The notes beneath the pieces are model-generated. The model had not been told where the DNA came from. It saw only the letters and a program-made list of their open reading frames with translations, and did not search any database. DNA of 64,000 nt from Antrihabitans stalactiti (GTDB lineage: Bacteria; Actinomycetota; Actinomycetes; Mycobacteriales; Mycobacteriaceae): NCBI RefSeq assembly GCF_012932915.1, contig NZ_VCQU01000005.1, forward strand, positions 1 through 64,000, in the 5' to 3' direction. A program made the position numbers and the translations under genes. Below, one piece after another: positions 1 through 64,000 of this stretch; the stretch's first letter is position 1; each line of letters starts with the position of its first letter.

Positions 1-66
1 AACCGATCTGGGCATGAACTGATCCAAGCCCGGTCTCAGGTGCCATCACCTACGCATCCAACAACC

Positions 67-105
67 TGTCCCACATGTGGGTAGACATCAGATGTCCCAC
101 ATGTG
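67..105. promoter_or_regulatory. Repeated palindromic motif upstream of the MBL-fold gene
   Basis: The 13-mer tgtcccacatgtg occurs twice, at 67-79 and 93-105, 26 bp apart. The first copy sits in a perfect 12-bp palindrome, cccacatgtggg (70-81). Two evenly spaced copies of a dyad motif ahead of a gene resemble an operator pair, but no regulator is encoded next to it and the downstream gene starts 150 bp away. This is inference from symmetry only. Confidence 0.35.
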
Positions 106-118
106 TCGAGACTGGACA

Positions 119-147
119 GAGTCCCTGGACTCCTAAAAGACTCACGA
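119..147. repeat. Decayed copy of the 40-bp palindromic repeat
   Basis: The right arm (ggactcctaaaagactcac) and the ccctgg centre of the palindrome family are intact here. The left arm (about 105-120) is scrambled and only weakly resembles the expected sequence. It has the A-T type stem base pair, like the copy at 19281-19320. It is the only one of ten copies in the window to have lost its symmetry. Confidence 0.7.
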
Positions 148-259
148 CCGTCGGAGGTCGGCTGGCGCTGACGATGCATGGGACGGCCGAACAATGGTGT
201 CCACCGCCTACCTGCGAATTCTCCCACCGAACAAGATCAGTAGATTTAGGCTGGCGAGC

Positions 260-1399
260 ATGCATGTACTCGACGGCGGTGGGCATGGGTCTGGCGGCTT
301 TTCGCGGAGATCAGCGATTGCGGGATCGTTCGCAGCGGTTGTCGGTGGGGCGTTGTTCAGTGCAGCGGCATGCAGTTCGGATTCTTCTGACTCGGCGTCG
401 GAAACGACTGCGGCGCCTGCGCCCGAGGCAGCCCCGAAGTTGCCGGACACTGCGCTCATCACTCTGGGCGTCGCTGCGGGTCCGCCGCCGATCCGGGGTC
501 GGATCGGCATTTCGTCAGCACTCAAGATCGGCGACGACGTCTATCAAATCGATTGCGGTCTGGGCTCTTTCAATGCGTTCACCAATGCCGGCCTGAGCTT
601 CGAGAACCTCAAGAGCATGTTCATCACCCATCTGCATACCGACCACATGGTCGACTACTTCAGCTTCTTCCTGTCCGGCGGCTATACGGCTAAACCCGAC
701 AAAGCTGCGGTCAACGTGTACGGTCCCGGTCCAGCCGGTGGCCTGCCTGATAGCCAACTCGGCAACCCGAATCCGCCCACCGTCGATCCCGAGAATCCGG
801 CACGTGGGCTCGCATTCACCACTGCCGCGTTGGTGCAGGCATACGCGTACACCAGCAATCTGTTCATCCGCGACATGGGAACCGTCGACATCCAGAACAC
901 ATTCAAGGTCACAGAGATCGCGGTGCCACCGGGTTCGGACTTCCGCAACAGGTCGCCGAAGACAGATCCGTTCCCGGTAGCCTCCGACGACAACATCGAC
1001 GTCACCGCGACGCTCGTCTCCCACTACGACGTCTATCCCGCATTCGCTTTTCGCTTCGATCTGAAGAAATCTGGTATGTCGATCACGTTCTCGGGGGATA
1101 CGACCAAATCCGACAACCTGATCAGACTCGCCAAAGACACCGACATTCTCGTGCACGAAGCCGAATTCAGTCTCGACGATTCGTACTACGGCAACAGGTT
1201 TCCTCCGAACTATCTGAAGAACTCACACACGTCGGCCGAGCAGGTCGGCGAGGTGGCTGCCGCAGCCAACGCCAAACACGTGATTCTGAGTCACTATCAG
1301 CCGAGCGACCTGCCTGACTCGGAATGGCTCGACAAAGTCGGGAAGCACTACTCGGGCAAGATCACCGTCGGCAAGGACGGCGGAGTTTTCGAGATCTGA
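260..1399 (+). CDS. Tat-exported lipoprotein, MBL-fold metallo-hydrolase
   Basis: A metallo-beta-lactamase-fold hydrolase, 379 residues from the ATG at 260. The N-terminus carries a twin-arginine signal (FSRRSAIAG), a hydrophobic stretch and a lipobox (SAAACS), so it is predicted to be exported folded and anchored outside the membrane. A Ser/Thr/Ala-rich linker follows. The metal-binding motif HLHTDH is clear, and later histidines and aspartates (SGDTT, LSHYQ) fit the RNase Z/lactonase-like branch. The frame is open back to a GTG at 194, which would put 22 residues ahead of the signal, so 260 is preferred although no strong ribosome site is visible. The substrate cannot be told; lactone or ester hydrolysis is plausible. 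It converges on the amidohydrolase gene with 4 bp between stops. Confidence 0.82.
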   Translation: MHVLDGGGHGSGGFSRRSAIAGSFAAVVGGALFSAAACSSDSSDSASETTAAPAPEAAPKLPDTALITLGVAAGPPPIRGRIGISSALKIGDDVYQIDCGLGSFNAFTNAGLSFENLKSMFITHLHTDHMVDYFSFFLSGGYTAKPDKAAVNVYGPGPAGGLPDSQLGNPNPPTVDPENPARGLAFTTAALVQAYAYTSNLFIRDMGTVDIQNTFKVTEIAVPPGSDFRNRSPKTDPFPVASDDNIDVTATLVSHYDVYPAFAFRFDLKKSGMSITFSGDTTKSDNLIRLAKDTDILVHEAEFSLDDSYYGNRFPPNYLKNSHTSAEQVGEVAAAANAKHVILSHYQPSDLPDSEWLDKVGKHYSGKITVGKDGGVFEI

Positions 1400-1403
1400 T
1401 CCG

Positions 1404-2384
1404 CTATTTGAACGACGGAATACGGTCGCCGAAGAGGCGTATCGCGTTCGACGAGCTCACTTTTCGTCGCGTCTCATCGTCCATCGGAAAGTCGGCGAGG
1501 AACTGCGCGCCATCGACGTTGTCGTCCATCGGATAGTCCACCGAGAACATCACCCGCTCGGCGCCCATCACCTCGAGCGTGCAGGCGAACGCCGGCGGAT
1601 TGAAATTGCCACTCGTCGTGACGTGGAAATTGTCGCGGAAATACTCTCCGGGCAGGCGCTTCAGCCGCTTGACGCCGTCGCCACCCAGACCGTAGTAGCG
1701 ATCACAGCGATACATGTTGAACGGCAACATCTCCCCGAGATGTCCAATGATCATCTGAAGGCCCGGGAATTTGTCGAACAGTCCTGAGTAGATCAGCCGC
1801 AGCACGTGCGTTCCGGTCTCGACCGAGAAGCCCCATGATGCGAGGTGCATTCCATCCGCCTTGTACGGCGCGAACCACGCGTCCAGCACCGGCTTGGTCG
1901 GCGTCGTCGGGTGCAGGTAGATCGGTGCGTTCAATGCTTCGGCGCGCTCGAACAGTCCTTCGTACGCCGGATCGTCGAGATAGCGCCCCTGGGTGTGCCC
2001 GTTGATCAGTGCGCCGACGAGTCCGAGTTCCGTTACTGCGCGCTCGAATTCGGCTGCGGCACCATCCGGATCCTGCGGTGCGAGCGTCGCGAATCCGCCG
2101 AAGCGCTGAGGGTTGCCACGCACGGTCTCAGCCAAGTTATCGTTGGCGCGGCGCGCGTAGTCGGAAGCTTTCGCGACGTCGGTGTAGTCCTGCACGCCGG
2201 GGTCGAACAGCGACAGGATCTGGAAGTCGATTCCGGCAGCGTCCATCTGCTCGAGCCGCAATGGACCGCGGTCGTACAACCGTTCACGTCCGAGCGGATT
2301 GTTCGACTGCAGCCACGTCGCAACCACGTTGCCTTCGCTAGCGGGATCCCACGCGTAGTGTTCCTCGAGCGCTATCAAGGTCAT
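1404..2384 (-). CDS. Amidohydrolase family 2 protein (ACMSD-like)
   Basis: 326 residues in the amidohydrolase_2 family, which includes ACMSD and gamma-resorcylate decarboxylase: metal-dependent, usually non-oxidative decarboxylases or hydrolases of aromatic acids. The start MTLIALEEHYAW matches the family's conserved N-terminus, where EEH replaces the HxH of other amidohydrolases. Other landmarks are HPTTPTKP, the metal-ligand motif IIGHLGEMLPF and the catalytic-Asp region FSVDYPMDD near the C-terminus. The frame is open a further 139 codons upstream, but that extension is Arg/Gln-rich and antisense to the next gene, so the ATG at 2384 is chosen. Divergent from the membrane-protein gene at 2463. 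An aromatic-acid decarboxylase is likely; the substrate is not predictable. Confidence 0.88.
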   Translation of the reverse strand: MTLIALEEHYAWDPASEGNVVATWLQSNNPLGRERLYDRGPLRLEQMDAAGIDFQILSLFDPGVQDYTDVAKASDYARRANDNLAETVRGNPQRFGGFATLAPQDPDGAAAEFERAVTELGLVGALINGHTQGRYLDDPAYEGLFERAEALNAPIYLHPTTPTKPVLDAWFAPYKADGMHLASWGFSVETGTHVLRLIYSGLFDKFPGLQMIIGHLGEMLPFNMYRCDRYYGLGGDGVKRLKRLPGEYFRDNFHVTTSGNFNPPAFACTLEVMGAERVMFSVDYPMDDNVDGAQFLADFPMDDETRRKVSSSNAIRLFGDRIPSFK

Positions 2385-2462
2385 TTTCGTATCAAAGCAC
2401 GCACGCACGGGCGGCACCGCGAATACGGACAATTGCACGTGGAAGCGGACTATTCTCGACGC

Positions 2463-3218
2463 GTGGAGCTGAATTTCGGCGCCGGAAACGACGGGCTGTT
2501 GGTTCCGGTGATGTGGCTGTTTCTTGCAGTCCTCGTCACGTTCGTGGCGACGCGACTGATCACGCGACATATTCGGGCCAAGTCGAGTCGGGAACCGGCG
2601 GAGGCAACCACGGAAGTATTTCGCGACATCACCATTGGCGGTGTGCACATTCACCATCAGGTCTTCGGAATTCTGTTGATGGCAGTCGTCGGAGTCGCGC
2701 TGATCGCAACGACTCCCGAAGGCACTGCGCTGTACATCTTTTCGGCCGCGTTCGGAGTTGGGCTCGCCCTCACCCTCGACGAGTTCGCTTTGTGGCTGCA
2801 CGTCGACGATGTGTATTGGAGTACCGACGGACGTAAATCGATCGACGCAATCTTCTGTGCGCTGGCGATCACCGGTGTGCTGATCGGCGGATCGGAGTTT
2901 GTCAGCGGCAAGATCGGTTCATCGGCGTGGTGGGGCTCGATCGGCTACCTACTCCTTGGATTGGCGATCTCAGTCGTCTGCATGCTGAAAGGAAAATTCG
3001 TCACCGGAATTGTCGGCGTCATGTTCGAACCTATTGCGATCGTCGGTGCGATTCGGCTCGCGAAACCGGACTCGTGGTGGGCCCGCCGCCGGTATGCCGA
3101 CCGACCCGCTCGCCTTGCACGCTCGCAGGCTCGATTCGACGACAAATACGACGCTCGCTGGAACCGAATGCGTGACCTCGTTGCCGGCGAACACGGCGCC
3201 TCACCCAAACCCTCGTGA
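2463..3218 (+). CDS. Integral membrane protein, about six TM segments
   Basis: 251 residues from a GTG at 2463; an internal ATG at 2511 is an alternative. About six hydrophobic segments are visible. A conserved-looking GVHIHHQVFG motif precedes the second, and LTLDEFALWLHVDDVYW, rich in His and Asp, follows the third. The C-terminal 50 residues are basic and cytoplasmic-looking. I recognise it only as an uncharacterised actinobacterial membrane protein; the His cluster could bind metal. The TGA stop (3216-3218) lies inside the palindromic repeat at 3215-3254. Confidence 0.75.
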   Translation: MELNFGAGNDGLLVPVMWLFLAVLVTFVATRLITRHIRAKSSREPAEATTEVFRDITIGGVHIHHQVFGILLMAVVGVALIATTPEGTALYIFSAAFGVGLALTLDEFALWLHVDDVYWSTDGRKSIDAIFCALAITGVLIGGSEFVSGKIGSSAWWGSIGYLLLGLAISVVCMLKGKFVTGIVGVMFEPIAIVGAIRLAKPDSWWARRRYADRPARLARSQARFDDKYDARWNRMRDLVAGEHGASPKPS

Positions 3219-3254
3219 GTCCTTTCGGAGTCTATAGACTCCGAAAAGACTCAC
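3215..3254. repeat. 40-bp palindromic repeat, copy 1
   Basis: Arms gtgagtcctttcggagtc and gactccgaaaagactcac around tata; one mismatch (C for T at arm position 8). C-G type stem pair. It lies between convergent genes and supplies the TGA stops of both: 3216-3218 on the plus strand and 3253-3251 on the minus strand. It probably acts as a bidirectional terminator. Confidence 0.93.
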
Positions 3255-3976
3255 AACCTATGTGCGGCAATGCCTTCGCGGAAGTAGTCACCGTCGGACA
3301 GAGTGGCGTCGCCGAGTGAGTTCGAGTACGCGCGAAACTGTGACTTGCTGACATCAAGTGCGCGTTCGGGTTTTGCGACGAGCTGGCCGGCGAGCGCCGC
3401 CACGGCGTCGTCCAACTCGGCATCGCTGACCACCCGATGGACCAACCCAATACGGTGTGCGGTCGCGGCGTCGAAGCGGTCGCACAACATCACGATCTCT
3501 CGTGCACGCGATGCACCCACCTCGGCGATGAGTCGCGGGACGGCGCCCCAGGTCATGGGGATGCCGAGGTCGACCTCGGGTAGCGCGAAGGACGTCGTCT
3601 CCGTCGCGACGCGGAAGTCGCACGACAGCGCAAGAGCGAATCCGCCACCGAACACATGACCGTGCAGCCTGGCGATCGTGACGACCTCGCAGTCGGCGAT
3701 CGCTCGGCAGGCTCGGTCGCCGATCTGGGAGCGCCACCGACGTTCCCGTTCGCCGGTCCCGCCGCGGCCGGGCGGATTCTTCAGATCTGCTCCCGCGCAA
3801 AAGGATCGGCCACGACCACCGAGCACGATCGCCTTGAGGTCGAAGCGCCGAGCAGCCCCGTCGAACACCTCGGCAATGTCGGTCAATGTCGCGTCGTCCA
3901 GGGCGTTCAAGGAGTCGGGACGGTTCAGCCACACCTGCAGCACCGGACCGTCCTGGCTGAGCTCGAGCGTGCTCAC
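3251..3976 (-). CDS. Enoyl-CoA hydratase/isomerase (crotonase) family protein
   Basis: 241 residues from a GTG that overlaps the stop of the P450 gene by 4 bp (GTGA), so translation is probably coupled. The crotonase fold is clear: LNRPDSLNALD, the oxyanion-hole segment SFCAGADL (Cys60), and HGHVFGGGFALALSCD. At the position of the first catalytic Glu of classical hydratases (GGGxE) it has Ala114. The second Glu is kept in ALPEVDLGIP (Glu134). It may therefore act as an isomerase, hydrolase or decarboxylase rather than a hydratase. It is the last gene of the TetR-P450-crotonase operon, and its stop codon lies in the palindromic repeat. Confidence 0.88.
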   Translation of the reverse strand: MSTLELSQDGPVLQVWLNRPDSLNALDDATLTDIAEVFDGAARRFDLKAIVLGGRGRSFCAGADLKNPPGRGGTGERERRWRSQIGDRACRAIADCEVVTIARLHGHVFGGGFALALSCDFRVATETTSFALPEVDLGIPMTWGAVPRLIAEVGASRAREIVMLCDRFDAATAHRIGLVHRVVSDAELDDAVAALAGQLVAKPERALDVSKSQFRAYSNSLGDATLSDGDYFREGIAAHRL

Positions 3977-5271
3977 GCTGATTTCTCCAGCCGTGCGGGC
4001 AGTCGCTCGAGCCTGCGTAACGCAGGGTTGCCGTCCCAGCGGGGCTGCCCGGTGACGGTGATGGCGGCGACCTGGTCTGCGAGGTGAGTCAGGAACAGGC
4101 GCGCCTCCATACGCGCGAGCTGCGCGCCGAGGCAGAAATGGATGCCGAACCCGAAGGCGATGTGATCGCTGGCGTCGCGATCGATCCGGAAAGTATCGGG
4201 GTCTTCGTAGCGGCGAGGGTCGCGGTTGGCCGCGCCGAAGAGCATCAGTACTCGTGCGCCTGCCGGGATCGTCACGTCGCCGATCGGGTAGTCGCGAATC
4301 GCGGTGCGGTAGTAGCCCTGAATCGGTGCGAAGAAGCGGAGGGCTTCGTCCACCGCACCGGATGCGAGCGCGGGGTCGTCGCGCAACTGCTGATACTGAT
4401 CGGGATGCTCGGAGAACTGCAGCAGGAGGGTGCCGAGCAACGTTGTCGTCGTCTCGTGACCCGCGATCAGAAGCAGCAACGCGAACCAGAACAGCTCGTC
4501 GTCGCTGAGGCTGCCGTCCTCGGTCGAGGCGATGAGCTTGCTGAGTAGATCGGTTCCGGGATTCTGCCGGCGGAGTTCGAACTGGTCGTGGAAGTAGCGG
4601 TGCAGCGCGGTGACCGACCCGATCATTCTTCCCGCCCGCAGCAGGGATTTCGGATTCCATTCGACGGCCATGCCCTGCAACGCGCCGTCGGACCAGCGGC
4701 GAAAGTCGTGCATGTCCGAGTCGGGCACGCCGAGCAATCGCGCGGTCACCCACAGTGGCAGCGGCGCAGCGACGCGCCCGATCAGGTCGTCGGCCGGGAA
4801 GCCTGCTGCGTTGGTGACCAGTTCGCGAGCGTAACGGTCAATCTCCGGCTCGAGCTTTGCGAGCGCTTGCGGGTTGAAGTCCTTGACTGCCAGCTTGCGC
4901 AGGCGGGTGTGGTCGGGCTGGTCGATGGTCAACATCATCGGCAGCTGGCTGCGCAGCCGCAGGATCCCTTCGGCCGATGAGAGCGCGTCGTGTGCGCGGC
5001 ATGCGGTGCGTAACTCGTTGTGCCCATTGATGATCCACAGCCCGCGCTTGCGGCTGTAGTGCACCGGACCGGAGGAGTGCAGTGCTTTGTAGGCCGGGAA
5101 CGGGTCGGCGATCACGTCTCGATCCAGCGGGTCGAAGGAGGTGAGCGGCGCTTTCGCCGGATGGGTGGACCGTGCAGTCAGGGCTGACGCCGCCTCCCGA
5201 ACACCGGAATCCGCAATCCGGCGCACGACGCCGGCGGCTGTTCGCACATCGGCGATGGTCGTATCGGTCAT
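3973..5271 (-). CDS. Cytochrome P450
   Basis: 432 residues, the normal size for a soluble bacterial P450. The I-helix oxygen-activation motif AGHETTTT, the ExxR helix (DEALRF) and the haem-thiolate loop FGFGIHFCLGAQLAR (Cys380 as iron ligand) are all intact. It should hydroxylate a hydrophobic substrate with electrons from a ferredoxin/reductase encoded elsewhere. The start overlaps the end of the TetR gene by 4 bp (ATGA), and the crotonase gene overlaps its end, giving a tight three-gene operon. The crotonase partner suggests oxidation of an acyl-CoA or terpenoid-like substrate, but this is inferred from context only. Confidence 0.95.
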   Translation of the reverse strand: MTDTTIADVRTAAGVVRRIADSGVREAASALTARSTHPAKAPLTSFDPLDRDVIADPFPAYKALHSSGPVHYSRKRGLWIINGHNELRTACRAHDALSSAEGILRLRSQLPMMLTIDQPDHTRLRKLAVKDFNPQALAKLEPEIDRYARELVTNAAGFPADDLIGRVAAPLPLWVTARLLGVPDSDMHDFRRWSDGALQGMAVEWNPKSLLRAGRMIGSVTALHRYFHDQFELRRQNPGTDLLSKLIASTEDGSLSDDELFWFALLLLIAGHETTTTLLGTLLLQFSEHPDQYQQLRDDPALASGAVDEALRFFAPIQGYYRTAIRDYPIGDVTIPAGARVLMLFGAANRDPRRYEDPDTFRIDRDASDHIAFGFGIHFCLGAQLARMEARLFLTHLADQVAAITVTGQPRWDGNPALRRLERLPARLEKSA

Positions 5272-5960
5272 GGCTGGGTCACTTCCGTCAGGTCCTTCAC
5301 GGCGTGACGGACGATGAAATCGACAACGGTGTCGCCGTAGCGGCGCCGGAATTCCTGATCCTCAGGGTCGCGCAGGATCGACCACACGGCGATCAGCCCC
5401 AACCCCAACACTCCGGTGGCCGCGGCATCGGTATCGAGGTCGGCGCGGAAATACCCACGCCGGATGCCGACGACGTAGTACTGCTCGATCACCGTGTGCA
5501 TCAGGTCGGTCAGGCCGGACATCCCGCTAACGGCCCGCTCGTCGATCGACGGCAGCTCTCGCATCAGAAACCCGACGCTGCGGTGCTCGACGGCGATCAG
5601 GTCGAATGCTTTCGTCGCAATATCGGCTGCACGTGCCCGGTATTCGGCCAGGTCGTTGATCTGCTCCGCGGCGTTGTTGTCCTCGAAGACCTTGCCGAGG
5701 CGTTCCATCATCGACGCGACGACAGCGTCGAGCACGTCGCGCTTGTCTTCGAAGTAGCGGTAGAAGGTGCCCTGCCCGACACCGGCTTCCTCGGCGATAT
5801 CGGACACGCGTGTCGCGTGATAGCCGAGTCTTCCGAACACCTCGGCTGCTGACCGAACCAGCTGCGCTTCGGTGTCGGCGCGCCGTTGCTCGGCCCGGGT
5901 GAGCTGGGTTTTTTCGCTCGGCATACCTGGACCGTACAAGCGGACGGACGAGTCCGTCAA
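5268..5960 (-). CDS. TetR-family regulator of the P450 operon
   Basis: 230 residues from 5960; an in-frame ATG at 5924 (MPSEKTQLTRAEQRRADTE) is an equally good start, preceded by ccaggt. The N-terminal TetR helix-turn-helix is clear (VSDIAEEAGVGQGTFYRYFEDKRDVLD), followed by an all-helical ligand-binding domain. As first gene of the operon it is probably an autoregulator controlling the P450 and crotonase. Only 10 bp separate the upstream start from the repeat at 5971-6010, so the promoter must lie in or beside that palindrome unless 5924 is the true start. Confidence 0.9.
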   Translation of the reverse strand: MTDSSVRLYGPGMPSEKTQLTRAEQRRADTEAQLVRSAAEVFGRLGYHATRVSDIAEEAGVGQGTFYRYFEDKRDVLDAVVASMMERLGKVFEDNNAAEQINDLAEYRARAADIATKAFDLIAVEHRSVGFLMRELPSIDERAVSGMSGLTDLMHTVIEQYYVVGIRRGYFRADLDTDAAATGVLGLGLIAVWSILRDPEDQEFRRRYGDTVVDFIVRHAVKDLTEVTQP

Positions 5961-5970
5961 TATTGCGGTT

Positions 5971-6010
5971 GTGAGTCTTTTCGGAGTCCAGGGACTCCGA
6001 AAAGACTCAC
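5971..6010. repeat. 40-bp palindromic repeat, copy 2
   Basis: Perfect arms gtgagtcttttcggagtcc and ggactccgaaaagactcac around ag. Symmetry continues outward through ggtt and aacc (5967-6014, 48 bp). C-G type. It begins directly behind the stop of the nitrilase gene (6016-6014, minus strand) and lies upstream of the TetR gene. Confidence 0.95.
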
Positions 6011-6013
6011 AAC

Positions 6014-6973
6014 CTAGTGGGAGATGTGCTGCCCGATGAGCTTGCGAGCTTCGTAATTCGCCTTGCCGTGCAAGTTGGCCAGGTCGAAAGTGGCGCGAAC
6101 AGAGGCCGTCATGTCGGGGATCCAGAAGCGGTCGGCGATCGGATCCAGAGGCTGCGGGTCAGCCAACTCGATGGTCGCCGCGACGTGACCTTCACCGTCT
6201 TTTTCGGTGAGCCGCGCGAGAATAGTGCCGTCGCGTTCGGTGATCTGGGTTTCGCCGAGCATGCTCGTGCGGTAGGGGATGCCGGGCAGTCCAGGCATGT
6301 GCATGGTGACCGGGCCGACGTGGCTGGCATGCACGACCGGTGCGCCGACAAGTCGTGCGAATTGCCCGGGTAGCCGGCGTGCAAGTTCGGTTTGCAGCCG
6401 ATGTTCACGCCTGCCCCACCAGCCGAGGGGGCCGAACCAGTTGTTCGGCGTTGTCGGCCAGCACATGCCACCGAGCACGGCGTCGACGCGACCGCGCAGC
6501 CGCGCTGCAGTGCGATAGCGTGCCCACTCCCAGCCGCAGACGAGACCGACCGTGCCCAACGACGGACTTTCGACGACGCCATCGTCGCTGCCGCCGGTGT
6601 AGAAGTTCTGCTCCCACATCGTCGGGATGTCCTTGTCGTGGGCATTGACCGTGCCATCCGGTTCGGCGAGCACGTAGTGCCCATAGGCGTCGCCGTCGCG
6701 TTCGGACAGGTAACCCCCGCCGACGATGACGTTCAGTTCGCGCGCGAGGCCGGTCAACAACTGATACGGCGCACCGAGTTCGGGCCGGGGCACGGTCCGC
6801 ATCGCGGGATGGTGCACGTTCGGTGACGACGCCGCCTCGGGCACGATGATCACGTCCGGACCGTGTTGCCGGTGGGCGTCGCGGATGAGGTTTTCGAGCC
6901 GGACGAGGTTGTTGTCGACGTCGGCGAGCGCGAGGGCGGGTTGGACGGCGGCGACGGTGATTGTGCGAGCCAT
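6014..6973 (-). CDS. Carbon-nitrogen hydrolase (nitrilase superfamily)
   Basis: 319 residues with the complete Glu-Lys-Cys triad: Glu46 in IIVPEAASS, Lys114 in HDKDIPTMWEQ and Cys146 in LVCGWEWAR. It should cleave a non-peptide C-N bond (amide, carbamoyl or nitrile) in the cytoplasm. The ATG at 6973 has a ribosome site (aggaacacc) overlapping the end of the upstream monooxygenase-reductase gene, which stops 7 bp away, so the two are co-transcribed. An oxygenase followed by a C-N hydrolase suggests stepwise degradation of an N-containing, perhaps aromatic amide or nitrile, compound. Substrate class is inferred. Confidence 0.9.
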   Translation of the reverse strand: MARTITVAAVQPALALADVDNNLVRLENLIRDAHRQHGPDVIIVPEAASSPNVHHPAMRTVPRPELGAPYQLLTGLARELNVIVGGGYLSERDGDAYGHYVLAEPDGTVNAHDKDIPTMWEQNFYTGGSDDGVVESPSLGTVGLVCGWEWARYRTAARLRGRVDAVLGGMCWPTTPNNWFGPLGWWGRREHRLQTELARRLPGQFARLVGAPVVHASHVGPVTMHMPGLPGIPYRTSMLGETQITERDGTILARLTEKDGEGHVAATIELADPQPLDPIADRFWIPDMTASVRATFDLANLHGKANYEARKLIGQHISH

Positions 6974-6980
6974 GGTGTTC

Positions 6981-9335
6981 CTATGCGTCGATCGTCAGTG
7001 TGGCGTCCAGCGACCGTGAGACGCACGGGTACATGATGTCGGTCCGGGTTCGTTCGGCTGGTCCGATGATGTCGTCCCGATGGTCGGGGCGGCCGCGCAG
7101 CACTGCGACCTCGCAACTACCGCAGAGACCGTTCTCGCATGACGCAGGCAAGTCGGGCACCGCGCCACGGATAGCGTCGAGCATCGACATCTCAGCTGTC
7201 ACCGCGACCGTGGCATTGGACTGAGCCAACTCGACCTCGAACGAATTGTTCTCGCGCGGAGCAGATTCGGTCGGGACGAAGCGCTCGATGTGAGCGGTCA
7301 CGCGCGGGTGCCGGTCGGCTGTCTCGACGACGGCCTCCATGAGGCTGTTCGGTCCGCAGCTGTACACCGCCGAGCCGGCAGGCAGACCGTCGATCCAGCT
7401 ACCAAGGTCCGGCCGCGGATCGGTTTCGCCGTTGCTCAGTGTCACCTTGTCGCCGTAGCGCTCTGCGAGGTCGGCGCCGAACGGTAGGTGTGCTGCGCTG
7501 CGCCCTCGGTACAGCAGTCGCCATGGCTTCCCGGCGTTTTCGGCAGCGGCGATCATGGTCAGGATCGGCGTGATCCCGATGCCGCCCGCGATGAACACGT
7601 ACTCCGTCGCATCGTCGAGCGCAAAGTTGTTGCGCGGACCCACAACTGCGACGGCGGCGCCTACTGCGAGGTCGTGTATTTCGACCGAACCACCGCGGCC
7701 TTCGGGCTCGCGCAAGACCGCGACGCTCAACGTCTCCCGATCCGACACGTCACCCGACAGCGAGTACTGCCGGACCTTGCCCGACGGCAAATGCAGGTCG
7801 ATGTGGGCGCCCGGCGTCCATTCCGTCCACGGTTCACCGTCGACTCGCTTCAGGTCGAACACCGTGGTGTCGCTGCTCACCGGTCGAATACCAGCGACCT
7901 GCGCTGCGACCGGAATGCTGCGTGCAGCACGAGGTTTGGGTCGGCGCGGCGGTTGGCTCCAGGGTTCGTCGTCGCGGTGTTCGCCCACGATCGGTCCGAG
8001 CGAGCGCATGCGGCCACGGTAGGTCCGGGCGGCCATTAGCTCGGCACGGACGACTGCTTCGACGGTGACCAGCTCACCGATCTCGAGCAGATTTCCGGGT
8101 GTGGGCCAGCGACTCATCAGCGTCGCGACGCCCGCCTTCACGATCCGCTTGGTGGTGTAGACCCCGTGTGGTTTGACCAAGCGCTGATGGATGTCGGACA
8201 GCTCCGTGCCGCTCGAGTTACGGACCACCGAGGCGATGAGCTGCGGAGGTGGCGCTGGAATTCGCGTTTCCAGGTTGCCGTAGTGGTAGGTCGGCAGGCA
8301 TTCCAGGTCGCGGGCGCGTTCCCACGCGCGAGCCGCGGCGTCGAGCTTGCGTGGATCGTCGAGCACGTCAACGACATGCTCCGCGAGCCTCCGTCCCATC
8401 CACATCGCGTCCCGCATTCCCTGACCGAGGACGGGATCTTTGAAGTGCCCGGCATCGCCGATCAGGGCCCAGCCCGGGCCCGACGACCGGCGGAAGTAAG
8501 CGTGGGTTTGCCCGGTCGAGCGGATCGCCGTTTGATTCGTCGCACCGGCGATTCGGTCGGCGAGAACCGGGAATTCGGCGACCTTGCGCGCCCAGTGCAC
8601 TTCGCTGTCGGTGCGAGCCTCGGCGACCTCGGCGCGCGGGCCCATGAACAGAACGAGTAGGCGTCCTTTCGGCGTACCGGGAAAGGCGAACGCGATGGTG
8701 TCGCCGCGACGGCCCTCCCACAGCGTCGAAGCCCAGTCCGTATCGGCGGCCGGATCGTCCATGTAGCGGAACACCATTCCGCGACCGTTGCGCGAGCGGC
8801 GATATGGCTCCCATTCGCCGACGCCGTTGGCGACGGTGGAATGTCGTCCGTCGGCGCCGACGACCAGGCGTGCGCGCACCTCGCGGACCGTTCCGCTGCC
8901 GTCGAAGTACCGCACTCCCACTGCCCGCCCATCCTCGACGATGACGTCTTGGACGGTGCATTGCTCGCGAATGTCGGCGCCGGCCTCGCGTGCCGCGGCG
9001 ATCAACTGCAGGTCCTGGTCGATGCGCGGAACGCTGATTCCGTAGTCGATCTCGCCAACCCGTTGGAAACGTTCGGTTCGGCTCGTGCCGACCAAGTCCA
9101 GGCGCAAATGGGTCATGCGCGACGGGTTCAGGGCAAGGATCTTGTCGAGTGCGCCGAGTCGGTCGAGCTCGTTGACGCCCATGGGGAACAGCACGTGCGT
9201 CGACATGGTGTCGGCTGGAAAGGCTGCTCTGTCGAGCACAACGACCGTGCGGCCCGCCCGAGCGAGCGGCGCTGCCAGGGCAGTGCCAGCGCAGCGCGCG
9301 CCTACGACGACGACATCAACGAACTCTCGCTGCAC
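6981..9335 (-). CDS. FAD monooxygenase fused to FMN/[2Fe-2S] reductase
   Basis: One uninterrupted 784-residue protein carrying two enzymes normally made separately. Residues 1-445 are a class A flavoprotein hydroxylase/geranylgeranyl-reductase-like domain: dinucleotide motif VVGARCAG (11-17), DG motif VVGADGR (158-164) and second FAD motif IGDAGH (292-297). A Pro/Arg-rich linker spans about 455-475. Residues 475-784 are a phthalate-dioxygenase-reductase-type module: flavin motif RQYS (522-525), NAD motif AGGIGITP (583-590), and a C-terminal plant-type ferredoxin with Cys733, Cys738, Cys741 and Cys771 (CX4CX2CX29C, exactly canonical). The start is GTG at 9335 with ggtaggg upstream; the frame stays open further but is antisense to the divergent TetR gene. 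It forms an operon with the nitrilase. Confidence 0.93.
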   Translation of the reverse strand: MQREFVDVVVVGARCAGTALAAPLARAGRTVVVLDRAAFPADTMSTHVLFPMGVNELDRLGALDKILALNPSRMTHLRLDLVGTSRTERFQRVGEIDYGISVPRIDQDLQLIAAAREAGADIREQCTVQDVIVEDGRAVGVRYFDGSGTVREVRARLVVGADGRHSTVANGVGEWEPYRRSRNGRGMVFRYMDDPAADTDWASTLWEGRRGDTIAFAFPGTPKGRLLVLFMGPRAEVAEARTDSEVHWARKVAEFPVLADRIAGATNQTAIRSTGQTHAYFRRSSGPGWALIGDAGHFKDPVLGQGMRDAMWMGRRLAEHVVDVLDDPRKLDAAARAWERARDLECLPTYHYGNLETRIPAPPPQLIASVVRNSSGTELSDIHQRLVKPHGVYTTKRIVKAGVATLMSRWPTPGNLLEIGELVTVEAVVRAELMAARTYRGRMRSLGPIVGEHRDDEPWSQPPRRPKPRAARSIPVAAQVAGIRPVSSDTTVFDLKRVDGEPWTEWTPGAHIDLHLPSGKVRQYSLSGDVSDRETLSVAVLREPEGRGGSVEIHDLAVGAAVAVVGPRNNFALDDATEYVFIAGGIGITPILTMIAAAENAGKPWRLLYRGRSAAHLPFGADLAERYGDKVTLSNGETDPRPDLGSWIDGLPAGSAVYSCGPNSLMEAVVETADRHPRVTAHIERFVPTESAPRENNSFEVELAQSNATVAVTAEMSMLDAIRGAVPDLPASCENGLCGSCEVAVLRGRPDHRDDIIGPAERTRTDIMYPCVSRSLDATLTIDA

Positions 9336-9360
9336 AGAGGACCCTACCTTTACTACTGTT

Positions 9361-9373
9361 ATATCAATGATAT
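9361..9373. promoter_or_regulatory. Candidate TetR operator between divergent genes
   Basis: An odd-length palindrome, atatca-a-tgatat, lies in the unusually A+T-rich 69-bp gap between the monooxygenase-reductase gene (starts 9335, minus) and a TetR gene (starts 9405, plus). The position is typical of a TetR operator controlling both directions. Assignment rests on symmetry and location. Confidence 0.5.
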
Positions 9374-9404
9374 TGCACCGTATCGCACATGGCGTGATAA
9401 GTAC

Positions 9405-10055
9405 ATGCAGGTGACCGTGCGCCGAGACGACTCCCCAATGCGTCTCCGGCTGCTTGAGAGCGCGGCTCGCCTGCTCGCTACGGAGGGCCCCAGCGGCTTG
9501 TCGACGCGAAAAGTCGCCGCCGATGCCGGGACATCGACGATGACTTTGTACGCCCAGTTCGGCTCCATGCCGGACCTCGTCCAGGCGGTCGTCGACGAAG
9601 GATTCGCCCGGCTGGGGGAGGAATTCGAGCGCGTACCCCGGACGGACGATCCGGTCGCTGACCTCGGTGGAATCTTCGCCGCCTATGTCGCGAACGCGCG
9701 TGCCAACCCAGACCTCTACGTCGTCATGTTCGGCTCGGCCTCGTTGGGCGGCTACCGAGGAACCGGCGACAACATTCTGCATACCGGTCGCTACACCTTC
9801 GACGTCATCGCCGAGGGTCTGAAGCGTGCCGTGGATGCCGGTCGCCTGGACGAACTTCACCCGACCGCCCTCGCCGCCCAGGTCTGGGCCGCGCTGCACG
9901 GCTACATGGTGCTCGAGCTCGCCGGTTACTTCCGACCGCCCGACGCAGGGGTCCGCAACGTGCTCCGGCCGATGATGCGAAATCTCATCATCGGGCTGGG
10001 GGACAGTAGGGAAGCCGCGTTGCAATCCGCCAACTCCTGGTTCGCCGACACCTGA
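9405..10055 (+). CDS. TetR-family regulator, divergent from the monooxygenase operon
   Basis: 216 residues from the ATG at 9405; a GTG at 9411 is an alternative, and neither has a clear ribosome site. The N-terminal helix-turn-helix reads STRKVAADAGTSTMTLYAQF. The C-terminal domain resembles the TetR_C_13-like group, with a conserved HGYMVLELAGYF segment. It is divergently transcribed from the FAD monooxygenase-reductase/nitrilase pair and probably represses it. Its stop codon and flanking bases (10050-10067) are identical to those behind the next gene, as part of a 64-bp duplicated block around the palindromic repeat. Confidence 0.9.
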   Translation: MQVTVRRDDSPMRLRLLESAARLLATEGPSGLSTRKVAADAGTSTMTLYAQFGSMPDLVQAVVDEGFARLGEEFERVPRTDDPVADLGGIFAAYVANARANPDLYVVMFGSASLGGYRGTGDNILHTGRYTFDVIAEGLKRAVDAGRLDELHPTALAAQVWAALHGYMVLELAGYFRPPDAGVRNVLRPMMRNLIIGLGDSREAALQSANSWFADT

Positions 10056-10067
10056 CCCCCACCCCTC

Positions 10068-10107
10068 GTGAGTCTTTTTGGAGTCCAGGGACTCCAAAAA
10101 GACTCAC
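10068..10107. repeat. 40-bp palindromic repeat, copy 3 (longest symmetry)
   Basis: Perfect arms gtgagtctttttggagtcc and ggactccaaaaagactcac around ag, T-A type. Outer flanks cccacccctc and gaggggtggg extend perfect symmetry to 60 bp (10058-10117). It begins 12 bp behind the TetR stop and ends 29 bp before the next start. The block 10050-10113 is identical to 10887-10950. Confidence 0.96.
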
Positions 10108-10136
10108 GAGGGGTGGGATGCAGCAGACTCGACCGC

Positions 10137-10892
10137 GTGAGCTCCTCGATCGCAGATCCCGGGATTGCCCTAGCGGCGTTGTGCGCCGTAATGGTGGTGC
10201 TCGCGACCGTCGTCTATCGGGTCGCGCACCTCGACAACCTGTTCGCCGTCCCCGCCGCTGCAGTGCGAGGAGCAGGCCAACTGGCGATCGTGTCGCTCGT
10301 CCTCGCCGCCGCGCTGACCCATCTCTGGTCGTCGATTCTCGTACTTCTCGTCATGTTCGCCGCCGCGGTGGCGACCTGCGCCCGCCGCGCCCGAGCAGGC
10401 TGGAGCGGGGTGTGGCTCGCGGTGTCGTTGGCCAGCGGCGTCGGTGCGGTCGTGCCGCTGATGCTGCTCAGTGGCGTCGTGCCATTGGACGGCTACGCGC
10501 TCGTCCCCGTCGCAGGCATCGTCCTCGGCGGGGCGATGACAGCGACCACGCTCGGAACGAGGCGCGCGCTCGATTCGATCGAGACGCGCTGGGGTGAGGT
10601 CGAAGCGGGCTTGAGTATCGGTCTGAGCGCTCGGGACGCGCACATGGAAGTCGCGCGGTCGGCCGCGCAAGATGCACTGCTGCCGGGGCTCGATCAGACA
10701 AGGACTGTCGGGTTGGTGACTTTGCCCGGTGCGTTCGTCGGCGTGCTCCTTGCGACGGGTTCGGCGGTCCAAGCCGGTGCGGTGCAAATTCTGGTCCTCG
10801 TCGGACTGCTCCTCGCACAGACCTGCGCAGTGGCGGTCACCCTCGAACTCGTCGCCCGAAATACTGTGCGACGGGTCCGGCCCCAGACCTGA
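10137..10892 (+). CDS. UPF0014 (FetB-like) ABC permease
   Basis: 251 residues, about seven membrane segments, in the UPF0014 family whose characterised members include the iron-export permease FetB. The family signature is visible in EAGLSIGLSARDA and in LLPGLDQTRTVGLVTLPGAF. The frame is open into the palindromic repeat, giving a spurious upstream ATG at 10068; the GTG at 10137 is chosen because it precedes the first hydrophobic helix and leaves the repeat untranslated. No FetA-type ATPase gene is adjacent, so the partner must be elsewhere. Iron or metal homeostasis is a family-based guess. Confidence 0.85.
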   Translation: MSSSIADPGIALAALCAVMVVLATVVYRVAHLDNLFAVPAAAVRGAGQLAIVSLVLAAALTHLWSSILVLLVMFAAAVATCARRARAGWSGVWLAVSLASGVGAVVPLMLLSGVVPLDGYALVPVAGIVLGGAMTATTLGTRRALDSIETRWGEVEAGLSIGLSARDAHMEVARSAAQDALLPGLDQTRTVGLVTLPGAFVGVLLATGSAVQAGAVQILVLVGLLLAQTCAVAVTLELVARNTVRRVRPQT

Positions 10893-10904
10893 CCCCCACC
10901 CCTC

Positions 10905-10944
10905 GTGAGTCTTTTTGGAGTCCAGGGACTCCAAAAAGACTCAC
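10905..10944. repeat. 40-bp palindromic repeat, copy 4
   Basis: Identical to copy 3 in the core (T-A type, centre ccaggg). Symmetry extends through cccctc and gagggg (10899-10950). It begins 12 bp behind the permease stop, the same distance as copy 3 from its gene. The identical block also covers the ACC TGA end of both genes. Confidence 0.96.
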
Positions 10945-11035
10945 GAGGGGGTTCGTGGACTGGCTACGATAGTTGTGCTGGCAAAAGGTATTGCAGTCGT
11001 AGGTCGGGCGGCCGCGGGAGACGAAAGGTGTTGCC

Positions 11036-12193
11036 GTGGGCCGAGATTGGCTGGTGGTCGTCAATCTCGGGTCCTTTGCGATGGTCGGCGTCGCGCTGGT
11101 TCTGGTCGTGCTGTGGGGGATCGACCGCAGCCGTGTGCACCCACTGTTCTTCGCGGGCATGATCGCGCTCTACTTCGCCGGCACCCTCGCGCTGTCGCTG
11201 AATGCCGATATTGCGCTGCTCGCCTCGATCCACGGAATCCTGTTTCCCATTGCGTTCGTATTGCTAGCCGACGGACTGTTGCGACGCTCCGGTCTACGGC
11301 TCGGGCATTCGATCGCGGCGAGCTACATCGTCGTGCTGGCTGTTGCCGTGTGGTACTTCGCGTATGTATCGCCGCTGATGGTGGCGCGAATCGTCACGCA
11401 GAATCTCGGGACCGGCCTGTTGCTGCTGTTCGTCGCTGCCAAGCTGCGGGCAGCGGTCCGTCCGCAGCTCGCGGACCGGGTAACTGTGATCGCCACGACG
11501 ACGCTCGGCGTCGCCCTCCTCGTCAATGTGCTGCTCGCACCGTTCTCGAATGTGCCGCGTGAGATCACGTCGGACGCGGAATTGGACGCCTACCTTGCGT
11601 CCCCGCTGGAGGTGGGCATCATCATCGCAAGTGCGGTGATCATGCCCGCGTTGCTCGTCACGCTGCTCGCCGTGACCGTCGCGGACCTCGTTGCCGACCT
11701 ACGATTCCAGCGCGATCGAGACGAACTGACCGGTTTGCTCAATCGCCGGGGATTCCTCGAGCATGCCCAGTTGACTTTGCGTCGCGCGCCTGCGAGCACG
11801 TTGGTGCTGGCAGATCTCGACTTCTTCAAAGGGGTCAACGACGCGCTCGGCCACGCGGGTGGGGACTATGCGCTGGCGACATTCGCCCGGGTGCTGCGAT
11901 CCGCGCCCGATGTCGGCCAGGTGTCCGGCCGGATCGGCGGCGAGGAGTTTGCCGTGCTCCTGCCGGAAATGGACTCGCATTCCGCGATCGAATTTGCCGA
12001 GTCCGCACGGGCGCGCCTAGCTGCGCAAGCGATCATCTACGGCGGGGCGAGCGCGTCGCTGACGGCGAGCTTCGGGGTCGCGACCGCAACGCCGTCGATG
12101 TCGTTGCCCGCCTTGATAGACGCCGCCGACCGTGCGCTGTATGCGGCAAAGGCGAAGGGACGGAACTGCACTGCCGTTCGCGAGGCGAGCTGA
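11036..12193 (+). CDS. Membrane-anchored diguanylate cyclase (GGDEF)
   Basis: 385 residues. The first 220 form about seven membrane helices, followed by a GGDEF domain with FQRDRDELTGLLNRRGF and an intact GGEEF active site (301-305), so it should make cyclic di-GMP from GTP. The RxxD inhibitory site normally just upstream is not apparent, so product feedback may be absent. Start GTG at 11036 has gaaaggtg upstream. The membrane module may sense a small molecule or redox signal but matches no family I can name. It is bracketed by palindromic repeats on both sides, so it is probably an independent transcription unit. Confidence 0.93.
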   Translation: MGRDWLVVVNLGSFAMVGVALVLVVLWGIDRSRVHPLFFAGMIALYFAGTLALSLNADIALLASIHGILFPIAFVLLADGLLRRSGLRLGHSIAASYIVVLAVAVWYFAYVSPLMVARIVTQNLGTGLLLLFVAAKLRAAVRPQLADRVTVIATTTLGVALLVNVLLAPFSNVPREITSDAELDAYLASPLEVGIIIASAVIMPALLVTLLAVTVADLVADLRFQRDRDELTGLLNRRGFLEHAQLTLRRAPASTLVLADLDFFKGVNDALGHAGGDYALATFARVLRSAPDVGQVSGRIGGEEFAVLLPEMDSHSAIEFAESARARLAAQAIIYGGASASLTASFGVATATPSMSLPALIDAADRALYAAKAKGRNCTAVREAS

Positions 12194-12226
12194 ACCATCG
12201 GAAGTCGCGGCAACGACTTGACCCTC

Positions 12227-12266
12227 GTGAGTCTTTTTGGAGTCCAGAGACTCCAAAAAGACTCAC
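12227..12266. repeat. 40-bp palindromic repeat, copy 5
   Basis: T-A type with centre ccagag; symmetry extends through ccctc and gaggg (12222-12271). It lies 33 bp behind the stop of the GGDEF gene and about 100 bp before the next start. Confidence 0.95.
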
Positions 12267-12372
12267 GAGGGGTTGGGTCGGTTGCCCGCAACCCGAACAA
12301 TGGGGCTCCCACCTGTGCCGATGCTGGCCTAGTGTGAAGGTGGGTCGGGCACCACGAACCCCTGGAGCGATC

Positions 12373-12720
12373 ATGAACATACGACGTCTCGTCGCTGGCG
12401 CGGCGATCCTTTTCGGTGCATTGACCGCGGGAATCGGCGTCGCATCGGCAGTCCCGTCGGTGGGCTACGTCCCGACCGACAATCCGGCGACGCCCGTCAA
12501 CGAAGCAGGAACTGTGCAAACCACATTCAGCCATGACGAGGCGAACGCAGCATCGTGGGCTCTGTCGCCACTGAACCCGATAAGCCCGATCGGTCAGCAG
12601 ATGCGCGAGGCGAACCAAAACAATGATTGCGTGACGGTCAACTCCTCTAGCCTGACGAACCACGTCGTCACGCCGTACAAAAACGGCGAGGACGGAAACT
12701 GCACCGCGCCCGTCGGGTAG
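12373..12720 (+). CDS. Small secreted protein
   Basis: 115 residues with a clear Sec signal peptide (MNIRRLVAGAAILFGALTAG, cleavage likely after SAVASA-like ASA). The mature part, about 85 residues, is Asn/Thr-rich with two cysteines (NDCVTVN and GNCTAP) that could form a disulfide. ATG at 12373 has ggagcgatc upstream. I do not recognise the family; small exported proteins of this size are common in mycolic-acid actinobacteria. It converges on the broken MBL gene with 2 bp between them. Confidence 0.72.
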   Translation: MNIRRLVAGAAILFGALTAGIGVASAVPSVGYVPTDNPATPVNEAGTVQTTFSHDEANAASWALSPLNPISPIGQQMREANQNNDCVTVNSSSLTNHVVTPYKNGEDGNCTAPVG

Positions 12721-12722
12721 CG

Positions 12723-13775
12723 TCAGGCGCCCTCCAGCACCGGTCGGCTCCAGGTCTGTTGCGAGCCTTCGCCTTTCGGCACCAGGCCGAGCTCACGTAG
12801 TTTGGACGCTGCCATCATGGTGAAGAACATGGGGTTGGGGTTCGCGCCAGATACGCCGATCTCCTGGCACCGCGCGATAAATGCCTGGACGAACGCAGGC
12901 ACGTCGTCGACGTCGGCGGTCAGCAGACCCTGCGCGGCGTCGTCGAGCGCCGACGCATGATCGAGCAGCGTCGAGAGGCGCTGCGCCGCCGTCGCACGGT
13001 CGAACACGTCGAATGCATGGCCCTCGGTGACGAAGTCGACGGCACCGGTCTCCACGAGCGTCAACGCCTGTGCGACGGCGCCGAAGATGTTGAGCTGGTT
13101 GGCATCGTGCATCGCACCGCATGGACCGTTCGGCTCGTCGGACAGGTGTAGCAGCCGCGCCTCGGGTAGGTGGACGACCACGTGCCCCGCGCAGTGGCCA
13201 TGAGTGCGGATCACCTGGACGGCGCCGTCGGCGAACGACTAACCGGACAGATGTTGCGTCCCGATCGTGAGGTGCTCCATCGGAAGCTCTTCGTAGGTTC
13301 GGGTGATGTCGGTGATGGGAACCATCGGGTGGAACAGGCCGAGTAGCCGATGCGCGGTCGCCGCTGGATCGTCGAAGCCCGGCACCAGCCCGGAGATGCG
13401 AGTCAAGTTCGTCGTCCAGTAGGAAACGCCGAGATCGCGGTACTGACCTGCGTCGTACGCGCTGACGAAATGCTGCACCGCCGAGGGATCGAGGTCGGCG
13501 CCTAGCTCCTTGACGATGTCGTTGTTGCCCACATGGTCGGGGTGGCCGTGGGTGGTGAGGAGCAGAATCTTCGACCACGGACCGAGGTCGTCGGCAACGG
13601 TGCGAATCGCGTCTCGAATGGTCGACGTCACGCCGCTGTCGACGAGAACCAGGGTGTCTCCGGTGCGGTGCACGATCACGTTGCACACGTCGGGCTGGCC
13701 AGCCGCCATGTTGAGCTCTTGGCCGACGATCAAACGGGTCCGGGCGTCGATCTCGATTTGCTTACCGAGCGTCAT
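12723..13775 (-). pseudogene. MBL-fold hydrolase interrupted by an in-frame TAG
   Basis: A 350-codon MBL-fold hydrolase reading frame whose two halves are in the same frame, separated by a single TAG at 13241-13239 (codon 179). The first half has the metal motif THGHPDH and ends GTQHLSG. The second continues in frame with SFADGAVQV and a later metal-ligand segment RTHGHCAGH, exactly where an intact enzyme would. Without readthrough the product lacks the second metal-binding half and is almost surely inactive. Both halves keep normal codon use, so the change is recent or is a sequencing error. The start overlaps the end of the ClC gene by 14 bp, implying co-transcription. Confidence 0.85.
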
Positions 13776-15057
13776 TTTTCGGTTCTACCACCGGATTCGC
13801 TGAGGTGCGCGGGGTTCTCGCCAGACTGCTGACGACGTAGGCCGACCCCACCGCGACAATGATCGGCACGAGTAACGCATTGCCGCTTTGCGTCATCTCC
13901 AGCAGCAGAACGATGGCGGTGAACGGCGCCTTGTGGCTTGCGGCCAGGAAAGCCGCGGCGCCGACTATCGCGAACGCGCCGATCGGCGTGCCGGACCAGA
14001 AGGTCGACCACACCCCGCCCGTGAGCGCGCCGAGCATGGCACCTGTGGCGAGAGATGGCGTCAGCGTGCCTCCGGTCGCTCCGCTCCCCAGGCACGCGGC
14101 GGTCGCTGCCGGCTTCAACAGGACGAGAGCGAGAAACATCGGGAGCGCGAGCGCCCCGTCGAAGGCAAGTTGTGCGGGACCCTTACCGTTCCCGAGCAAC
14201 TGAGGAAACACGACGGCAAGCAAGCCGACACCGGCGAACACCGACGTGGTGACGACAGGGAGGCGCCAACCCTGCGGCGGGTGTCGTTGAGCGAAATCCA
14301 TGAGTCGGGTGAAGACCGCACTGCCCACGCCCGCGATGGGGCCGAACAGCACTGCGAAAACCACGAGGCCAGCGGTGATGGCGAAGGGCTCGACGATGTA
14401 GGTCGGCTTGTCCGAGAGAAACGCCCACGCGACACCGGTCGCGATCGCGGAGGTGAGCAACGCCGCCAAGACGTCACGGACAGCGAACGAGACAAGGAGG
14501 ATTTCCAACGTGAACAGTGCGCCACCCAAAGGCACGTTGTAGACAGCCGCCAACCCTGCGCCTGCTCCGCACGCCAGCAGCGTTCGCTGCTGATCGATCG
14601 TCAGTCCGGCCCGCGCTGCGATCCATACGCCGATCGCTGCGCCGAGTTGTCGTGGCGCACCTTCGCGACCCAACGACGCGCCCATCGCAACGGCGACGAC
14701 CTGCAGGACCGCATCAATTGCCGTGGTGGGCAGTGGGAGTCGGGGATCGTCGTTCTTCAGCCCGTCTTTGACGGTCACGACGGTCCGGTAGCGACGGAGC
14801 GCCCACCAACCCAGGCCGACGACGAGTCCGCCTGTTGTCATCACCACCACGCGCCGAAGCCCCGATGCCTCTTCGACGCCGGTCAAGAACGTCGCTTCGG
14901 TATAGCCGAACGAGAGATGCTGAATGGCGTGCAGCAATAGTGTGAGCGCCGCGCCGCCGATGCCCGCGCCTACTCCCACCAGAACGACAACGACCAGCAG
15001 GCGTCCCAGTTCGACCCGTGGTGCGGGCCCAACCGGTTCCAGTGCTCCGTCCGACAA
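13762..15057 (-). CDS. ClC-family chloride channel/transporter
   Basis: 431 residues, about ten membrane helices. ClC signatures: GASLGREGAPRQLGA (GREGP-type motif), AVYNVPLGGALFTLE, and the late GATGGTLTPSLATGAMLG. No C-terminal CBS domains, as in many prokaryotic ClCs. It should move chloride (or fluoride) across the membrane, by exchange or channel mechanism; the gating glutamate region is GREGAP. The apparent start is a TTG at 15057 with aggggcgg upstream. An inverted repeat lies upstream at 15084-15111. The MBL reading frame overlaps its end. Confidence 0.92.
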   Translation of the reverse strand: MSDGALEPVGPAPRVELGRLLVVVVLVGVGAGIGGAALTLLLHAIQHLSFGYTEATFLTGVEEASGLRRVVVMTTGGLVVGLGWWALRRYRTVVTVKDGLKNDDPRLPLPTTAIDAVLQVVAVAMGASLGREGAPRQLGAAIGVWIAARAGLTIDQQRTLLACGAGAGLAAVYNVPLGGALFTLEILLVSFAVRDVLAALLTSAIATGVAWAFLSDKPTYIVEPFAITAGLVVFAVLFGPIAGVGSAVFTRLMDFAQRHPPQGWRLPVVTTSVFAGVGLLAVVFPQLLGNGKGPAQLAFDGALALPMFLALVLLKPAATAACLGSGATGGTLTPSLATGAMLGALTGGVWSTFWSGTPIGAFAIVGAAAFLAASHKAPFTAIVLLLEMTQSGNALLVPIIVAVGSAYVVSSLARTPRTSANPVVEPKNDAR

Positions 15058-15083
15058 CGCCGCCCCTAACTGAAAGCGCTTGC

Positions 15084-15111
15084 AAGTCAGTAATTCCTGA
15101 CGTACTGACTT
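15084..15111. promoter_or_regulatory. Inverted repeat upstream of the ClC gene
   Basis: Arms aagtcagta (15084-15092) and tactgactt (15103-15111), 9 bp each, with a 10-bp spacer. It lies 27 bp upstream of the TTG start of the ClC gene. Its location suits an operator; as RNA it could also form a short hairpin. No regulator is encoded nearby. Confidence 0.45.
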
Positions 15112-15170
15112 TCGACAAGGCTACAAACGCTAGGGCGTGTGCATCGGTTTTCTAGACGATCCGGGCGCCG

Positions 15171-15413
15171 TCAGACCCGGTAGCTCGTAGATCCTGAGGT
15201 CGTCACAACGGTGGCATGCGAGAACCTTGTGGCCGAAGTGTTCGCGACCGGAAGAGGTTGATCGAGGTAGACGACAGCGGGCACTGACGACCACCGTGTG
15301 CTGTTGTAGCAGGCCGGCACGCATTCGTTGCGGCGCTGAGTTCCGACACCGATCAGCGGACCGGAATTGCATTCGTTCATGAGGGCGGGCGGCGTGCCGG
15401 GGGTATCGGTCAA
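15171..15413 (-). CDS. Possible small Cys-containing protein or gene remnant
   Basis: An 80-codon frame from a TTG at 15413, within the 407-bp stretch 15058-15464 that otherwise holds only the ClC upstream region. Codon third positions are G/C-rich, as in real genes here. The reading is not Arg-biased: it contains MNECNSG and RRNECVPACYNS. The open frame continues upstream to the TGA of the haemophore-like gene, with which it is in phase, so it could be a decayed fragment or read-through tail rather than an independent gene. No ribosome site is visible. I do not recognise it. Confidence 0.3.
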   Translation of the reverse strand: MTDTPGTPPALMNECNSGPLIGVGTQRRNECVPACYNSTRWSSVPAVVYLDQPLPVANTSATRFSHATVVTTSGSTSYRV

Positions 15414-15464
15414 CGGAGCGAGATCGCCGGCAAGGCAAGTGGCTCTGACCGCCCTGTCACCGGC

Positions 15465-15842
15465 TCAGTAGTTGTGGCAGGTGTTGGCGACGTCCTGAAT
15501 GATCGGACTTGCTTGTGCGCCAGCAGGACTGTTCACGAGTTGCTCTGCGCGGTCACGAAGGCCGGGGTTCTGGGCGAGGTAATCGTTGACCGCGCTGTGC
15601 CGTCGCTCGATCGGCAGCTCGAACAAGGACTGCAGCTCCATCTTCTGCTCCGGCATGCCGTCCAGACGTGCCGCGATGTCTGGGTACCGGTCATGCAGTG
15701 AGCCATCGATCTGATTGAACGAGCACGTCGAGTTCAACAGCGGATCGAAGAGGTCCGCGGGATCGGCGGTGGCGGTTGCGGGGGTGAGTAAGAAGGCACC
15801 GCCAGCTAGGGCGGCAAGCAGAGTCGTCCTGAATGGCTTCAT
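15465..15842 (-). CDS. Haemophore-type (MHB) secreted protein
   Basis: 125 residues: a Sec signal peptide (MKPFRTTLLAALAGGAFLL, cleavage near ATA-DPA) and a mature helical domain with one Cys near its start (NSTCSFNQ) and one near its end (ANTCHNY). This TC...CHNY layout is typical of the mycobacterial haemophore haem-binding family (MHB, Rv0203-like). It probably binds haem outside the cell or traffics it to the membrane. The gene lies 35 bp downstream of the secreted lipase gene and is probably co-transcribed. Start ATG at 15842 is chosen because it opens the signal peptide. Confidence 0.82.
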   Translation of the reverse strand: MKPFRTTLLAALAGGAFLLTPATATADPADLFDPLLNSTCSFNQIDGSLHDRYPDIAARLDGMPEQKMELQSLFELPIERRHSAVNDYLAQNPGLRDRAEQLVNSPAGAQASPIIQDVANTCHNY

Positions 15843-15877
15843 AGTTCTGTGTTGACCGATCCTTTGCTTCGTAAACA

Positions 15878-17296
15878 TCACTGCCCGACCGGTTTGCCGA
15901 ACAGGTTCAACATCAACGGCGCGATCTCGGGCAACAACGTCGTCCACAAATCGGGGTTCAACAACACCGAACCCGCGTCGAAGGTGTTGCAGCCAGTCGG
16001 CATCGGGATGTCGTTGAAGCGATCTTTCAAGAACTTGATCGACAGCGGAATGCCGAAGACGTCGAGGGTGAGGTGCTCACTGAAGTGGTCGCGGACGTAC
16101 TGGACGTGCGCGGTCGGATCTGCGCAATACGTATCGACCAGTTCGTTGACCGGACCGACGGGGAGGAGCCAATCAGGGTTGGCGTGGAACATGAACATGG
16201 GCGCGCGCGGGACTGCGTGCCCCATCTTGATCTGGTCCATGACAGCGACCGCGCGTGGGTCGTCGAACGGATGGGGGATCGTGAACATCGCGTCGAGATT
16301 CACGAACGGCACCACGGCCGACGTGAATACCTGGCAGAGGTTTTCCTTGGCCGCGACCAGCAATCTGCCTGCGGGGGTGAGGAAATCGTCGAACAGCTTC
16401 TGCAACTCCGGATATTCGCGACGTGCCCCCACGGCGCCCGCGGAGATGATCCCGGACCCGGCATTGCCGCTTGCCATTTTGAGGGCTGCGCGAACATCGG
16501 CAGGAATGCCGCCCTCGGCGACACCGACGATGTTCAATTCCGGCGCGTAGCTCGGGTGCAATTCAGCGGCGTGCCCGGTCGCGAGCGCGCCACCGGAGTA
16601 GCCCGTCAGGCCGACCTTGGTGTTTGCACTCAGCTCCATCGGCGCGAAGTTTTCCGCAGCGCGAATGCCGTCGAGGGTGATTTGCCCTTCGAGCGGTCCG
16701 GCGCCGAATGCTTGGTTCGGTCCCTGATGGTCGGGAATGACCACGGCCCAACCCAATTGCGCTGCAGCGATGGGGACTGCAAAGAGTTGTGACGTTTCTG
16801 CGGACCCCGCGAGCAGACCCAACGAGGCGACTTGGCTCAGGTACGACGGCCGGCAGTACTGGCCGAGTGAGTCCTCGGCGAATTGATAGGAGAGCAGCGG
16901 TCGTGGGCCGGCGGCCGGAACGCGAGGCTTCAGTACGGTCGCGACCGACGGAATCGCCTCGCCACGCGTGTTGTTCGAGCGAAACGACAGCTGCCAGGCG
17001 TCGATGTTCAGCGGCAGTACCGCGAGATAGGCGACGTTGACCTGTCGCGCCGCGATGAGCTCACCCGGGGCCTTGCTTTCCACCACCGACTGCGCGGGTC
17101 GATAGAAGTCGTCGAACTCGGGCAGGGCTGGCGGTATCGGGAACGGCAGCGCCGGCTGGACCACCACGGGGGATGTCGGCGGCTCGGGGTCTGCTGCGGC
17201 GACACTGATCGATGCGAGGACGGCCGCCGCCGTCAGCGCGATCGCGAGTGCGGTCCGTCGGGTGTTGGAGTCGAACACCGAGATAGCAGACCGCAC
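15878..17296 (-). CDS. Secreted LIP-family lipase/esterase
   Basis: 472 residues with an N-terminal signal peptide (TALAIALTAAAVLASIS, cleavage after VAAA) and a Pro-rich start of the mature protein. The fold is that of secretory lipases (LIP family): nucleophile elbow GYSGGALA, acid FHANPDWLLPV and a His in VRDHFSEH. It should hydrolyse acyl esters outside the cell. Starts at GTG 17296 or GTG 17278 both keep the signal. Two conserved-looking cysteines (GQYCRPS, DTYCADP) may pair. The haemophore-like gene follows. Confidence 0.9.
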   Translation of the reverse strand: MRSAISVFDSNTRRTALAIALTAAAVLASISVAAADPEPPTSPVVVQPALPFPIPPALPEFDDFYRPAQSVVESKAPGELIAARQVNVAYLAVLPLNIDAWQLSFRSNNTRGEAIPSVATVLKPRVPAAGPRPLLSYQFAEDSLGQYCRPSYLSQVASLGLLAGSAETSQLFAVPIAAAQLGWAVVIPDHQGPNQAFGAGPLEGQITLDGIRAAENFAPMELSANTKVGLTGYSGGALATGHAAELHPSYAPELNIVGVAEGGIPADVRAALKMASGNAGSGIISAGAVGARREYPELQKLFDDFLTPAGRLLVAAKENLCQVFTSAVVPFVNLDAMFTIPHPFDDPRAVAVMDQIKMGHAVPRAPMFMFHANPDWLLPVGPVNELVDTYCADPTAHVQYVRDHFSEHLTLDVFGIPLSIKFLKDRFNDIPMPTGCNTFDAGSVLLNPDLWTTLLPEIAPLMLNLFGKPVGQ

Positions 17297-17357
17297 AGCC
17301 GGCGCCGCGCGCTACCTGCAAAAACACGAAGCGAGAACGCAGTATTTGGCAAATTGC

Positions 17358-17834
17358 CTAGTCCGTGCGTGCCAGCCAAGTCCGTACGCCATCCCATGCT
17401 CCCGGGGAGGAGGCATCGACCGACGCAGCCAGATCAGCCAAAGTGACTGCACGCAAGGAATTTCGCCATGCCAGTTCGGCATTCGCCATGACCTTCGCGA
17501 CCCCGCACGGCACCTTGCACGCCTCTCCGGTTGTGGCGAGCGGTCCGCGCTGGCGGATCTCCGTGCATCGGAACGCAGGCTCAGGTCCGTCGATGGCGCG
17601 GACCACGTCGTACACGGTGACGTCGGAGCCCGGTCGCGAAAGCAGGTAGCCGCCGTCTCGGCCCTCGACCGCGTGGATCAAGCCGGCACCCGAGAGCGCC
17701 TGCATGTGCTTGGCCAAGTAGGTCTTCGACACCCCGTGCAACTCGGCCAGCGCAGCGACTGGCACCGGATCGGTCGCGGTGCTCAGCACAGTGCAGCAGT
17801 GGAGCGCCCACTCGACCCCGGCCGACATCTTCAT
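17358..17834 (-). CDS. rsrR: RsrR-type Rrf2 [2Fe-2S] redox sensor
   Basis: 158 residues, Rrf2 winged helix-turn-helix (HGVSKTYLAKHMQALSGAG, wing EGRDGGYLLSR). Numbered from ATG 17834, it has Glu8, His12, Cys90, Cys106 and Cys110. Streptomyces venezuelae RsrR coordinates its [2Fe-2S] cluster through Glu8, His12, Cys90 and Cys110, so all four known ligands are conserved at identical positions. RsrR is also encoded divergently from an NmrA-like NAD(P)-binding protein gene, as here. It is therefore predicted to sense redox state through cluster reduction/oxidation and to control the shared intergenic operator. An in-frame ATG six bases in (17828) is possible but would shift this numbering. Confidence 0.9.
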   Translation of the reverse strand: MKMSAGVEWALHCCTVLSTATDPVPVAALAELHGVSKTYLAKHMQALSGAGLIHAVEGRDGGYLLSRPGSDVTVYDVVRAIDGPEPAFRCTEIRQRGPLATTGEACKVPCGVAKVMANAELAWRNSLRAVTLADLAASVDASSPGAWDGVRTWLARTD

Positions 17835-17861
17835 GGCTCGACTATACCTGGACACAAAGTA

Positions 17862-17887
17862 TCCGAGTATGGTACTAAATACTCGGA
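17862..17887. promoter_or_regulatory. Candidate RsrR operator
   Basis: Inverted repeat tccgagtat (17862-17870) and atactcgga (17879-17887) with an 8-bp spacer, in the A+T-rich gap between the divergent Rrf2 and NmrA-like genes. It sits about 28 bp upstream of the Rrf2 start and 36 bp upstream of the NmrA-like start, a good place to repress both. Confidence 0.65.
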
Positions 17888-17923
17888 CAATAACTATCCG
17901 CGTTAACTCACCGAGGAGACATC

Positions 17924-18658
17924 ATGCGTATCGCTATCGCTGGATCGACCGGACTCGTCGGCCGCAACGTCATAACCGCAGCGACCGCCGCCGGGCACGA
18001 CGTCATCGAGCTCGCCCGCGAGCATGGCATCGACCTCACTGCGCCCGATGGCCTCGCCGACCGGCTCGCCGGAGCTGACGCGGTCATCGATGTGACGCAA
18101 AGCCCGACCCTCGACGAGGCCGAGGCGAGCGAATTCTTCACCACCGTTGCGCGCAACCTCGGCGAAGCGGCAAAGTCTGCCGGTGTCGGTCGCACGGTCG
18201 TGCTCTCGATCATCGGCGTCGACGACATGCCCGACTACGGCTACTACGTCGCCAAGCTCGCTCAGGAAAACGCAGCCCTCGCACACGCGCCAGGCGTCCA
18301 CATTCTCCGAGCGAGCCAGTTCCTCAATTTCCCAGGTCAGATGCTGGATTGGTACCGCAACGGCGACACCGTGACCGTCCCCGAAATGAAGACGCAGCCG
18401 GTTGCGGTCGAGGAGATCGCCAGGCTGCTGGTCGAGCTCGCCGACGGCACCGAGGCGCGGCAGCGCGTCGAGTTGGCCGGCCCCAAGCCGGAGGATCTGG
18501 ACGATCTCATCCGCCAGGTCGCCAAGTCGCGCGGCGATCAGGTCACGGTCGAGACGGTCGTCGAAAGTCAGGCCATGGCGGACGGCGCGTGCCTCCCCGG
18601 ACCCGACGCGGTCATCGCCGGCCCGGATTTCGCTACCTGGCTTGCCGCCCAAAAATGA
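17924..18658 (+). CDS. NmrA-like NAD(P)-binding protein
   Basis: 244 residues, an atypical short-chain dehydrogenase/NmrA-like fold. The dinucleotide motif is GSTGLVGRNV (residues 7-16). DVTQSP and later YYVAKLAQE follow the family layout, with a Tyr-x-x-x-Lys-like YYVAK that may or may not be catalytic. Start ATG 17924 has a strong ribosome site (gaggag). NmrA-like proteins often sense the NAD(P)/NAD(P)H ratio or reduce quinones; the divergent RsrR-type regulator supports a redox role. The DJ-1/PfpI gene begins 23 bp downstream, so the two are probably one operon. Confidence 0.88.
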   Translation: MRIAIAGSTGLVGRNVITAATAAGHDVIELAREHGIDLTAPDGLADRLAGADAVIDVTQSPTLDEAEASEFFTTVARNLGEAAKSAGVGRTVVLSIIGVDDMPDYGYYVAKLAQENAALAHAPGVHILRASQFLNFPGQMLDWYRNGDTVTVPEMKTQPVAVEEIARLLVELADGTEARQRVELAGPKPEDLDDLIRQVAKSRGDQVTVETVVESQAMADGACLPGPDAVIAGPDFATWLAAQK

Positions 18659-18681
18659 TGTGAACGGCGCATGCTTGGTCC

Positions 18682-19284
18682 GTGCGTATCGAGATACTGG
18701 TTTTCGAAGGTTTCGACGCCCTCGACGTCGTCGCTCCATGGGAGGTATTCGTCCGCGCGGCGGCCTTGGACACGAACCTCGACGTCGCCCTCGTTCGCGT
18801 CGGCGGGCCACAACTCATCCGGGCAGCGGACGGACTGGAGCTGAACGTCGTCGAGGAGCTCGGCAATCCCGACGCGCTCCTCGTTCCGGGCGGCAGCTGG
18901 GTTTCGGGTGAAGACACCGGCGTGCCAAAGGAATTGCGCCTCGGCACCCTGCCGCGCCTGATCGGCGAGCTATCGAGTTCGGTCCGCTGGGTGTCGTCGG
19001 TCTGTACGGGCGCACTCCTGCTCGGCGCAGCAGGCCTGCTGCAAAACCGCAACGCGACGACGAATCATGCAGCACTGGAAGAAATTTCCCGCTACGGCGC
19101 CCACGTACGCAATCACCGCGTCGTCGACGACGGCAATATCGTGACGTGCGGCGGCGTCACGGCAGGAATCGATTTGGCGCTCTGGCTCGTCGAGCGCGAG
19201 ATCGGCGCCGATGCTTCTCGGGCGCTCGCCAGTGCGATCGAGTATCCGGTGCAACCGGACGTGTGGCGTCGCCCACCCTCGTGA
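18682..19284 (+). CDS. DJ-1/PfpI family protein
   Basis: 200 residues from a GTG at 18682. The DJ-1/PfpI fold is complete: LVFEGFDALDVVAPWEVF, LLVPGGSW, the nucleophile elbow SSVCTGALLLGAAGLL (Cys108) and TNHAALEE. The sequence is closest to the isonitrile-hydratase/AraC-amidase-like subgroup, without a DNA-binding domain. It could be a hydratase, deglycase-like or thiol stress enzyme. It follows the NmrA-like gene and may share its redox-controlled promoter. Its TGA stop (19282-19284) is supplied by the palindromic repeat. Confidence 0.87.
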   Translation: MRIEILVFEGFDALDVVAPWEVFVRAAALDTNLDVALVRVGGPQLIRAADGLELNVVEELGNPDALLVPGGSWVSGEDTGVPKELRLGTLPRLIGELSSSVRWVSSVCTGALLLGAAGLLQNRNATTNHAALEEISRYGAHVRNHRVVDDGNIVTCGGVTAGIDLALWLVEREIGADASRALASAIEYPVQPDVWRRPPS

Positions 19285-19320
19285 GTCTTTTAGGAGTCCA
19301 GAGACTCCTAAAAGACTCAC
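19281..19320. repeat. 40-bp palindromic repeat, copy 6
   Basis: Perfect arms gtgagtcttttaggagtc and gactcctaaaagactcac around caga, the A-T type: both arms changed together relative to other copies. Symmetry extends through accctc and gagggt (19275-19326, 52 bp). It lies between convergent genes; the plus-strand gene stops inside it and the minus-strand gene stops just past it. Confidence 0.96.
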
Positions 19321-19325
19321 GAGGG

Positions 19326-20258
19326 TCAGGGGGTTGCGCGGCCCACGACGAGATCGGTTGTCTGCGTGACCAGGTCGGGCTGGGAGAACTGGATGTAATG
19401 GTCACTGCCGGTGGCGAGGATCTGCGGCGTGCGGGGAGCCAGGGCGACGAAGGCGTCTTCGGCCTTCTGAAAGCCCAAGTTGAGAACGTCGGACGTCAAT
19501 CCCGGCGGCAGGGTCGGTACGGCAAACGGCTCGGTCTTGGTGAGGACCGCAAGCGGCATTGCGGGTAGCGCGGGAGCAGCCTGCACCTGCGCGATGCTCG
19601 CGTCGATGTCTACGCGCTCGGAGTCCGGACTCTTCATCGACGGCATCGGAGCCTGCTCGAGCGGCGGGTTGAGCAGTTGGTCGCGATAGATCGCCCACAC
19701 CGGACCGAGCGTCTCCGGCAACGTGGGGCTCAGCGAGTCCACGAACACGATGCCTTTGACCTGGTCAGGGTACGTCTTGCCGTACAGCAGGCTGATGAGC
19801 CCGCCCAGCGAATGGCCGACCAGAACGAAGGGTGCTGCGACTTCAGCGGCTGCCAGCGTTGCATGCAGTTCGGCGACCAGGTCGGCTGCAGTACGAGGCT
19901 GTGGCACCGCCGTGCTGCGGTCGGTCAGCGGACCGTCGCCTTCGTACCGAATGGTCCCCGGGCGGTCGTACGCGCAGACGCGGTGTGACTTCACGAGCGC
20001 CGGGAACACGGCCGGCCCTTTCGCCGGCGCGAGCAATGACAGTGCATCGTCGCTCGTCCAAGTGTCGGACGAATCGTGATAACCAGAGACGAGGACGACC
20101 GTCGGCGCTCCGCTGGAGTTGCTGCCCTTGCAGGTCAGGTAGATGTTTCGGCCACCGATATCGACCGACCGGGCGAAATCGTCGCTGTCGTCTTTCGTCG
20201 ATGACGAGCACGACGTCAGCGTGAGCACGGCAATTGCAGCGATAGCCAACGAACGCAT
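19326..20258 (-). CDS. Lipoprotein alpha/beta-hydrolase
   Basis: 310 residues. A signal peptide with lipobox (VLTLTSCSSS) predicts a lipid-anchored extracytoplasmic protein. The alpha/beta-hydrolase core shows the oxyanion region VVLVSGYHDSSD and nucleophile elbow VGHSLGGL; a GSDHYIQFSQP segment near the C-terminus supplies the catalytic His. Two cysteines (LTCKGS, RVCAYDRP) may pair. ATG 20258 has aaggag upstream. It is a monocistronic-looking gene converging on the DJ-1 gene across the repeat. Substrate unknown; an esterase or lipase role is likely. Confidence 0.88.
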   Translation of the reverse strand: MRSLAIAAIAVLTLTSCSSSTKDDSDDFARSVDIGGRNIYLTCKGSNSSGAPTVVLVSGYHDSSDTWTSDDALSLLAPAKGPAVFPALVKSHRVCAYDRPGTIRYEGDGPLTDRSTAVPQPRTAADLVAELHATLAAAEVAAPFVLVGHSLGGLISLLYGKTYPDQVKGIVFVDSLSPTLPETLGPVWAIYRDQLLNPPLEQAPMPSMKSPDSERVDIDASIAQVQAAPALPAMPLAVLTKTEPFAVPTLPPGLTSDVLNLGFQKAEDAFVALAPRTPQILATGSDHYIQFSQPDLVTQTTDLVVGRATP

Positions 20259-20459
20259 TCGGCTCCTTCGCAGGAACGTTTCGACAACCGATCATATAGT
20301 TCGCCCGGCCGATATACCTGCCCTTATGCGCTCGCCTTTTGGACGGCGACAATCACCGGCTGCGGGTCTACAACCTTCACATTGGCATCACGGAGGAAGC
20401 CTGGGAACGTGGCCTCGAAGCGATGAGCGACCGGGGATTCGAACCCTTCCCGGGCCCTT

Positions 20460-21404
20460 TCATGTGTGGATCGCTTTCGTTGTGGTGGTGGCCGGGTTGG
20501 TGCTGAGGTGTTGGTGGAGGAACTCGATCTGGTCGGTGAGCGCGCGATGCTGCCAGGGGCCTTGGTAAACGTCGAAGTGGTCGACAGGGTAGGCGCGGAC
20601 CTCGCCGTAGCGGCCGGCTTTGGCCGCGGCCCGCTTGGCTGCGGCGGGAGGTGCGACGGCGTCTCGCTCGCCGTACTGCACGAGCAGTGGGGTCCTGAGC
20701 TGATGCGCCACGCGACCCGGGCGATTGATTGCGACCTCGAGAATGGCGCGCGCGCAGACTTCGTTCCGCCAGGTCGGTCCAGCGAGTGCCAGGTAGCCCT
20801 CTAGCGCGCCAGGCGAGCTGATGACCGAGGTGGATTCGGGCTCGCCAACGATCGGAATGCGGTGTGGTTCGCGGTGAAGCAGCGCATGTGCGGCGTCGCG
20901 GAGTCCGTGTCCGACGAGCGGTGCGAGCTTGCGCGGGTGGCGTCGGACGATCGCGCCCAGCGCCGCGAGTCCGTCCATCGCCGGGGTCAGCGAGAGAATG
21001 GTCGCGATCCGTTGGTCCGCGACGGCGACCGGCAGGACGTGGCCTCCCGAGTACGACGTACCCCACAGGACGATTCGTTCGGGGTCGACACCGTCGATCT
21101 GCCTCGCGGCGGCGATCGCAGCGTGGTAGTCGGCGCGCTGTCGCCGGTAGGAGACCCGTTGTCGAGGCGAGCCCTCCGAGTTACCGAAGCCGCGGTAGTC
21201 GAAGACCACGACGTCGAGCCCGGCGGCGGCGAAACCTTCTGCAAAGGGGAGGAGGCCGGTGTCGCGGGTGCCCCCGAATCCGTGGGCCATAACCACGCAG
21301 GGCAAGCCACGTTCGCCGAGGAAGGTGTCGCTCGAGGCGGTCAGGTGTTGGGCTGCGCAGCGAGTCCCGCTGCTGCTGAAGGTGAGCTCGCGCTGCTTGG
21401 TCAT
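20460..21404 (-). CDS. Alpha/beta-hydrolase (dipeptidyl peptidase/DLH-like)
   Basis: 314 residues, cytoplasmic. Landmarks: VVMAHGFGGTRD, DYRGFGNSEG, nucleophile elbow LWGTSYSGGHV, acid QYGERDAVAPP and His in YPVDHFDVY. This pattern is shared by many actinobacterial hydrolases annotated as dienelactone hydrolase- or X-Pro-peptidase-like, usually carboxylesterases. No good ribosome site precedes ATG 21404. It is divergent from the PucR-type regulator gene, which might control it as well as the monooxygenase on the other side. Confidence 0.87.
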   Translation of the reverse strand: MTKQRELTFSSSGTRCAAQHLTASSDTFLGERGLPCVVMAHGFGGTRDTGLLPFAEGFAAAGLDVVVFDYRGFGNSEGSPRQRVSYRRQRADYHAAIAAARQIDGVDPERIVLWGTSYSGGHVLPVAVADQRIATILSLTPAMDGLAALGAIVRRHPRKLAPLVGHGLRDAAHALLHREPHRIPIVGEPESTSVISSPGALEGYLALAGPTWRNEVCARAILEVAINRPGRVAHQLRTPLLVQYGERDAVAPPAAAKRAAAKAGRYGEVRAYPVDHFDVYQGPWQHRALTDQIEFLHQHLSTNPATTTTKAIHT

Positions 21405-21469
21405 GCCGAAAAGTTACGTCCGGTCGGGCCCGCTCGATACGGGCCATGGCCCATATCTCACCATTTAGG

Positions 21470-21485
21470 GTGTGCCGTGGCACAC
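21470..21485. promoter_or_regulatory. 16-bp palindrome between hydrolase and PucR-type regulator
   Basis: Perfect dyad gtgtgcc-gt-ggcacac in the gap between divergent genes, 13 bp upstream of the regulator's ATG. It fits an operator overlapping the regulator's promoter. A GTG inside it (21472) would extend the regulator frame but is less likely to be the start. Confidence 0.5.
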
Positions 21486-21498
21486 TCTGATCGTGGCT

Positions 21499-22728
21499 AT
21501 GGATTCGCACCTGAGCGGCCTTATCAGCGCGATCGCCCAACGAATGCTCGCCGACGAGGACGCGCTCGTTCGTGAGATGGACGCCGCGGCGTTCGAGCTG
21601 GTGCCCACCCTCGGTGCCGACGCCGCGATCGCGGCCGAGGTCGGCGCAAGCAACCGCGCCAACCTCCGCCGGTTCTTGACCGTCGCGCAGCACGCCGACT
21701 CGCCACCGCCTGTAGAGGTGCCGCCGGAGGCCCTCGACATCGCGCGCACGCTCGTGCGTCGCGGCTTGGAGTTCGACGCGATATTCCAGGGCTATCGCGC
21801 TGGACAGCAGGTCGCGTGGCAGCGCTGGCTCGAGGCCGCGTCCCAAGTGGTCGAGCCGGGCCCCGAGTTCGCGGCCGTCCTCGAAGGGTCACTCGCGCTG
21901 CTTTTCAAGTACGTCGACGACGTGCTGAGCCGGGTATTGGCTGAAGCTCAGCGCGAGCGTGAGGAGATCCTGGGTGGCGCCCTCGCTCGCCGCACGGAGA
22001 CCGTACGGCTGATCCTCGACCACGCTCCCATCGATGAGCGCACGGCAAGTGGCCGCCTTGGTTACGAGCTGTCCCGACGGCATACCGCGGTGGTGCTCTG
22101 GGCAGAGGCAAGAGTTCCGCAAGGCGCGCTGGAATCTGCGTCCGAACTGCTCGCTAGCGCAGCGGGGGCACGCCGCCCACTCGCGATGGTCGCCGGCACG
22201 TCGACGTTGTGGGTGTGGATCGGTACCGGGGCCGAGCCGGTGATCGGGGACCTTCGGGCGGCATTCGCCCAGACTCCGACGACCATCCGAGCTGCGGTCG
22301 GACCCACCGAACGCGGCATCCTAGGATTTCGCCGCTCGCATGACGCCGCGCTGGGTGTTCACCGCCTCCTCGCCGGCCATCTCGAAGGCGAGCGTTTCGC
22401 AACGTACGCCGAGCTCGAAGTGACCGCCCTTGCCGCCCACGACGAGCGGCGGGCAGCCGAGTTCGTCGCGGCCACATTAGGACCGCTTGCCGCAGACGAG
22501 CCCAATGCGGAGCGCCTGCGTGAGTCGCTGCGGGTGTTCCTCGACGAGGCCGACCACGCACCGCGGGCCGCGGCACGCCTGCACACCCACCGCAACACCG
22601 TCTTGCAGCGGATCGCGCGAGCGACTGAATTGCTCGGCCACGATGTCGGCGAGCGTCGTCTCGCGCTAGCGCTTGCGCTCGAGCTTGCATACCGACTCGG
22701 CCCTCGGGTGCTGGTGAGGACGACTTAG
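21499..22728 (+). CDS. PucR-type helix-turn-helix regulator
   Basis: 409 residues from ATG 21499. The N-terminal half is helical (RsbRD-like), the middle holds a GGDEF-related domain, and the C-terminus has the PucR HTH: RLRESLRVFLDEADH followed by RAAARLHTHRNTVLQRI. Regulators of this type activate adjacent catabolic genes in actinobacteria. The Baeyer-Villiger monooxygenase gene begins 136 bp downstream on the same strand, and a hydrolase gene diverges upstream. A BVMO makes esters and a hydrolase cleaves them, so all three may serve one ketone-degradation route. Confidence 0.87.
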   Translation: MDSHLSGLISAIAQRMLADEDALVREMDAAAFELVPTLGADAAIAAEVGASNRANLRRFLTVAQHADSPPPVEVPPEALDIARTLVRRGLEFDAIFQGYRAGQQVAWQRWLEAASQVVEPGPEFAAVLEGSLALLFKYVDDVLSRVLAEAQREREEILGGALARRTETVRLILDHAPIDERTASGRLGYELSRRHTAVVLWAEARVPQGALESASELLASAAGARRPLAMVAGTSTLWVWIGTGAEPVIGDLRAAFAQTPTTIRAAVGPTERGILGFRRSHDAALGVHRLLAGHLEGERFATYAELEVTALAAHDERRAAEFVAATLGPLAADEPNAERLRESLRVFLDEADHAPRAAARLHTHRNTVLQRIARATELLGHDVGERRLALALALELAYRLGPRVLVRTT

Positions 22729-22864
22729 GTCGGCTGCCCTACGTGCCACCGCACATAAGAAGGATTGCTTTCTAGGCGAGGGCACATTGGGTCGTGCGTT
22801 GCGTTCGTCCATTGTTGGTGTACACGAGCTGTGACCCACAGCACGCAACAACTGCGAGGATCCC

Positions 22865-24364
22865 ATGAATGCACAGCACTTCGACGTCCTGATTATCGGC
22901 GCTGGCCTGTCCGGCATCGGCACCGCATGCCAGATTGCCAACGAGCATCCCGGCAAGTCGATCGCCGTACTGGAGCGTCGTGAGCGGCTCGGCGGCACCT
23001 GGGACCTGTTCAAATACCCGGGCATCCGCTCGGACTCCGACATGCTCACCTTCGGCTACAAGTTCCGTCCGTGGCACGACCTGCGGGTTCTCGCACCCGG
23101 CGAGACGATCCGGCAGTACATCGCCGACACCGCAGCAGAATTCGGGATCGACAAGAAGATCCACTACGGAATCAAGATCATGACTGCCGACTGGTCGAGC
23201 GACGAGTCGCGCTGGACCGTCGTCGCCGAGCATGAGGAAACCGGCGAAACGCGCACCTACACAACGAGCTTCCTAGTCAGCGCGACCGGCTATTACAACT
23301 ACGACAACGGCTTCCTGCCGAGCTTCCCGGGCGCCGAGAAGTTTAAGGGCGAGTGTGTGCATCCCCAGCACTGGCCGGAGGATCTCGATTACACCGAGAA
23401 GAAGGTCGTCGTGATCGGCAGCGGCGCCACGGCCGTCACTCTGGTTCCGTCGATGGCCGGCACCGCCTCGCACGTGACCATGTTGCAGCGGTCGCCGTCG
23501 TACATCTTCGCGTTACCCGCGTTCGACAAGATCTCCGAGGTCCTGGGCCGCTTCCTCCCCGCCAAGTGGGTGTTCAGGTTCGCGCGTCACCGCAATATTG
23601 GAATCGCGCGCGCTCTCTACGTGGCCTGCCGTCGCTGGCCCAAGCCGATGCGACGTTTCCTGCTTTCGGAAGTACGCCGCCAAGTCGGCCCCGACTTCGA
23701 CATGACCCACTTCACGCCGAGCTACATGCCATGGGACGAGCGACTGTGTGCAGTTCCCGACGGCGACTTGTTCAAGGTGCTCAAGGCCGGCGAAGCCTCG
23801 ATTGTCACCGACCACATCGACACGTTCACCGAGACGGGCATTCGGCTGAAGTCCGGGCGAGAGCTCGAAGCGGACATCATCGTCACTGCGACCGGCTTGC
23901 AGATCCAGACCCTCGGCGGCGTGCAGCTGTCGGTGGACGGTGAGGCGATCGCGCTGCGCGAGCGGATGACCTACAAGGCAGTGATGCTCGAAGACGTTCC
24001 CAACATGGCCTGGATCTTCGGCTACACCAACGCGCCGTGGACTCTGAAGTCCGACATTGCAGGTGAGTACATCTGCCGACTGCTCGAGCACATGGACGCC
24101 AACGGCCACACCGTCGCAACCCCCCGAGACCTGGAGGATTCCGCGCTTGACGGCGGCATCTTCGACGCGCTGCAGTCCGGCTATGTGCAGCGCGCCAAGG
24201 AGACACTTCCTCGTCAGGGCGCCCGTGGCCCCTGGAAGGTCCTGATGAACTACAAGCAGGACTCGAAGATTCTCCGCGAGAGCCCGATCGACGACAGCCA
24301 CCTGCACTTCGAGGGCGCAGCTGCGCCGTTCGAGACAGTCGACCTCGTCGATGCAGCCAGATGA
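22865..24364 (+). CDS. EthA-like Baeyer-Villiger flavin monooxygenase
   Basis: 499 residues. FAD motif IGAGLSG (11-17), the BVMO fingerprint FKGECVHPQHWP (matching FxGxxxHxxxWP), then the NADPH Rossmann motif VIGSGATA. Overall layout, with RLGGTWDLFKYPGIRSDSDM near the start, is that of EthA-type monooxygenases, which insert oxygen into ketones and also oxidise sulfur in thioamides. ATG at 22865 has gaggatcc upstream. The adjacent PucR-type gene likely regulates it. Confidence 0.95.
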   Translation: MNAQHFDVLIIGAGLSGIGTACQIANEHPGKSIAVLERRERLGGTWDLFKYPGIRSDSDMLTFGYKFRPWHDLRVLAPGETIRQYIADTAAEFGIDKKIHYGIKIMTADWSSDESRWTVVAEHEETGETRTYTTSFLVSATGYYNYDNGFLPSFPGAEKFKGECVHPQHWPEDLDYTEKKVVVIGSGATAVTLVPSMAGTASHVTMLQRSPSYIFALPAFDKISEVLGRFLPAKWVFRFARHRNIGIARALYVACRRWPKPMRRFLLSEVRRQVGPDFDMTHFTPSYMPWDERLCAVPDGDLFKVLKAGEASIVTDHIDTFTETGIRLKSGRELEADIIVTATGLQIQTLGGVQLSVDGEAIALRERMTYKAVMLEDVPNMAWIFGYTNAPWTLKSDIAGEYICRLLEHMDANGHTVATPRDLEDSALDGGIFDALQSGYVQRAKETLPRQGARGPWKVLMNYKQDSKILRESPIDDSHLHFEGAAAPFETVDLVDAAR

Positions 24365-24457
24365 ACGGGCCACGATTCGCCAGAACTACCTCGAGATCGA
24401 CACGACGCGTCCCGGTCGGGTTGACCTCAACCACAGTTCAGGATGCAAGGTGATTGC

Positions 24458-25102
24458 ATGACAACTGCGGAACGCTGGGACACTGTCTACGACAACGGCA
24501 ATGCGCCATGGGTGATCGGCCGCCCCCAACCGGCAATCGAGGAGTTGGAACGCGACGGCTGGATCCGCGGGCGGGTGCTCGATCCTGGTTGTGGCGCGGG
24601 TGAACACACAATCCTGCTGACGCGTCTCGGCTACGACGTGCTCGGTATCGATCTGTCGCCCAGCGCCGTTGCGGAGGCGCGGCGCAATGCCGCCGAAAAG
24701 GGCGTGCCCGAAGCAAGGTTCGAAGTCGGTGACTCATTGCACCTGGGCGACATCGGTTTGTTCGACACTGTCGTGGACAGCGCGTTGTTCCACATCTTCG
24801 GCACGGACCCCGAAGGGCGTGCACAGTACGTGCAGAGTCTGCATTCCGTCGTCAAACCCGGTGGGCTTGTGCACGTGCTGGCATTGTCGGACGCAGAACC
24901 CGGCTTCGGTCCGCGGATCGGTGATCAGCTAATCCGCGAATCATTCAGTACGGGATGGGAATTGGAAGAGCTGGGGCCGAGTCGCTATCACGGCCGCGTG
25001 ACCGCGTTGGTCGCCGACCAGGCTGCGCAGGCTGGGCTGCCGAGCGAGGGTCCCGTCGACACGACGGCGTGGCTGGCAAGAATCCGCCGGCTACCCTCGT
25101 GA
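24458..25102 (+). CDS. SAM-dependent methyltransferase
   Basis: 214 residues, class I methyltransferase. SAM-binding motif I is VLDPGCGAGEHT, followed by the acidic end of beta-2 (VLGIDLSPSAV) and motif III-IV region FDTVVDSALFHIF. The N-terminus (WDTVYDNGNAPWVIGRPQP) resembles thiopurine/tellurite-resistance (TehB-like) methyltransferases, so small-molecule detoxification is possible. ATG 24458 is preferred, with aagg upstream, over a possible start at 24443. It follows the monooxygenase gene after 93 bp. The TGA stop (25100-25102) is in the palindromic repeat. Confidence 0.87.
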   Translation: MTTAERWDTVYDNGNAPWVIGRPQPAIEELERDGWIRGRVLDPGCGAGEHTILLTRLGYDVLGIDLSPSAVAEARRNAAEKGVPEARFEVGDSLHLGDIGLFDTVVDSALFHIFGTDPEGRAQYVQSLHSVVKPGGLVHVLALSDAEPGFGPRIGDQLIRESFSTGWELEELGPSRYHGRVTALVADQAAQAGLPSEGPVDTTAWLARIRRLPS

Positions 25103-25138
25103 GTCTTTTTGGAGTCCCTGGACTCCAAAAAGACTCAC
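25099..25138. repeat. 40-bp palindromic repeat, copy 7
   Basis: Perfect arms gtgagtctttttggagtcc and ggactccaaaaagactcac around ct, T-A type; symmetry extends through cctc and gagg (25095-25142). It separates convergent genes and supplies both stop codons: TGA 25100-25102 (plus) and TGA 25137-25135 (minus). Confidence 0.96.
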
Positions 25139-26514
25139 GAGGAGATTCGCAGGACTCCGCTGAGCGTTCCTTGTAAGACTTCGCCGTCGCGTGTGATGAG
25201 CGGCGCGGTCTGCAGGGTGTCGTTGACTATCGTTCCGGGTAGGCCATGGGTGGCCTTCACCGCGCCGGTGTCCGGGTCGAGGACCGTGAACATGAAGCCG
25301 TCCAGCGGAGTCGTGGCGTCCGGGCCGACCCGAGTGGTCGTGTAGATGTTGCCGTCGGCAGTCGAAATCCGCGGGACGGCCGCGCTACGGACCTGGTTGT
25401 CCCAGACTGTGCGGCAACCACTTTCGTCCACGTCGACGCGCGTCATCCCGCCCACGAACGGTGCCGATTCCGGCTGCGCGGGGCCGGCATCGCCAGGGAC
25501 CGTGGGGTATGGATAGCCGTAGGTGCCTGCGACGAATACGGACCCGCCGATCCCGATGGGGGAGTTCTCGCTCCCCGGACCGCCTTGGGTGAGCACGGGT
25601 TGCGAGCAGACCAATTCACCACTGCCGGAACGGTATACGAGCAGCCGGACCTGGCGGTCGGCGTTGTCGACGATGGTGAGGTAGTCGCGCCCGAAGTAGG
25701 TGGGCGTCGATCCGGTGCCCCAACTGAGCTGACCCGGTTTGCGTGCGGAGCCACGGTCGTACGTTGCGCGCCAAGCGATTCGGGGACGACCTGCGCCGTC
25801 GGCGGTCAACTCGTAGAGCGCGTGTGTCGACGCGATCGCGACGCTGCCGTTCGGTGCGGCCGAAATGCTGTTCGCTACGTGCTCGCCTGCCGGCAGGTGC
25901 ACGGTCTCCACGGACCCAGCCGCATCGACCACGCCGATGAGGCCGTTGCCGGTCGCGAACCACACGTTGCCGTCCCAGTCCGGCACCAGACCGGTCGCGC
26001 CGTCGTCGGACGGGATGACGCCTGCGAGGTCGACAGCATGGTCGACGGTCAGGTGCCAGGCCCCTGACCGATCACGCGCATGCCCGACTCGGACCAGTTG
26101 CCGGTTCCCATCGACGGCGATCAATCGGTCGTCGTTGTCGAGGTAGGCGTACACCCCGCCGAGCAAGCTGCCCTTGGCGAGCGCGAGCGAAGCCAGCGGG
26201 CCGGTGGGGTCGAGCAGATAGACGGTCGGGACCTGACCGAGAATCGCCGTGCACAGCGCAACAACGAGCCCGTCCGACCCCTGCAGAATCGTCGGACATG
26301 CGGCAGCCAAGGGATATCCGGAAACCGAGACGGTGGCCGCCCCAGGTCCGGAAAGTGTTGTCGAGTCCGATGATTGGGCGTCGCCGTGCATCGTGGCTGT
26401 GCCCTGCGGACCGAGGAATGGATTGTGGGGCGGCACCTGATCCCACGCCGATTCGGCCGATGCCGGCGTTGCGACGAACGCAACGGTGCAGGCGATCAGT
26501 CCGACCGTGCACAT
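25135..26514 (-). CDS. Secreted beta-propeller-like protein
   Basis: 459 residues with a Sec signal peptide (MCTVGLIACTVAFVATPASA). The mature protein is a run of repeated beta-blade-like units with Asp/Gly/Asn turns (YLDNDDRLIAVDGNRQLV, VPDWDGNVWFATGNG, APNGSVAIASTHALYEL, STADGNIYTTTRVG), as in PQQ- or SMP-30-like propellers. No catalytic motif is evident. Two Cys pairs may form. ATG 26514 is preceded by gggga; longer starts would run into the divergent gene. Probably an extracellular binding or structural protein; function unknown. Confidence 0.75.
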   Translation of the reverse strand: MCTVGLIACTVAFVATPASAESAWDQVPPHNPFLGPQGTATMHGDAQSSDSTTLSGPGAATVSVSGYPLAAACPTILQGSDGLVVALCTAILGQVPTVYLLDPTGPLASLALAKGSLLGGVYAYLDNDDRLIAVDGNRQLVRVGHARDRSGAWHLTVDHAVDLAGVIPSDDGATGLVPDWDGNVWFATGNGLIGVVDAAGSVETVHLPAGEHVANSISAAPNGSVAIASTHALYELTADGAGRPRIAWRATYDRGSARKPGQLSWGTGSTPTYFGRDYLTIVDNADRQVRLLVYRSGSGELVCSQPVLTQGGPGSENSPIGIGGSVFVAGTYGYPYPTVPGDAGPAQPESAPFVGGMTRVDVDESGCRTVWDNQVRSAAVPRISTADGNIYTTTRVGPDATTPLDGFMFTVLDPDTGAVKATHGLPGTIVNDTLQTAPLITRDGEVLQGTLSGVLRISS

Positions 26515-26568
26515 GCGGATCCCCGACGAATGCACCGTGGGATTACAGCAGATAGCTACGATCGCGAG

Positions 26569-27090
26569 ATGCCACGCCTCGTTCTGACAGTCATCGGTGA
26601 CGACCGCGCCGGGCTTGTTTCCTCGCTTGCCGACGTCATCGCTTCGTATGGCGGCAACTGGGAGGAAAGCCAGATGGCGGAACTCGCCGGAAAATTCGCT
26701 GGAATCGTCGTGGTCACCATTCCGCCGGAACGGTTCGACGCATTCCTGTCGGCCACGCGCACGCTCGAAGGGCTCCTCGAGGTGTCGGTGCATACCGGGG
26801 CGCACGACCGTGCCAAGGCCGATCAGGAATCGACGGGGCTGACTCTCGCGATTCTGGGTAACGACCGCCCTGGCATCGTGCACGAACTGTCGACGGTGCT
26901 ATCGACCCACGGGTTGAGTATCGAGCGGATGACGACGAACACACGGGAAGCACCGATGGCGGGTGGCCTTTTGTTCGAAGCGACAATCGATGTTCGCGTT
27001 CCGCCGCAGCTCGATTTCGCCGACATTCGCGCCGAACTGGAGCGGATAGCTGCCGAGCTCGTCGTCGACTTGGAAATCGATCGGTCCTGA
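26569..27090 (+). CDS. ACT-domain protein (GcvR-like)
   Basis: 173 residues made of two ACT domains: the first from LVLTVIGDDRAGLVSSLADV, the second from LTLAILGNDRPGIVHELSTV, each with the Gly-Asp/Asn-Arg-x-Gly ligand loop. This is the architecture of glycine-cleavage repressor-like proteins, which bind amino acids and act through protein partners since they lack a DNA-binding domain. ATG 26569 is 54 bp from the divergent start of the propeller gene. An amino-acid sensor is likely; the ligand is unknown. Confidence 0.87.
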   Translation: MPRLVLTVIGDDRAGLVSSLADVIASYGGNWEESQMAELAGKFAGIVVVTIPPERFDAFLSATRTLEGLLEVSVHTGAHDRAKADQESTGLTLAILGNDRPGIVHELSTVLSTHGLSIERMTTNTREAPMAGGLLFEATIDVRVPPQLDFADIRAELERIAAELVVDLEIDRS

Positions 27091-27211
27091 TAACGGTCCA
27101 GGTGATCTAGACCTCACCGACCGCCCATCGAGTCCTGTGCGGTGATCGGTGTTGCCTAGGATTCAAATGCGCCACCTGCCAGAACGCACGAATCGACCAT
27201 AGGACGACCGA

Positions 27212-28645
27212 GTGACTACCGAAGAACTGTCTCGCTGGAACACCCAGGAAGCGATCGCTGAGTCGATGATTCCGATCATCGGCACGCTCCATCGCACGAC
27301 GGGTGTGACTATCCTGCTGCACAGCCGTTCTTTGGTGAACAAGTCAGTTATCAGCATTCTTCGGACACATCGATTCGCACGGCAGGTGACAGGCGACGAC
27401 CTGTTCGTCAGCGAGACCTTCCCATTTCTGCAGGCGCTCTCGGACCTCGATCTGGGGGCAGCGAAGATCGACCTCGGCCTGCTGGCGATGGCGTATCGCG
27501 CGGACAACCGCGGACTTTCCATTCCTGAATTCACCGCCGAGTCGCTGCGGGACGTGACGGGTGCCAACAAGAGCGAGCCGCAGGGCCCACGCGACGTTGT
27601 GCTCTACGGTTTCGGACGCATCGGCCGACTTGTTGCTCGCTTGCTCATCGAGAAGGCCGGGTCGGGTAATGGCCTGAATCTGCGGGCCGTCGTCGTGCGT
27701 AAGGGTGGTGCAGGTGATCTCGCGAAGCGTGCCTCGCTGCTGCGTCGCGACTCGGTCCACGGTCACTTCAACGGGACGATCAAGACCGACAACGACAACA
27801 ATGCCCTGATCGCCAACGGCAACGTCATCAAGTTCATCTACAGCGACGACCCGGCGAACGTCGACTACACCGAGTACGGCATCGAGAACGCGATCCTCAT
27901 CGACAACACGGGTAAGTGGCGTGATCGCGAAGGATTGACCAAGCACCTGCGACCTGGCATCGCAAAGGTGTTGCTGACGGCGCCGGGCAAGGGCGATGTG
28001 CCGAACATCGTGCACGGCGTCAACCACCGGACGCTCGACCTCGAGCAGCAGATCTTCTCGTGCGCATCGTGCACGACCAACGCGATCGTTCCGCCCCTCA
28101 AGGCGATGGACGACGCGTTCGGCATCACGCGCGGTCACGTCGAGACGGTCCACTCGTTCACCAACGACCAGAACCTGCTCGACAACTTTCACAAGGCTGA
28201 CCGTCGCGGTCGGTCCGCGCCGTTCAACCTCGTCCTCACCGAGACCGGTGCCGCGTCGGCGGTGGCGAAGGCGCTGCCGGACCTGAAAGCCAAGATCTCC
28301 GGAAACTCGATCCGCGTTCCTACGCCGGATGTGTCGGTCGCCATCCTGAATCTGCAACTGAAGCGGGAGACGACCAAAGAGCAAGTGCTCGACTCCCTGC
28401 GGCAGGCATCACTGTCCGGCCCGTTGAGCCGCAACCTCGACTACACCGCCGCGACCGACGCCGTCTCCAGCGACTTCATCGGATCGCGCGCAGCCTGCAT
28501 CATCGACGCGAACGCAGCGATCGTCGACGGCGACAGCGCAATCATCTACGTCTGGTACGACAACGAGTTCGGCTACTCCTGCCAGGTCGTCCGCACCGTG
28601 CAGTTCCTCTCGGGAATCGAGTACCCGACCTACCCGAAGGTGTAG
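27212..28645 (+). CDS. gap: Glyceraldehyde-3-phosphate dehydrogenase, long GapX-like form
   Basis: 477 residues, about 140 longer than ordinary GAPDH. Residues 1-125 are an extra N-terminal helical domain; the catalytic part starts at DVVLYGFGRIGRL. The active-site motif SCASCTTN places the catalytic Cys at 287; the C-terminal WYDNEFGYS is intact. The long form resembles corynebacterial GapX/GapB, an NADP-preferring enzyme used in the gluconeogenic direction; that parallel is from length and layout. GTG 27212 has aggacgaccga upstream. The stop abuts the guanine deaminase stop with no gap. Confidence 0.93.
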   Translation: MTTEELSRWNTQEAIAESMIPIIGTLHRTTGVTILLHSRSLVNKSVISILRTHRFARQVTGDDLFVSETFPFLQALSDLDLGAAKIDLGLLAMAYRADNRGLSIPEFTAESLRDVTGANKSEPQGPRDVVLYGFGRIGRLVARLLIEKAGSGNGLNLRAVVVRKGGAGDLAKRASLLRRDSVHGHFNGTIKTDNDNNALIANGNVIKFIYSDDPANVDYTEYGIENAILIDNTGKWRDREGLTKHLRPGIAKVLLTAPGKGDVPNIVHGVNHRTLDLEQQIFSCASCTTNAIVPPLKAMDDAFGITRGHVETVHSFTNDQNLLDNFHKADRRGRSAPFNLVLTETGAASAVAKALPDLKAKISGNSIRVPTPDVSVAILNLQLKRETTKEQVLDSLRQASLSGPLSRNLDYTAATDAVSSDFIGSRAACIIDANAAIVDGDSAIIYVWYDNEFGYSCQVVRTVQFLSGIEYPTYPKV

Positions 28646-30043
28646 TTAGGTGGCCTCGACCCGGTGGCCACGGACGTAGACCTCGGTGATGGCGGGCTCT
28701 CGAATACCCATCAGCAGGGCGAACAGTTCCTGATCGCTTGCTAGTTTCGGGTCGTCGGAGCGGGTGAGATTCGTCAATGCGGCGTCGAGTGTGGGCGTCT
28801 GCGACGGGTCGACGATGATGAAGTCCGCCTCCTTGCCGACGTCGAGGTTTCCGAACCGGTCCTCCATGTCGAGCGCTCTAGCGCCGGCGAGCGTTCCAAG
28901 GAACAGCATTTCGCCGGGATGCATCGACACGCCGGCGTCGCCGGCTTCGGAGATGTGCACCTTGAAAGCATCCGACAGCACCTTGGAAATGAGCCATTCG
29001 TCGCCGCCACCGAAGTCGGTGCCTGCGGAAATGTTGACGCCGGACGCAACGGTCCGCTTCCACGGCATCGTTCCGGACCCGAGGAATTGCTGCGAAACCG
29101 GGCAGTGCGAAATCGAGGTGCCGGTTTCCGCCATGCGTTCGAGTTCGACGTCCTGACAATGCACGCAGTGCGCGAGAATCGTTCGACGGCCGAGGAGGCT
29201 CTTGCCGCCAACGGTGGAGCCGGGCAAGAACTTTCCGTCGTACGTGTCCAGATACGAATTGACTTGGTACAAATCCTTGGTCGAATCGACCTCGCCGGTT
29301 CCGGGTCGGTTGTTCTCGTTCAGATGGCTGTGGACATAAACGCCACGATCACGTACCTCGTCGTAGAGTTCGCCCAAATTCTTCAAGGTTTCGGTGGTCA
29401 CCGACAGCGAGAATCGGGGAACGATCGCGACGTGGAGCAACGCGGTCGCGACGTCACCGGTATCGGCGGCGTGCCATTTTTCGATTTCTTCGCGGGTCAG
29501 ACGAATAGCGTCTTCCTCCGACGTCATCAGCGGCGTCGCAGTTTCACCACCCTGCGTTTGGATGCCCCGACCGCTGACGACGCGCAGACCTACTCGAAGG
29601 GTTTCCGCGAACAACGAATCCTGTGCGTGCGGAAAAGCTGAGCCGAACACCATCGCTGCCGTCGTGCCCGCAGCAATTCGGCGCGTGCAAAATTCGACGG
29701 CCGCCTGTTGGGCGAAGTCTTTGTCGGCAAACCTGGATTCCGAGGGGAAGATGCACAGGTTGAGCCATTCGAGGAGCTGGCCGCCGCCGTATGCGTCGCC
29801 CGCATAAGTCTGCGGGAAATGAATATGGGTGTCGACAAACCCGGGGAGGATGAAGCCAGGTCTGTGATCGAACACCGTCCCGCTGTCTTCGGGGGCCTCA
29901 CTTCTGTTACCGCAGAACGTGATTCGACCTTCATCGTCGATCACCAGAGCGCCGTCAGGAATCGAAACCAAGGCGTCGGCCGCGTCTGTGACTTTCGGGG
30001 CACCAGTCACGTGGTAGATATGCCCGTAATGTACCTGGCTCAC
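28646..30043 (-). CDS. guaD: Guanine deaminase
   Basis: 465 residues. Zn-dependent amidohydrolase converting guanine to xanthine in purine salvage or catabolism. Signatures: PGFVDTHIHFPQT, HSHLNENNRPG, ILAHCVHCQD, SHCPVSQQFLGSG and GTDFGGGDEW. GTG 30043 is chosen because it begins the first recognisable beta-strand (HVTGAPKV follows); a TTG at 30079 is also in frame. No clear ribosome site is seen for either. The MFS gene lies 56 bp upstream on the same strand, so it may be a nucleobase or drug transporter co-expressed with it. Confidence 0.9.
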   Translation of the reverse strand: MSQVHYGHIYHVTGAPKVTDAADALVSIPDGALVIDDEGRITFCGNRSEAPEDSGTVFDHRPGFILPGFVDTHIHFPQTYAGDAYGGGQLLEWLNLCIFPSESRFADKDFAQQAAVEFCTRRIAAGTTAAMVFGSAFPHAQDSLFAETLRVGLRVVSGRGIQTQGGETATPLMTSEEDAIRLTREEIEKWHAADTGDVATALLHVAIVPRFSLSVTTETLKNLGELYDEVRDRGVYVHSHLNENNRPGTGEVDSTKDLYQVNSYLDTYDGKFLPGSTVGGKSLLGRRTILAHCVHCQDVELERMAETGTSISHCPVSQQFLGSGTMPWKRTVASGVNISAGTDFGGGDEWLISKVLSDAFKVHISEAGDAGVSMHPGEMLFLGTLAGARALDMEDRFGNLDVGKEADFIIVDPSQTPTLDAALTNLTRSDDPKLASDQELFALLMGIREPAITEVYVRGHRVEAT

Positions 30044-30099
30044 GAATTCGAATTGACCATAAATGTCATTGGGGCGCAAGACTGGTGGTCGAAAAAGGC

Positions 30100-31317
30100 T
30101 TACGGTTGGTTTTCCGTGACCACTTGCCGATTACGAGCAGACGTTGCCGACAACAGTAATGCGCCCGCAACCAGACCGACTGTGACGTATAGCCAGCCGA
30201 TCGGCGCCTGCGACTCTTCGGGCAATGCGCCTGCTGCGGCCATTGCCACACTGACGATGAGATAGCACCCGGCGCTCACCATCCCGCCGATCAAACCCAA
30301 GTTGCGCGTGAACAGACCGAGCGCAAGTCCGTACATTTGCGGACACAAGACCCCGCATCCGGCGAGCGCGAGACATGCGCCCAGCGTGATCGCCCACGCG
30401 CTCACCCCGATGGTTGCAGCCGACACAACGAGCACGCCGGCCCCTGCTGCGAACAGGGCCCAGGCGCCGAAAGCGAGTTGGCGAGTGGTGATTCGGGCGG
30501 CGAGCGTGCCGCAGGCGAGTTCACCGACGAGGTTGGCGCCGCCGACTATCAAGGCGAAAAGTCCGTACATCGCAGGACTGAATCCGAGCTCGGTCTGATA
30601 TAGGAACGGTCCGACGACGCCGAACACGAGCTGGGCGGAGGCCATCAACCCGAAGATCAAGACGAAGCTGACGAATACGCGGTGTCGCAGCACCTCGGTG
30701 AGGACCCGGCCGGTCGCCTTCACGTCGAGAGTGGACCGGTTCATCTTGTCGAGCGTTTCGGGGAGGGCGAATGCGACGGCAAGGCCGACGATCGCACCGA
30801 TCGTCGCAATCAACGCGAATATCCAACGCCACGAGATGAATTGGACCAGCACGCCGCCGACTGCCGGGGCAAGTACGGGAGCCAGGCCCCACGCGGCGCC
30901 GAGTAGACCCGATACCGATACCAGCCGATTGCCTTTGTAGGTGTCTGCGGCGATGGCGTACGACAGGACCAAGCACGCGCAAGCGCCACTTCCTTGGACG
31001 AAACGAAGCGCGAGGAGCGCCGCCACGTTGCTCGCAACGGCACAGCCGACGCTGGTCACGACGACCAGTCCGAGGCAACTGAGGAGGACGCGCTTTCGTC
31101 CCCAGATATCGGCGGCGACGCCGACCGGGATGAATGCGAGGCTCATCCCGAGCATGTATGCGGTGACGGTGTTTTGGATGAGCGCGTTGGACGAGTGCAG
31201 ATCGATGACCATGTCGGGCAGCGCGGGTGTGTAGACGTCGAGCGGGATCTGGCTGAGGGGAACCACCATCAGCAGGATGGGAAGAATGCGCCGTGGCACG
31301 ACCTGGGATTCGGTCAT
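30100..31317 (-). CDS. MFS transporter, Bcr/CflA-like
   Basis: 405 residues, twelve membrane helices, major facilitator superfamily. The sequence PLSQIPLDVYTPALPDM at the start and DIWGRKRVLL between helices 2 and 3 are typical of the Bcr/CflA drug-efflux group. ATG 31317 has aggaacacg upstream, overlapping the end of the carboxylic acid reductase gene (7-bp gap), so the two are co-transcribed. It may export the aldehyde or alcohol product of that enzyme or an unrelated toxin; the pairing with guanine deaminase downstream gives no clear answer. Confidence 0.9.
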   Translation of the reverse strand: MTESQVVPRRILPILLMVVPLSQIPLDVYTPALPDMVIDLHSSNALIQNTVTAYMLGMSLAFIPVGVAADIWGRKRVLLSCLGLVVVTSVGCAVASNVAALLALRFVQGSGACACLVLSYAIAADTYKGNRLVSVSGLLGAAWGLAPVLAPAVGGVLVQFISWRWIFALIATIGAIVGLAVAFALPETLDKMNRSTLDVKATGRVLTEVLRHRVFVSFVLIFGLMASAQLVFGVVGPFLYQTELGFSPAMYGLFALIVGGANLVGELACGTLAARITTRQLAFGAWALFAAGAGVLVVSAATIGVSAWAITLGACLALAGCGVLCPQMYGLALGLFTRNLGLIGGMVSAGCYLIVSVAMAAAGALPEESQAPIGWLYVTVGLVAGALLLSATSARNRQVVTENQP

Positions 31318-31324
31318 CGTGTTC

Positions 31325-34300
31325 CTAGGAGTCGATCGCGGGTCCGAGCAATCCGAGCAACTGCAGGTCTGTCACATATTTGCCGATGAGCGCCCGCGTC
31401 AGGTGCGGAATGCCGTTTCCGGAATCGATATTCGCGGCGTCGACGGCTGCGCTGAAGCCCTTCGCCGGCACAGCCGATCCACGGACAGCGCGGCCGGGAC
31501 GCTTGTAGGCGTGCAGCAGCGGCAGCACGGATGCCTGGCGTTGGGTCTCCGGTAGCGACCGCAGCGCGGGTTCGAAGCGAGCCAGCCAGTCGGCATAGTC
31601 GTCGATGCGCTGAATTGGGTGGCCGGAATCGATGAGCCAGTCGACGAATTCGTCGAGCGAGATGCCGTCGTCGTGCGGGTTGAGCACGTCGAAGGTCTGG
31701 AAACCCGCGGTCGCGCCTGCGCCGAGCGTGGTGATCGCTTCGGCGACGAAGTCCGCGGGCAGACCGTCGTAGTGCGCGCGTTGCCGCTGCCCGTCGGCGT
31801 CGGTGCGATAGAAGGACAAAGGTGCGATCCCCGTGGCGACCACGCTCAGCAGGAGGCGGGTGAACAGGTCGGGGACGTTGAGCTGACCGCCGAATCGACT
31901 GTGCGCCAGGATCATGTCCGAACGGAAAACCGCAACGGGCAGCCCGCACAGATCGTGGGCCTCCCTCAGCAGCACCTCACCTGCCCATTTGCTGTTGCCG
32001 TACCCGTTGGCGTAGCTGCCGTCGACGGTGCGCTCGGGGCTCATTTCGCGAATGTCACCGTCCTCCTCGAATGCCGACGGGGCGATCTGGGCAGCGACCG
32101 CGACCGTCGAAAGGTAGGTCACGGGCTTGATCCGCGACGTGATCGCCAGGCGGATGATCTCCGCAGTACCAACGACATTGGGGCCGAACAGCTGGTCGTA
32201 GGGGAGGACATGGTTGACGAGGGCCGCTGGGTGCACGATCAGGTCGACGGTCTCGGCGAGCCGATTCCAGGTCGCGTCGTCCAGGCCGAGGTTCGCTTCG
32301 CCGATGTCGCCGGCCAGCACTTCGAGCCGTCGAGCGGCGAGATCGCGGTAGTGGGTTATCAATTCGGGGTCGCCGCTGTCGAAGGCTTCCTCGAGGCGGG
32401 TGCGTGCTGCGTCGACGTCCTTGCCGCGAACGATGCAGACCAGGCTGCCTCCGGTTCGGTCGAGCCGCTCCAGCCATTCGAGGCACAGGAAGCGGCCGAG
32501 ATAGCCGTTCGCGCCCGTTAGCAGCACGGTCTGCGGCTGGCCTGTCTTCGACGGGAGATCCTTTGCGGCGTCGAGTGTTCGGGCGTCGATGAACTTGTCC
32601 AACGTCAGGTCGGCGGCCAACGCCCGCTGCTCGGTATGGACCGAGGTGAACGTTGGACGCAGCGACCCGGACTTCTGTGCCGCAGCGACATAGTCCGCCA
32701 ACTCCTGTAAGCCGTTGGCCGGACTGACGATGACGCCGACCGGTACGTCGATGTCGAAGATGTCGCGCAACAGGTTCGAAAATGACAGTGCAGAAAGTGA
32801 ATCCCCGCCGAGATCGGTGAAGTGCGCATCGGGCGTCAGTTCGCTCGGGTCGCAGCCGAGCAACGCCTTGACCGCGCGACGCACAGTTTCCACCACAGGC
32901 AGGTCTCGGGCTTCGTGACGCAGCGCTACCAACTCGTTGGCTTCGCCTTCAGCCAACTCGGCATACAGCTGCTGGAGACGGTCGCCATAGTGAGCGATCA
33001 GCTTGGGCCGCAACAATTTACCGATACCGGTCAAAAGTCCGTTCGCGGTCGTAAACGGCTCGGTCTCGATGATGAAGTCGCGTGGGATTTCGTGTGAGTT
33101 GAGTCCGGCGGCCTTGGCGACCTGATGCATCGAATTGCTCAGCGCTGCTTTTGGATCCGCGCTGTTCAAGACCTCCTGAGTCGGCACGATGACGGCGAGC
33201 AGGTATGCGCGTTCGCTGCTGCCGTAGACGAAGATCTGTTCCAGCAGAGGGCTGCTGGCAAGCGCTGCCTCGACGTTGGCGACCGCGACGAACTCGCCCT
33301 GCGACAGCTTCAACACGTTGTTGCGGCGGTCGACGTAGACGAGCCGGTCCGGCGCGAGTTCGGCGACGATATCGCCGGTCTTGTAGAAGCCGTCCGCGTC
33401 GAAGATCTCGGCGTTGATGTCGGGTCGCTTGTAGTACCCGGGAATCATGGTGGTCGTCTTCAACAATAGTTCGCCACGCGAATGTGGTTGGTCTGTACCG
33501 AAATAGCCAAGTTCGGGCACGTCGACCAGCTTGTATTCGAGTACAGGTGGACGCCGGACGATCGTGTCGATCACCACGCCGCCGCCGGCCTCGGTCGAGC
33601 CGTAGCCGTCGTGCAGATCCAGTCCGATCACCGATTCGATGAACGTCTTCATCTCCGGTGCGATCGGCGCGCTGCCGACGATGACGGACATGTACCGTCC
33701 GCCCAGGAAGTGTTCGCGTAGTTCGGCTTTCACTTCGTCATCGAGTGCAGCGCGGTCCGCGCCAGGCACGAAGCGCCGGTCCATCTCGCTCTGGTAGCGC
33801 GCAAAGATCATGTCGCACACGCGGGGCACGAAGAACAGTTCCGTCGGACCGGTGAGGGCAATATCCTCGAACAGCGTCGACATGTCGCTCTTCGCCGCGA
33901 AAAACGCTGTGCCGCCACGCGCGAGCACGCCCTGCAGCGAGATGCGGCCTGCGATGTGGCTCATCGGCATGTAATTGAGATTGATGCCGGCAACCACCGG
34001 CTGGGACAGCCACACCGCGGTCACCAGACTGTCGGTGTACATCGCACCTTTCGGCGTCCCCGTGCTGCCTGAGGTGTAGATCAGCAACGACAGTGGGTCG
34101 TCGTCCTCGGCCGGAACGAACAGCGGCGCGGGAGCGAGCGCACGGCCCCGTTCGAGTACCGAGTCCAATGGTTCGAGGATTACCGCGGTGTCCGCGAGGC
34201 GTCGGGTCGCGGATTCGAATGCGGCGCGCTGGTCGTCGTCTTCAGGGTGATAGTCGAAGACGACCACCCGATCCGGTGTATGACCGGCGAGTGCGAGGTC

Positions 34301-34807
34301 GACTGCGGTGGTGAGAGTTTCGGCGCTGACCGCGAAAGTCTTCGGCGTCGTCTCGGCAGTGATAGCTGCCAACTGCGCGATGGTCGCATTGGCTTGCAGC
34401 GGCACTGTGACCGCGCCGAGGTGCACGCACGCCAGGTCGACGGTGGTGTAGTCGCTGCTGGTGAAGCCGAGGAGCGCGACGAAATCGCCTGCGTACACGG
34501 GATGTTCGGCGTCGTGGTGCCAGGCGGCCGCGACCGAATTGACGCGGGACCACAACTCGCCGTAGCTGATCGTGTGGAACTCGGGTAGCAGGCGAAGCGA
34601 CCGACGACCCGCAGCGTCCGTGGTCAGCTCGACCGCGCGCTGCCCGACCGCGGGGCGATCTGCGTACCTCTCCATCACGGTCGCGATCACCTGCGCCAGT
34701 CGCATCCCTGGCTCACGGATCGCCGCGACGACCTCGGGGTTCGGTCGCGCATCGCGTATGTCCTGATGAGCGGCATAGAGCTCCGCGATCCGCTTCGCCA
34801 ATTCCAT
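31325..34807 (-). CDS. car: Carboxylic acid reductase
   Basis: 1160 residues in the three-domain order of CAR. The adenylation domain ([13 protein letters not shown] near residue 247) activates an acid with ATP. A carrier domain ([11 protein letters not shown], Ser near 670, needing 4'-phosphopantetheine) takes the acyl thioester. A reductase domain ([12 protein letters not shown] near 765, then the YxxxK-like YGNSKWAGE) releases the aldehyde using NADPH. Aromatic and fatty acids are the usual substrates. ATG 34807 starts [11 protein letters not shown]; a GTG at 34828 is possible. A phosphopantetheinyl transferase must be supplied from elsewhere. The LuxR-type regulator gene diverges only 11 bp away, and an MFS gene follows. 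Confidence 0.96.
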
Positions 34808-34818
34808 TGGTCGATCGT

Positions 34819-37659
34819 ATGGAACCACGGTTTGATGGTGGTGTGGAGGTGTTCGTCGGGCGTGAGCGCGAGTTCGGCCGCCTACAACTCTTGTTGGAGC
34901 GCGGCGGTGCGCTGCTGCTCGCGGGCGAGCCCGGGGTGGGAAAGTCCAGGCTGGTTCGGCGCTTCCTGGCCGATGTCCAGCGGCGCGGTGGACTCGGCGT
35001 CTCGGCGACTGCCTACGAGGGGCAATGGCAGCCGCCGTACGCCGCGTGGATCGAGATACTGAATCAACTGCCTGGCGAGGCCCCCGACCTGAGCGCCGAC
35101 CATGCCGACCTCTCGCCCGAGCAAGAACGGCTACGGGTCTTCGACGCGGTAACTCGCGGTGTCCTTGGTGCGTCGGCGACCAAGCCGGTCGTCGTGGTGC
35201 TCGACGACCTGCAATGGGCGGACGCGGATTCGCTCGCGCTCTTGCGCTACCTCGGCAGGCACGTCCGCTCGTCGCGGCTCGCGCTGGTCGGCGTGTACCG
35301 CCATCCCGGAGTCGACGCGAGCAACCCGCTCGGTCCGGTACTCGAACAGTTGCAACGAGAGTCGGGCGCCGAACTGATGCTCATGTCCGGACTGTCGGCC
35401 GATGAGGTTGCGAGCTACCTTGCGCAGGCGGCAGGCGCGACGGTGCCCGGCGCGGTGACCGCCGCTGTCTACGACGCTACGACGGGAAATCCGTTCTACA
35501 CCAAGCACGTCTGGCAGCTGCTCGTCGATTCGGATCGCGTGCGATTTCGCGAAGGCTGGTGGTCGACGGACTTCAGCATCGCCGAACTCGGCATCCCCGA
35601 GGGCGTCCGGCAGGTCGTCGCGCAGCGGTCTGCCCGACTGTCCCCGACGACACAGCAATTGCTGACCAATGCGGCGGCTTTCACCGGTCCGTTTGCGCTC
35701 TCTGACCTGCAGAACCTGCTGCCGCTGGACAAGGCCGTCCTGCTCGACGCACTCGACGAGGCCATCGCCGCCGGGCTGATCCGCTCGGCCGACCGCGCGC
35801 CCAAATACCATTTCGCCCACGCGATCGTTCGCCACGCGGTCCTTGCCGGGATGAATCCCGATCGGGAGGCGCAACTGCACAGACAGGTCGCCGAGGCGCT
35901 CGAATCGGCTGGCGGCACGGCTGCCGAACTCGCATACCAGTACCACGCCTCGGCCTCGGTTCCCGGCGCCGAGCGGGGTATCGAATGGTGCCGCATTGCC
36001 GCTCGTGAAGCGAAAGCCGTTGCCGCCCATGCGAAGGCGGTCCGGCTGCTCCAGATGGCCGCCGACCTCGGGGAGTCACGCCCGGACCTCCTTGCCGAGT
36101 TGGCGGTCGCACAAGCGGAGGCGGTGCTCGTCGAGGACGCGTTACGCACGTCGTCGCAGGTGTTCGCGGCGCTGGCACCCGCAGAGCAGGTCGCCTTTGC
36201 CACCACGCTGGCGACTGCACTCAAGGACGCAGGCGCTCCGCGATCGGCGTGGAATCAACTCGTCGATCGCGGGCTCGCCCTGAAGGGCGACGTCCGGGAC
36301 TTGGCCTGGGCGCGCCTGACGTTGCTGCAGGACCGAGGCGCCCCGGTCGTGCATGGGCCGCTGCTGCTGTCCGGTTGGCTCGGCCTCGACCCCGAAGCAC
36401 AGCGGATCGTCGCCGAATTCGGCGACGAGGACGATGCCGCCCGTGCCCTCGAACCTTTCGACGTCCGAACTCCTGCAGAGACAGAGGCGGTGCTGGCCCG
36501 CGCTCGGACCTGGCAGCGAGCGTCGGCACGCCTGCGCGCGTTCGACGTCGTCGCGCGTGACCGCGTCTACCGGCAGGGCGACGCCAGACGTGGTGCCGAT
36601 GCGCTCGCGGAGTTGCTGGCCGAAGGGGAGCGGCACGGTTCTGTACAGGCCCAGGCGGAGGCGCTCGCCCAGTTGGCCCTATGTCAGGGGCTGCTCGGGG
36701 ACCTACCTCGTGCGCAACCGAACCTCGATCGAGCGCGCGAGTTCGTGCGCAAACTCGGTCCGGGGCATCGACTGCACGTGGTGACCGAAATAGCGCTGCC
36801 GTGCGTCCTGGGATACCTGGTGGGTGCAGCCGACTGGCCGGAATTGGCAGCCCGGACCGATGCACTGACCGCGGACCCGGCCCTGGCTGCGATCCCGCTT
36901 GGCTTCACGCTTGGCTCGTTTTCTGTGATGGCCCATGGGCTTTCGGGCAATCAACTCCGCGCGGACCGCACGCTCGGCTACCTGCTGGACGGCATGGAAC
37001 TTGCCAGGCCGGATACCTACCTTCTCAATGGCGCGGTCTGGACGGCGACGAGTGGCATCTGGGCGTTGCGGTCGAGCCCGCACGTCGGCCGGTTGCGGGC
37101 GGTCACCGATCGCATGCTGGCCGCTGGGCAATGCGCCGGACCGTCTCGGTCGCTCGAGCTTGCCGCGGGGCGGCTGGCAGCAATGGACGGCGACGATGCC
37201 GCTGCTTGCGAGTGGTTCGCTAGAGCGCGGGTGGTGCTGGAGTCGGGCGGTCAAGGTCCTTTGCGTGCGATCGCCGATCTGGACGAAGCGATCGTTCTCG
37301 AACGCGGGGGAGCCGACGCGCGACGACGGGCGGCCGAACTGCGACACGACGCGGTGACGTCCTTCCGTCGACTGTCGATGACAGGGTGGGAACGCCAAGC
37401 CGCAGAGCCCGATTCGGCGCTGACCGACCGCGAGACCGAGGTGCTCGCTCTGCTCGCGAACGGCCGCACCAACCGAGAGATCGCGAGAGAACTGGTCGTT
37501 GCCGAACCGACGGTCCGTCGGCATGTGGCCAACATCTACCGCAAGCTCGGCACCCGTAATCGTGCAGAGGCCACCGCCTACGCGTTGAGCGCACGAATAC
37601 ACACTTTGGTCGATGCGACGGCCGTCGACGCAGCAGTAGAAAGACATCACCCACTCTGA
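34819..37659 (+). CDS. Large LuxR-family ATPase regulator (LAL-type)
   Basis: 946 residues. An N-terminal AAA/STAND ATPase with Walker [19 protein letters not shown] and Walker [14 protein letters not shown] is followed by a long helical TPR-like middle. The C-terminal LuxR helix-turn-helix reads [15 protein letters not shown] then [20 protein letters not shown]. Such LAL regulators activate neighbouring catabolic or secondary-metabolite genes on ligand and ATP binding. ATG 34819 is 11 bp from the divergent CAR start, and the hydrolase/SnoaL pair follows within 12 bp, so it probably regulates one or both. Confidence 0.92.
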
Positions 37660-37671
37660 ACAGGAGTACCG

Positions 37672-38463
37672 ATGTCCACAATCGACCGCAATGGAGTCAC
37701 CCTCGCCTACGAGGATGTCGGCGTCGGCGCACCGCCGATGCTGTTCGTCCACGGTGCGTATTGCACTCGCGCCGACTTCGTCAGCCTGGTCGCGCATTAC
37801 CGCCCGCAGCACCGCGTCATCGCCGTGGACCTACGCGGCCACGGCGAGAGCGACACCCCTGACCAGGTCTACTCGGTGAGTGCCTTCGCCGACGACCTGG
37901 CCTGGCTGTGCGCGCAGCTTGGCGTCCACCGTCCCATCGTCGTCGGGCACAGTCTCGGCGGTCAGGTCGCCCTGCAGCTCGCGGCCGATCACCCCGAGCT
38001 GCCTGCCGCGATCGTTGCACTGGACTCCACCATCGCCCCGCCCGATGGGACCGGCGACATGTTGCAACCGTTCACCGACGCGATGACGACTCCGGGTTAT
38101 CTCGAAGCGCTGCATCAGTTCATGGCGGTGACGGTTTTGCCGACCGACACGCGAACTCACGCGGCGGGAGTCCTCGACCGTATGAACACTGTGCCGCAGC
38201 ACGTCGTCGCATCGACGTGGATCAACGGACTTGTCGGTTGGGACAGCGCGCCCGCCGCATCCGCTTGCCGGGTGCCGTTCCTCTATATCGACCACGGTGC
38301 GCCGAACTGCGACCTCGCTCGGCTTGCGGAGCTATGTCCGCAGCTGACCGTCGACCGCACCGACGGCGTCGGACATTGGGCGCTTCTCGAAGCGCCGGAC
38401 CAGGTGATGTCGATCGTCGACCGCTTTCTCGAAGCCACTATCGATCAAGGAGTTCCGCGATGA
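37672..38463 (+). CDS. Alpha/beta-hydrolase
   Basis: 263 residues, standard alpha/beta-hydrolase: MLFVHGAYCTRADF, VDLRGHGESD, nucleophile elbow VVGHSLGGQVAL, and catalytic His in GVGHWALLEAPDQV. ATG 37672 has aggagtacc upstream and lies 12 bp behind the LuxR gene; the next gene overlaps its stop by 4 bp (ATGA). Resembles haloperoxidase-like or ester-cleaving hydrolases. Substrate unknown. Confidence 0.9.
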   Translation: MSTIDRNGVTLAYEDVGVGAPPMLFVHGAYCTRADFVSLVAHYRPQHRVIAVDLRGHGESDTPDQVYSVSAFADDLAWLCAQLGVHRPIVVGHSLGGQVALQLAADHPELPAAIVALDSTIAPPDGTGDMLQPFTDAMTTPGYLEALHQFMAVTVLPTDTRTHAAGVLDRMNTVPQHVVASTWINGLVGWDSAPAASACRVPFLYIDHGAPNCDLARLAELCPQLTVDRTDGVGHWALLEAPDQVMSIVDRFLEATIDQGVPR

Positions 38464-38969
38464 CTACCGACTTGACGGAGATGTATCGGCGTTGGTTGTA
38501 CGAGGCGTGGGGCGCAGGTGACGTCTCGGTTGCCGAGGAGTTGATTGCCGAGGACCTCGTCGACCACAACCGATTGGAGGGGCAGCCCCAAGGCCGCGCG
38601 GGTGATGTGTGGGCTGCCAACATGGTCCGCACCGCGTTCCCGGACCTGCGCTTCGAACTCGACATCGCGTTCTCGAACGGCGAATACGTCACCGGCCGCT
38701 GGACCATGACCGGCACCAACACCGGACCGTTCGAGATGTTCGGTCTGCCGCCGACAGGTCGGCCCGTCACGATGACCGGGCAGGAGATCTTTCGGGTCCG
38801 TGACGGCAAGTTCGTCGAAGTCTGGCATCAGGAGGATGTGCCGACGATGCTGTCCAATCTCGCACTCGACCCGCCGCCGTTCGTCATGCGGATGGCGGCC
38901 AAGCGCAGTGCCCGGCTGTATCGGCGTGAGCAGCGGCGAAGCCCCGAACCCCTTGCAAGGGTGGGCTAG
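38460..38969 (+). CDS. SnoaL-like polyketide cyclase-family protein
   Basis: 169 residues, cone-shaped NTF2-like fold of the SnoaL/ester-cyclase family: EELIAEDLVDHNRLEG, RTAFPDLRFELDIAFSNGEYV and a C-terminal GKFVEVWHQED. The family includes cyclases, isomerases and many small-molecule-binding proteins of unknown role. Overlaps the hydrolase gene (ATGA), with aaggag upstream, so the two are translated together. The last 35 residues are basic and probably disordered. Confidence 0.85.
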   Translation: MTTDLTEMYRRWLYEAWGAGDVSVAEELIAEDLVDHNRLEGQPQGRAGDVWAANMVRTAFPDLRFELDIAFSNGEYVTGRWTMTGTNTGPFEMFGLPPTGRPVTMTGQEIFRVRDGKFVEVWHQEDVPTMLSNLALDPPPFVMRMAAKRSARLYRREQRRSPEPLARVG

Positions 38970-39022
38970 ATCAAGCCTGAAGGTGTCTGGTCGGCGCAGC
39001 TCAACGCTCCGAAAATTGCTGT

Positions 39023-39559
39023 ATGAACGTCTACCTGCGGAACGCACCGACCTGGGTGCTGTCGGTGTACTTCGGGCTTATCTTCGCCATCTGCCTCGCG
39101 ATCGAGTGGCCGATCCTGCAGCACGGCCGCGCGACCCTTCCGGACGCCCTCCTGCCGGCCGTCGTCGGCGGGATTCTGTTCGGCGCGATAATCGGTCCGA
39201 AGATGGCTCGCCAGCGGCGAGAGGTGAACGCCCTGGTCGGTCCACTATCCGACGACGCCTATCGGTCCGCGAAGCGTGCGGCCATCCGCGGACCTGTGCC
39301 ATCCGACCCCGAGACCCGCAGCGCCGCAGAGCGGCTCGCCGAAAACGGATTGACTCGGCTCAACACGATCGGCGCCCGGGTCTACGTCGCGCTGGCGATC
39401 ATCGAGCTGATGGTCGCGGCCTCCTTTGCCTATCACGCGCTCACATCATCGGCGTGGTACTGGGCGCAAGCAATACTTTTCGTTTTCCTGGCGGTCATCA
39501 TGTTGTACCCGCTCTGGTTGCGCGGGCACCTCACGCATCGCATCGAATTGCTGCGCTAG
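39023..39559 (+). CDS. Membrane protein, four TM segments
   Basis: 178 residues. Two N-terminal helices (VLSVYFGLIFAICLAIEW and LLPAVVGGILFGAIIG) are followed by a soluble charged stretch (about 60-115) and two further helices. I do not recognise the family. It is a single gene between the SnoaL-like and DUF2252 genes. Confidence 0.72.
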   Translation: MNVYLRNAPTWVLSVYFGLIFAICLAIEWPILQHGRATLPDALLPAVVGGILFGAIIGPKMARQRREVNALVGPLSDDAYRSAKRAAIRGPVPSDPETRSAAERLAENGLTRLNTIGARVYVALAIIELMVAASFAYHALTSSAWYWAQAILFVFLAVIMLYPLWLRGHLTHRIELLR

Positions 39560-39586
39560 CAGGGGATTACAGCGCACTATTGGCTT

Positions 39587-41002
39587 ATGGACGCTGTGCC
39601 CGAACGCGTCGGCAGCCACGAGGTGGTCCCGACTGCCGACGGCACCGACTACGCCTCGCTGCGGCGGCGCGCCGTGCCACGGCGGGAGCGATACCTACTA
39701 GGCAAGCAGTTGCGTCATGACACACCGAGATCGTCGTTGGGCGAATGGAAGACCACGACAGACCGTCCGCGCACGCTTGCCCTGATCGATGCCTCGCATC
39801 GCGGCAGGATCGAGTCACTTGTTCCCGTGCGGGTGGGCCGAATGGTGGCCTCGCCCTACGGGTTTCTTCGCGGGTCCGCGATCGTGATGGCACACGATCT
39901 CGCGATGCTGCCCGCGACCGGCATCCGACCGGTGATCTGCGGGGACGCACACCTCGGCAACTTCGGCTTCTACGCTTCGCCGGAACGCGACCTCGTCCTC
40001 GACCTCAACGATTTCGACGAGGCGCATCCTGGCGGCTGGGAGTGGGACGTGCGCCGCCTGACCGCAAGCATTTGGATTGCGGGGAGACAGAATTCGGCGA
40101 CAGAGGCGCAGTGTGGGAGTGCGGTCGAATCGTGTGTTGCCATGTATCGCAGCCATATTCGCTGGCTGGCCGAGCAGCCTTTACTGGCACGGTCTTTCGA
40201 ACGCCTGGATCGTGACCGCCTGCAGACGACGGCGTCGAACAAGTCGCTGCGCAAGGAGATCAAACGCTCTGCGAAGCGGGCACGGCGGCGGGTGAGCGAC
40301 CGGGCGCTGCCCAGGTTCACCGAAGAGGCGAAAGGTGGGCGGCGCATCGTGACCGAGCCGCCGTTGATCACTCGCCTGCCCGAAGTCGAGGCCGAGCAGC
40401 TTGCCCAAGGCCTCGACGACTACCTCGACACCTTGCCAAGCCATTGGCGCCGGATGCTCAGTGGCTACACGCTGGTCGATGTAGCGCACAAGGTCGTCGG
40501 GGTCGGCAGCGTCGGCTTGCGCGCGTACGTGGCACTCCTCGAAGGCAGCAGTCCGGACGACGTCGTCTTCCTCCAGCTCAAGCAGGCCCGACGATCGGTC
40601 GTGGCACCGTTCGTGCACGGCGACTCCGCATGGCACGACCACCAGGGCCGCCGAGTCGTCGAATACCAGCAGGCGCTACAGACGGTCAGCGATCCGCTGC
40701 TCGGCTGGACGACCGTCGAGGGCCGCCAATATTACGTGCGACAGTTTCGAAACATGAAGGGCGCCATCGCGATCGATCATCTGTCGCCCTCGGCCCTCAC
40801 CGATTACGCAGGAATATGCGGCAGGCTGCTGGCGAAGGGGCATGCGCGGACAAGCGGCGCGTCCATGATCGCCGGCTACGTCGGGAAGTCCGACCGACTC
40901 GAGACCGCGCTCTGCAACTTTGCCCGCGCGTATGCCGACCAGACCGAGATCGACCACGGCCTCATGGTCGAAGCTGCCGCGAACGGAAAGCTACCCCTGT
41001 GA
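39587..41002 (+). CDS. DUF2252 family protein
   Basis: 471 residues, DUF2252. Family motifs include MAHDLAMLPATG, ICGDAHLGNFGFY and DLNDFDEAHPGGWEWDVRRL, in which GDAHLGN and DFDEA recall the catalytic and metal-binding loops of aminoglycoside-phosphotransferase-like kinases. A kinase-like small-molecule enzyme is a reasonable inference, unproven for the family. ATG 39587 has no evident ribosome site. Its end overlaps the convergent PaaK-like gene by 12 bp. Confidence 0.87.
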   Translation: MDAVPERVGSHEVVPTADGTDYASLRRRAVPRRERYLLGKQLRHDTPRSSLGEWKTTTDRPRTLALIDASHRGRIESLVPVRVGRMVASPYGFLRGSAIVMAHDLAMLPATGIRPVICGDAHLGNFGFYASPERDLVLDLNDFDEAHPGGWEWDVRRLTASIWIAGRQNSATEAQCGSAVESCVAMYRSHIRWLAEQPLLARSFERLDRDRLQTTASNKSLRKEIKRSAKRARRRVSDRALPRFTEEAKGGRRIVTEPPLITRLPEVEAEQLAQGLDDYLDTLPSHWRRMLSGYTLVDVAHKVVGVGSVGLRAYVALLEGSSPDDVVFLQLKQARRSVVAPFVHGDSAWHDHQGRRVVEYQQALQTVSDPLLGWTTVEGRQYYVRQFRNMKGAIAIDHLSPSALTDYAGICGRLLAKGHARTSGASMIAGYVGKSDRLETALCNFARAYADQTEIDHGLMVEAAANGKLPL

Positions 41003-42370
41003 GGGGAGTGGGACGAATCGGCGAAGTTTGCCAGTCGCTTCGTGTCGTCGCAACCGGTCGGTGATTTGAATCCGAATGGCCGGGTCGGAGAGCCCCTGCG
41101 CGCGGAGAGCGGTGACGACCGCAGCGGTCAGCGTGGTGATATCCGGTGAGCCGACGGTGAGAATGTCTGCGCCACCGACAGTTTGAGTGACCTGATATTC
41201 GGAAACTCGGGGATCTGTGCCGAGCACGTAGCGAAAGGCGCTCGCGGGCACTGTGATTGTGCCGTATTGGAAGTCGTCGTCGCGGCGGCCGCCGATGTCC
41301 GCCACCCGGGCGAAGGCACTCCCGCACGGGCATGGATCGGGAAGCCACGTCACCTGGTCGCCGAGGTCGTAGCGGATGAACGGAAAGGTCCGGTTGGCCA
41401 GACCGGTAGCCAGGGTTCGAACGGCGGGCTCATCTGGACCAACCGGCATGCCGTTCTCGTCCACGCGCTCGAGCACCACTTCGTCCTCGCAGACGTGCAG
41501 TCCCTCGCCGCGCGCGCAGCCGACGGCCTGGACACCGATCTCGGTAGAGCCCCAGAGGTTGTGCACCGGCACGGACCAGGCATCCCGGATGGCTTGGCGG
41601 TCCTCGTCGAGCAGCGGTTCGGAGTTGGTGCTCACGCGCACGGGCGAAATCTTCAGTTCGCCGGCCGACGCCGCCCGAGCCAGTCGACCGATCACCGACG
41701 CGTAGCCGACCATATGCGTGGGCTGGGCGGCCGCGACAGCGGCGAGGATCTCGTCGAACGGCACCCCGACCGGTATCACTGCGGTCTCCATCCCGGCGGC
41801 CGTCGGCACGTCGAACAACGGGGTGCTGGCGTGTGGCGGCGTCCCGGCCGCCAGGACTGCAAGCCGCGCCGGACCGTTCCCCTGAGTCCGGAGCTCTTCG
41901 CGCGCTTGCACCCGCCAAGCGAGGCACGCTGCTGAGACGTAGTAGTTCCAATCCCAGACGTACACTCCGCGAACGCCGCTCGACCCACCCGAGCTGAAAA
42001 TCTGTTCGTCGCCCGGCGTGTACGAAAACCATTGTTGCTCAGCCAATATCCGCTCGGCCTGTGCCCGGTCGAGGTCGTTGACTGTGACGATGCTGTCCCA
42101 TTCGTTCTGTGCGTCCTGCTTGGTCATCATCGGCACCGACGCAAGATCCGCGACGGTGGCCGTCGCGGGATCGATGTCGCTCAACCGCGACGAGTGAAAG
42201 GTGGACCGTTCCTTGGCGTAACCGAGCAAAGCCCGCAGCCGGTGGGTTTGGTGGCGCTCGATCTCTTCTCGGGACCAATCCAGCCGACCGATGTGATCGA
42301 TGAGTGCCGCCTGGACCGTGTGCAGATGCGCGGCGCGCAAGCGCTCGTACGCAGAAACCGCTGTCGACAT
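40991..42370 (-). CDS. PaaK-like adenylate-forming ligase
   Basis: 459 residues related to phenylacetate-CoA ligase. The ATP-binding P-loop reads FSSGGSSGVRGVYVWD; LWGSTEIGVQAVGC and the acceptor Asp in FIRYDLGDQVTW follow, with a zinc-finger-like CPCG. It should activate a carboxylic acid as an adenylate for transfer to CoA or another acceptor. ATG 42370 has ggtggag upstream. It lies on the same strand just beyond the exporter of the type III PKS locus but is separated from it by a palindromic repeat, so it could be a fourth member of that locus with its own promoter, or unrelated. Confidence 0.85.
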   Translation of the reverse strand: MSTAVSAYERLRAAHLHTVQAALIDHIGRLDWSREEIERHQTHRLRALLGYAKERSTFHSSRLSDIDPATATVADLASVPMMTKQDAQNEWDSIVTVNDLDRAQAERILAEQQWFSYTPGDEQIFSSGGSSGVRGVYVWDWNYYVSAACLAWRVQAREELRTQGNGPARLAVLAAGTPPHASTPLFDVPTAAGMETAVIPVGVPFDEILAAVAAAQPTHMVGYASVIGRLARAASAGELKISPVRVSTNSEPLLDEDRQAIRDAWSVPVHNLWGSTEIGVQAVGCARGEGLHVCEDEVVLERVDENGMPVGPDEPAVRTLATGLANRTFPFIRYDLGDQVTWLPDPCPCGSAFARVADIGGRRDDDFQYGTITVPASAFRYVLGTDPRVSEYQVTQTVGGADILTVGSPDITTLTAAVVTALRAQGLSDPAIRIQITDRLRRHEATGKLRRFVPLPSQG

Positions 42371-42389
42371 CGAAGCTCCACCTAACCTC

Positions 42390-42429
42390 GTGAGTCTTTT
42401 CGGAGTCTATAGACTCCGAAAAGACTCAC
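42390..42429. repeat. 40-bp palindromic repeat, copy 8
   Basis: Perfect arms gtgagtcttttcggagtc and gactccgaaaagactcac around tata, C-G type, extended by cctc and gagg (42386-42433). It lies 6 bp behind the stop of the ABC exporter (minus strand) and 19 bp upstream of the next gene's start on the same strand. Confidence 0.96.
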
Positions 42430-42435
42430 GAGGGG

Positions 42436-44151
42436 TTAGGCAACCTGCAGGGATTTCGCGGGGTAGGTGACCTCGGCGACCTGGCCGTATTCGAGCTTGA
42501 CGAGCTGGTCAGCGCAGTCGAAGTAGCGGTCGTCGTGGGTGATGACGATGACCGTCTTACCGCGATTACGGAGGTTCACCAGGATCTCCTTGTAGAAGAC
42601 TTCCCGGAAGCGAGGCTCCTGGTCGGCGGCCCATTCGTCGAACAGGTAGATCTGGCGATCCTCGAGCAGAGCGGTCAGCAGCGCGAGCCGCTTCCGCTGC
42701 CCTTGCGACAGCGCGATCGTGGATAGTTGCCCATCCTTGACCGTCACCTTGTGCGCGATCTGCAGCTCTTCGAGGTAGTGGCGCACCTCGTCGTCGATGC
42801 CGGTCCGGTCGAAGCCGAGGTAATCCTCGAACAGGTGGAAGTCGGTGAAGATAGCCGACGTGTTCTGGCGGTACCACTCGACGTTGCTCTGGTCGATCAT
42901 CTCGTCGTCGAGGACGAGTGAACCGGTCCGCGGGACGTAGAGTCCGGTAATCAGTTTCGCCAGAGTCGATTTGCCGCTTCCGTTGCCACCCACGATGAAC
43001 GTGATCTGCCCGGGTTCGAAGGTGAGGTCGATCGGTCCGAGCGCGAATCCCGACCCGTCGTCCGGCGGCGGACCCATCGGGTGCGGACCCTTCGGACCCG
43101 GACCGCCCGGACCAGGCGGCGGCGGTGGGGGCGTGTGCATCTCGTAGCTGTAACTGACATTGGCCAGCTCCAGCCGTGCCTCGCCCGCTGCGGGACGCTC
43201 GGTGTAGGGCAGCAGATCCTCGTTCGGCCCCGAGGTCATCGACAGGTTCATTCCGCGAATCTTCTTCAGTGCCACGTCACCTCGCAACAGGTCCGGGATG
43301 CGGTGCATGAAGTTCTGCATCGGCATCGACAAGAACGTCGTGATCAGGACGTAGGCAACCATGGTTTCTTGCGGCACATGCATCGCGGCGGCGAGCACGA
43401 AGAGGATGAGCGCCATCGTCAGGAGCTGGAACGTCTGCCCGAGTCCTTGTGCCACAGAGAATTTCGAGCCGGCTTCGACGTTCTGCGCCCGCAATGTGCC
43501 CGCGGTGCCGAGCAGGTGCCGGTCCATGAAGTCACGGCGACGGCCACGGTGGAGCTTCAGTTCCTTGATGCCGAGCGTGACCGCTTGGAAGGACCGGAGC
43601 AGCACATCCTCGTTCTCCCGAGCCTCGTGGTAGATCTTGCGCACTCGCTTGAGGAACATCTCGACGCACGCGATGCTCACCAACGTTCCTGCAACAGTGA
43701 TGGCGAAGATCGGACCCGACACGGCTGCGAGGAAGACGAAGCAGCCGATGATCGTCGTGACGTCGACGCAGATGCTCGGAATCGCCGTGACGGCCTGCGA
43801 CAGCGACCGCACGTCTTCGGTCAGGGTGGCGATGAGCCGGTGTGTACCAAGGCGTTCCAGCTGCTCGAGTGGTGCCGAGACTACGCCGGAGCTGAGGTCC
43901 GCGCGCAGCTGGAAGATCGCTTCCTGAGCGAGACGGATCAGCAGCACCTGCGACAACACCCCGCTGGCAAGTACGACCACCCCCGTCACGGCGAAGCGCG
44001 TAAGCATGTCCGGCGGCTGGGGTTCCGGTGACACGACACTTCTGATGAGGATCAGCAGGTAGGTGTTCGCGGCACCGCAGACGAGGCCGGCGGCGATGAT
44101 GGCGACAATCCGTTGCCAGGAGACCGAGATGAGGAATTTGATGAGTTGCAT
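42436..44151 (-). CDS. PvdE/SyrD-type ABC exporter with proline-rich insert
   Basis: 571 residues: six-helix membrane domain fused to an ATPase. Walker A is VGGNGSGKSTLAKL; the signature is LSQGQRKRLALL rather than LSGGQ; and YLFDEWAADQEPRFREVFYKE with ITHDDRYF are hallmarks of the PvdE/SyrD/YojI cyclic-peptide exporter family. A 26-residue Pro/Gly insert (from HTPPPPPP to GPPPDDG) interrupts the beta-hairpin just after the A-loop tyrosine; it is not a normal family feature. Gene spacing of 29 bp behind the type III PKS gene makes it the likely exporter of that product. A palindromic repeat follows the stop. Confidence 0.92.
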   Translation of the reverse strand: MQLIKFLISVSWQRIVAIIAAGLVCGAANTYLLILIRSVVSPEPQPPDMLTRFAVTGVVVLASGVLSQVLLIRLAQEAIFQLRADLSSGVVSAPLEQLERLGTHRLIATLTEDVRSLSQAVTAIPSICVDVTTIIGCFVFLAAVSGPIFAITVAGTLVSIACVEMFLKRVRKIYHEARENEDVLLRSFQAVTLGIKELKLHRGRRRDFMDRHLLGTAGTLRAQNVEAGSKFSVAQGLGQTFQLLTMALILFVLAAAMHVPQETMVAYVLITTFLSMPMQNFMHRIPDLLRGDVALKKIRGMNLSMTSGPNEDLLPYTERPAAGEARLELANVSYSYEMHTPPPPPPGPGGPGPKGPHPMGPPPDDGSGFALGPIDLTFEPGQITFIVGGNGSGKSTLAKLITGLYVPRTGSLVLDDEMIDQSNVEWYRQNTSAIFTDFHLFEDYLGFDRTGIDDEVRHYLEELQIAHKVTVKDGQLSTIALSQGQRKRLALLTALLEDRQIYLFDEWAADQEPRFREVFYKEILVNLRNRGKTVIVITHDDRYFDCADQLVKLEYGQVAEVTYPAKSLQVA

Positions 44152-44180
44152 GACTGGGCTCTCTTAGGGCGATGTGATGA

Positions 44181-45401
44181 TCAGGTACGGACGATGTCGA
44201 AAATCAGGCCTTCGAGCGTGACCCCAGGCGCGAACGAGAATGCGACGCCGGTCGAGGCCGGCTTGCGCTTGCTCCGCGGGTCCGTCTCGATCTGCGCGGC
44301 CATCTGCTCGAGCACGAAGATCAGCGAAACGCTCAGCATGTTGCCGTATTTGGCGAGGACGTCCCAGCTCGGCGCAGCAGCGGCAGGGTTGAGCCCGAGC
44401 GAGCGGACCGACTCCTCGATGATCTTCGGGCCACCCGGGTGGATTGCCCACAGATCGATGTCGGACTTGCGTAAGCCGTTGCGCCGCAGCACCTCTGCGA
44501 TGGCAGGATCGACACCGTCGTAGATGTAGTCGGGGAGGTTCTCCGATAGGTCGCAGGTGATGCCGTTGTGATTGACGCCGAGCACGATGCCGTCTTCGGT
44601 GTTGTCGAACAGGTGGCTGAAGCTGCTGCGGATCACTATCTTGCCTGGCGCCAAAGGCTGCTGGACGTTGCTGGCGCCGATCACGACCGCGCCGCAGCCG
44701 TCGCCGAACAGGCTGTGAATGATGACGTCGTTGACGTTGTCGTCGAAGACCGCGTTCACCGAGCACAACTCGAGGCAGATGACCATCGCCTTCTGGTCGG
44801 GGTGTGCCCGAACGTAGTCCGTGGCGGTCCGGATGCCGTTCATCGCGGCAGCGCAGCCCATAAAGTTGACGACGATGCGGCCAACCGAATTCGGCAGGCC
44901 CAGTTCCTTCACCACGGCGACGTCGACGCCGGGGGCGATGAAGCCGGTGCTCGTGACGAACACCAGCAGACCGATGTCTTCCACAGCGCCGTCCATGCCA
45001 GCGATAGCCCGGCTGGCGACGTCGACGGCCAGCGGCGCGGCGTACTTGTAGAACAGATTCATCCGGTCCCGGATGGTCCCCGGTCCGCTGAGCTCCTCGA
45101 TCTCGGGGCCCATCGGATCGACTGCGAGACGGCGGGTGTCGATCTTCGTCTTCTCGTAGATGCGCGGGATCCGGGCCTGTTGTGCAGGATCGTCGAACAT
45201 TGCCGCCACCTGGGCGGCTGCGTCGGACTGGTGGTACACCTGGCTCGGCGAGCCGGTTGCGATGCTTTCGATCACCGCAACGGTTGTCGGCGGGGTGGGT
45301 GGCAGTTCGTGCATGCCGATCGCGAACGAGCGGTCGTTGCGGGGCTTGCGTCTACGGACCGAGGTGGTGTGGGCGTTGCCTTCGCCGAAGGTGATAGTCA
45401 T
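44181..45401 (-). CDS. Type III polyketide synthase
   Basis: 406 residues of the chalcone/stilbene synthase superfamily. The catalytic triad is complete: Cys183 (NFMGCAAAMNG), His321 (WAIHPGGPKI) and Asn354 (KYGNMLS). It should extend an acyl-CoA starter with malonyl-CoA and cyclise it to a pyrone, resorcinol or similar ring. A basic 25-residue leader (SVRRRKPRND) precedes the core. ATG 45401 has a strong site (gaaaggaaactgcc). Upstream by 25 bp is a cytochrome b5-desaturase gene, downstream by 29 bp an exporter. The starter may thus be a long, desaturated or hydroxylated acyl chain. Confidence 0.95.
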   Translation of the reverse strand: MTITFGEGNAHTTSVRRRKPRNDRSFAIGMHELPPTPPTTVAVIESIATGSPSQVYHQSDAAAQVAAMFDDPAQQARIPRIYEKTKIDTRRLAVDPMGPEIEELSGPGTIRDRMNLFYKYAAPLAVDVASRAIAGMDGAVEDIGLLVFVTSTGFIAPGVDVAVVKELGLPNSVGRIVVNFMGCAAAMNGIRTATDYVRAHPDQKAMVICLELCSVNAVFDDNVNDVIIHSLFGDGCGAVVIGASNVQQPLAPGKIVIRSSFSHLFDNTEDGIVLGVNHNGITCDLSENLPDYIYDGVDPAIAEVLRRNGLRKSDIDLWAIHPGGPKIIEESVRSLGLNPAAAAPSWDVLAKYGNMLSVSLIFVLEQMAAQIETDPRSKRKPASTGVAFSFAPGVTLEGLIFDIVRT

Positions 45402-45426
45402 GGCAGTTTCCTTTCGAGAAAGTGTG

Positions 45427-46890
45427 TTAAACGGTTCCGATTCCGGTGAATCCTTGGACGGTGTACTGAGCGCTCGTCTTCAATGCGCTCGGTGAGAAGT
45501 GCTCGCGGATGAATCCCCAGTTGCGTTCCTGTGCGTCGCGGGAGGGCGACAGGAGGTAGGTGCGGCACAACTTCGGGAACCGGTCGGTGAGAAAGCTTTT
45601 CGCCGGTAGCCATTCGACGCCGTACTTCGCCGATTCCTCGCGCACAGCATCTTCGGTCGCGATGTTCGCGAATCCGCTGCGCTGGAACGGGAGAACGTGG
45701 TGCACGCGGTGACTGCTGAGGCCTGCCGAGAGGAAGCAGTCGATGTAGCGGTTGCCGACGACTTTCAAGTCGTAGGCCTGCTCTAGCTGGTTGATCGCCC
45801 AGTCCTCGGTTTCGACGTGCTCTGGCTCGTCGGTGTCGAAGTCGTGGCTGGAGACGACCAAGAACGTGCTGAGCCACAGTGATACGACGAACTGCAGCGC
45901 CCAGGCCCAGAAGTCGCCCATCACGGTAAAGACGACCAACTCGCCGACCAGCAGGAACCGCATGCCGAACGCCCCGATGAAGTGGGGGAGTGCACCGCGC
46001 CAGGTTCCGTACATGTCCTTGATGCCGACCTTGCGGGTGAGGCGGCAGACGTCGAGCAGTCGAAGCGTCATCCCGGTCAGCACGTGCCCGAACTTGTGCA
46101 GCGTGTGGATCGGTATCCGGTACAGCCGAGGTATGCGCATCATGAAGGTGAAGACGTTCTTCTTGATGTCGACTTCACTCTGCGTATGCGGGTGGTGCAG
46201 CAGCGCGTGGCCGTCGGCGGTAACGAACGCCAACGCAACATAGTTGGCGTCGAAGAAGTTCGCGTAGATCTTGGTCATGCCCTTCTGGGCGCGATGGATC
46301 GCGTAGTGACCGAAACCTGCCAACCCGCTTCGAAGCAGCACCATCGCAATGACGAACGCCGGCAACGGCATCCAGGACGGCTCGGCCAGCCGCAGCGCTT
46401 GCACACCGAAGTACGCGACGATCAGCATGCCGACGACGACGTTGAAGATCTTGTCCATCTTCTTGATTCGTGCGGCCAGCACCGGTTCCTGGATCCGGGC
46501 CTTGATCTGGTGCAGTAGATCCTTCTTGTCATCGAAGTTGTACGACGGTGTGTCGGTCCAACTTTCGAAGCCGGGCTTGAACAGGAATTCCGGCGCGTTG
46601 GCAGTCGGATGAATATCCTCGGGCGTCGCGTCGCGGTTCAGTGCGTACCGCTTCAGCATCCGGTCGATTCGCTCCGGGTTCTTGTGGTACGACCCGATGA
46701 TCGACGTGATGTCGCGATTCTTGGTTCGACCGATGAAGAACTCACCACCTGGATGCTTGGAGATCCAGTCGGTCAGGTCGTAGGCCTTTCCTTTGTAGAT
46801 CCACACGTCCGGCAGTTGCATATCGTCGGGGGGCGGGCCAGCGGGCCGACTGAACGGACGCTCCTCCGATTCAATAAGGCTGTCCGTCAT
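45427..46890 (-). CDS. Cytochrome b5-fatty acid desaturase/hydroxylase fusion
   Basis: 487 residues. The N-terminal cytochrome b5 domain has the haem motif HPGG (46-49) with a second His at 69. The membrane desaturase domain carries three His boxes: HYAIH (195-199), HALLHH (228-233) and a late SSHRVHH in which His stands where front-end desaturases often have Gln. It should desaturate or hydroxylate a fatty acyl chain in the membrane, using its own b5 as electron donor. It is the first gene of the desaturase-PKS-exporter operon, with ggaagggtacggaa before ATG 46890. It could modify the PKS starter or the lipid product. Confidence 0.92.
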   Translation of the reverse strand: MTDSLIESEERPFSRPAGPPPDDMQLPDVWIYKGKAYDLTDWISKHPGGEFFIGRTKNRDITSIIGSYHKNPERIDRMLKRYALNRDATPEDIHPTANAPEFLFKPGFESWTDTPSYNFDDKKDLLHQIKARIQEPVLAARIKKMDKIFNVVVGMLIVAYFGVQALRLAEPSWMPLPAFVIAMVLLRSGLAGFGHYAIHRAQKGMTKIYANFFDANYVALAFVTADGHALLHHPHTQSEVDIKKNVFTFMMRIPRLYRIPIHTLHKFGHVLTGMTLRLLDVCRLTRKVGIKDMYGTWRGALPHFIGAFGMRFLLVGELVVFTVMGDFWAWALQFVVSLWLSTFLVVSSHDFDTDEPEHVETEDWAINQLEQAYDLKVVGNRYIDCFLSAGLSSHRVHHVLPFQRSGFANIATEDAVREESAKYGVEWLPAKSFLTDRFPKLCRTYLLSPSRDAQERNWGFIREHFSPSALKTSAQYTVQGFTGIGTV

Positions 46891-47050
46891 TTCCGTACCC
46901 TTCCGAGACTGTCCGAATGTTCACGTCAGGAATCTTTCCGCTGAGCCCTTACTCGGCTCTTGGCTTTTGCTTAACGCCGCATCAGACTGGGCTAGGCTGC
47001 CGCAGCTGAGGGGCACATTTGGACGCTGAGACAGAGCGAAGGAGCCATGC

Positions 47051-47692
47051 ATGACGCAGACCGTGTCAACCAGATTCGGCGGGTTCTGTGGAGTCGCATC
47101 GGCGCTGATCGTCATCCCGGCGTACGTTGTCGGATCCCCTGAAACTCCGAAGACACCGGCCGACGTCGGTGACTATTACGAGGACGCGTCGTCGTTCATC
47201 ACCGCCAATGGCACGCTGCCGCTGCTGCATATCTTGTTCGGACTGATCTTTCTCGCGGTGCTGGTCTCCCTCTTGCGCGCTGTGTCCGGTCCGACTGCCG
47301 ACGTCTACTTGCTGTTGGTCAGCGGCACAGTGTTCATTGCTTTGACGGCCGCCGGGCTCGCCGCAGAAGTTGCCCGGCCCGCGGCAATCTCCCGATTCGG
47401 TGGCGTGGCTGTCGCGGGGTCGGATCAGTCTTTTCTCATGCTTGCCGTCTGGCTTTACCACTACAGTCAGATCGCTGCTGCAGTAATGATTTTCGCGGCG
47501 TCAGTGGCAATCGAACGGACCAGCGCGCTCCCGAAATGGGCGTCGGTGGGCGCCCTGCTCGGCATCCTTCCGCTGTTTCACACGTGGGTTGGGATAACGG
47601 CTACCTACTGCACGGTTGCGTGGGTCGCCGCTATCGGTCTGGTGATGCTGGTCTTCCCGGCGAGGGAGAGCGCCGAGTCTCCGGCTACATGA
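47051..47692 (+). CDS. Integral membrane protein
   Basis: 213 residues with about five to six hydrophobic helices and a short acidic loop after the first (TPADVGDYYEDAS). ATG 47051 has gaaggag upstream. It resembles uncharacterised DUF4386-like actinobacterial membrane proteins, a loose impression. It is divergent from the desaturase gene across 160 bp. Confidence 0.72.
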   Translation: MTQTVSTRFGGFCGVASALIVIPAYVVGSPETPKTPADVGDYYEDASSFITANGTLPLLHILFGLIFLAVLVSLLRAVSGPTADVYLLLVSGTVFIALTAAGLAAEVARPAAISRFGGVAVAGSDQSFLMLAVWLYHYSQIAAAVMIFAASVAIERTSALPKWASVGALLGILPLFHTWVGITATYCTVAWVAAIGLVMLVFPARESAESPAT

Positions 47693-47720
47693 ACTCGCTG
47701 CGAAGGGGCACCATGTAGGA

Positions 47721-48263
47721 ATGGGCGCGATCGCACTGCTACTCGTCGTCGCGATCGTCGGCGGGATGAGTTTCGTCCTGTGGCGATACGGCGGATCGGT
47801 CGGTGCGCAACCGTGGAACGAGCTGTATCGCAAAGGCGCAATCCATGCACCGATCGAGACGCTTCAGGACGCAAATTACGGGCACCCGATAGACGTGGTC
47901 GCCACGATTCGCCAGGAGTTGGCGCTGATCCCGCGTGATCCGGTCCTCAAATGGGAAACGTTCATGGACACGGCAGGGGAGGGCGACGAAACTCAGGTCT
48001 TGTTCGTCGTCCGACTGCTGAATGTCTCGACTGCCCCGGCCGAAATCGTCGAGTCGCTGTCTGTGAATCTCACCGACAATGCCGGTGAGCGAGGAATCCG
48101 GCGCTGGGACAACGCCTACCGCCAGTACTACTGGCGATCGCGCGCCGAGGCCGTGGCAGTCGTGAACGACACGATCGTGTCACCCACGGTCTCGTGGGCC
48201 CGCTTCGCGGTCAGTCGGCACACACCCCCGCCTGCGCTGGACCCCGACTACCGAATTCTCTGA
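47721..48263 (+). CDS. Single-pass membrane protein of unknown function
   Basis: 180 residues: one N-terminal membrane anchor (IALLLVVAIVGGMSFVLW) and a soluble, probably extracytoplasmic domain with beta-rich pattern (VLFVVRLLNVSTAPAEIVES). No family recognised. ATG 47721, preceded by tagga, follows the previous gene by 28 bp, so the two may be co-transcribed. Its end overlaps the convergent DUF222 gene by 16 bp. Confidence 0.65.
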   Translation: MGAIALLLVVAIVGGMSFVLWRYGGSVGAQPWNELYRKGAIHAPIETLQDANYGHPIDVVATIRQELALIPRDPVLKWETFMDTAGEGDETQVLFVVRLLNVSTAPAEIVESLSVNLTDNAGERGIRRWDNAYRQYYWRSRAEAVAVVNDTIVSPTVSWARFAVSRHTPPPALDPDYRIL

Positions 48264-49663
48264 CGACAGTCCTCATCGTCCTCGTCGAGGAGGTACTCGC
48301 CGGGGTGGAAGTAGTGGTTGATTCTCGGTTTTCGTTGCGGGTCGATGTGGGCGGGCGGGATCCAGAGGGTCCGACCGCGATATCGACCTGCCCGGCAAGG
48401 TGTTGTGGTCCAGTCGTTTTCGGTTTCACCGACCAGTGGGTGGTGGAATTCGCAGGCGAAGGTCAACTCGTCGGCATCGGTGGCGCCATTCTGCGCGCGC
48501 CAGGCCTTGCAGTGATGGCATTGACAGAAGTACCCCGGGCGCGTGCAGCCAGGAAAGGTGCACCCACGGTGTTGGGCGTGCATCACGATCCGTTGGTCGG
48601 GTTTCGCGATTCGGCAGCTGCGACCCAGATACAACGGTCGCCCATCGGAGTCGTCGAAGATCGCCAGGTAGTGGTTGGTGTGGGCTCCCAGGCGAATGAA
48701 CTCGCGCAGAGGAACCATCGACCCGCCGCCGGTGACGGCGTGACCGGCGAGGTTCTGGATGTTGTTCATTGTGGTCGACACGATCACCGTGACGGGTAGG
48801 CCGCGGTGCTGGCCGAGGTCTCCGGAGGCGAGCATGGCTCGGCACGTGGCTTTGATGGCGTCGTGTTGGCGTTGGCCGGTGTTGCGGCGATCCTTCGAGG
48901 CGATTTCCTCGGTCGGTTCCTCGTCGACCACGGGTGATTGGTCGTCGGGGTTGCACATTCCGGGCTTGGCCCATTTGGCGAAGAGCACTTCGAGGTCTGC
49001 GCGAAGTTCGGGGTCGGCTGTGAAGGTTCCGGTGCTCATCAGGTCCGGTCCTTGCTTTCCGAGATGGAAGCTGCGGCGGCGGGCGCGGTCTTGGTCGTCG
49101 AAGATGCCGTCCGGATTCAGATGGGCGTCCAACCGATCGGCAGCCTTCTTCAACTCGTCGGGCCGCATGGTGGTCGCCAACGTCGCCAGGGTTTCCTCGG
49201 CGACCTCGCGAGTCTCGATATCCACCGAGTTGGGTAGGTGTCGGAAGAAGTCGCGGACGACCTTGATGTGGTCGCGTCCGATCAGCCCGGACCGTTGGGC
49301 AGCGGCGGTGTGCTCGCGCAAAGCCGGCATCGGTTGACCGGTCAGCGACGTGCGTTCACCGAGGTCTTCGGCTTCCCCGATGCGGCGCTGCAACTCATGA
49401 CGTGTGATGCGCAGAGCATCCGCGACCACGTCGCGGTTTCGTTGATTGCCGAAGACTTCGTCGGGCGCTTTCAACACTTTCAGCAATGCGTTGTGTCCGA
49501 GCGCCGGGATGCGTCGTGCAGCGCTTTCCAACCCGCGGAGGATGTCGAGTTGCACCTTTTCCGGCAGCGTCGTGGGGAGCGCGGCAATAGAGTCGAGCGC
49601 AGCCGACAGTGCAGCGAGCGCTGCTTCCGCTGCCTCGTCGGCTACCACCGTGCTCGAACTCAT
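48248..49663 (-). CDS. DUF222/HNH endonuclease (13E12 family)
   Basis: 471 residues: N-terminal DUF222 helical domain (VADEAAEAALAALSAALDSI) and C-terminal HNH nuclease with zinc ligands CTFPGCTRPGYFCQCHHCKAW and LTFACEFHH. This is the multi-copy 13E12-repeat family of mycolic-acid actinobacteria, commonly associated with genome rearrangement and phage or plasmid contact, though its biological role is unproven. It stands alone; no recombinase or attachment site is seen nearby. The core HNH pattern is intact, with an extra Cys (CQCHHC) beside the catalytic His. Confidence 0.92.
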   Translation of the reverse strand: MSSSTVVADEAAEAALAALSAALDSIAALPTTLPEKVQLDILRGLESAARRIPALGHNALLKVLKAPDEVFGNQRNRDVVADALRITRHELQRRIGEAEDLGERTSLTGQPMPALREHTAAAQRSGLIGRDHIKVVRDFFRHLPNSVDIETREVAEETLATLATTMRPDELKKAADRLDAHLNPDGIFDDQDRARRRSFHLGKQGPDLMSTGTFTADPELRADLEVLFAKWAKPGMCNPDDQSPVVDEEPTEEIASKDRRNTGQRQHDAIKATCRAMLASGDLGQHRGLPVTVIVSTTMNNIQNLAGHAVTGGGSMVPLREFIRLGAHTNHYLAIFDDSDGRPLYLGRSCRIAKPDQRIVMHAQHRGCTFPGCTRPGYFCQCHHCKAWRAQNGATDADELTFACEFHHPLVGETENDWTTTPCRAGRYRGRTLWIPPAHIDPQRKPRINHYFHPGEYLLDEDDEDCRQRIR

Positions 49664-49816
49664 GTGCTAATTGTATCGGCGCCCACCGACAAGAAACCGC
49701 AGCTCGAGACTGTAGAAACTAATGTTGCGCACGGGATTTCGCCGAGCGCTGGTGCTCGTGTGATTGCCGACGAGCTGTTCGGCGACCAGCCTCGTGCCTC
49801 GCACCGAGGAGGTGTC

Positions 49817-50173
49817 CTAGGTGTCGAGCGGTCCGCCGCCGAAGCCGGTTTCGTTGCCGTCGGGGTCGTAGTACGTCGCCTTCCGAACCCCGTTCGGGTA
49901 GGTCTCCAATTTGGCGGGTTGGAGACCTTGCTTCTCCAGTTCGTCGATGACGGCGTCGAGGTCGTCGACGAAGATGTTGTGCATTGCGTGCCCGGCGTGC
50001 GTCGGCTGAACCCGGATGTAGACCGATCGATGTTCAGCAAGGTCCCAGACTGCCTCGGATTCGCCGGCCAGCAGATCGGGCGGGCAGCCGAACAACCTCG
50101 AATACCACTCCAGCGCCGCGGCGAAATCCGTGACCGGGATACCTGCATACAAGTCGATGGCCATGGGGCCCAT
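49817..50173 (-). CDS. Glyoxalase/VOC-superfamily protein
   Basis: 118 residues (115 if started at the ATG at 50164). VOC fold: IPVTDFAAALEWYSRLFG, then HNIFVDDLDAVIDELEKQG and YYDPDGNETGF. Candidate metal ligands are the His in MHN and the terminal Glu. A single-domain VOC protein, with isomerase, resistance or dioxygenase possibilities. It begins 1 bp after the TetR gene on the same strand, so the two form one unit. Confidence 0.85.
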   Translation of the reverse strand: MGPMAIDLYAGIPVTDFAAALEWYSRLFGCPPDLLAGESEAVWDLAEHRSVYIRVQPTHAGHAMHNIFVDDLDAVIDELEKQGLQPAKLETYPNGVRKATYYDPDGNETGFGGGPLDT

Positions 50174-50174
50174 G

Positions 50175-50834
50175 CTAAGTCGCGCGGGCGCCAGAGGTGA
50201 TCAGGGATATCGCAGCGTCTGTGTACTTGTCGGAGGAGCCGACGGCGTCAGGGTCGCGTGCGGCGCGCACGATCGCCATCAAAATGATGCCGACGACGGC
50301 GTGCGAGGTCTCGGTGACATCGAGACCGGTTCGCAGTACGCCGCTCTCGATGCCGCGTTCGAGGTAGCCGGCCACGAGTGATGCTGCAAGCTCGACAAGT
50401 CCGTACCAGCGGTCGGCGAGGGCGTCGTCGATGGTGTTCGCTTCGAGGACAAGGAATTTCGCCAGCCGCGGCCTTGCGACGAAGGCAGCGTCGATTCGGC
50501 GGGCGATGGTGCGCAGCTGATTCTCGAAGTCGGTGAGCGACGTAGCAGTGATCGTCAACGCCACATCGTCGAGCAGGATGTCGCCGAGGATCTGTTGGAC
50601 GCCGTAGTCGATCACCGGGTCCAGGATCTCCCGTTTGTTCTCGAATCCTTTGTAGAAGGTGCCGAAGCCGAGGCCGGCCTGGGCGGTGATGTCGGCAATC
50701 GACGTTGCGTTGTAGCCCTTCTCCAGAAACACCTCGTACGCAGCGTGGATGAGTTTCTGCCTGCGGGCTTCGATATCGGCGGCTGTGGCGCGCGGTCGGC
50801 CGCGTTTGCGTGCGGGCGCGGCGTCGGAACTCAC
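50175..50834 (-). CDS. TetR-family regulator
   Basis: 219 residues from a GTG at 50834. Basic N-terminus (RKRGRPRATAA), then the HTH (IADITAQAGLGFGTFYKGFENKREIL). A longer frame upstream is antisense or unsupported. It sits between the ferredoxin gene and the glyoxalase gene on one strand; the oxygenase promoter 1.5 kb upstream contains a TetR-like operator (52335-52362) that it may bind. No ribosome site is apparent; it could be leaderless. Confidence 0.88.
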   Translation of the reverse strand: MSSDAAPARKRGRPRATAADIEARRQKLIHAAYEVFLEKGYNATSIADITAQAGLGFGTFYKGFENKREILDPVIDYGVQQILGDILLDDVALTITATSLTDFENQLRTIARRIDAAFVARPRLAKFLVLEANTIDDALADRWYGLVELAASLVAGYLERGIESGVLRTGLDVTETSHAVVGIILMAIVRAARDPDAVGSSDKYTDAAISLITSGARAT

Positions 50835-50872
50835 TCGGTGACAGTATCCGACCAGCGAGGACGCGGACGAGA

Positions 50873-51238
50873 TCACCTCAGCAGCCGGCGTCCGAGCCGG
50901 GCCACCGACACCCATACCGGCGGCGGCGCTTCCCGGCGCGGCGGCGACACAGTGCGCGGTGGCACCGTCGCGACGAACGGGGCTTCGTTGTTCGGCGTCC
51001 TGTTGCCGCCGAAGAAGTCGACGTTCGCGCTGGCGTAGCCAACCCACTCGCTGGGCAGATCCTGCTCGAAGTAGATCGCATCGACTGGGCACACCGGTTC
51101 ACAAGCCGAGCAGTCGATGCATTCGTCGGGACGGATGTAGAGCTTGCGTCCGCCTTCGTAGATGCAATCGACGGGGCATTCGTCGGTGCAGGCCTTGTCC
51201 ATCACGTCGACGCACGGCTCGGCGATGACGTACGACAT
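50873..51238 (-). CDS. fdxA: 7Fe ferredoxin (FdxA-like) with basic C-terminal tail
   Basis: 121 residues. The N-terminal 7Fe ferredoxin is canonical: CVDVMDKACTDECPVDC, then CIDCSACEPVCPVDAIYF, giving one [3Fe-4S] and one [4Fe-4S] cluster. After NADFF-like NVDFF the usual acidic ending is replaced by about 40 Pro/Arg-rich residues (PPRTVSPPRREAPPPV) ending RLGRRLLR. ATG 51238 shares a base with the stop of the upstream oxygenase (TGATG), so it is translationally coupled and probably donates electrons to it. Confidence 0.92.
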   Translation of the reverse strand: MSYVIAEPCVDVMDKACTDECPVDCIYEGGRKLYIRPDECIDCSACEPVCPVDAIYFEQDLPSEWVGYASANVDFFGGNRTPNNEAPFVATVPPRTVSPPRREAPPPVWVSVARLGRRLLR

Positions 51239-52281
51239 CACATGGCTTGGCTATGAACGAACGGAGAGTGTTCGTTGTCGGAGTACTGGTTGCCCGGCCC
51301 AGCTTGCCGAACCCGCAGGTGCAAGTCCTCCCGAATCGAGGCGTCAGCCAGCGGCAAGTTCGGGTCGGCCTCGAACGCCTGCTGCATCATGCCCCAGCCT
51401 TCGGGGCTGACCGGTATGGCGGCGTTGCGCAGTGGGCCCTTCGCCTGAGCCGTCGCCACCGCCCGGACAGTCAACTCAGCCAACCGCACAGTCAGCTTCG
51501 ATGGATGAAACCTGGCCATTTCCAACAGGTCTGGTGTGAGATGTCGCGAGACAGCGGTGGCGACGACACGCAGCACCGGCGCGGCGACAGCCATCGGCCA
51601 TGCCGGCTCCATCGGTGAGCGCATCAGGAAGTCGACATCCCGGACGCCTTTGAGGCCCAATGCCATTCGCGGCATCCAACCAAGCGCAATCTCCCGGCAG
51701 CCTTCGAAGGTGAGCGGCACATCTTTGGGATCGACGCCGACCAGCTGCGCGAACGGCACGTTCTCTGCGGCGAATCGGTCCTTGTCCGACTTGCTCAGCC
51801 CCGGACCGAACTGGCCGTAGCACTCGGCCAAGCTCACGATGCCGAGCGCGTGCGTCCAGAGCGCCATCTCGAGGTCGGTGCCGTGGTACTCCCGGCCGGT
51901 GATCGGGTCCATTCCGTTGATGTGCGAGTGCACGCGGAACAGCGTCCGGCCGGCGCGAATGGCGGATTCCGAGTCCCCGAACGAAGCCATCTGGAAGAAC
52001 ATGATCGACCGCCGGGCGCGGGTGATCGGATCGGTGCGCATCACGCTGTGGGTCGAGACCGACTCGGCCACGCGGGGGTCGAACAGCACCTCGATCGCGC
52101 CCCGATAGATGCCGAGCACCAGACTGAGCGGACTCTTCTTGCCCAACTCCCAAGTGAGCGATTCTGGTCCGTAGAAGCCGTTGTCGGGCCGCGGCGCGAG
52201 CCGGACCGCATTCATCCGCTCCACGTCCTTGACCAGGTACTGATCGACGTTTTTGCGCACTTCGGCGACGTTGATACCCAT
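51238..52281 (-). CDS. MpaB/rubber-oxygenase-family (DUF2236) oxygenase
   Basis: 347 residues of the DUF2236 family, which includes latex-clearing protein Lcp and MpaB. Landmarks are VSTHSVMRTDP, FRVHSHINGMDP, GREYHGTDLEMALWTHAL; the His residues in these segments are the probable haem ligands. It likely cleaves or oxidises an unsaturated lipid or terpenoid. ATG 52281 has aagggagttctccga. A tandem dyad operator lies upstream (52335-52362). The ferredoxin gene overlaps its stop; TetR and glyoxalase genes follow. Confidence 0.86.
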   Translation of the reverse strand: MGINVAEVRKNVDQYLVKDVERMNAVRLAPRPDNGFYGPESLTWELGKKSPLSLVLGIYRGAIEVLFDPRVAESVSTHSVMRTDPITRARRSIMFFQMASFGDSESAIRAGRTLFRVHSHINGMDPITGREYHGTDLEMALWTHALGIVSLAECYGQFGPGLSKSDKDRFAAENVPFAQLVGVDPKDVPLTFEGCREIALGWMPRMALGLKGVRDVDFLMRSPMEPAWPMAVAAPVLRVVATAVSRHLTPDLLEMARFHPSKLTVRLAELTVRAVATAQAKGPLRNAAIPVSPEGWGMMQQAFEADPNLPLADASIREDLHLRVRQAGPGNQYSDNEHSPFVHSQAM

Positions 52282-52334
52282 TCGGAGAACTCCCTTGTTC
52301 CACGGAAGCGGCATACGTTCGATGCGCGCTGCAG

Positions 52335-52362
52335 TTATCGTGACATCATTATCACGATAATG
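52335..52362. promoter_or_regulatory. Overlapping dyad operator upstream of the DUF2236 oxygenase
   Basis: Two overlapping palindromes share a half-site: ttatcgtga-N8-tcacgataa (52335-52360) and cattatc-ac-gataatg (52347-52362). It lies 54 bp upstream of the oxygenase ATG in an A+T-rich region. The nested symmetry suits cooperative binding of a TetR dimer pair; the regulator at 50175-50834 is the obvious candidate. Confidence 0.65.
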
Positions 52363-52383
52363 CAATCACGAAATTAATCCAGA

Positions 52384-54561
52384 TCAGCTCGATCTGTCGG
52401 GGACGAGCCAGATCGCGCTGAGCGGGGCCAGGGCGATCTGCGCGGATGCGGGGAGTCCGTTCCTCGATTCGTTCGACGCCTCGACCGCGCCGAAGTTTCC
52501 GACGCCACCTCCGCCGTATGCCTGCGCGTCGGTGTTGAGTACTTCGATCCATCGTCCTGCGGAGGGAAGGCCGATCCGATAGGTGGCGTGCAATGAGCCG
52601 GACAAGTTGTAGATACACGCCACCACGCCGCCGTCGGAACCGAAGCGCAAGAAGCTGACGACGTTGTCGTCACGGTCGTCGGCGTTGATCCAGGAGTAGC
52701 CCTGCGGTGAGGTGTCTTGATTCCACAGCGCGGGACGGGCTTTGTATGCGTTGTTGAGGTCGGTCACGAGGCGGAAGATGCCGCGGTGTCTGTCGTCGTC
52801 GAGCAGGTACCAGTCCAGCGACCGTTCCTCCGACCACTCACGGACCTGACCGAATTCTTGACCCATGAAGAGCAACTGCTTGCCGGGGTGCGCCCACATA
52901 TAGGCGAGGAAGCTACGCAGCCCAGCGGCCTTGTCGTAATCACCACCCGGCATCCGGGTCCATAGCGTGCCTTTGCCGTGGACGACCTCGTCGTGGCTGA
53001 TCGGCAGCAGGTAGTTCTCGCTCCAGGCGTACATCGCCGAGAACGTGATCTCGTTGTGGTGATACGAGCGGTGAATCGGGTCGTGCGCGAAGTAGTCGAG
53101 CGTGTCGTGCATCCAGCCCATGCTCCACTTCATGTTGAAGCCGAGCCCGCCATCCGAAGTTGCGCGCGTAACCCCAGGCCAATCGGTGGACTCCTCGGCG
53201 ATGGTTGCCACTCCACGGTGCACCTTGTGCACGGTTGCATTCATCTCCTGCAGAAACGCGACAGCCTCGAGGTTCTCGCGCCCGCCGTGGATGTTCGGCG
53301 TCCAGCCGCCCTCGTCCTTCGAGAAGTCGAGGTAGAGCATCGACGCGACCGCGTCCACGCGCAGCCCGTCGACGTGGAATTCGTCCATCCAGTACAACGC
53401 GTTGGCGACGAGGAAGTTGCGGACCTCCGAGCGACCGAAGTCGAAAACGTAGGTGCCCCAGTCGAGTTGCTCGCCGCGGCGAGGGTCGGCGTGTTCGTAC
53501 AGGGGTGTGCCGTCGAAGCGTGCCAGCGCCCACGCGTCTTTGGGGAAATGCGCGGGGACCCAGTCAACGAGCACCGAGATGCCTGCGGAGTGCAGATGGT
53601 CGACGAAGTACCGGAAGTCGTCGGGACTGCCGAAGCGAGCCGTCGGCGCGAAGTACGACGTGACCTGATAACCCCACGAGCCGCCGAACGGATGCTCGGC
53701 GATCGGCAGCAATTCGACGTGCGTGAATCCGCATTCGTTGACGTAATCCGCCAGCTCGTGCGCGAGAGATCGGTAGTCCAGGCCGCGCCGCCAGGACCCG
53801 AGATGCACCTCGTACACGCTCATCGGCGCAGTGCTGGGTTCGGTCTCGGCGCGTGTGGCCAGCCAATCGCGGTCGCGCCATTCGTAGCGGCTGGTGGTGA
53901 CGACGGACGCGGTGTCGGGCGGAATCTCGGTGCGCATCGCCATCGGGTCGGCTTTGTCGCGGACGACGCCGTCGCTGCCGTGGATGCGGAACTTGTACCG
54001 CGTCCCGTCGCCGACGTCGGGGACGAACAGTTCCCACACCCCGGTCGAGCCGAGCACGCGCATGGGGGTGCGGTTGCCTGACCAATACTCGAAGTCGCCG
54101 ATCACGGTGACCCCGCGTGCATTCGGTGCCCAGACCGCGAACGACGTGCCGGTGACGTCGCCGTCGGGCGTCGTGTACGTGCGAACATGGGCACCGAGGA
54201 TGTCCCAGAGCCGTTCGTGGCGGCCCTCTTTGAACAGATGGAGATCCAGGTCGCCGAGGGTCGGAAGGAAGCGGTAGCCGTCGGCGGTGACCAGTGGGTC
54301 TCCGCCGGGATAGGTCACGACCAGTCGGTAGTCGATCAAGTCGTGGATCGGCACGAGAGCACTGAACAACCCGTCCGCAACGTGTTCGAGCGGGTAGTCG
54401 ACGCCACCGATGCGCGCCGCGACCAACTCTGCCTGCGGTCGCAGGGTCCGGATGATCGTGCCATCTCGGTGTGGATGCGCGCCGAGGATCGAATGGGGGT
54501 CGTGGTGTTCACCGCGGGCAAGTCGATCCAGGTCTGCCGCGGTGGGCGCTCCGGTACTCAT
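52384..54561 (-). CDS. glgB: 1,4-alpha-glucan branching enzyme
   Basis: 725 residues. N-terminal carbohydrate-binding modules are followed by the GH13 (beta/alpha)8 catalytic domain: [19 protein letters not shown] (nucleophile Asp), [12 protein letters not shown] (acid/base Glu) and [14 protein letters not shown]. It introduces alpha-1,6 branches into glucan. ATG 54561 overlaps the stop of glgE by 4 bp (ATGA), so the elongating and branching enzymes are translated together. It is the last gene of the seven-gene sugar/glucan unit; a longer frame upstream is not needed. Confidence 0.96.
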
Positions 54562-56549
54562 CGGACCACCGGCAACGCGAGAATGTGTGCGACCGCTTTC
54601 CATGGCTCCAACCGGATGAAGTTGGTTTGGCCCCAATGATATTCCTCGCCGCTGACCTCGTCGTATACGGGAAAGTGATCGTGCCAGTCGTGCCCGATTG
54701 CGGGCATGTCGATGTGGATCGTGCCGGCTTCGGGGCCGAACGGGTTGAGGTTGACGATGACGAGAACCGCGTCACCGGTCGCCGGATCGACTTTGGAGTA
54801 AGCAATCAGGGCGTCGTTGTCGATGTGGTGAAAATGGATGTTGCGCAGCTGCTGCAACGATGGGTGCGCACGGCGGATTTCGTTGAGCCGAGTTATCCAG
54901 GGCTCCAACGATTCTCCGCGAGACCGCGCACCAGCGAAGTCGCGAGGACGGAGCTGGTACTTCTCCGAGTCGAGGTACTCCTCGCTGCCCTCCCGGACCG
55001 CTTGGTGCTCGAACAGTTCGTAACCGGAGTACACGCCCCAAGTGGGCGCGAGGGTTGCCGCGAGTGTGGCTCGTAACGCGAACATGCCCGGACCGCCGTA
55101 TTGCAGGCTCTCGTGCAGGATGTCGGGGGTGTTGACGAACAGGTTCGGCCGGGCTTCGTCGGCTTTCGAGGCGATCTCGGTACCGAATTCGGTGAGCTCC
55201 CACTTCGCGACTCGCCACGTGAAATACGTGTAGGACTGCGTGAATCCGCGCCGAGCCAGTCCGTAGAGGCGAGCGGGACGAGTGAACGCTTCGGCGAGGA
55301 ACAGGACGTCCGGGTCCGTGGTGTGGACCTGCTCGATCAGCCACTCCCAGAAGTCCGGTGGCTTGGTGTGTGGATTGTCGACCCGAAATATCTTCACTCC
55401 CAACGAAATCCAGTGCCGCACTACGTCCAGCACGGCGGTGTAGATCCCGTCGGGATCGATGTCGAAATTCACCGGGTAAATGTCCTGGTACTTCTTCGGC
55501 GGATTCTCCGCATACGCGATCGAACCGTCCGGCAACACAGTGAACCAATCCTGATGCGTTTGTGCCCAAGGGTGATCGGGCGCGCACTGGAGTGCAAGAT
55601 CCAGTGCGACTTCCATATTGAGCTTCGCCGCCGCCGCGACGAAGCTCGTGAAATCTGCTTCGGTACCCAATTCCGGATGGATCGCGTCGTGGCCGCCCTC
55701 GGCGGACCCGATTGCCCACGGCGAGCCGACATCGTCGGGACCGGGAGTCAGAGTGTTGTTGGGACCCTTGCGGTTTACTCGTCCGATCGGGTGGATCGGC
55801 GGTAGGTACACCACGTCGAAACCCATCGCAGCAATCCGCGGAAGGTCGGCGGCCGCGGTCGCGAAAGTACCGTGCACCGGCCGGCCGTGGTCGTCCCAGC
55901 CGCCGGTCGAGCGTGGAAACAGCTCGTACCAGGAACCGAACAATGCGCGCCGACGGTCGACATGTACGGACCGCACACCGCTGCGGGTGACCAAGTCGCG
56001 CAACGGATATACGTTCAGCAACTCCGTGACGTCACCGGCGAATGCCGGTGCCACCCGGGCGTGCAACTGGGCATCCCCGCGCAACGACTGCGCCACTTCG
56101 GCGAGGCGTGAGCGCTCACCGCGCGGAGCCTTTCGTGCGACCTGATCGAACAGCCGCGCCCCGATTTCCAATTCGTTGGCCAGGTCTGCCGCGCTTTGCC
56201 CGACCGCCAGCTTCGCCTCCAGGCCGTGCCGCCAGGTCGTGATCGGGTCGCCCCAGGCTTCGATGCGGAACTGCCACACACCCTCCGACGTCGGCGTGAA
56301 CGATGCTTCGAACACGTCGGGCTCGGCGGCGGGGTGCATCCGTACCCGCAGCGTTTTGCCGCCGGGCTCTCGGACAGCCACGTTTGCAGCGACGGCGTCG
56401 TGCCCTTCGCGCCACACGACCGCGCGGATCGGAAACACCTCGCCCACAACCGCTTTAGCAGCCCGACCACCGGGGATCGTCGGCCACACCTCATCGATCG
56501 CGATGCGACCCGTCCGGGTTGGCAAGCGGATGTCTTCTGCAATCGACAC
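54558..56549 (-). CDS. glgE: Alpha-1,4-glucan:maltose-1-phosphate maltosyltransferase
   Basis: 663 residues, GH13 subfamily 3. N-terminal domain, then the catalytic barrel with [37 protein letters not shown] (nucleophile Asp) and LAEAFTRP (acid/base Glu); C-terminal [15 protein letters not shown]. It transfers maltosyl units from maltose-1-phosphate to growing alpha-glucan. GTG 56549 has a strong site (aggaggccaca). It sits between glgC and glgB in one operon with its probable substrate supplier glgM. Confidence 0.96.
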
Positions 56550-56585
56550 TGGGTGTGGCCTCCTGGTTTTGTTGGTTGAGCGTGG

Positions 56586-57806
56586 TCACCGCACGGCGAG
56601 GGCACCTTTGCCCAGCACGACGATGCCGTTGTCGCTGACGTGATAGTGGCTGCGATCGCGGCCGAGGTCGACGCCGATGTGAGCGCCTGCCGGAACCTCG
56701 ACGTTCTTGTCGAGAATCGCGCGCCGCACAACGGCCCCGGCGCCGACTCGCACGCGGTCGCACAAGATCGAGTCCTGCACCACTGCGCCTTGTTCGAGGA
56801 ACACTCCCGGTGACAAGACCGAATTCACGACCTGCGCTCCGGACACGATGCACCCCGCGCTGACCATGGAATCCTGCGCCACGCCGCCTGCAATGAACTT
56901 TGCCGGCGGGCGTTGTGAGGGGAGCGCGAAGATCGGCCACTCCTCGTTGTAGAGGTTGAACACCGGAAGTGGCGAAATCAGGTCCTGATGTGCGTCGTAG
57001 TAGGCGTCGATCGTTCCGACGTCGCGCCAGTAGCCGTGGTCGCGCTCGGTTTCGCCGGGCACCACGTTCGAGTTGAAGTCGTAGACGCCGGCTTCACCCC
57101 GTGCCACCAGTTGCGGCACGATGTCGCCGCCCATGTCGTGCCGCGATGTCGGGTCCGCGGCGTCTTGTGCGAGTGCGTCTTTGAGGGCCTCCGTGGAGAA
57201 CACGTAATTGCCCATCGATACGAAAGACTCGTCGGGCGAATCGGGCAGTCCCGGTGGATCGGCGGGCTTCTCCAGGAACTCCGAGATGGTGGTGCCGTCT
57301 TCGGTGTGAATGACGCCGAACGCCGACGCCTGGTCACGAGGGACACGAATACCGGCGACCGTGACACCTGCGCCGGACTCGACATGCTGCTCGATCATCT
57401 GCGCGGGATCCATGCGATAGACGTTGTCTGCGCCGAACACCGCAACGATGTCGGGCGCCTCGTCGTGGATCAGGTTCATGCTCTGGTAGATCGCGTCGGC
57501 GCTGCCGAGATACCAATGCGGACCTCGCCGTTGCTGGGCAGGGACCGGTGTGACGTAGCCGCCGAGCAGCGACGCGAGTCGCCATGCGGTCGAAATGTGT
57601 CGGTCGAGCGAATGCGACTTGTACTGGGTCAGCACCGCGATTCGGTGGATGCCGCCGTTGACCATGTTCGACAGCACGAAGTCGATCATTCGATGCCCGC
57701 CGCCGAACGGCACCGCAGGCTTGGATCGGTCGAGAGTCAACGGCATGAGCCGCTTACCTTCCCCGCCTGCCAGGACGATGCCCAGTACCCGAGGCCTTTT
57801 CGTCAT
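56586..57806 (-). CDS. glgC: Glucose-1-phosphate adenylyltransferase
   Basis: 406 residues. Nucleotidyltransferase motif [13 protein letters not shown] near the start, [16 protein letters not shown]-like [20 protein letters not shown] and a C-terminal left-handed beta-helix. It makes ADP-glucose from glucose-1-phosphate and ATP, the rate-limiting, allosterically controlled step. ATG 57806 shares one base with the glgM stop (TAATG). With pgm and glgM it completes the route to maltose-1-phosphate. Confidence 0.96.
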
Positions 57807-58990
57807 TACCGATTCCCCAGTCTGTTGTCGATGGCTCTGTTGTAAACCGAGAGAGTTCGCGCTGCGATCGCGTCCCATCCGTACTCTTCGATCGCGCGTC
57901 TGCGCCCGGCAAGGCCCATTCCGGTCGTGCGTTCGGGGTCGTCCAGCAGTTCGTTCACCTTTTCGGTGAATTTCGCTTCGAACGCCCGCGGGTCGGCACT
58001 GTCATATGGCACGAGTAGCCCGGTTGAGCCATTGATAACCACATCCGGGATTCCGCCTACCTCGCTGGCGACCACAGCGGTCTCGCATGCCATCGCCTCG
58101 AGGTTCACAATTCCCTGCGGCTCGTACACCGATGGACACGCGAAAACGGTCGATCCGGAGAGCAGCTGGATGATCTCGTTCTGCGGCAGCATGCCCGGAA
58201 TCCAATGCACCCCATCGCGATTGGCCTGCAGCTCGGTGACCAATCCGGTGAACTCCGCCTTCAGCTCGGCAGTGTCAGGCTCGCCCGCGCACAGCACAAG
58301 CTGAGCGTCCGGGCGGAACCCGGCGGCCGCACGGACCAGATGCGCGACGCCTTTCTGCCTCGTCACCCGTCCGACGAACAGCACGGTCGGCCGGTTGGGG
58401 TCGATGCCGTGCTTGGCCCAGGCCGATCGGTCGTCGGTCGGCTGGTAGAGCTGCGAGTCGATGCCGTTCGGGATGACGGTCACGCGGTCCGGGTGCACCT
58501 CCGGGTAGAGGCGGACGATGTCGGACCGCATCGCATGGCTGACTGCGATGATCGCGTCGGCGTTGTCGATCGCCGTCTTCTCCGCCCAGCACGACAACGC
58601 GTAGCCGCCACCGAGTTGCTCGACTTTCCACGGCCGCAACGGCTCCAGCGAATGCGTCGTCACGACATGCGGAATGTCGTACAGCAGTTTGGCTATGTGA
58701 CCAGCGAGATTGGCGTACCAGGTGTGGCTGTGGACCAGGTCGCGATCGGCCACGGCGGCGGCCATCGACAGGTCGACCGACAGCGTCGACAACGCCGGAT
58801 TCGCACCCTTGGTCGCCGTCGCAGGCACGTGACCATGCGCCGGGGCGGTCTCCGACACCCGATCGGCACCCCACGCATGGACCGCGAGGTCGACCAACGA
58901 CCGCAGTTCGCGAGAAAGAAAGTCGACGTGCACGCCTGCGCCGCCGTAGACGTCCGGCGGGTACTCGCGAGTCAGCAACCCGACCTTCAT
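57806..58990 (-). CDS. glgM: Alpha-maltose-1-phosphate synthase (GT4 GlgA/GlgM)
   Basis: 394 residues, GT-B fold of family GT4, the short actinobacterial type formerly called glycogen synthase (GlgA). Motifs: [43 protein letters not shown] and [17 protein letters not shown] (E-x7-E donor motif). The mycobacterial counterpart joins ADP-glucose and glucose-1-phosphate to give maltose-1-phosphate for GlgE. The start overlaps the pgm stop by 4 bp (ATGA). Having glgE in the same operon supports the GlgM rather than a plain synthase role. Confidence 0.94.
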
Positions 58991-60624
58991 GAGGCGCCGC
59001 CCAACGCTGTGGCCACGACCTCGCGTGCCTCGCTTTGGATCTGGCTCAGATGTTCGGGACCGCGGAAGCTCTCGGCGTAGATCTTGTAGGCATCCTCGGT
59101 TCCCGATGGCCTGGCGGCGAACCAGCCGGATTCGGTGATCACCTTCACCCCGCCGAGTGCCTCGTTGTTGCCCGGCGCAGCGGTCAGTCTGGCGACGATC
59201 GGCTCGCCCGCCAACTCGGTCGCCGTCACGTCATTTCCGGAGAGCTTGCCGAGTAGCGCCTTGTCCTCCCGCGTGGAGGCGACGTCGATACGCGCATAGG
59301 CAGGGGTGCCGAACTTTCCGGTGAGCTTTTCGTAGTGCTGCGAAGGGCTTTCGCCCGTGACCGCCTGAATTTCCGAAGCGAGGAGCGCCAAGATGATGCC
59401 GTCCTTATCCGTTGTCCACACTTTTCCGTCGGAGCGCAGGTACGACGCTCCGGCGCTTTCTTCACCGCCGAAGCCTAGGTCGCCGCTGACCAAACCGGGC
59501 ACGAACCATTTGAAGCCGACGGGCACCTCCAACAGTCGCCGACCTAGATCGGCGGCCACTCTGTCGATCATTGACGAGCTGACCATCGTTTTGCCGACAG
59601 CCGCGTCCGGCGACCACCCCGGCCTGTTGCGGTAGAGGTAGTCGATGGCAACGGCGAGAAAATGATTGGGGTTCATCAGCCCGTGATCGGCGGTCACGAT
59701 GCCGTGCCGGTCGGAGTCGGCGTCGTTGCCGGTCGCGATGTCGAACTCCGACTTCCGTTGTACCAGTGATGCCATCGCGTAGGGGGAGGAGCAGTCCATG
59801 CGGATCTTGCCGTCCCAGTCGAGAGTCATGAACCCGAACTGCGGGTCGACGACGTCGTTGACGACCGTGAGATCGAGGCCGTGCCGCTCAGCAATGACGC
59901 CCCAGTAGGCAACCGACGCACCACCCAACGGGTCCGCGCCGATCCGCACGCCCGCGTCGCGAATCGCGGCGAAGTTGATCATGGCAGGCAGGTCGTCGAC
60001 GTAGTGACCGGTGAAGTCATACGCTTGAGTTTCTGCACGTTCGAACGGAATTCGCTTGACACCGGCCAGTTTCGCGACGAGGAGTTCATTAGCCCGGCCG
60101 GCGATCCAGGAAGTCGCGTCGACGTTGGCAGGCCCACCATCGGGTCCGTTGTATTTGAAGCCGCCGTCACGAGGCGGATTGTGCGACGGGGTGATCACCA
60201 CGCCGTCGGCGAGCGGTCCCGAGTTGTTCGCGTTGTGCCGCAGAATCGCATGCGACACCGCGGGCGTCGGCGTGTAGCCGCCCGCGTCGTCGTCGACGAT
60301 GGTGACGTCGTTCGCCGCGAACACTTCGATAGCGGTGCGCCAAGCCGGCTCCGACAACGCATGCGTGTCGCGCCCGACGAAAAGCGGTCCGGTAGTGCCT
60401 TGTTGGGCCCGGTACTCGCAGATCGCCTGGCTGGTCGCAGCGATGTGGTCGTCGTTGAACGTGGTGTCGAACGACGAGCCGCGGTGGCCCGAGGTGCCGA
60501 AAGCGACCCGCTGCACGGGTATCGCCGGATCGGGGTGCCCGTCGTGATATGCGGCGAGCAGCGCCTCGACGTCGATGAGATCCTCGGCAGTCGCGCGGGT
60601 TCCGGCTCGGGGGTTGGAAGGCAT
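58987..60624 (-). CDS. pgm: Phosphoglucomutase
   Basis: 545 residues, alpha-D-phosphohexomutase family. [11 protein letters not shown] at the start, the phosphoserine loop [14 protein letters not shown] (Ser near 145), Mg site [10 protein letters not shown], and sugar loop [13 protein letters not shown]-terminal phosphate-binding [16 protein letters not shown]. It interconverts glucose-6-phosphate and glucose-1-phosphate, feeding glgC and glgM. It follows the solute-binding lipoprotein gene after 24 bp and overlaps glgM. Confidence 0.96.
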
Positions 60625-60648
60625 TGATAGTGACCTTTGATCGAGGGG

Positions 60649-61941
60649 TTATGGAGGCGGGATCCGACCACTGACGGCGTCTTCGAGAGCCGTGACGAAC
60701 ACTCCGGTGTCGCGGCTGTCGGCAAACGCCGACACACCGTCGTAGAAGCCTTGCTCGAATGTGGTGCTCATTGCTTCCCCGTGCACGATGGACAACAGCA
60801 CATTGCTGTCGCGGAGCACGCGGGCGGTTTGTTGTTGATAAGGCGACAACGAATCCAGCGGAACATCGGTCCGTAGCGGTACGGAACCCTTGACCGCGTT
60901 GAACGCGAGTGTTGTTTTGGGCGAACCGACTACGGCCAGGAAGTCGAGCGCATTCTGACCGTTCGAGGTGTTCTGGGCGACGACGAACGTATCGACGACT
61001 GCGAGGAACTGGTCAGCGGTCTCGGGGTAGGCGACGTAACCGAAATCCTTACCCTCCTCGGCACCGTCGGCCCGCAGCTCGCCGTAGACCGAGTCGTTCA
61101 TGACCAAGAAGCCGCAGCCGCCGCTGGCGAGTTTCTTTGTCGCCTGGTCCCACGTCAACGTGTGAGCGGCAGGGTCCGCGTGGTCGAGAACGGTGTTCAA
61201 CTCCTGCAACGCCGCCTTCACAGCGTCGCTGTCCCACTTGAACCGGTCTTTGATGATTGCGGCCCAGCCGTCGCTGCCGATCTTGCTCAGCAAGATGTTC
61301 TCGAAGAGCTCTGCCGTGGTGAAGTTGTCCTTGCTGCCCAGGCACAGCGGTGTCACCCCTGCCTTCTTCAAGGTCTCGAGATCGGCGAGGAATGTGGCGC
61401 TCGAATATCCGCTCTCGGGCGCTTTGATCCCGGCCTTCTCCAGGACCGCTGTGTTGAACCAGAGCATGTTGCTGCGATGGGCTCCCGACGGCACACCGAA
61501 CTGTTTGCCGTCCACCGTGACGGCGTCCATGATGACCGCGGGAAGTGCGGAACCGAGTCCGTCCTTCTGAAATGCGCCACTGACGTCGGCAATTCGGTTC
61601 CGGTCGACATATTCTTCGAGCGACTTTCCGATGAATGTCTGCCAGACATCGGGCGGATTACCGCTGCGCAGTCGCTCGGCCAAGGCAACAACCGCGTTGC
61701 TCCCCGCGCCACCGCTGACCGCACTGTTCACGACTTCCACGCCTGGGTGGGTGGCACGGAAATCATCGAACAGAATTGTCAGCGCTTTTGCTTCCGACCC
61801 CGAGGTCCACCAGGACAGCACGTCGAGATGATTGGTTTTGTCCGTCGACGGCGGTTTTGCATCCGATCCCGTACGCGAGCAACCACCCAGCACGAGAATT
61901 AGTGCTGCCGTTATCGCAATCCAGCGGCTCGAGCTGTTCAT
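60649..61941 (-). CDS. Sugar ABC-type solute-binding lipoprotein (orphan)
   Basis: 430 residues. Lipobox signal peptide (ILVLGGCSRT) and the family-1 extracellular solute-binding fold: VLSWWTSGSEAKAL, NPPDVWQTFIGKSLEEY, GVPSGAHRSNMLWFNTAVL. It should bind a mono- or oligosaccharide outside the membrane. No ABC permease or ATPase genes are adjacent; instead its start overlaps the MFS symporter gene (ATGA). It may deliver sugar to permeases encoded elsewhere, or act as a sensor. Transcription likely continues into pgm. Confidence 0.92.
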   Translation of the reverse strand: MNSSSRWIAITAALILVLGGCSRTGSDAKPPSTDKTNHLDVLSWWTSGSEAKALTILFDDFRATHPGVEVVNSAVSGGAGSNAVVALAERLRSGNPPDVWQTFIGKSLEEYVDRNRIADVSGAFQKDGLGSALPAVIMDAVTVDGKQFGVPSGAHRSNMLWFNTAVLEKAGIKAPESGYSSATFLADLETLKKAGVTPLCLGSKDNFTTAELFENILLSKIGSDGWAAIIKDRFKWDSDAVKAALQELNTVLDHADPAAHTLTWDQATKKLASGGCGFLVMNDSVYGELRADGAEEGKDFGYVAYPETADQFLAVVDTFVVAQNTSNGQNALDFLAVVGSPKTTLAFNAVKGSVPLRTDVPLDSLSPYQQQTARVLRDSNVLLSIVHGEAMSTTFEQGFYDGVSAFADSRDTGVFVTALEDAVSGRIPPP

Positions 61942-63266
61942 GCCGCCACCGCCTTCGTCTCTGCATCAACATCGTGTGCCGCCGCTCGTAGGTCGTAGGC
62001 GGCGAACGCCGTCACCACCGCAAAGCAGACGGCAGGCACGATGAACGAAATCGCCGGAGTGGTCGCGTCGAGCACCGCACCCTGAACGAGGGGCATGATT
62101 GCGCCGCCGACAATGGCCATGACCAGTCCGGCCGCGCCGAACTTCGTCGCCGGTCCGAGGCCCTGCAGCGCGACGCCGTAGATGGTCGGGAACATCAGCG
62201 AAAGGCAGAACGACACAGCGACCAGCGCCACGAGGCCCGCGATGTTCGGCGAAACCATCGCAAACAGACACAACAGAATGGCAAGCAAACCCAGTGCAGC
62301 GAGCACCTTGGTCGCTCGAATCTTGCCGATCACCCAGGTCATGATGAACCGGGAGATCAGGAAGACGATGAGACTGATCTGCAGGACGAGACCGCCCAGT
62401 GACAAGCTGCCGTCGACGGCTTGCTGGGTGTACTGAATGAGATAAGTCCAGGTACAGACCTGTGCCGCAACATTGAAGAACTGTGCGACGACGCCGAATT
62501 TATAGCGGCGATTCTTTGCGAGGATCCGGAAGGCCGCGCGTGCGCCGGTGCCCGCGCTGTCGGGGAACTCTTCTTTGATCTTGGGTGCCTTGTTGATTGC
62601 CACGATCAACCAGACGATGACGAGCACCGACGCGAGGCCGATGTACGGACCCATCACGGCGCCGAGTTCGCCCGCCCGGATCGTCCGGACTTGCTCGGGG
62701 GAGAGCGACGCTAGGTCCACGGGCTCGCCGAGCTTGGGCAAGATCAACGTCGCGGCCAACAGCACCCCGATATTCGTTCCGAGTGGGTTGAAGGCCTGGG
62801 CGAAGTTCAGTCGCCGGGTCGCCGTCGCCTCCGGGCCGAGCGAGATGACGTACGGGTTGGCAGACGTTTCCAGGATCGAGCAGCCGGCGGCCATCGCGAA
62901 CAGCGCGACGAGGAACGCCTCGTAGGTCATGATCTTGCTCGCCGGATAGAACGCGAACGCGCCGATCGCCGCCAGACCGAGTCCGCTCAGCAGCCCCACT
63001 TTGTAGCCGAAACGTTCATTGATGAACGCGGCAGGAAGTGCCAATAGGAAGTAAGCACCGAAATACGCCAACTGCACCAGGGATGCCTGGAAAGTGGACA
63101 TGTCGAAAATATTCTTGAACCCAGCGACCATGGGCGTTGTCAGGTCGGCAGCGACGCCCCACAACAAAAAACAACAGATAAGAACAATAAACAACATGCC
63201 CATTTTTGGATAAACAAGTCGCGTCGTACCTTTGGTTTCTTTCGGCGACGTTTCGGTAGTAGTCAT
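61938..63266 (-). CDS. FucP/GluP-like MFS sugar symporter
   Basis: 442 residues, twelve helices, of the fucose/glucose:H+ symporter (FHS) branch: FLLWGVAADLTTPMVAGFKNIF near the start, FGAYFLLALPAAFINERFGYK, LETSANPYVISLGPEATATRRLNFAQAFNPLGT. The last motif is diagnostic. It should import a monosaccharide with protons. Its ATG overlaps the stop of a seven-codon leader ORF that has a much better ribosome site (63263-63286). A CRP-like site lies 116 bp upstream. First gene of the unit running to glgB. Confidence 0.92.
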   Translation of the reverse strand: MTTTETSPKETKGTTRLVYPKMGMLFIVLICCFLLWGVAADLTTPMVAGFKNIFDMSTFQASLVQLAYFGAYFLLALPAAFINERFGYKVGLLSGLGLAAIGAFAFYPASKIMTYEAFLVALFAMAAGCSILETSANPYVISLGPEATATRRLNFAQAFNPLGTNIGVLLAATLILPKLGEPVDLASLSPEQVRTIRAGELGAVMGPYIGLASVLVIVWLIVAINKAPKIKEEFPDSAGTGARAAFRILAKNRRYKFGVVAQFFNVAAQVCTWTYLIQYTQQAVDGSLSLGGLVLQISLIVFLISRFIMTWVIGKIRATKVLAALGLLAILLCLFAMVSPNIAGLVALVAVSFCLSLMFPTIYGVALQGLGPATKFGAAGLVMAIVGGAIMPLVQGAVLDATTPAISFIVPAVCFAVVTAFAAYDLRAAAHDVDAETKAVAA

Positions 63267-63286
63267 ACCGGGACCTTGCCGTTCAT
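63263..63286 (-). CDS. Seven-codon leader ORF coupled to the sugar symporter
   Basis: ATG at 63286 has an excellent ribosome site (gaggag, 6-nt spacing). It encodes MNGKVPV and ends at a TGA that overlaps the symporter's ATG (ATGA in the sense strand). The symporter start itself has no comparable site. This is either a translational-coupling leader or a sign that the gene really begins here and a one-base shift hides it. Confidence 0.5.
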   Translation of the reverse strand: MNGKVPV

Positions 63287-63381
63287 AGATTTCTCCTCAC
63301 TCCGGACGCTGGCCGAAAAGGCCTGCTACACAGCGACACTCGGAGTTGAAGAGCAAATTCAACAGACGGGAACTAAATCGA

Positions 63382-63397
63382 TGTGACTCGAATCACA
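63382..63397. promoter_or_regulatory. CRP/GlxR-type binding site
   Basis: tgtga-ctcgaa-tcaca is a perfect match to the CRP/GlxR consensus (TGTGA-N6-TCACA). It lies 116 bp upstream of the sugar symporter gene, which leads the glucan operon on the minus strand. cAMP-dependent control of sugar uptake and storage is the natural reading. Confidence 0.75.
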
Positions 63398-63457
63398 CTA
63401 GGGCCGATTAATGCCTCTGGCAAGAGTCCGGCGCGAACCGGTGCAACGCCGACGCTT

Positions 63458-63497
63458 GTGAGTCTTTTCGGAGTCCCTGGACTCCAAAAAGACTCAC
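63458..63497. repeat. 40-bp palindromic repeat, copy 9 (hybrid stem)
   Basis: Left arm gtgagtcttttcggagtcc is C type, right arm ggactccaaaaagactcac is T-A type, leaving one mismatch at the variable stem position (a G-U pair if read as minus-strand RNA). Symmetry extends through tt and aa (63456-63499). It lies 14 bp behind the stop of the HAD phosphatase gene. Confidence 0.94.
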
Positions 63498-63511
63498 AAT
63501 GAGTGCGCGTT

Positions 63512-64000
63512 TCAGCGGCAGGTGCGGACCGCTGCGGGGTCGAAGCGCGGCGAGATGTGGATCTGATCGCCGTCCGGGTCGGTGTTGAGTTCGTCGAAGT
63601 CGACGATTCTCGGCAACCGGCCGTCGAAGTACGTCAAGCCACCGACCACGACGGTCGAAGCACCACTCGCGACACCCGCCTGGACCCCGGCGAGCGAATC
63701 TTCGAAGACAACACAGTCGGTGATGTCGACACCGAGCGTGGCTGCGGCGCGGCGGTAGCCTTGGGGATCGGGCTTGCCGATCGTGACGTCTTCGACGGTC
63801 ACGAGGACCTCGGGAACAGGTATTCCGGCCGCAACGAGCCGCTTCAAGGCCAGATTCCGATGTGCCGACGTGACAATCGCCCATCGGTCGCTCGGCAAGC
63901 TGTGCACAAACTCTGGGGCGCCGACGATCGGGGCGATGACGTCGGTGGCGCGCTCATCGATTGCACGAATGCGCGCGGCCTCCTGCTCGATGTCGGACTT
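63512..64000 (-). CDS. HAD-family sugar phosphatase, 5' part beyond the window
   Basis: Partial: 162 codons to the stop at 63514-63512; the frame stays open to the right edge, so the N-terminus is missing, including the nucleophile Asp motif. Visible are motif II AIVTSAHR, the Lys motif TIGKPDPQGY and motif IV CVVFEDSLAGVQAG. This is a subfamily I HAD phosphatase resembling glycerol- or sugar-phosphate phosphatases. Upstream of the sugar symporter unit, separated by the repeat. Confidence 0.88.
   Translation of the reverse strand, partial: KSDIEQEAARIRAIDERATDVIAPIVGAPEFVHSLPSDRWAIVTSAHRNLALKRLVAAGIPVPEVLVTVEDVTIGKPDPQGYRRAAATLGVDITDCVVFEDSLAGVQAGVASGASTVVVGGLTYFDGRLPRIVDFDELNTDPDGDQIHISPRFDPAAVRTCR

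Follow-up and report, generated by a model that had tools for sequence, protein, structure and literature searches.

An apparently undescribed superfamily of 42-base gene-end hairpins with fixed ends and species-specific cores in Antrihabitans stalactiti and Rhodococcus-like bacteria

Intrinsic terminators without a U-tract occur in actinobacteria. Short extragenic palindromes have been described chiefly from proteobacteria in the literature that we covered, with a RAYT as the presumed cause of their dispersal there. REP elements serve as targets of insertion sequences (PMC8450116 and PMC3733652, in the available sections of both), and the available part of PMC8266576 describes the REP tetranucleotide. 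The palindromes reported here have features in common with these elements and with two kinds of terminator. Like REP/REPIN sequences with their RAYT, they occur in hundreds of short extragenic copies per genome, differ in sequence between species and are an insertion-sequence target. Like the pairs of uptake sequences that act as terminators in Haemophilus and Actinobacillus (PMC5217627, excerpted text), they form terminator-like hairpins at gene 3' ends from a specific repeated sequence. They also resemble the actinobacterial terminators that lack a U-tract, in that a long hairpin lies just behind stop codons.

The window, by which we mean the whole 64-kb stretch of A. stalactiti DNA that was analysed, had been reported in a preliminary description to hold nine near-perfect palindromes, and all nine were recovered; no other short-loop inverted repeat of the window ranks above them. 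Each is an exact match to a superfamily format of exactly 42 bp, YGTGMGY-N28-RCKCACR, with a 19-bp stem and a 4-base loop. Each also has a stop codon within about 33 bp, in agreement with the distance of about 35 bp given before. The nine copies, all of one sequence type (family A), are listed below together with a tenth, damaged copy and the insertion-sequence end inside it.

1..118, unstranded: insertion-sequence end inside the tenth palindrome; its terminal 25 bp are found at 8 places in the genome
~119..145, unstranded: tenth family A copy, damaged; the 27 bp left are GAGTC, loop and right arm
3214..3255, unstranded: family A palindrome of 42 bp; TATA loop, a single substitution in the arms and C at the free position; shares bases with the stop codon of 3251-3976 (-), an enoyl-CoA hydratase gene
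5970..6011, unstranded: family A palindrome; loop CAGG; the stop of 6014-6973 (-) lies 3 bp before it, and about 46 bp further on the TetR gene 5268-5924 (-) has its predicted start
10067..10108, unstranded: family A palindrome; loop CAGG, pairing reaching 29 bp per arm; 12 bp past the stop of a TetR-domain ORF whose end is at 10055 (+)
10904..10945, unstranded: family A palindrome; loop CAGG; 12 bp beyond the stop of the UPF0014 gene 10191-10892 (+)
12226..12267, unstranded: family A palindrome; loop CAGA; 33 bp beyond the stop of the GGDEF gene 11036-12193 (+)
19280..19321, unstranded: family A palindrome between convergent genes; loop CAGA; its own TGA is the stop of 18682-19284 (+), and the end of 19326-20258 (-) is 5 bp away
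25098..25139, unstranded: family A palindrome between convergent genes; loop CCTG; provides the TGA stop of both 24458-25102 (+) and 25135-26883 (-)
42389..42430, unstranded: family A palindrome between co-directional genes; loop TATA; the ABC transporter gene 42436-44151 (-) has its stop 6 bp before it, and the predicted start of 40991-42370 (-) 19 bp ahead
63457..63498, unstranded: family A palindrome; loop CCTG, arms mismatched at the free position; 14 bp past the stop of the called gene 63512-64183 (-), which extends beyond the window end

The tenth copy is damaged, and the sequence aaagactcac at 136 is therefore unpaired, so that the earlier statement that this 10-mer appears only in paired form does not hold. 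Our gene-calling script had placed the copy at 10068 between divergent genes; this setting was rejected as an error of the gene call, because the ORF with TetR domains ends 12 bp upstream of the palindrome.

Copy number was determined in the whole host genome (6.76 Mb, 26 contigs). This showed 215 forward and 215 reverse family A arms at up to 2 mismatches, against 1 and 0 matches for the reversed control pattern, which excludes a chance origin of the family. Whole family A palindromes number 204 at up to 3 mismatches, and the superfamily pattern occurs 363 times with no mismatch (control, 1). The expectation of hundreds of dispersed copies per genome was thus borne out for family A (~204-215), but the density of ~1 per 7 kb is a property of the window and does not extend to the genome, where 215 arms in 6.76 Mb correspond to ~1 per 31 kb. 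Indeed, the window is the densest 64-kb bin of the 1.62 Mb sampled below, with 9 family A copies versus 0-6 in the others. Neighbouring copies are separated by a median of 9 kb, with 3 distances under 500 bp among 97 copies, and nearly all are solitary rather than arranged in clusters of alternating orientation (BIMEs).

Format and position were analysed in contig C1 whole and C22:1-444000, together 1.62 Mb of the host genome. The heptamers YGTGMGY and RCKCACR were 28 bp apart in 101 cases, 24 bp in 14 and 20 bp in 7, and all other spacings between 10 and 46 gave 0-5 cases each; the matches at spacings of 20 and 24 were overlapping registers of the same elements, except two. Four of the 101 elements were dropped (fewer than 12 of 21 pairs), leaving 97 for analysis: 53 of family A, and 44 of family B and its kin, a more varied second family of the GTGCGCGMKTYTCACCCC type. 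The predicted RNA folding energy of the hairpins averages -29.9 kcal/mol.

Family A is under sequence constraint beyond pairing. Among 90 arms, taken from 45 paired 40-bp copies at 50 places (C1 and C22:1-84000, up to 4 mismatches allowed per arm), only 2 substitutions were found at 17 positions, and the 53 copies carry 3 substitutions in 106 arms, a set that required constant ends and is therefore biased to intact copies. The one free position holds T 44, A 35 and C 27 times in the 53 copies; its two sides agree in 41 of these elements, and in 34/45 of the 90-arm set versus 36% expected. Family A loops read CAGG, CAGA, CATA or TATA on either strand. A detectable second arm was missing at 4 of the 50 places (1.26 Mb; single arms counted at up to 2 mismatches), two of which are cut by an insertion sequence, one has a 1-bp deletion and the fourth is truncated next to a presumably ISL3-like element near a contig end. 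That family A hardly varies is as compatible with DNA-protein recognition, or with a recent copying burst, as with an RNA function.

The tie to gene 3' ends, previously asserted for the window, was confirmed in the larger sample, with genes called by our own script, which misplaced at least one. A stop is no more than 35 bp away for 82/97 copies, whereas 2000 random placements in intergenic DNA gave 19.1 such copies on average and never more than 34. Convergent junctions are occupied at 43/273, co-directional ones at 42/961 and divergent ones at 4/272, and 7/97 copies fall within called genes. At 16/129 facing gene ends, the TGA of the element is itself the stop. At 44 places mostly in other genomes (a set that includes one host-genome copy and one place listed twice), there were 20 convergent, 17 co-directional and 4 divergent settings, and 3 inside predicted genes; the divergent and intragenic ones tell against a role at gene ends.

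A stable hairpin just behind a stop codon is what an intrinsic terminator looks like, and from this placement we infer an RNA 3'-end role. Downstream of the hairpins there was no U-tract, with 2.2 T per 10 nt and at least 5 T at 3/129 ends, and for 19/43 co-directional copies the next predicted start is at most 30 bp away. These two observations weaken the RNA 3'-end role, and the missing U-tract and short gaps to the next gene disfavour a simple strong terminator. Bidirectional terminators of the ordinary kind, whose likeness is due purely to selection and not to copying from site to site, would account for the gene-end position and the hairpin. Such an account also draws on the stretches of two congeners, which hold some long gene-end hairpins that form no repeated family there, and on the finding, in the accessible part of PMC13155455, that inverted-repeat arms near terminators are more conserved than spacers. 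However, terminators are characterised by having a stem-loop rather than any particular repeated sequence (PMC5217627, in the text available), copy number ranges from 30 to 363 inside one genus, and very different cores occupy one site under nearly unchanged flanks in a pair of genomes described below. We therefore regard selection on ordinary terminators as an improbable explanation of the superfamily.

The family A palindromes are also the target of an insertion sequence. Its 25-bp end is present 8 times in the host genome, and 8/8 adjoin a family A palindrome at one and the same base; no match was found in three congeners at up to 3 mismatches. Most copies of the insertion sequence finish at contig ends, and its 118 bp in the window had no match among plasmid records. 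Family A copies are likewise occupied by a related end where C3 starts and, at the end of C1, by an element that we take to be ISL3-like. These insertions could suggest that the palindromes are miniature elements derived from the ends of DDE-type insertion sequences. Yet the ends of the insertion sequence (TGTCCAGTC...) are unlike the palindrome arms, the palindrome is interrupted by them, and no palindrome-ended insertion sequence came up in the sequences read for other purposes; we consider such a derivation very unlikely.

Insertion sequences that target high-copy extragenic palindromes are also seen in REP systems, and movement by a RAYT-like Y1 transposase had been proposed. The superfamily does consist of high-copy extragenic palindromes of 20-50 nt, as REP elements do, and PF01797, the profile used in the search, matched in 7/18 other genomes, all of genus g23 (7/9 of the g23 genomes searched). 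In contrast, no PF01797 match was found in the host genome, in a search that gave matches in 5/14 control genomes, nor in 11/18 others, including G003 with ~200 copies, and the proposal was rejected for the host genome on this ground. Four Y1 loci (L232-L235, of 13 PF01797 matches) contain no superfamily copy. Pooled flanks of family A, in which both flanks were combined and a one-sided tag is expected in about half, had no one-sided GTAG-type tag, and nearly all copies stand alone. In g23 RAYT as the mover is disfavoured, though still conceivable; spread by RAYT is unlikely, and as a general explanation it is the least probable of those weighed here.

We further asked how widely the superfamily is distributed. 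An A-type pattern (up to 3 mismatches) matched in 30/401 genomes of the family, in 5 genera, with the control at 0 in the rows concerned, and a close family A variant occurs at at least 10 named loci, all from Antrihabitans stalagmiti among the matches listed. With no mismatch allowed, the superfamily pattern occurs 211, 46 and 30 times in three congeners of the host and 25-115 times in six g21 genomes, with maxima of 243 in g23, 171 in g6, 77 in g26 (sole genome), 57 in g10 and 49 in g27 (controls at most 7). Counts vary widely within g6, g10, g23 and g27, where several genomes are at background; genera such as g3, g9, g22 and g29 have 0-8, and most other genomes searched are at about background. 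In a sample of 298 genomes from the order, f14, a further family, includes genomes with counts of up to 266, and one f16 genome had 21. Both f14 copies examined (G626) have a Rhodococcus-like core, one providing the stop of both convergent genes and the other lying between divergent genes.

Carriage by phages or plasmids was rejected for family A, which had no match in viral contigs (nor had the wider A-type and B-type patterns) or in phage and plasmid records. A Rhodococcus-type query matched three Rhodococcus plasmids and, weakly, Deinococcus among plasmid records, and among phages gave only weak partial matches to enterobacterial phages; family D had no match in plasmid records. Two of the Rhodococcus plasmid copies lie away from annotated gene ends, in records whose annotation is incomplete. 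These plasmid matches suggest that g23 is Rhodococcus.

Direct comparison of empty sites within the host's genus was uninformative: the orthologues found mostly share 55-90% protein identity, and no alignment of the gaps was possible. One orthologous site, the hemD-hemB gap, was compared across five genera in 29 genomes, most of them picked because they carry copies. The downstream gene was above the cut-off for the NCBIfam porphobilinogen synthase, and the upstream gene matched uroporphyrinogen-III synthase models only below cut-off. The gap holds a palindrome in 23/29 genomes, with differing cores, and in the remaining six (G000, the host, and G001, G002, G041, G075 and G090) it measures 3-18 bp. 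The cores are GTGAGTCCTTYNGG in three g21 genomes (one copy worn), B-like in G094, GTGMGCGGTTGAC in G080 and G064, GTGAGTGGTTGAGGAGTC, which is family D, in five g23 genomes, GTGYGCCTTTYYGGT in two g23 and two g10 genomes, GTGCGCCTTTATCA in two g23 genomes, GTGCGCGGTTYCGGT in five g27 genomes and peculiar to itself in G003. Importantly, the g23 genomes G265 and G025 have the identical flank GGCCCGACGAAGGAGGGC and different cores, showing that different cores occur at one orthologous site under nearly unchanged flanks. Exactly 42 bp with ends intact or nearly so were found in 20/23 copies. In these 20, 96% of stem cells are paired versus 70% (maximum 75%) after a shuffle that ignores the relatedness of the genomes, and up to 5 pair types occur per position.

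Taken together, these results show that the hairpin is under both pairing and sequence constraint, and that it lies at gene ends, is largely uniform within the host genome and differs in its core between species. Across many Rhodococcus-like bacteria the cores are species-specific, and length and ends are fixed. The main rival to an RNA 3'-end role is a DNA-binding role, in which a sequence-specific protein would recognise the paired heptamers along with the species-specific core, on double-stranded or cruciform DNA. Such sites would organise the chromosome or separate genes as barriers, and would lie behind genes only because they are harmless there. Near-invariant arms with one free position, strict spacing and ends constant across genera are what such sites would show. 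However, the arms stay paired through changes across species, and gene ends are strongly preferred over divergent gaps, although promoter-harmful sites would look alike in this respect. On balance we hold DNA-level sites to be unlikely, though a serious competitor.

The reading we prefer, with a probability of roughly 0.55, is that the palindromes are hairpins of a REP-like kind at the 3' ends of mRNAs and are made alike by a process probably other than RAYT. The window palindromes would then represent family A of a 42-bp extragenic palindrome superfamily. At convergent or last genes the hairpins would act in both directions, as terminators that are probably partial or as elements that stop and protect RNA 3' ends; inside an operon, from one gene to the next, they would tolerate read-through. 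A process, probably non-RAYT, may recognise the constant ends and copy or convert cores between copies, and such conversion would make the copies within one genome grow alike. Copying or conversion through the constant ends is suggested by the different cores at the one orthologous site compared. More tentatively, the superfamily might represent mobile or self-homogenising palindromes of a new class, with an as yet undescribed non-RAYT machinery that recognises YGTGMGY ends and swaps 28-bp cores. If this is true, a species gives hundreds of its gene-end hairpins a single common sequence while their positions are kept.

No account of the superfamily was found in the literature searched, whose coverage is partial, with most subscription papers outside it, and the superfamily of 42-base gene-end hairpins is apparently undescribed. 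A word search of the available sections of PMC3733652, on palindromic repeats, gave no mention of Rhodococcus, Actinobacteria, Nocardia, Amycolatopsis, Streptomyces, Mycobacterium or Corynebacterium. At gathering score, Rfam 15 had no match in the window and only 4 tRNA matches in 19 loci; a mir-4504 match over one palindrome of locus L195 was judged to be chance (E 0.37, far below the cut-off). Hundreds of fixed-length gene-end hairpins are present here in actinobacteria, several of whose genomes have no detectable RAYT, and the superfamily bears on how these bacteria end transcripts. Together with the core differences at an orthologous gap, this makes the spread and uniformity of hairpin families testable in cultivable Rhodococcus.

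Compared with known systems, the superfamily differs from REP/REPIN elements in being fixed at 42 bp, with the same constant heptamer within both arms, and nearly always solitary, with no sign of a one-sided GTAG/CGTC tag where this was tested (family A). It is also strongly tied to stops, and a Y1 transposase was not found in the host or in 11/18 other genomes. Ordinary terminators have no one genome-wide shared sequence, unlike the superfamily. As the preliminary description had held, the palindromes are also unlike uptake sequences, in that single arms occur only as damaged copies in the stretches checked; moreover, the core differs by species, whereas the length and the ends stay.

All eight ends of the insertion sequence that terminates in TGTCCAGTCTCGACACATGTGGGAC abut the identical base of a family A palindrome (the near-invariant 42-bp repeat) in the window's own genome, G000, and these palindromes are the sole target observed for it across the eight ends. 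Most of its copies lie at contig ends.

Window 1-118 (further loci L145-L152): insertion sequence, terminal TGTCCAGTCTCGACACATGTGGGAC
G000:C1 1173420 to end: transposase gene behind truncated family A arm

At the latter site the gene, which we take to be ISL3-like, starts directly after the truncated arm; it marks a second insertion site within a family A palindrome.

Copies of family B, the more varied palindromes of G000, look asymmetric when contig C1 is inspected by eye. An arm with GCGTCT tends to be opposite one with GATTTT or GAGTTT, which gives such copies a direction.

G000:C1 46729, 259590, 1131415: examples of asymmetric family B copies

A third palindrome type, CGCAGTGGTGCGGT..., lacks the YGTGMGY ends; it is repeated in one compared genome, G048, and occurs once in another, G023 (loci L153-L172).

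L157:1371, L156:19900, L169:12878: third type, examples in G048
L165:7977: third type, G023

Among the superfamily matches listed, two congeners each have a core of their own, GTGAGTGAARTTSRGTG-like in G001 and GTGCGCGGTTGGCGAGTC-like in G002.
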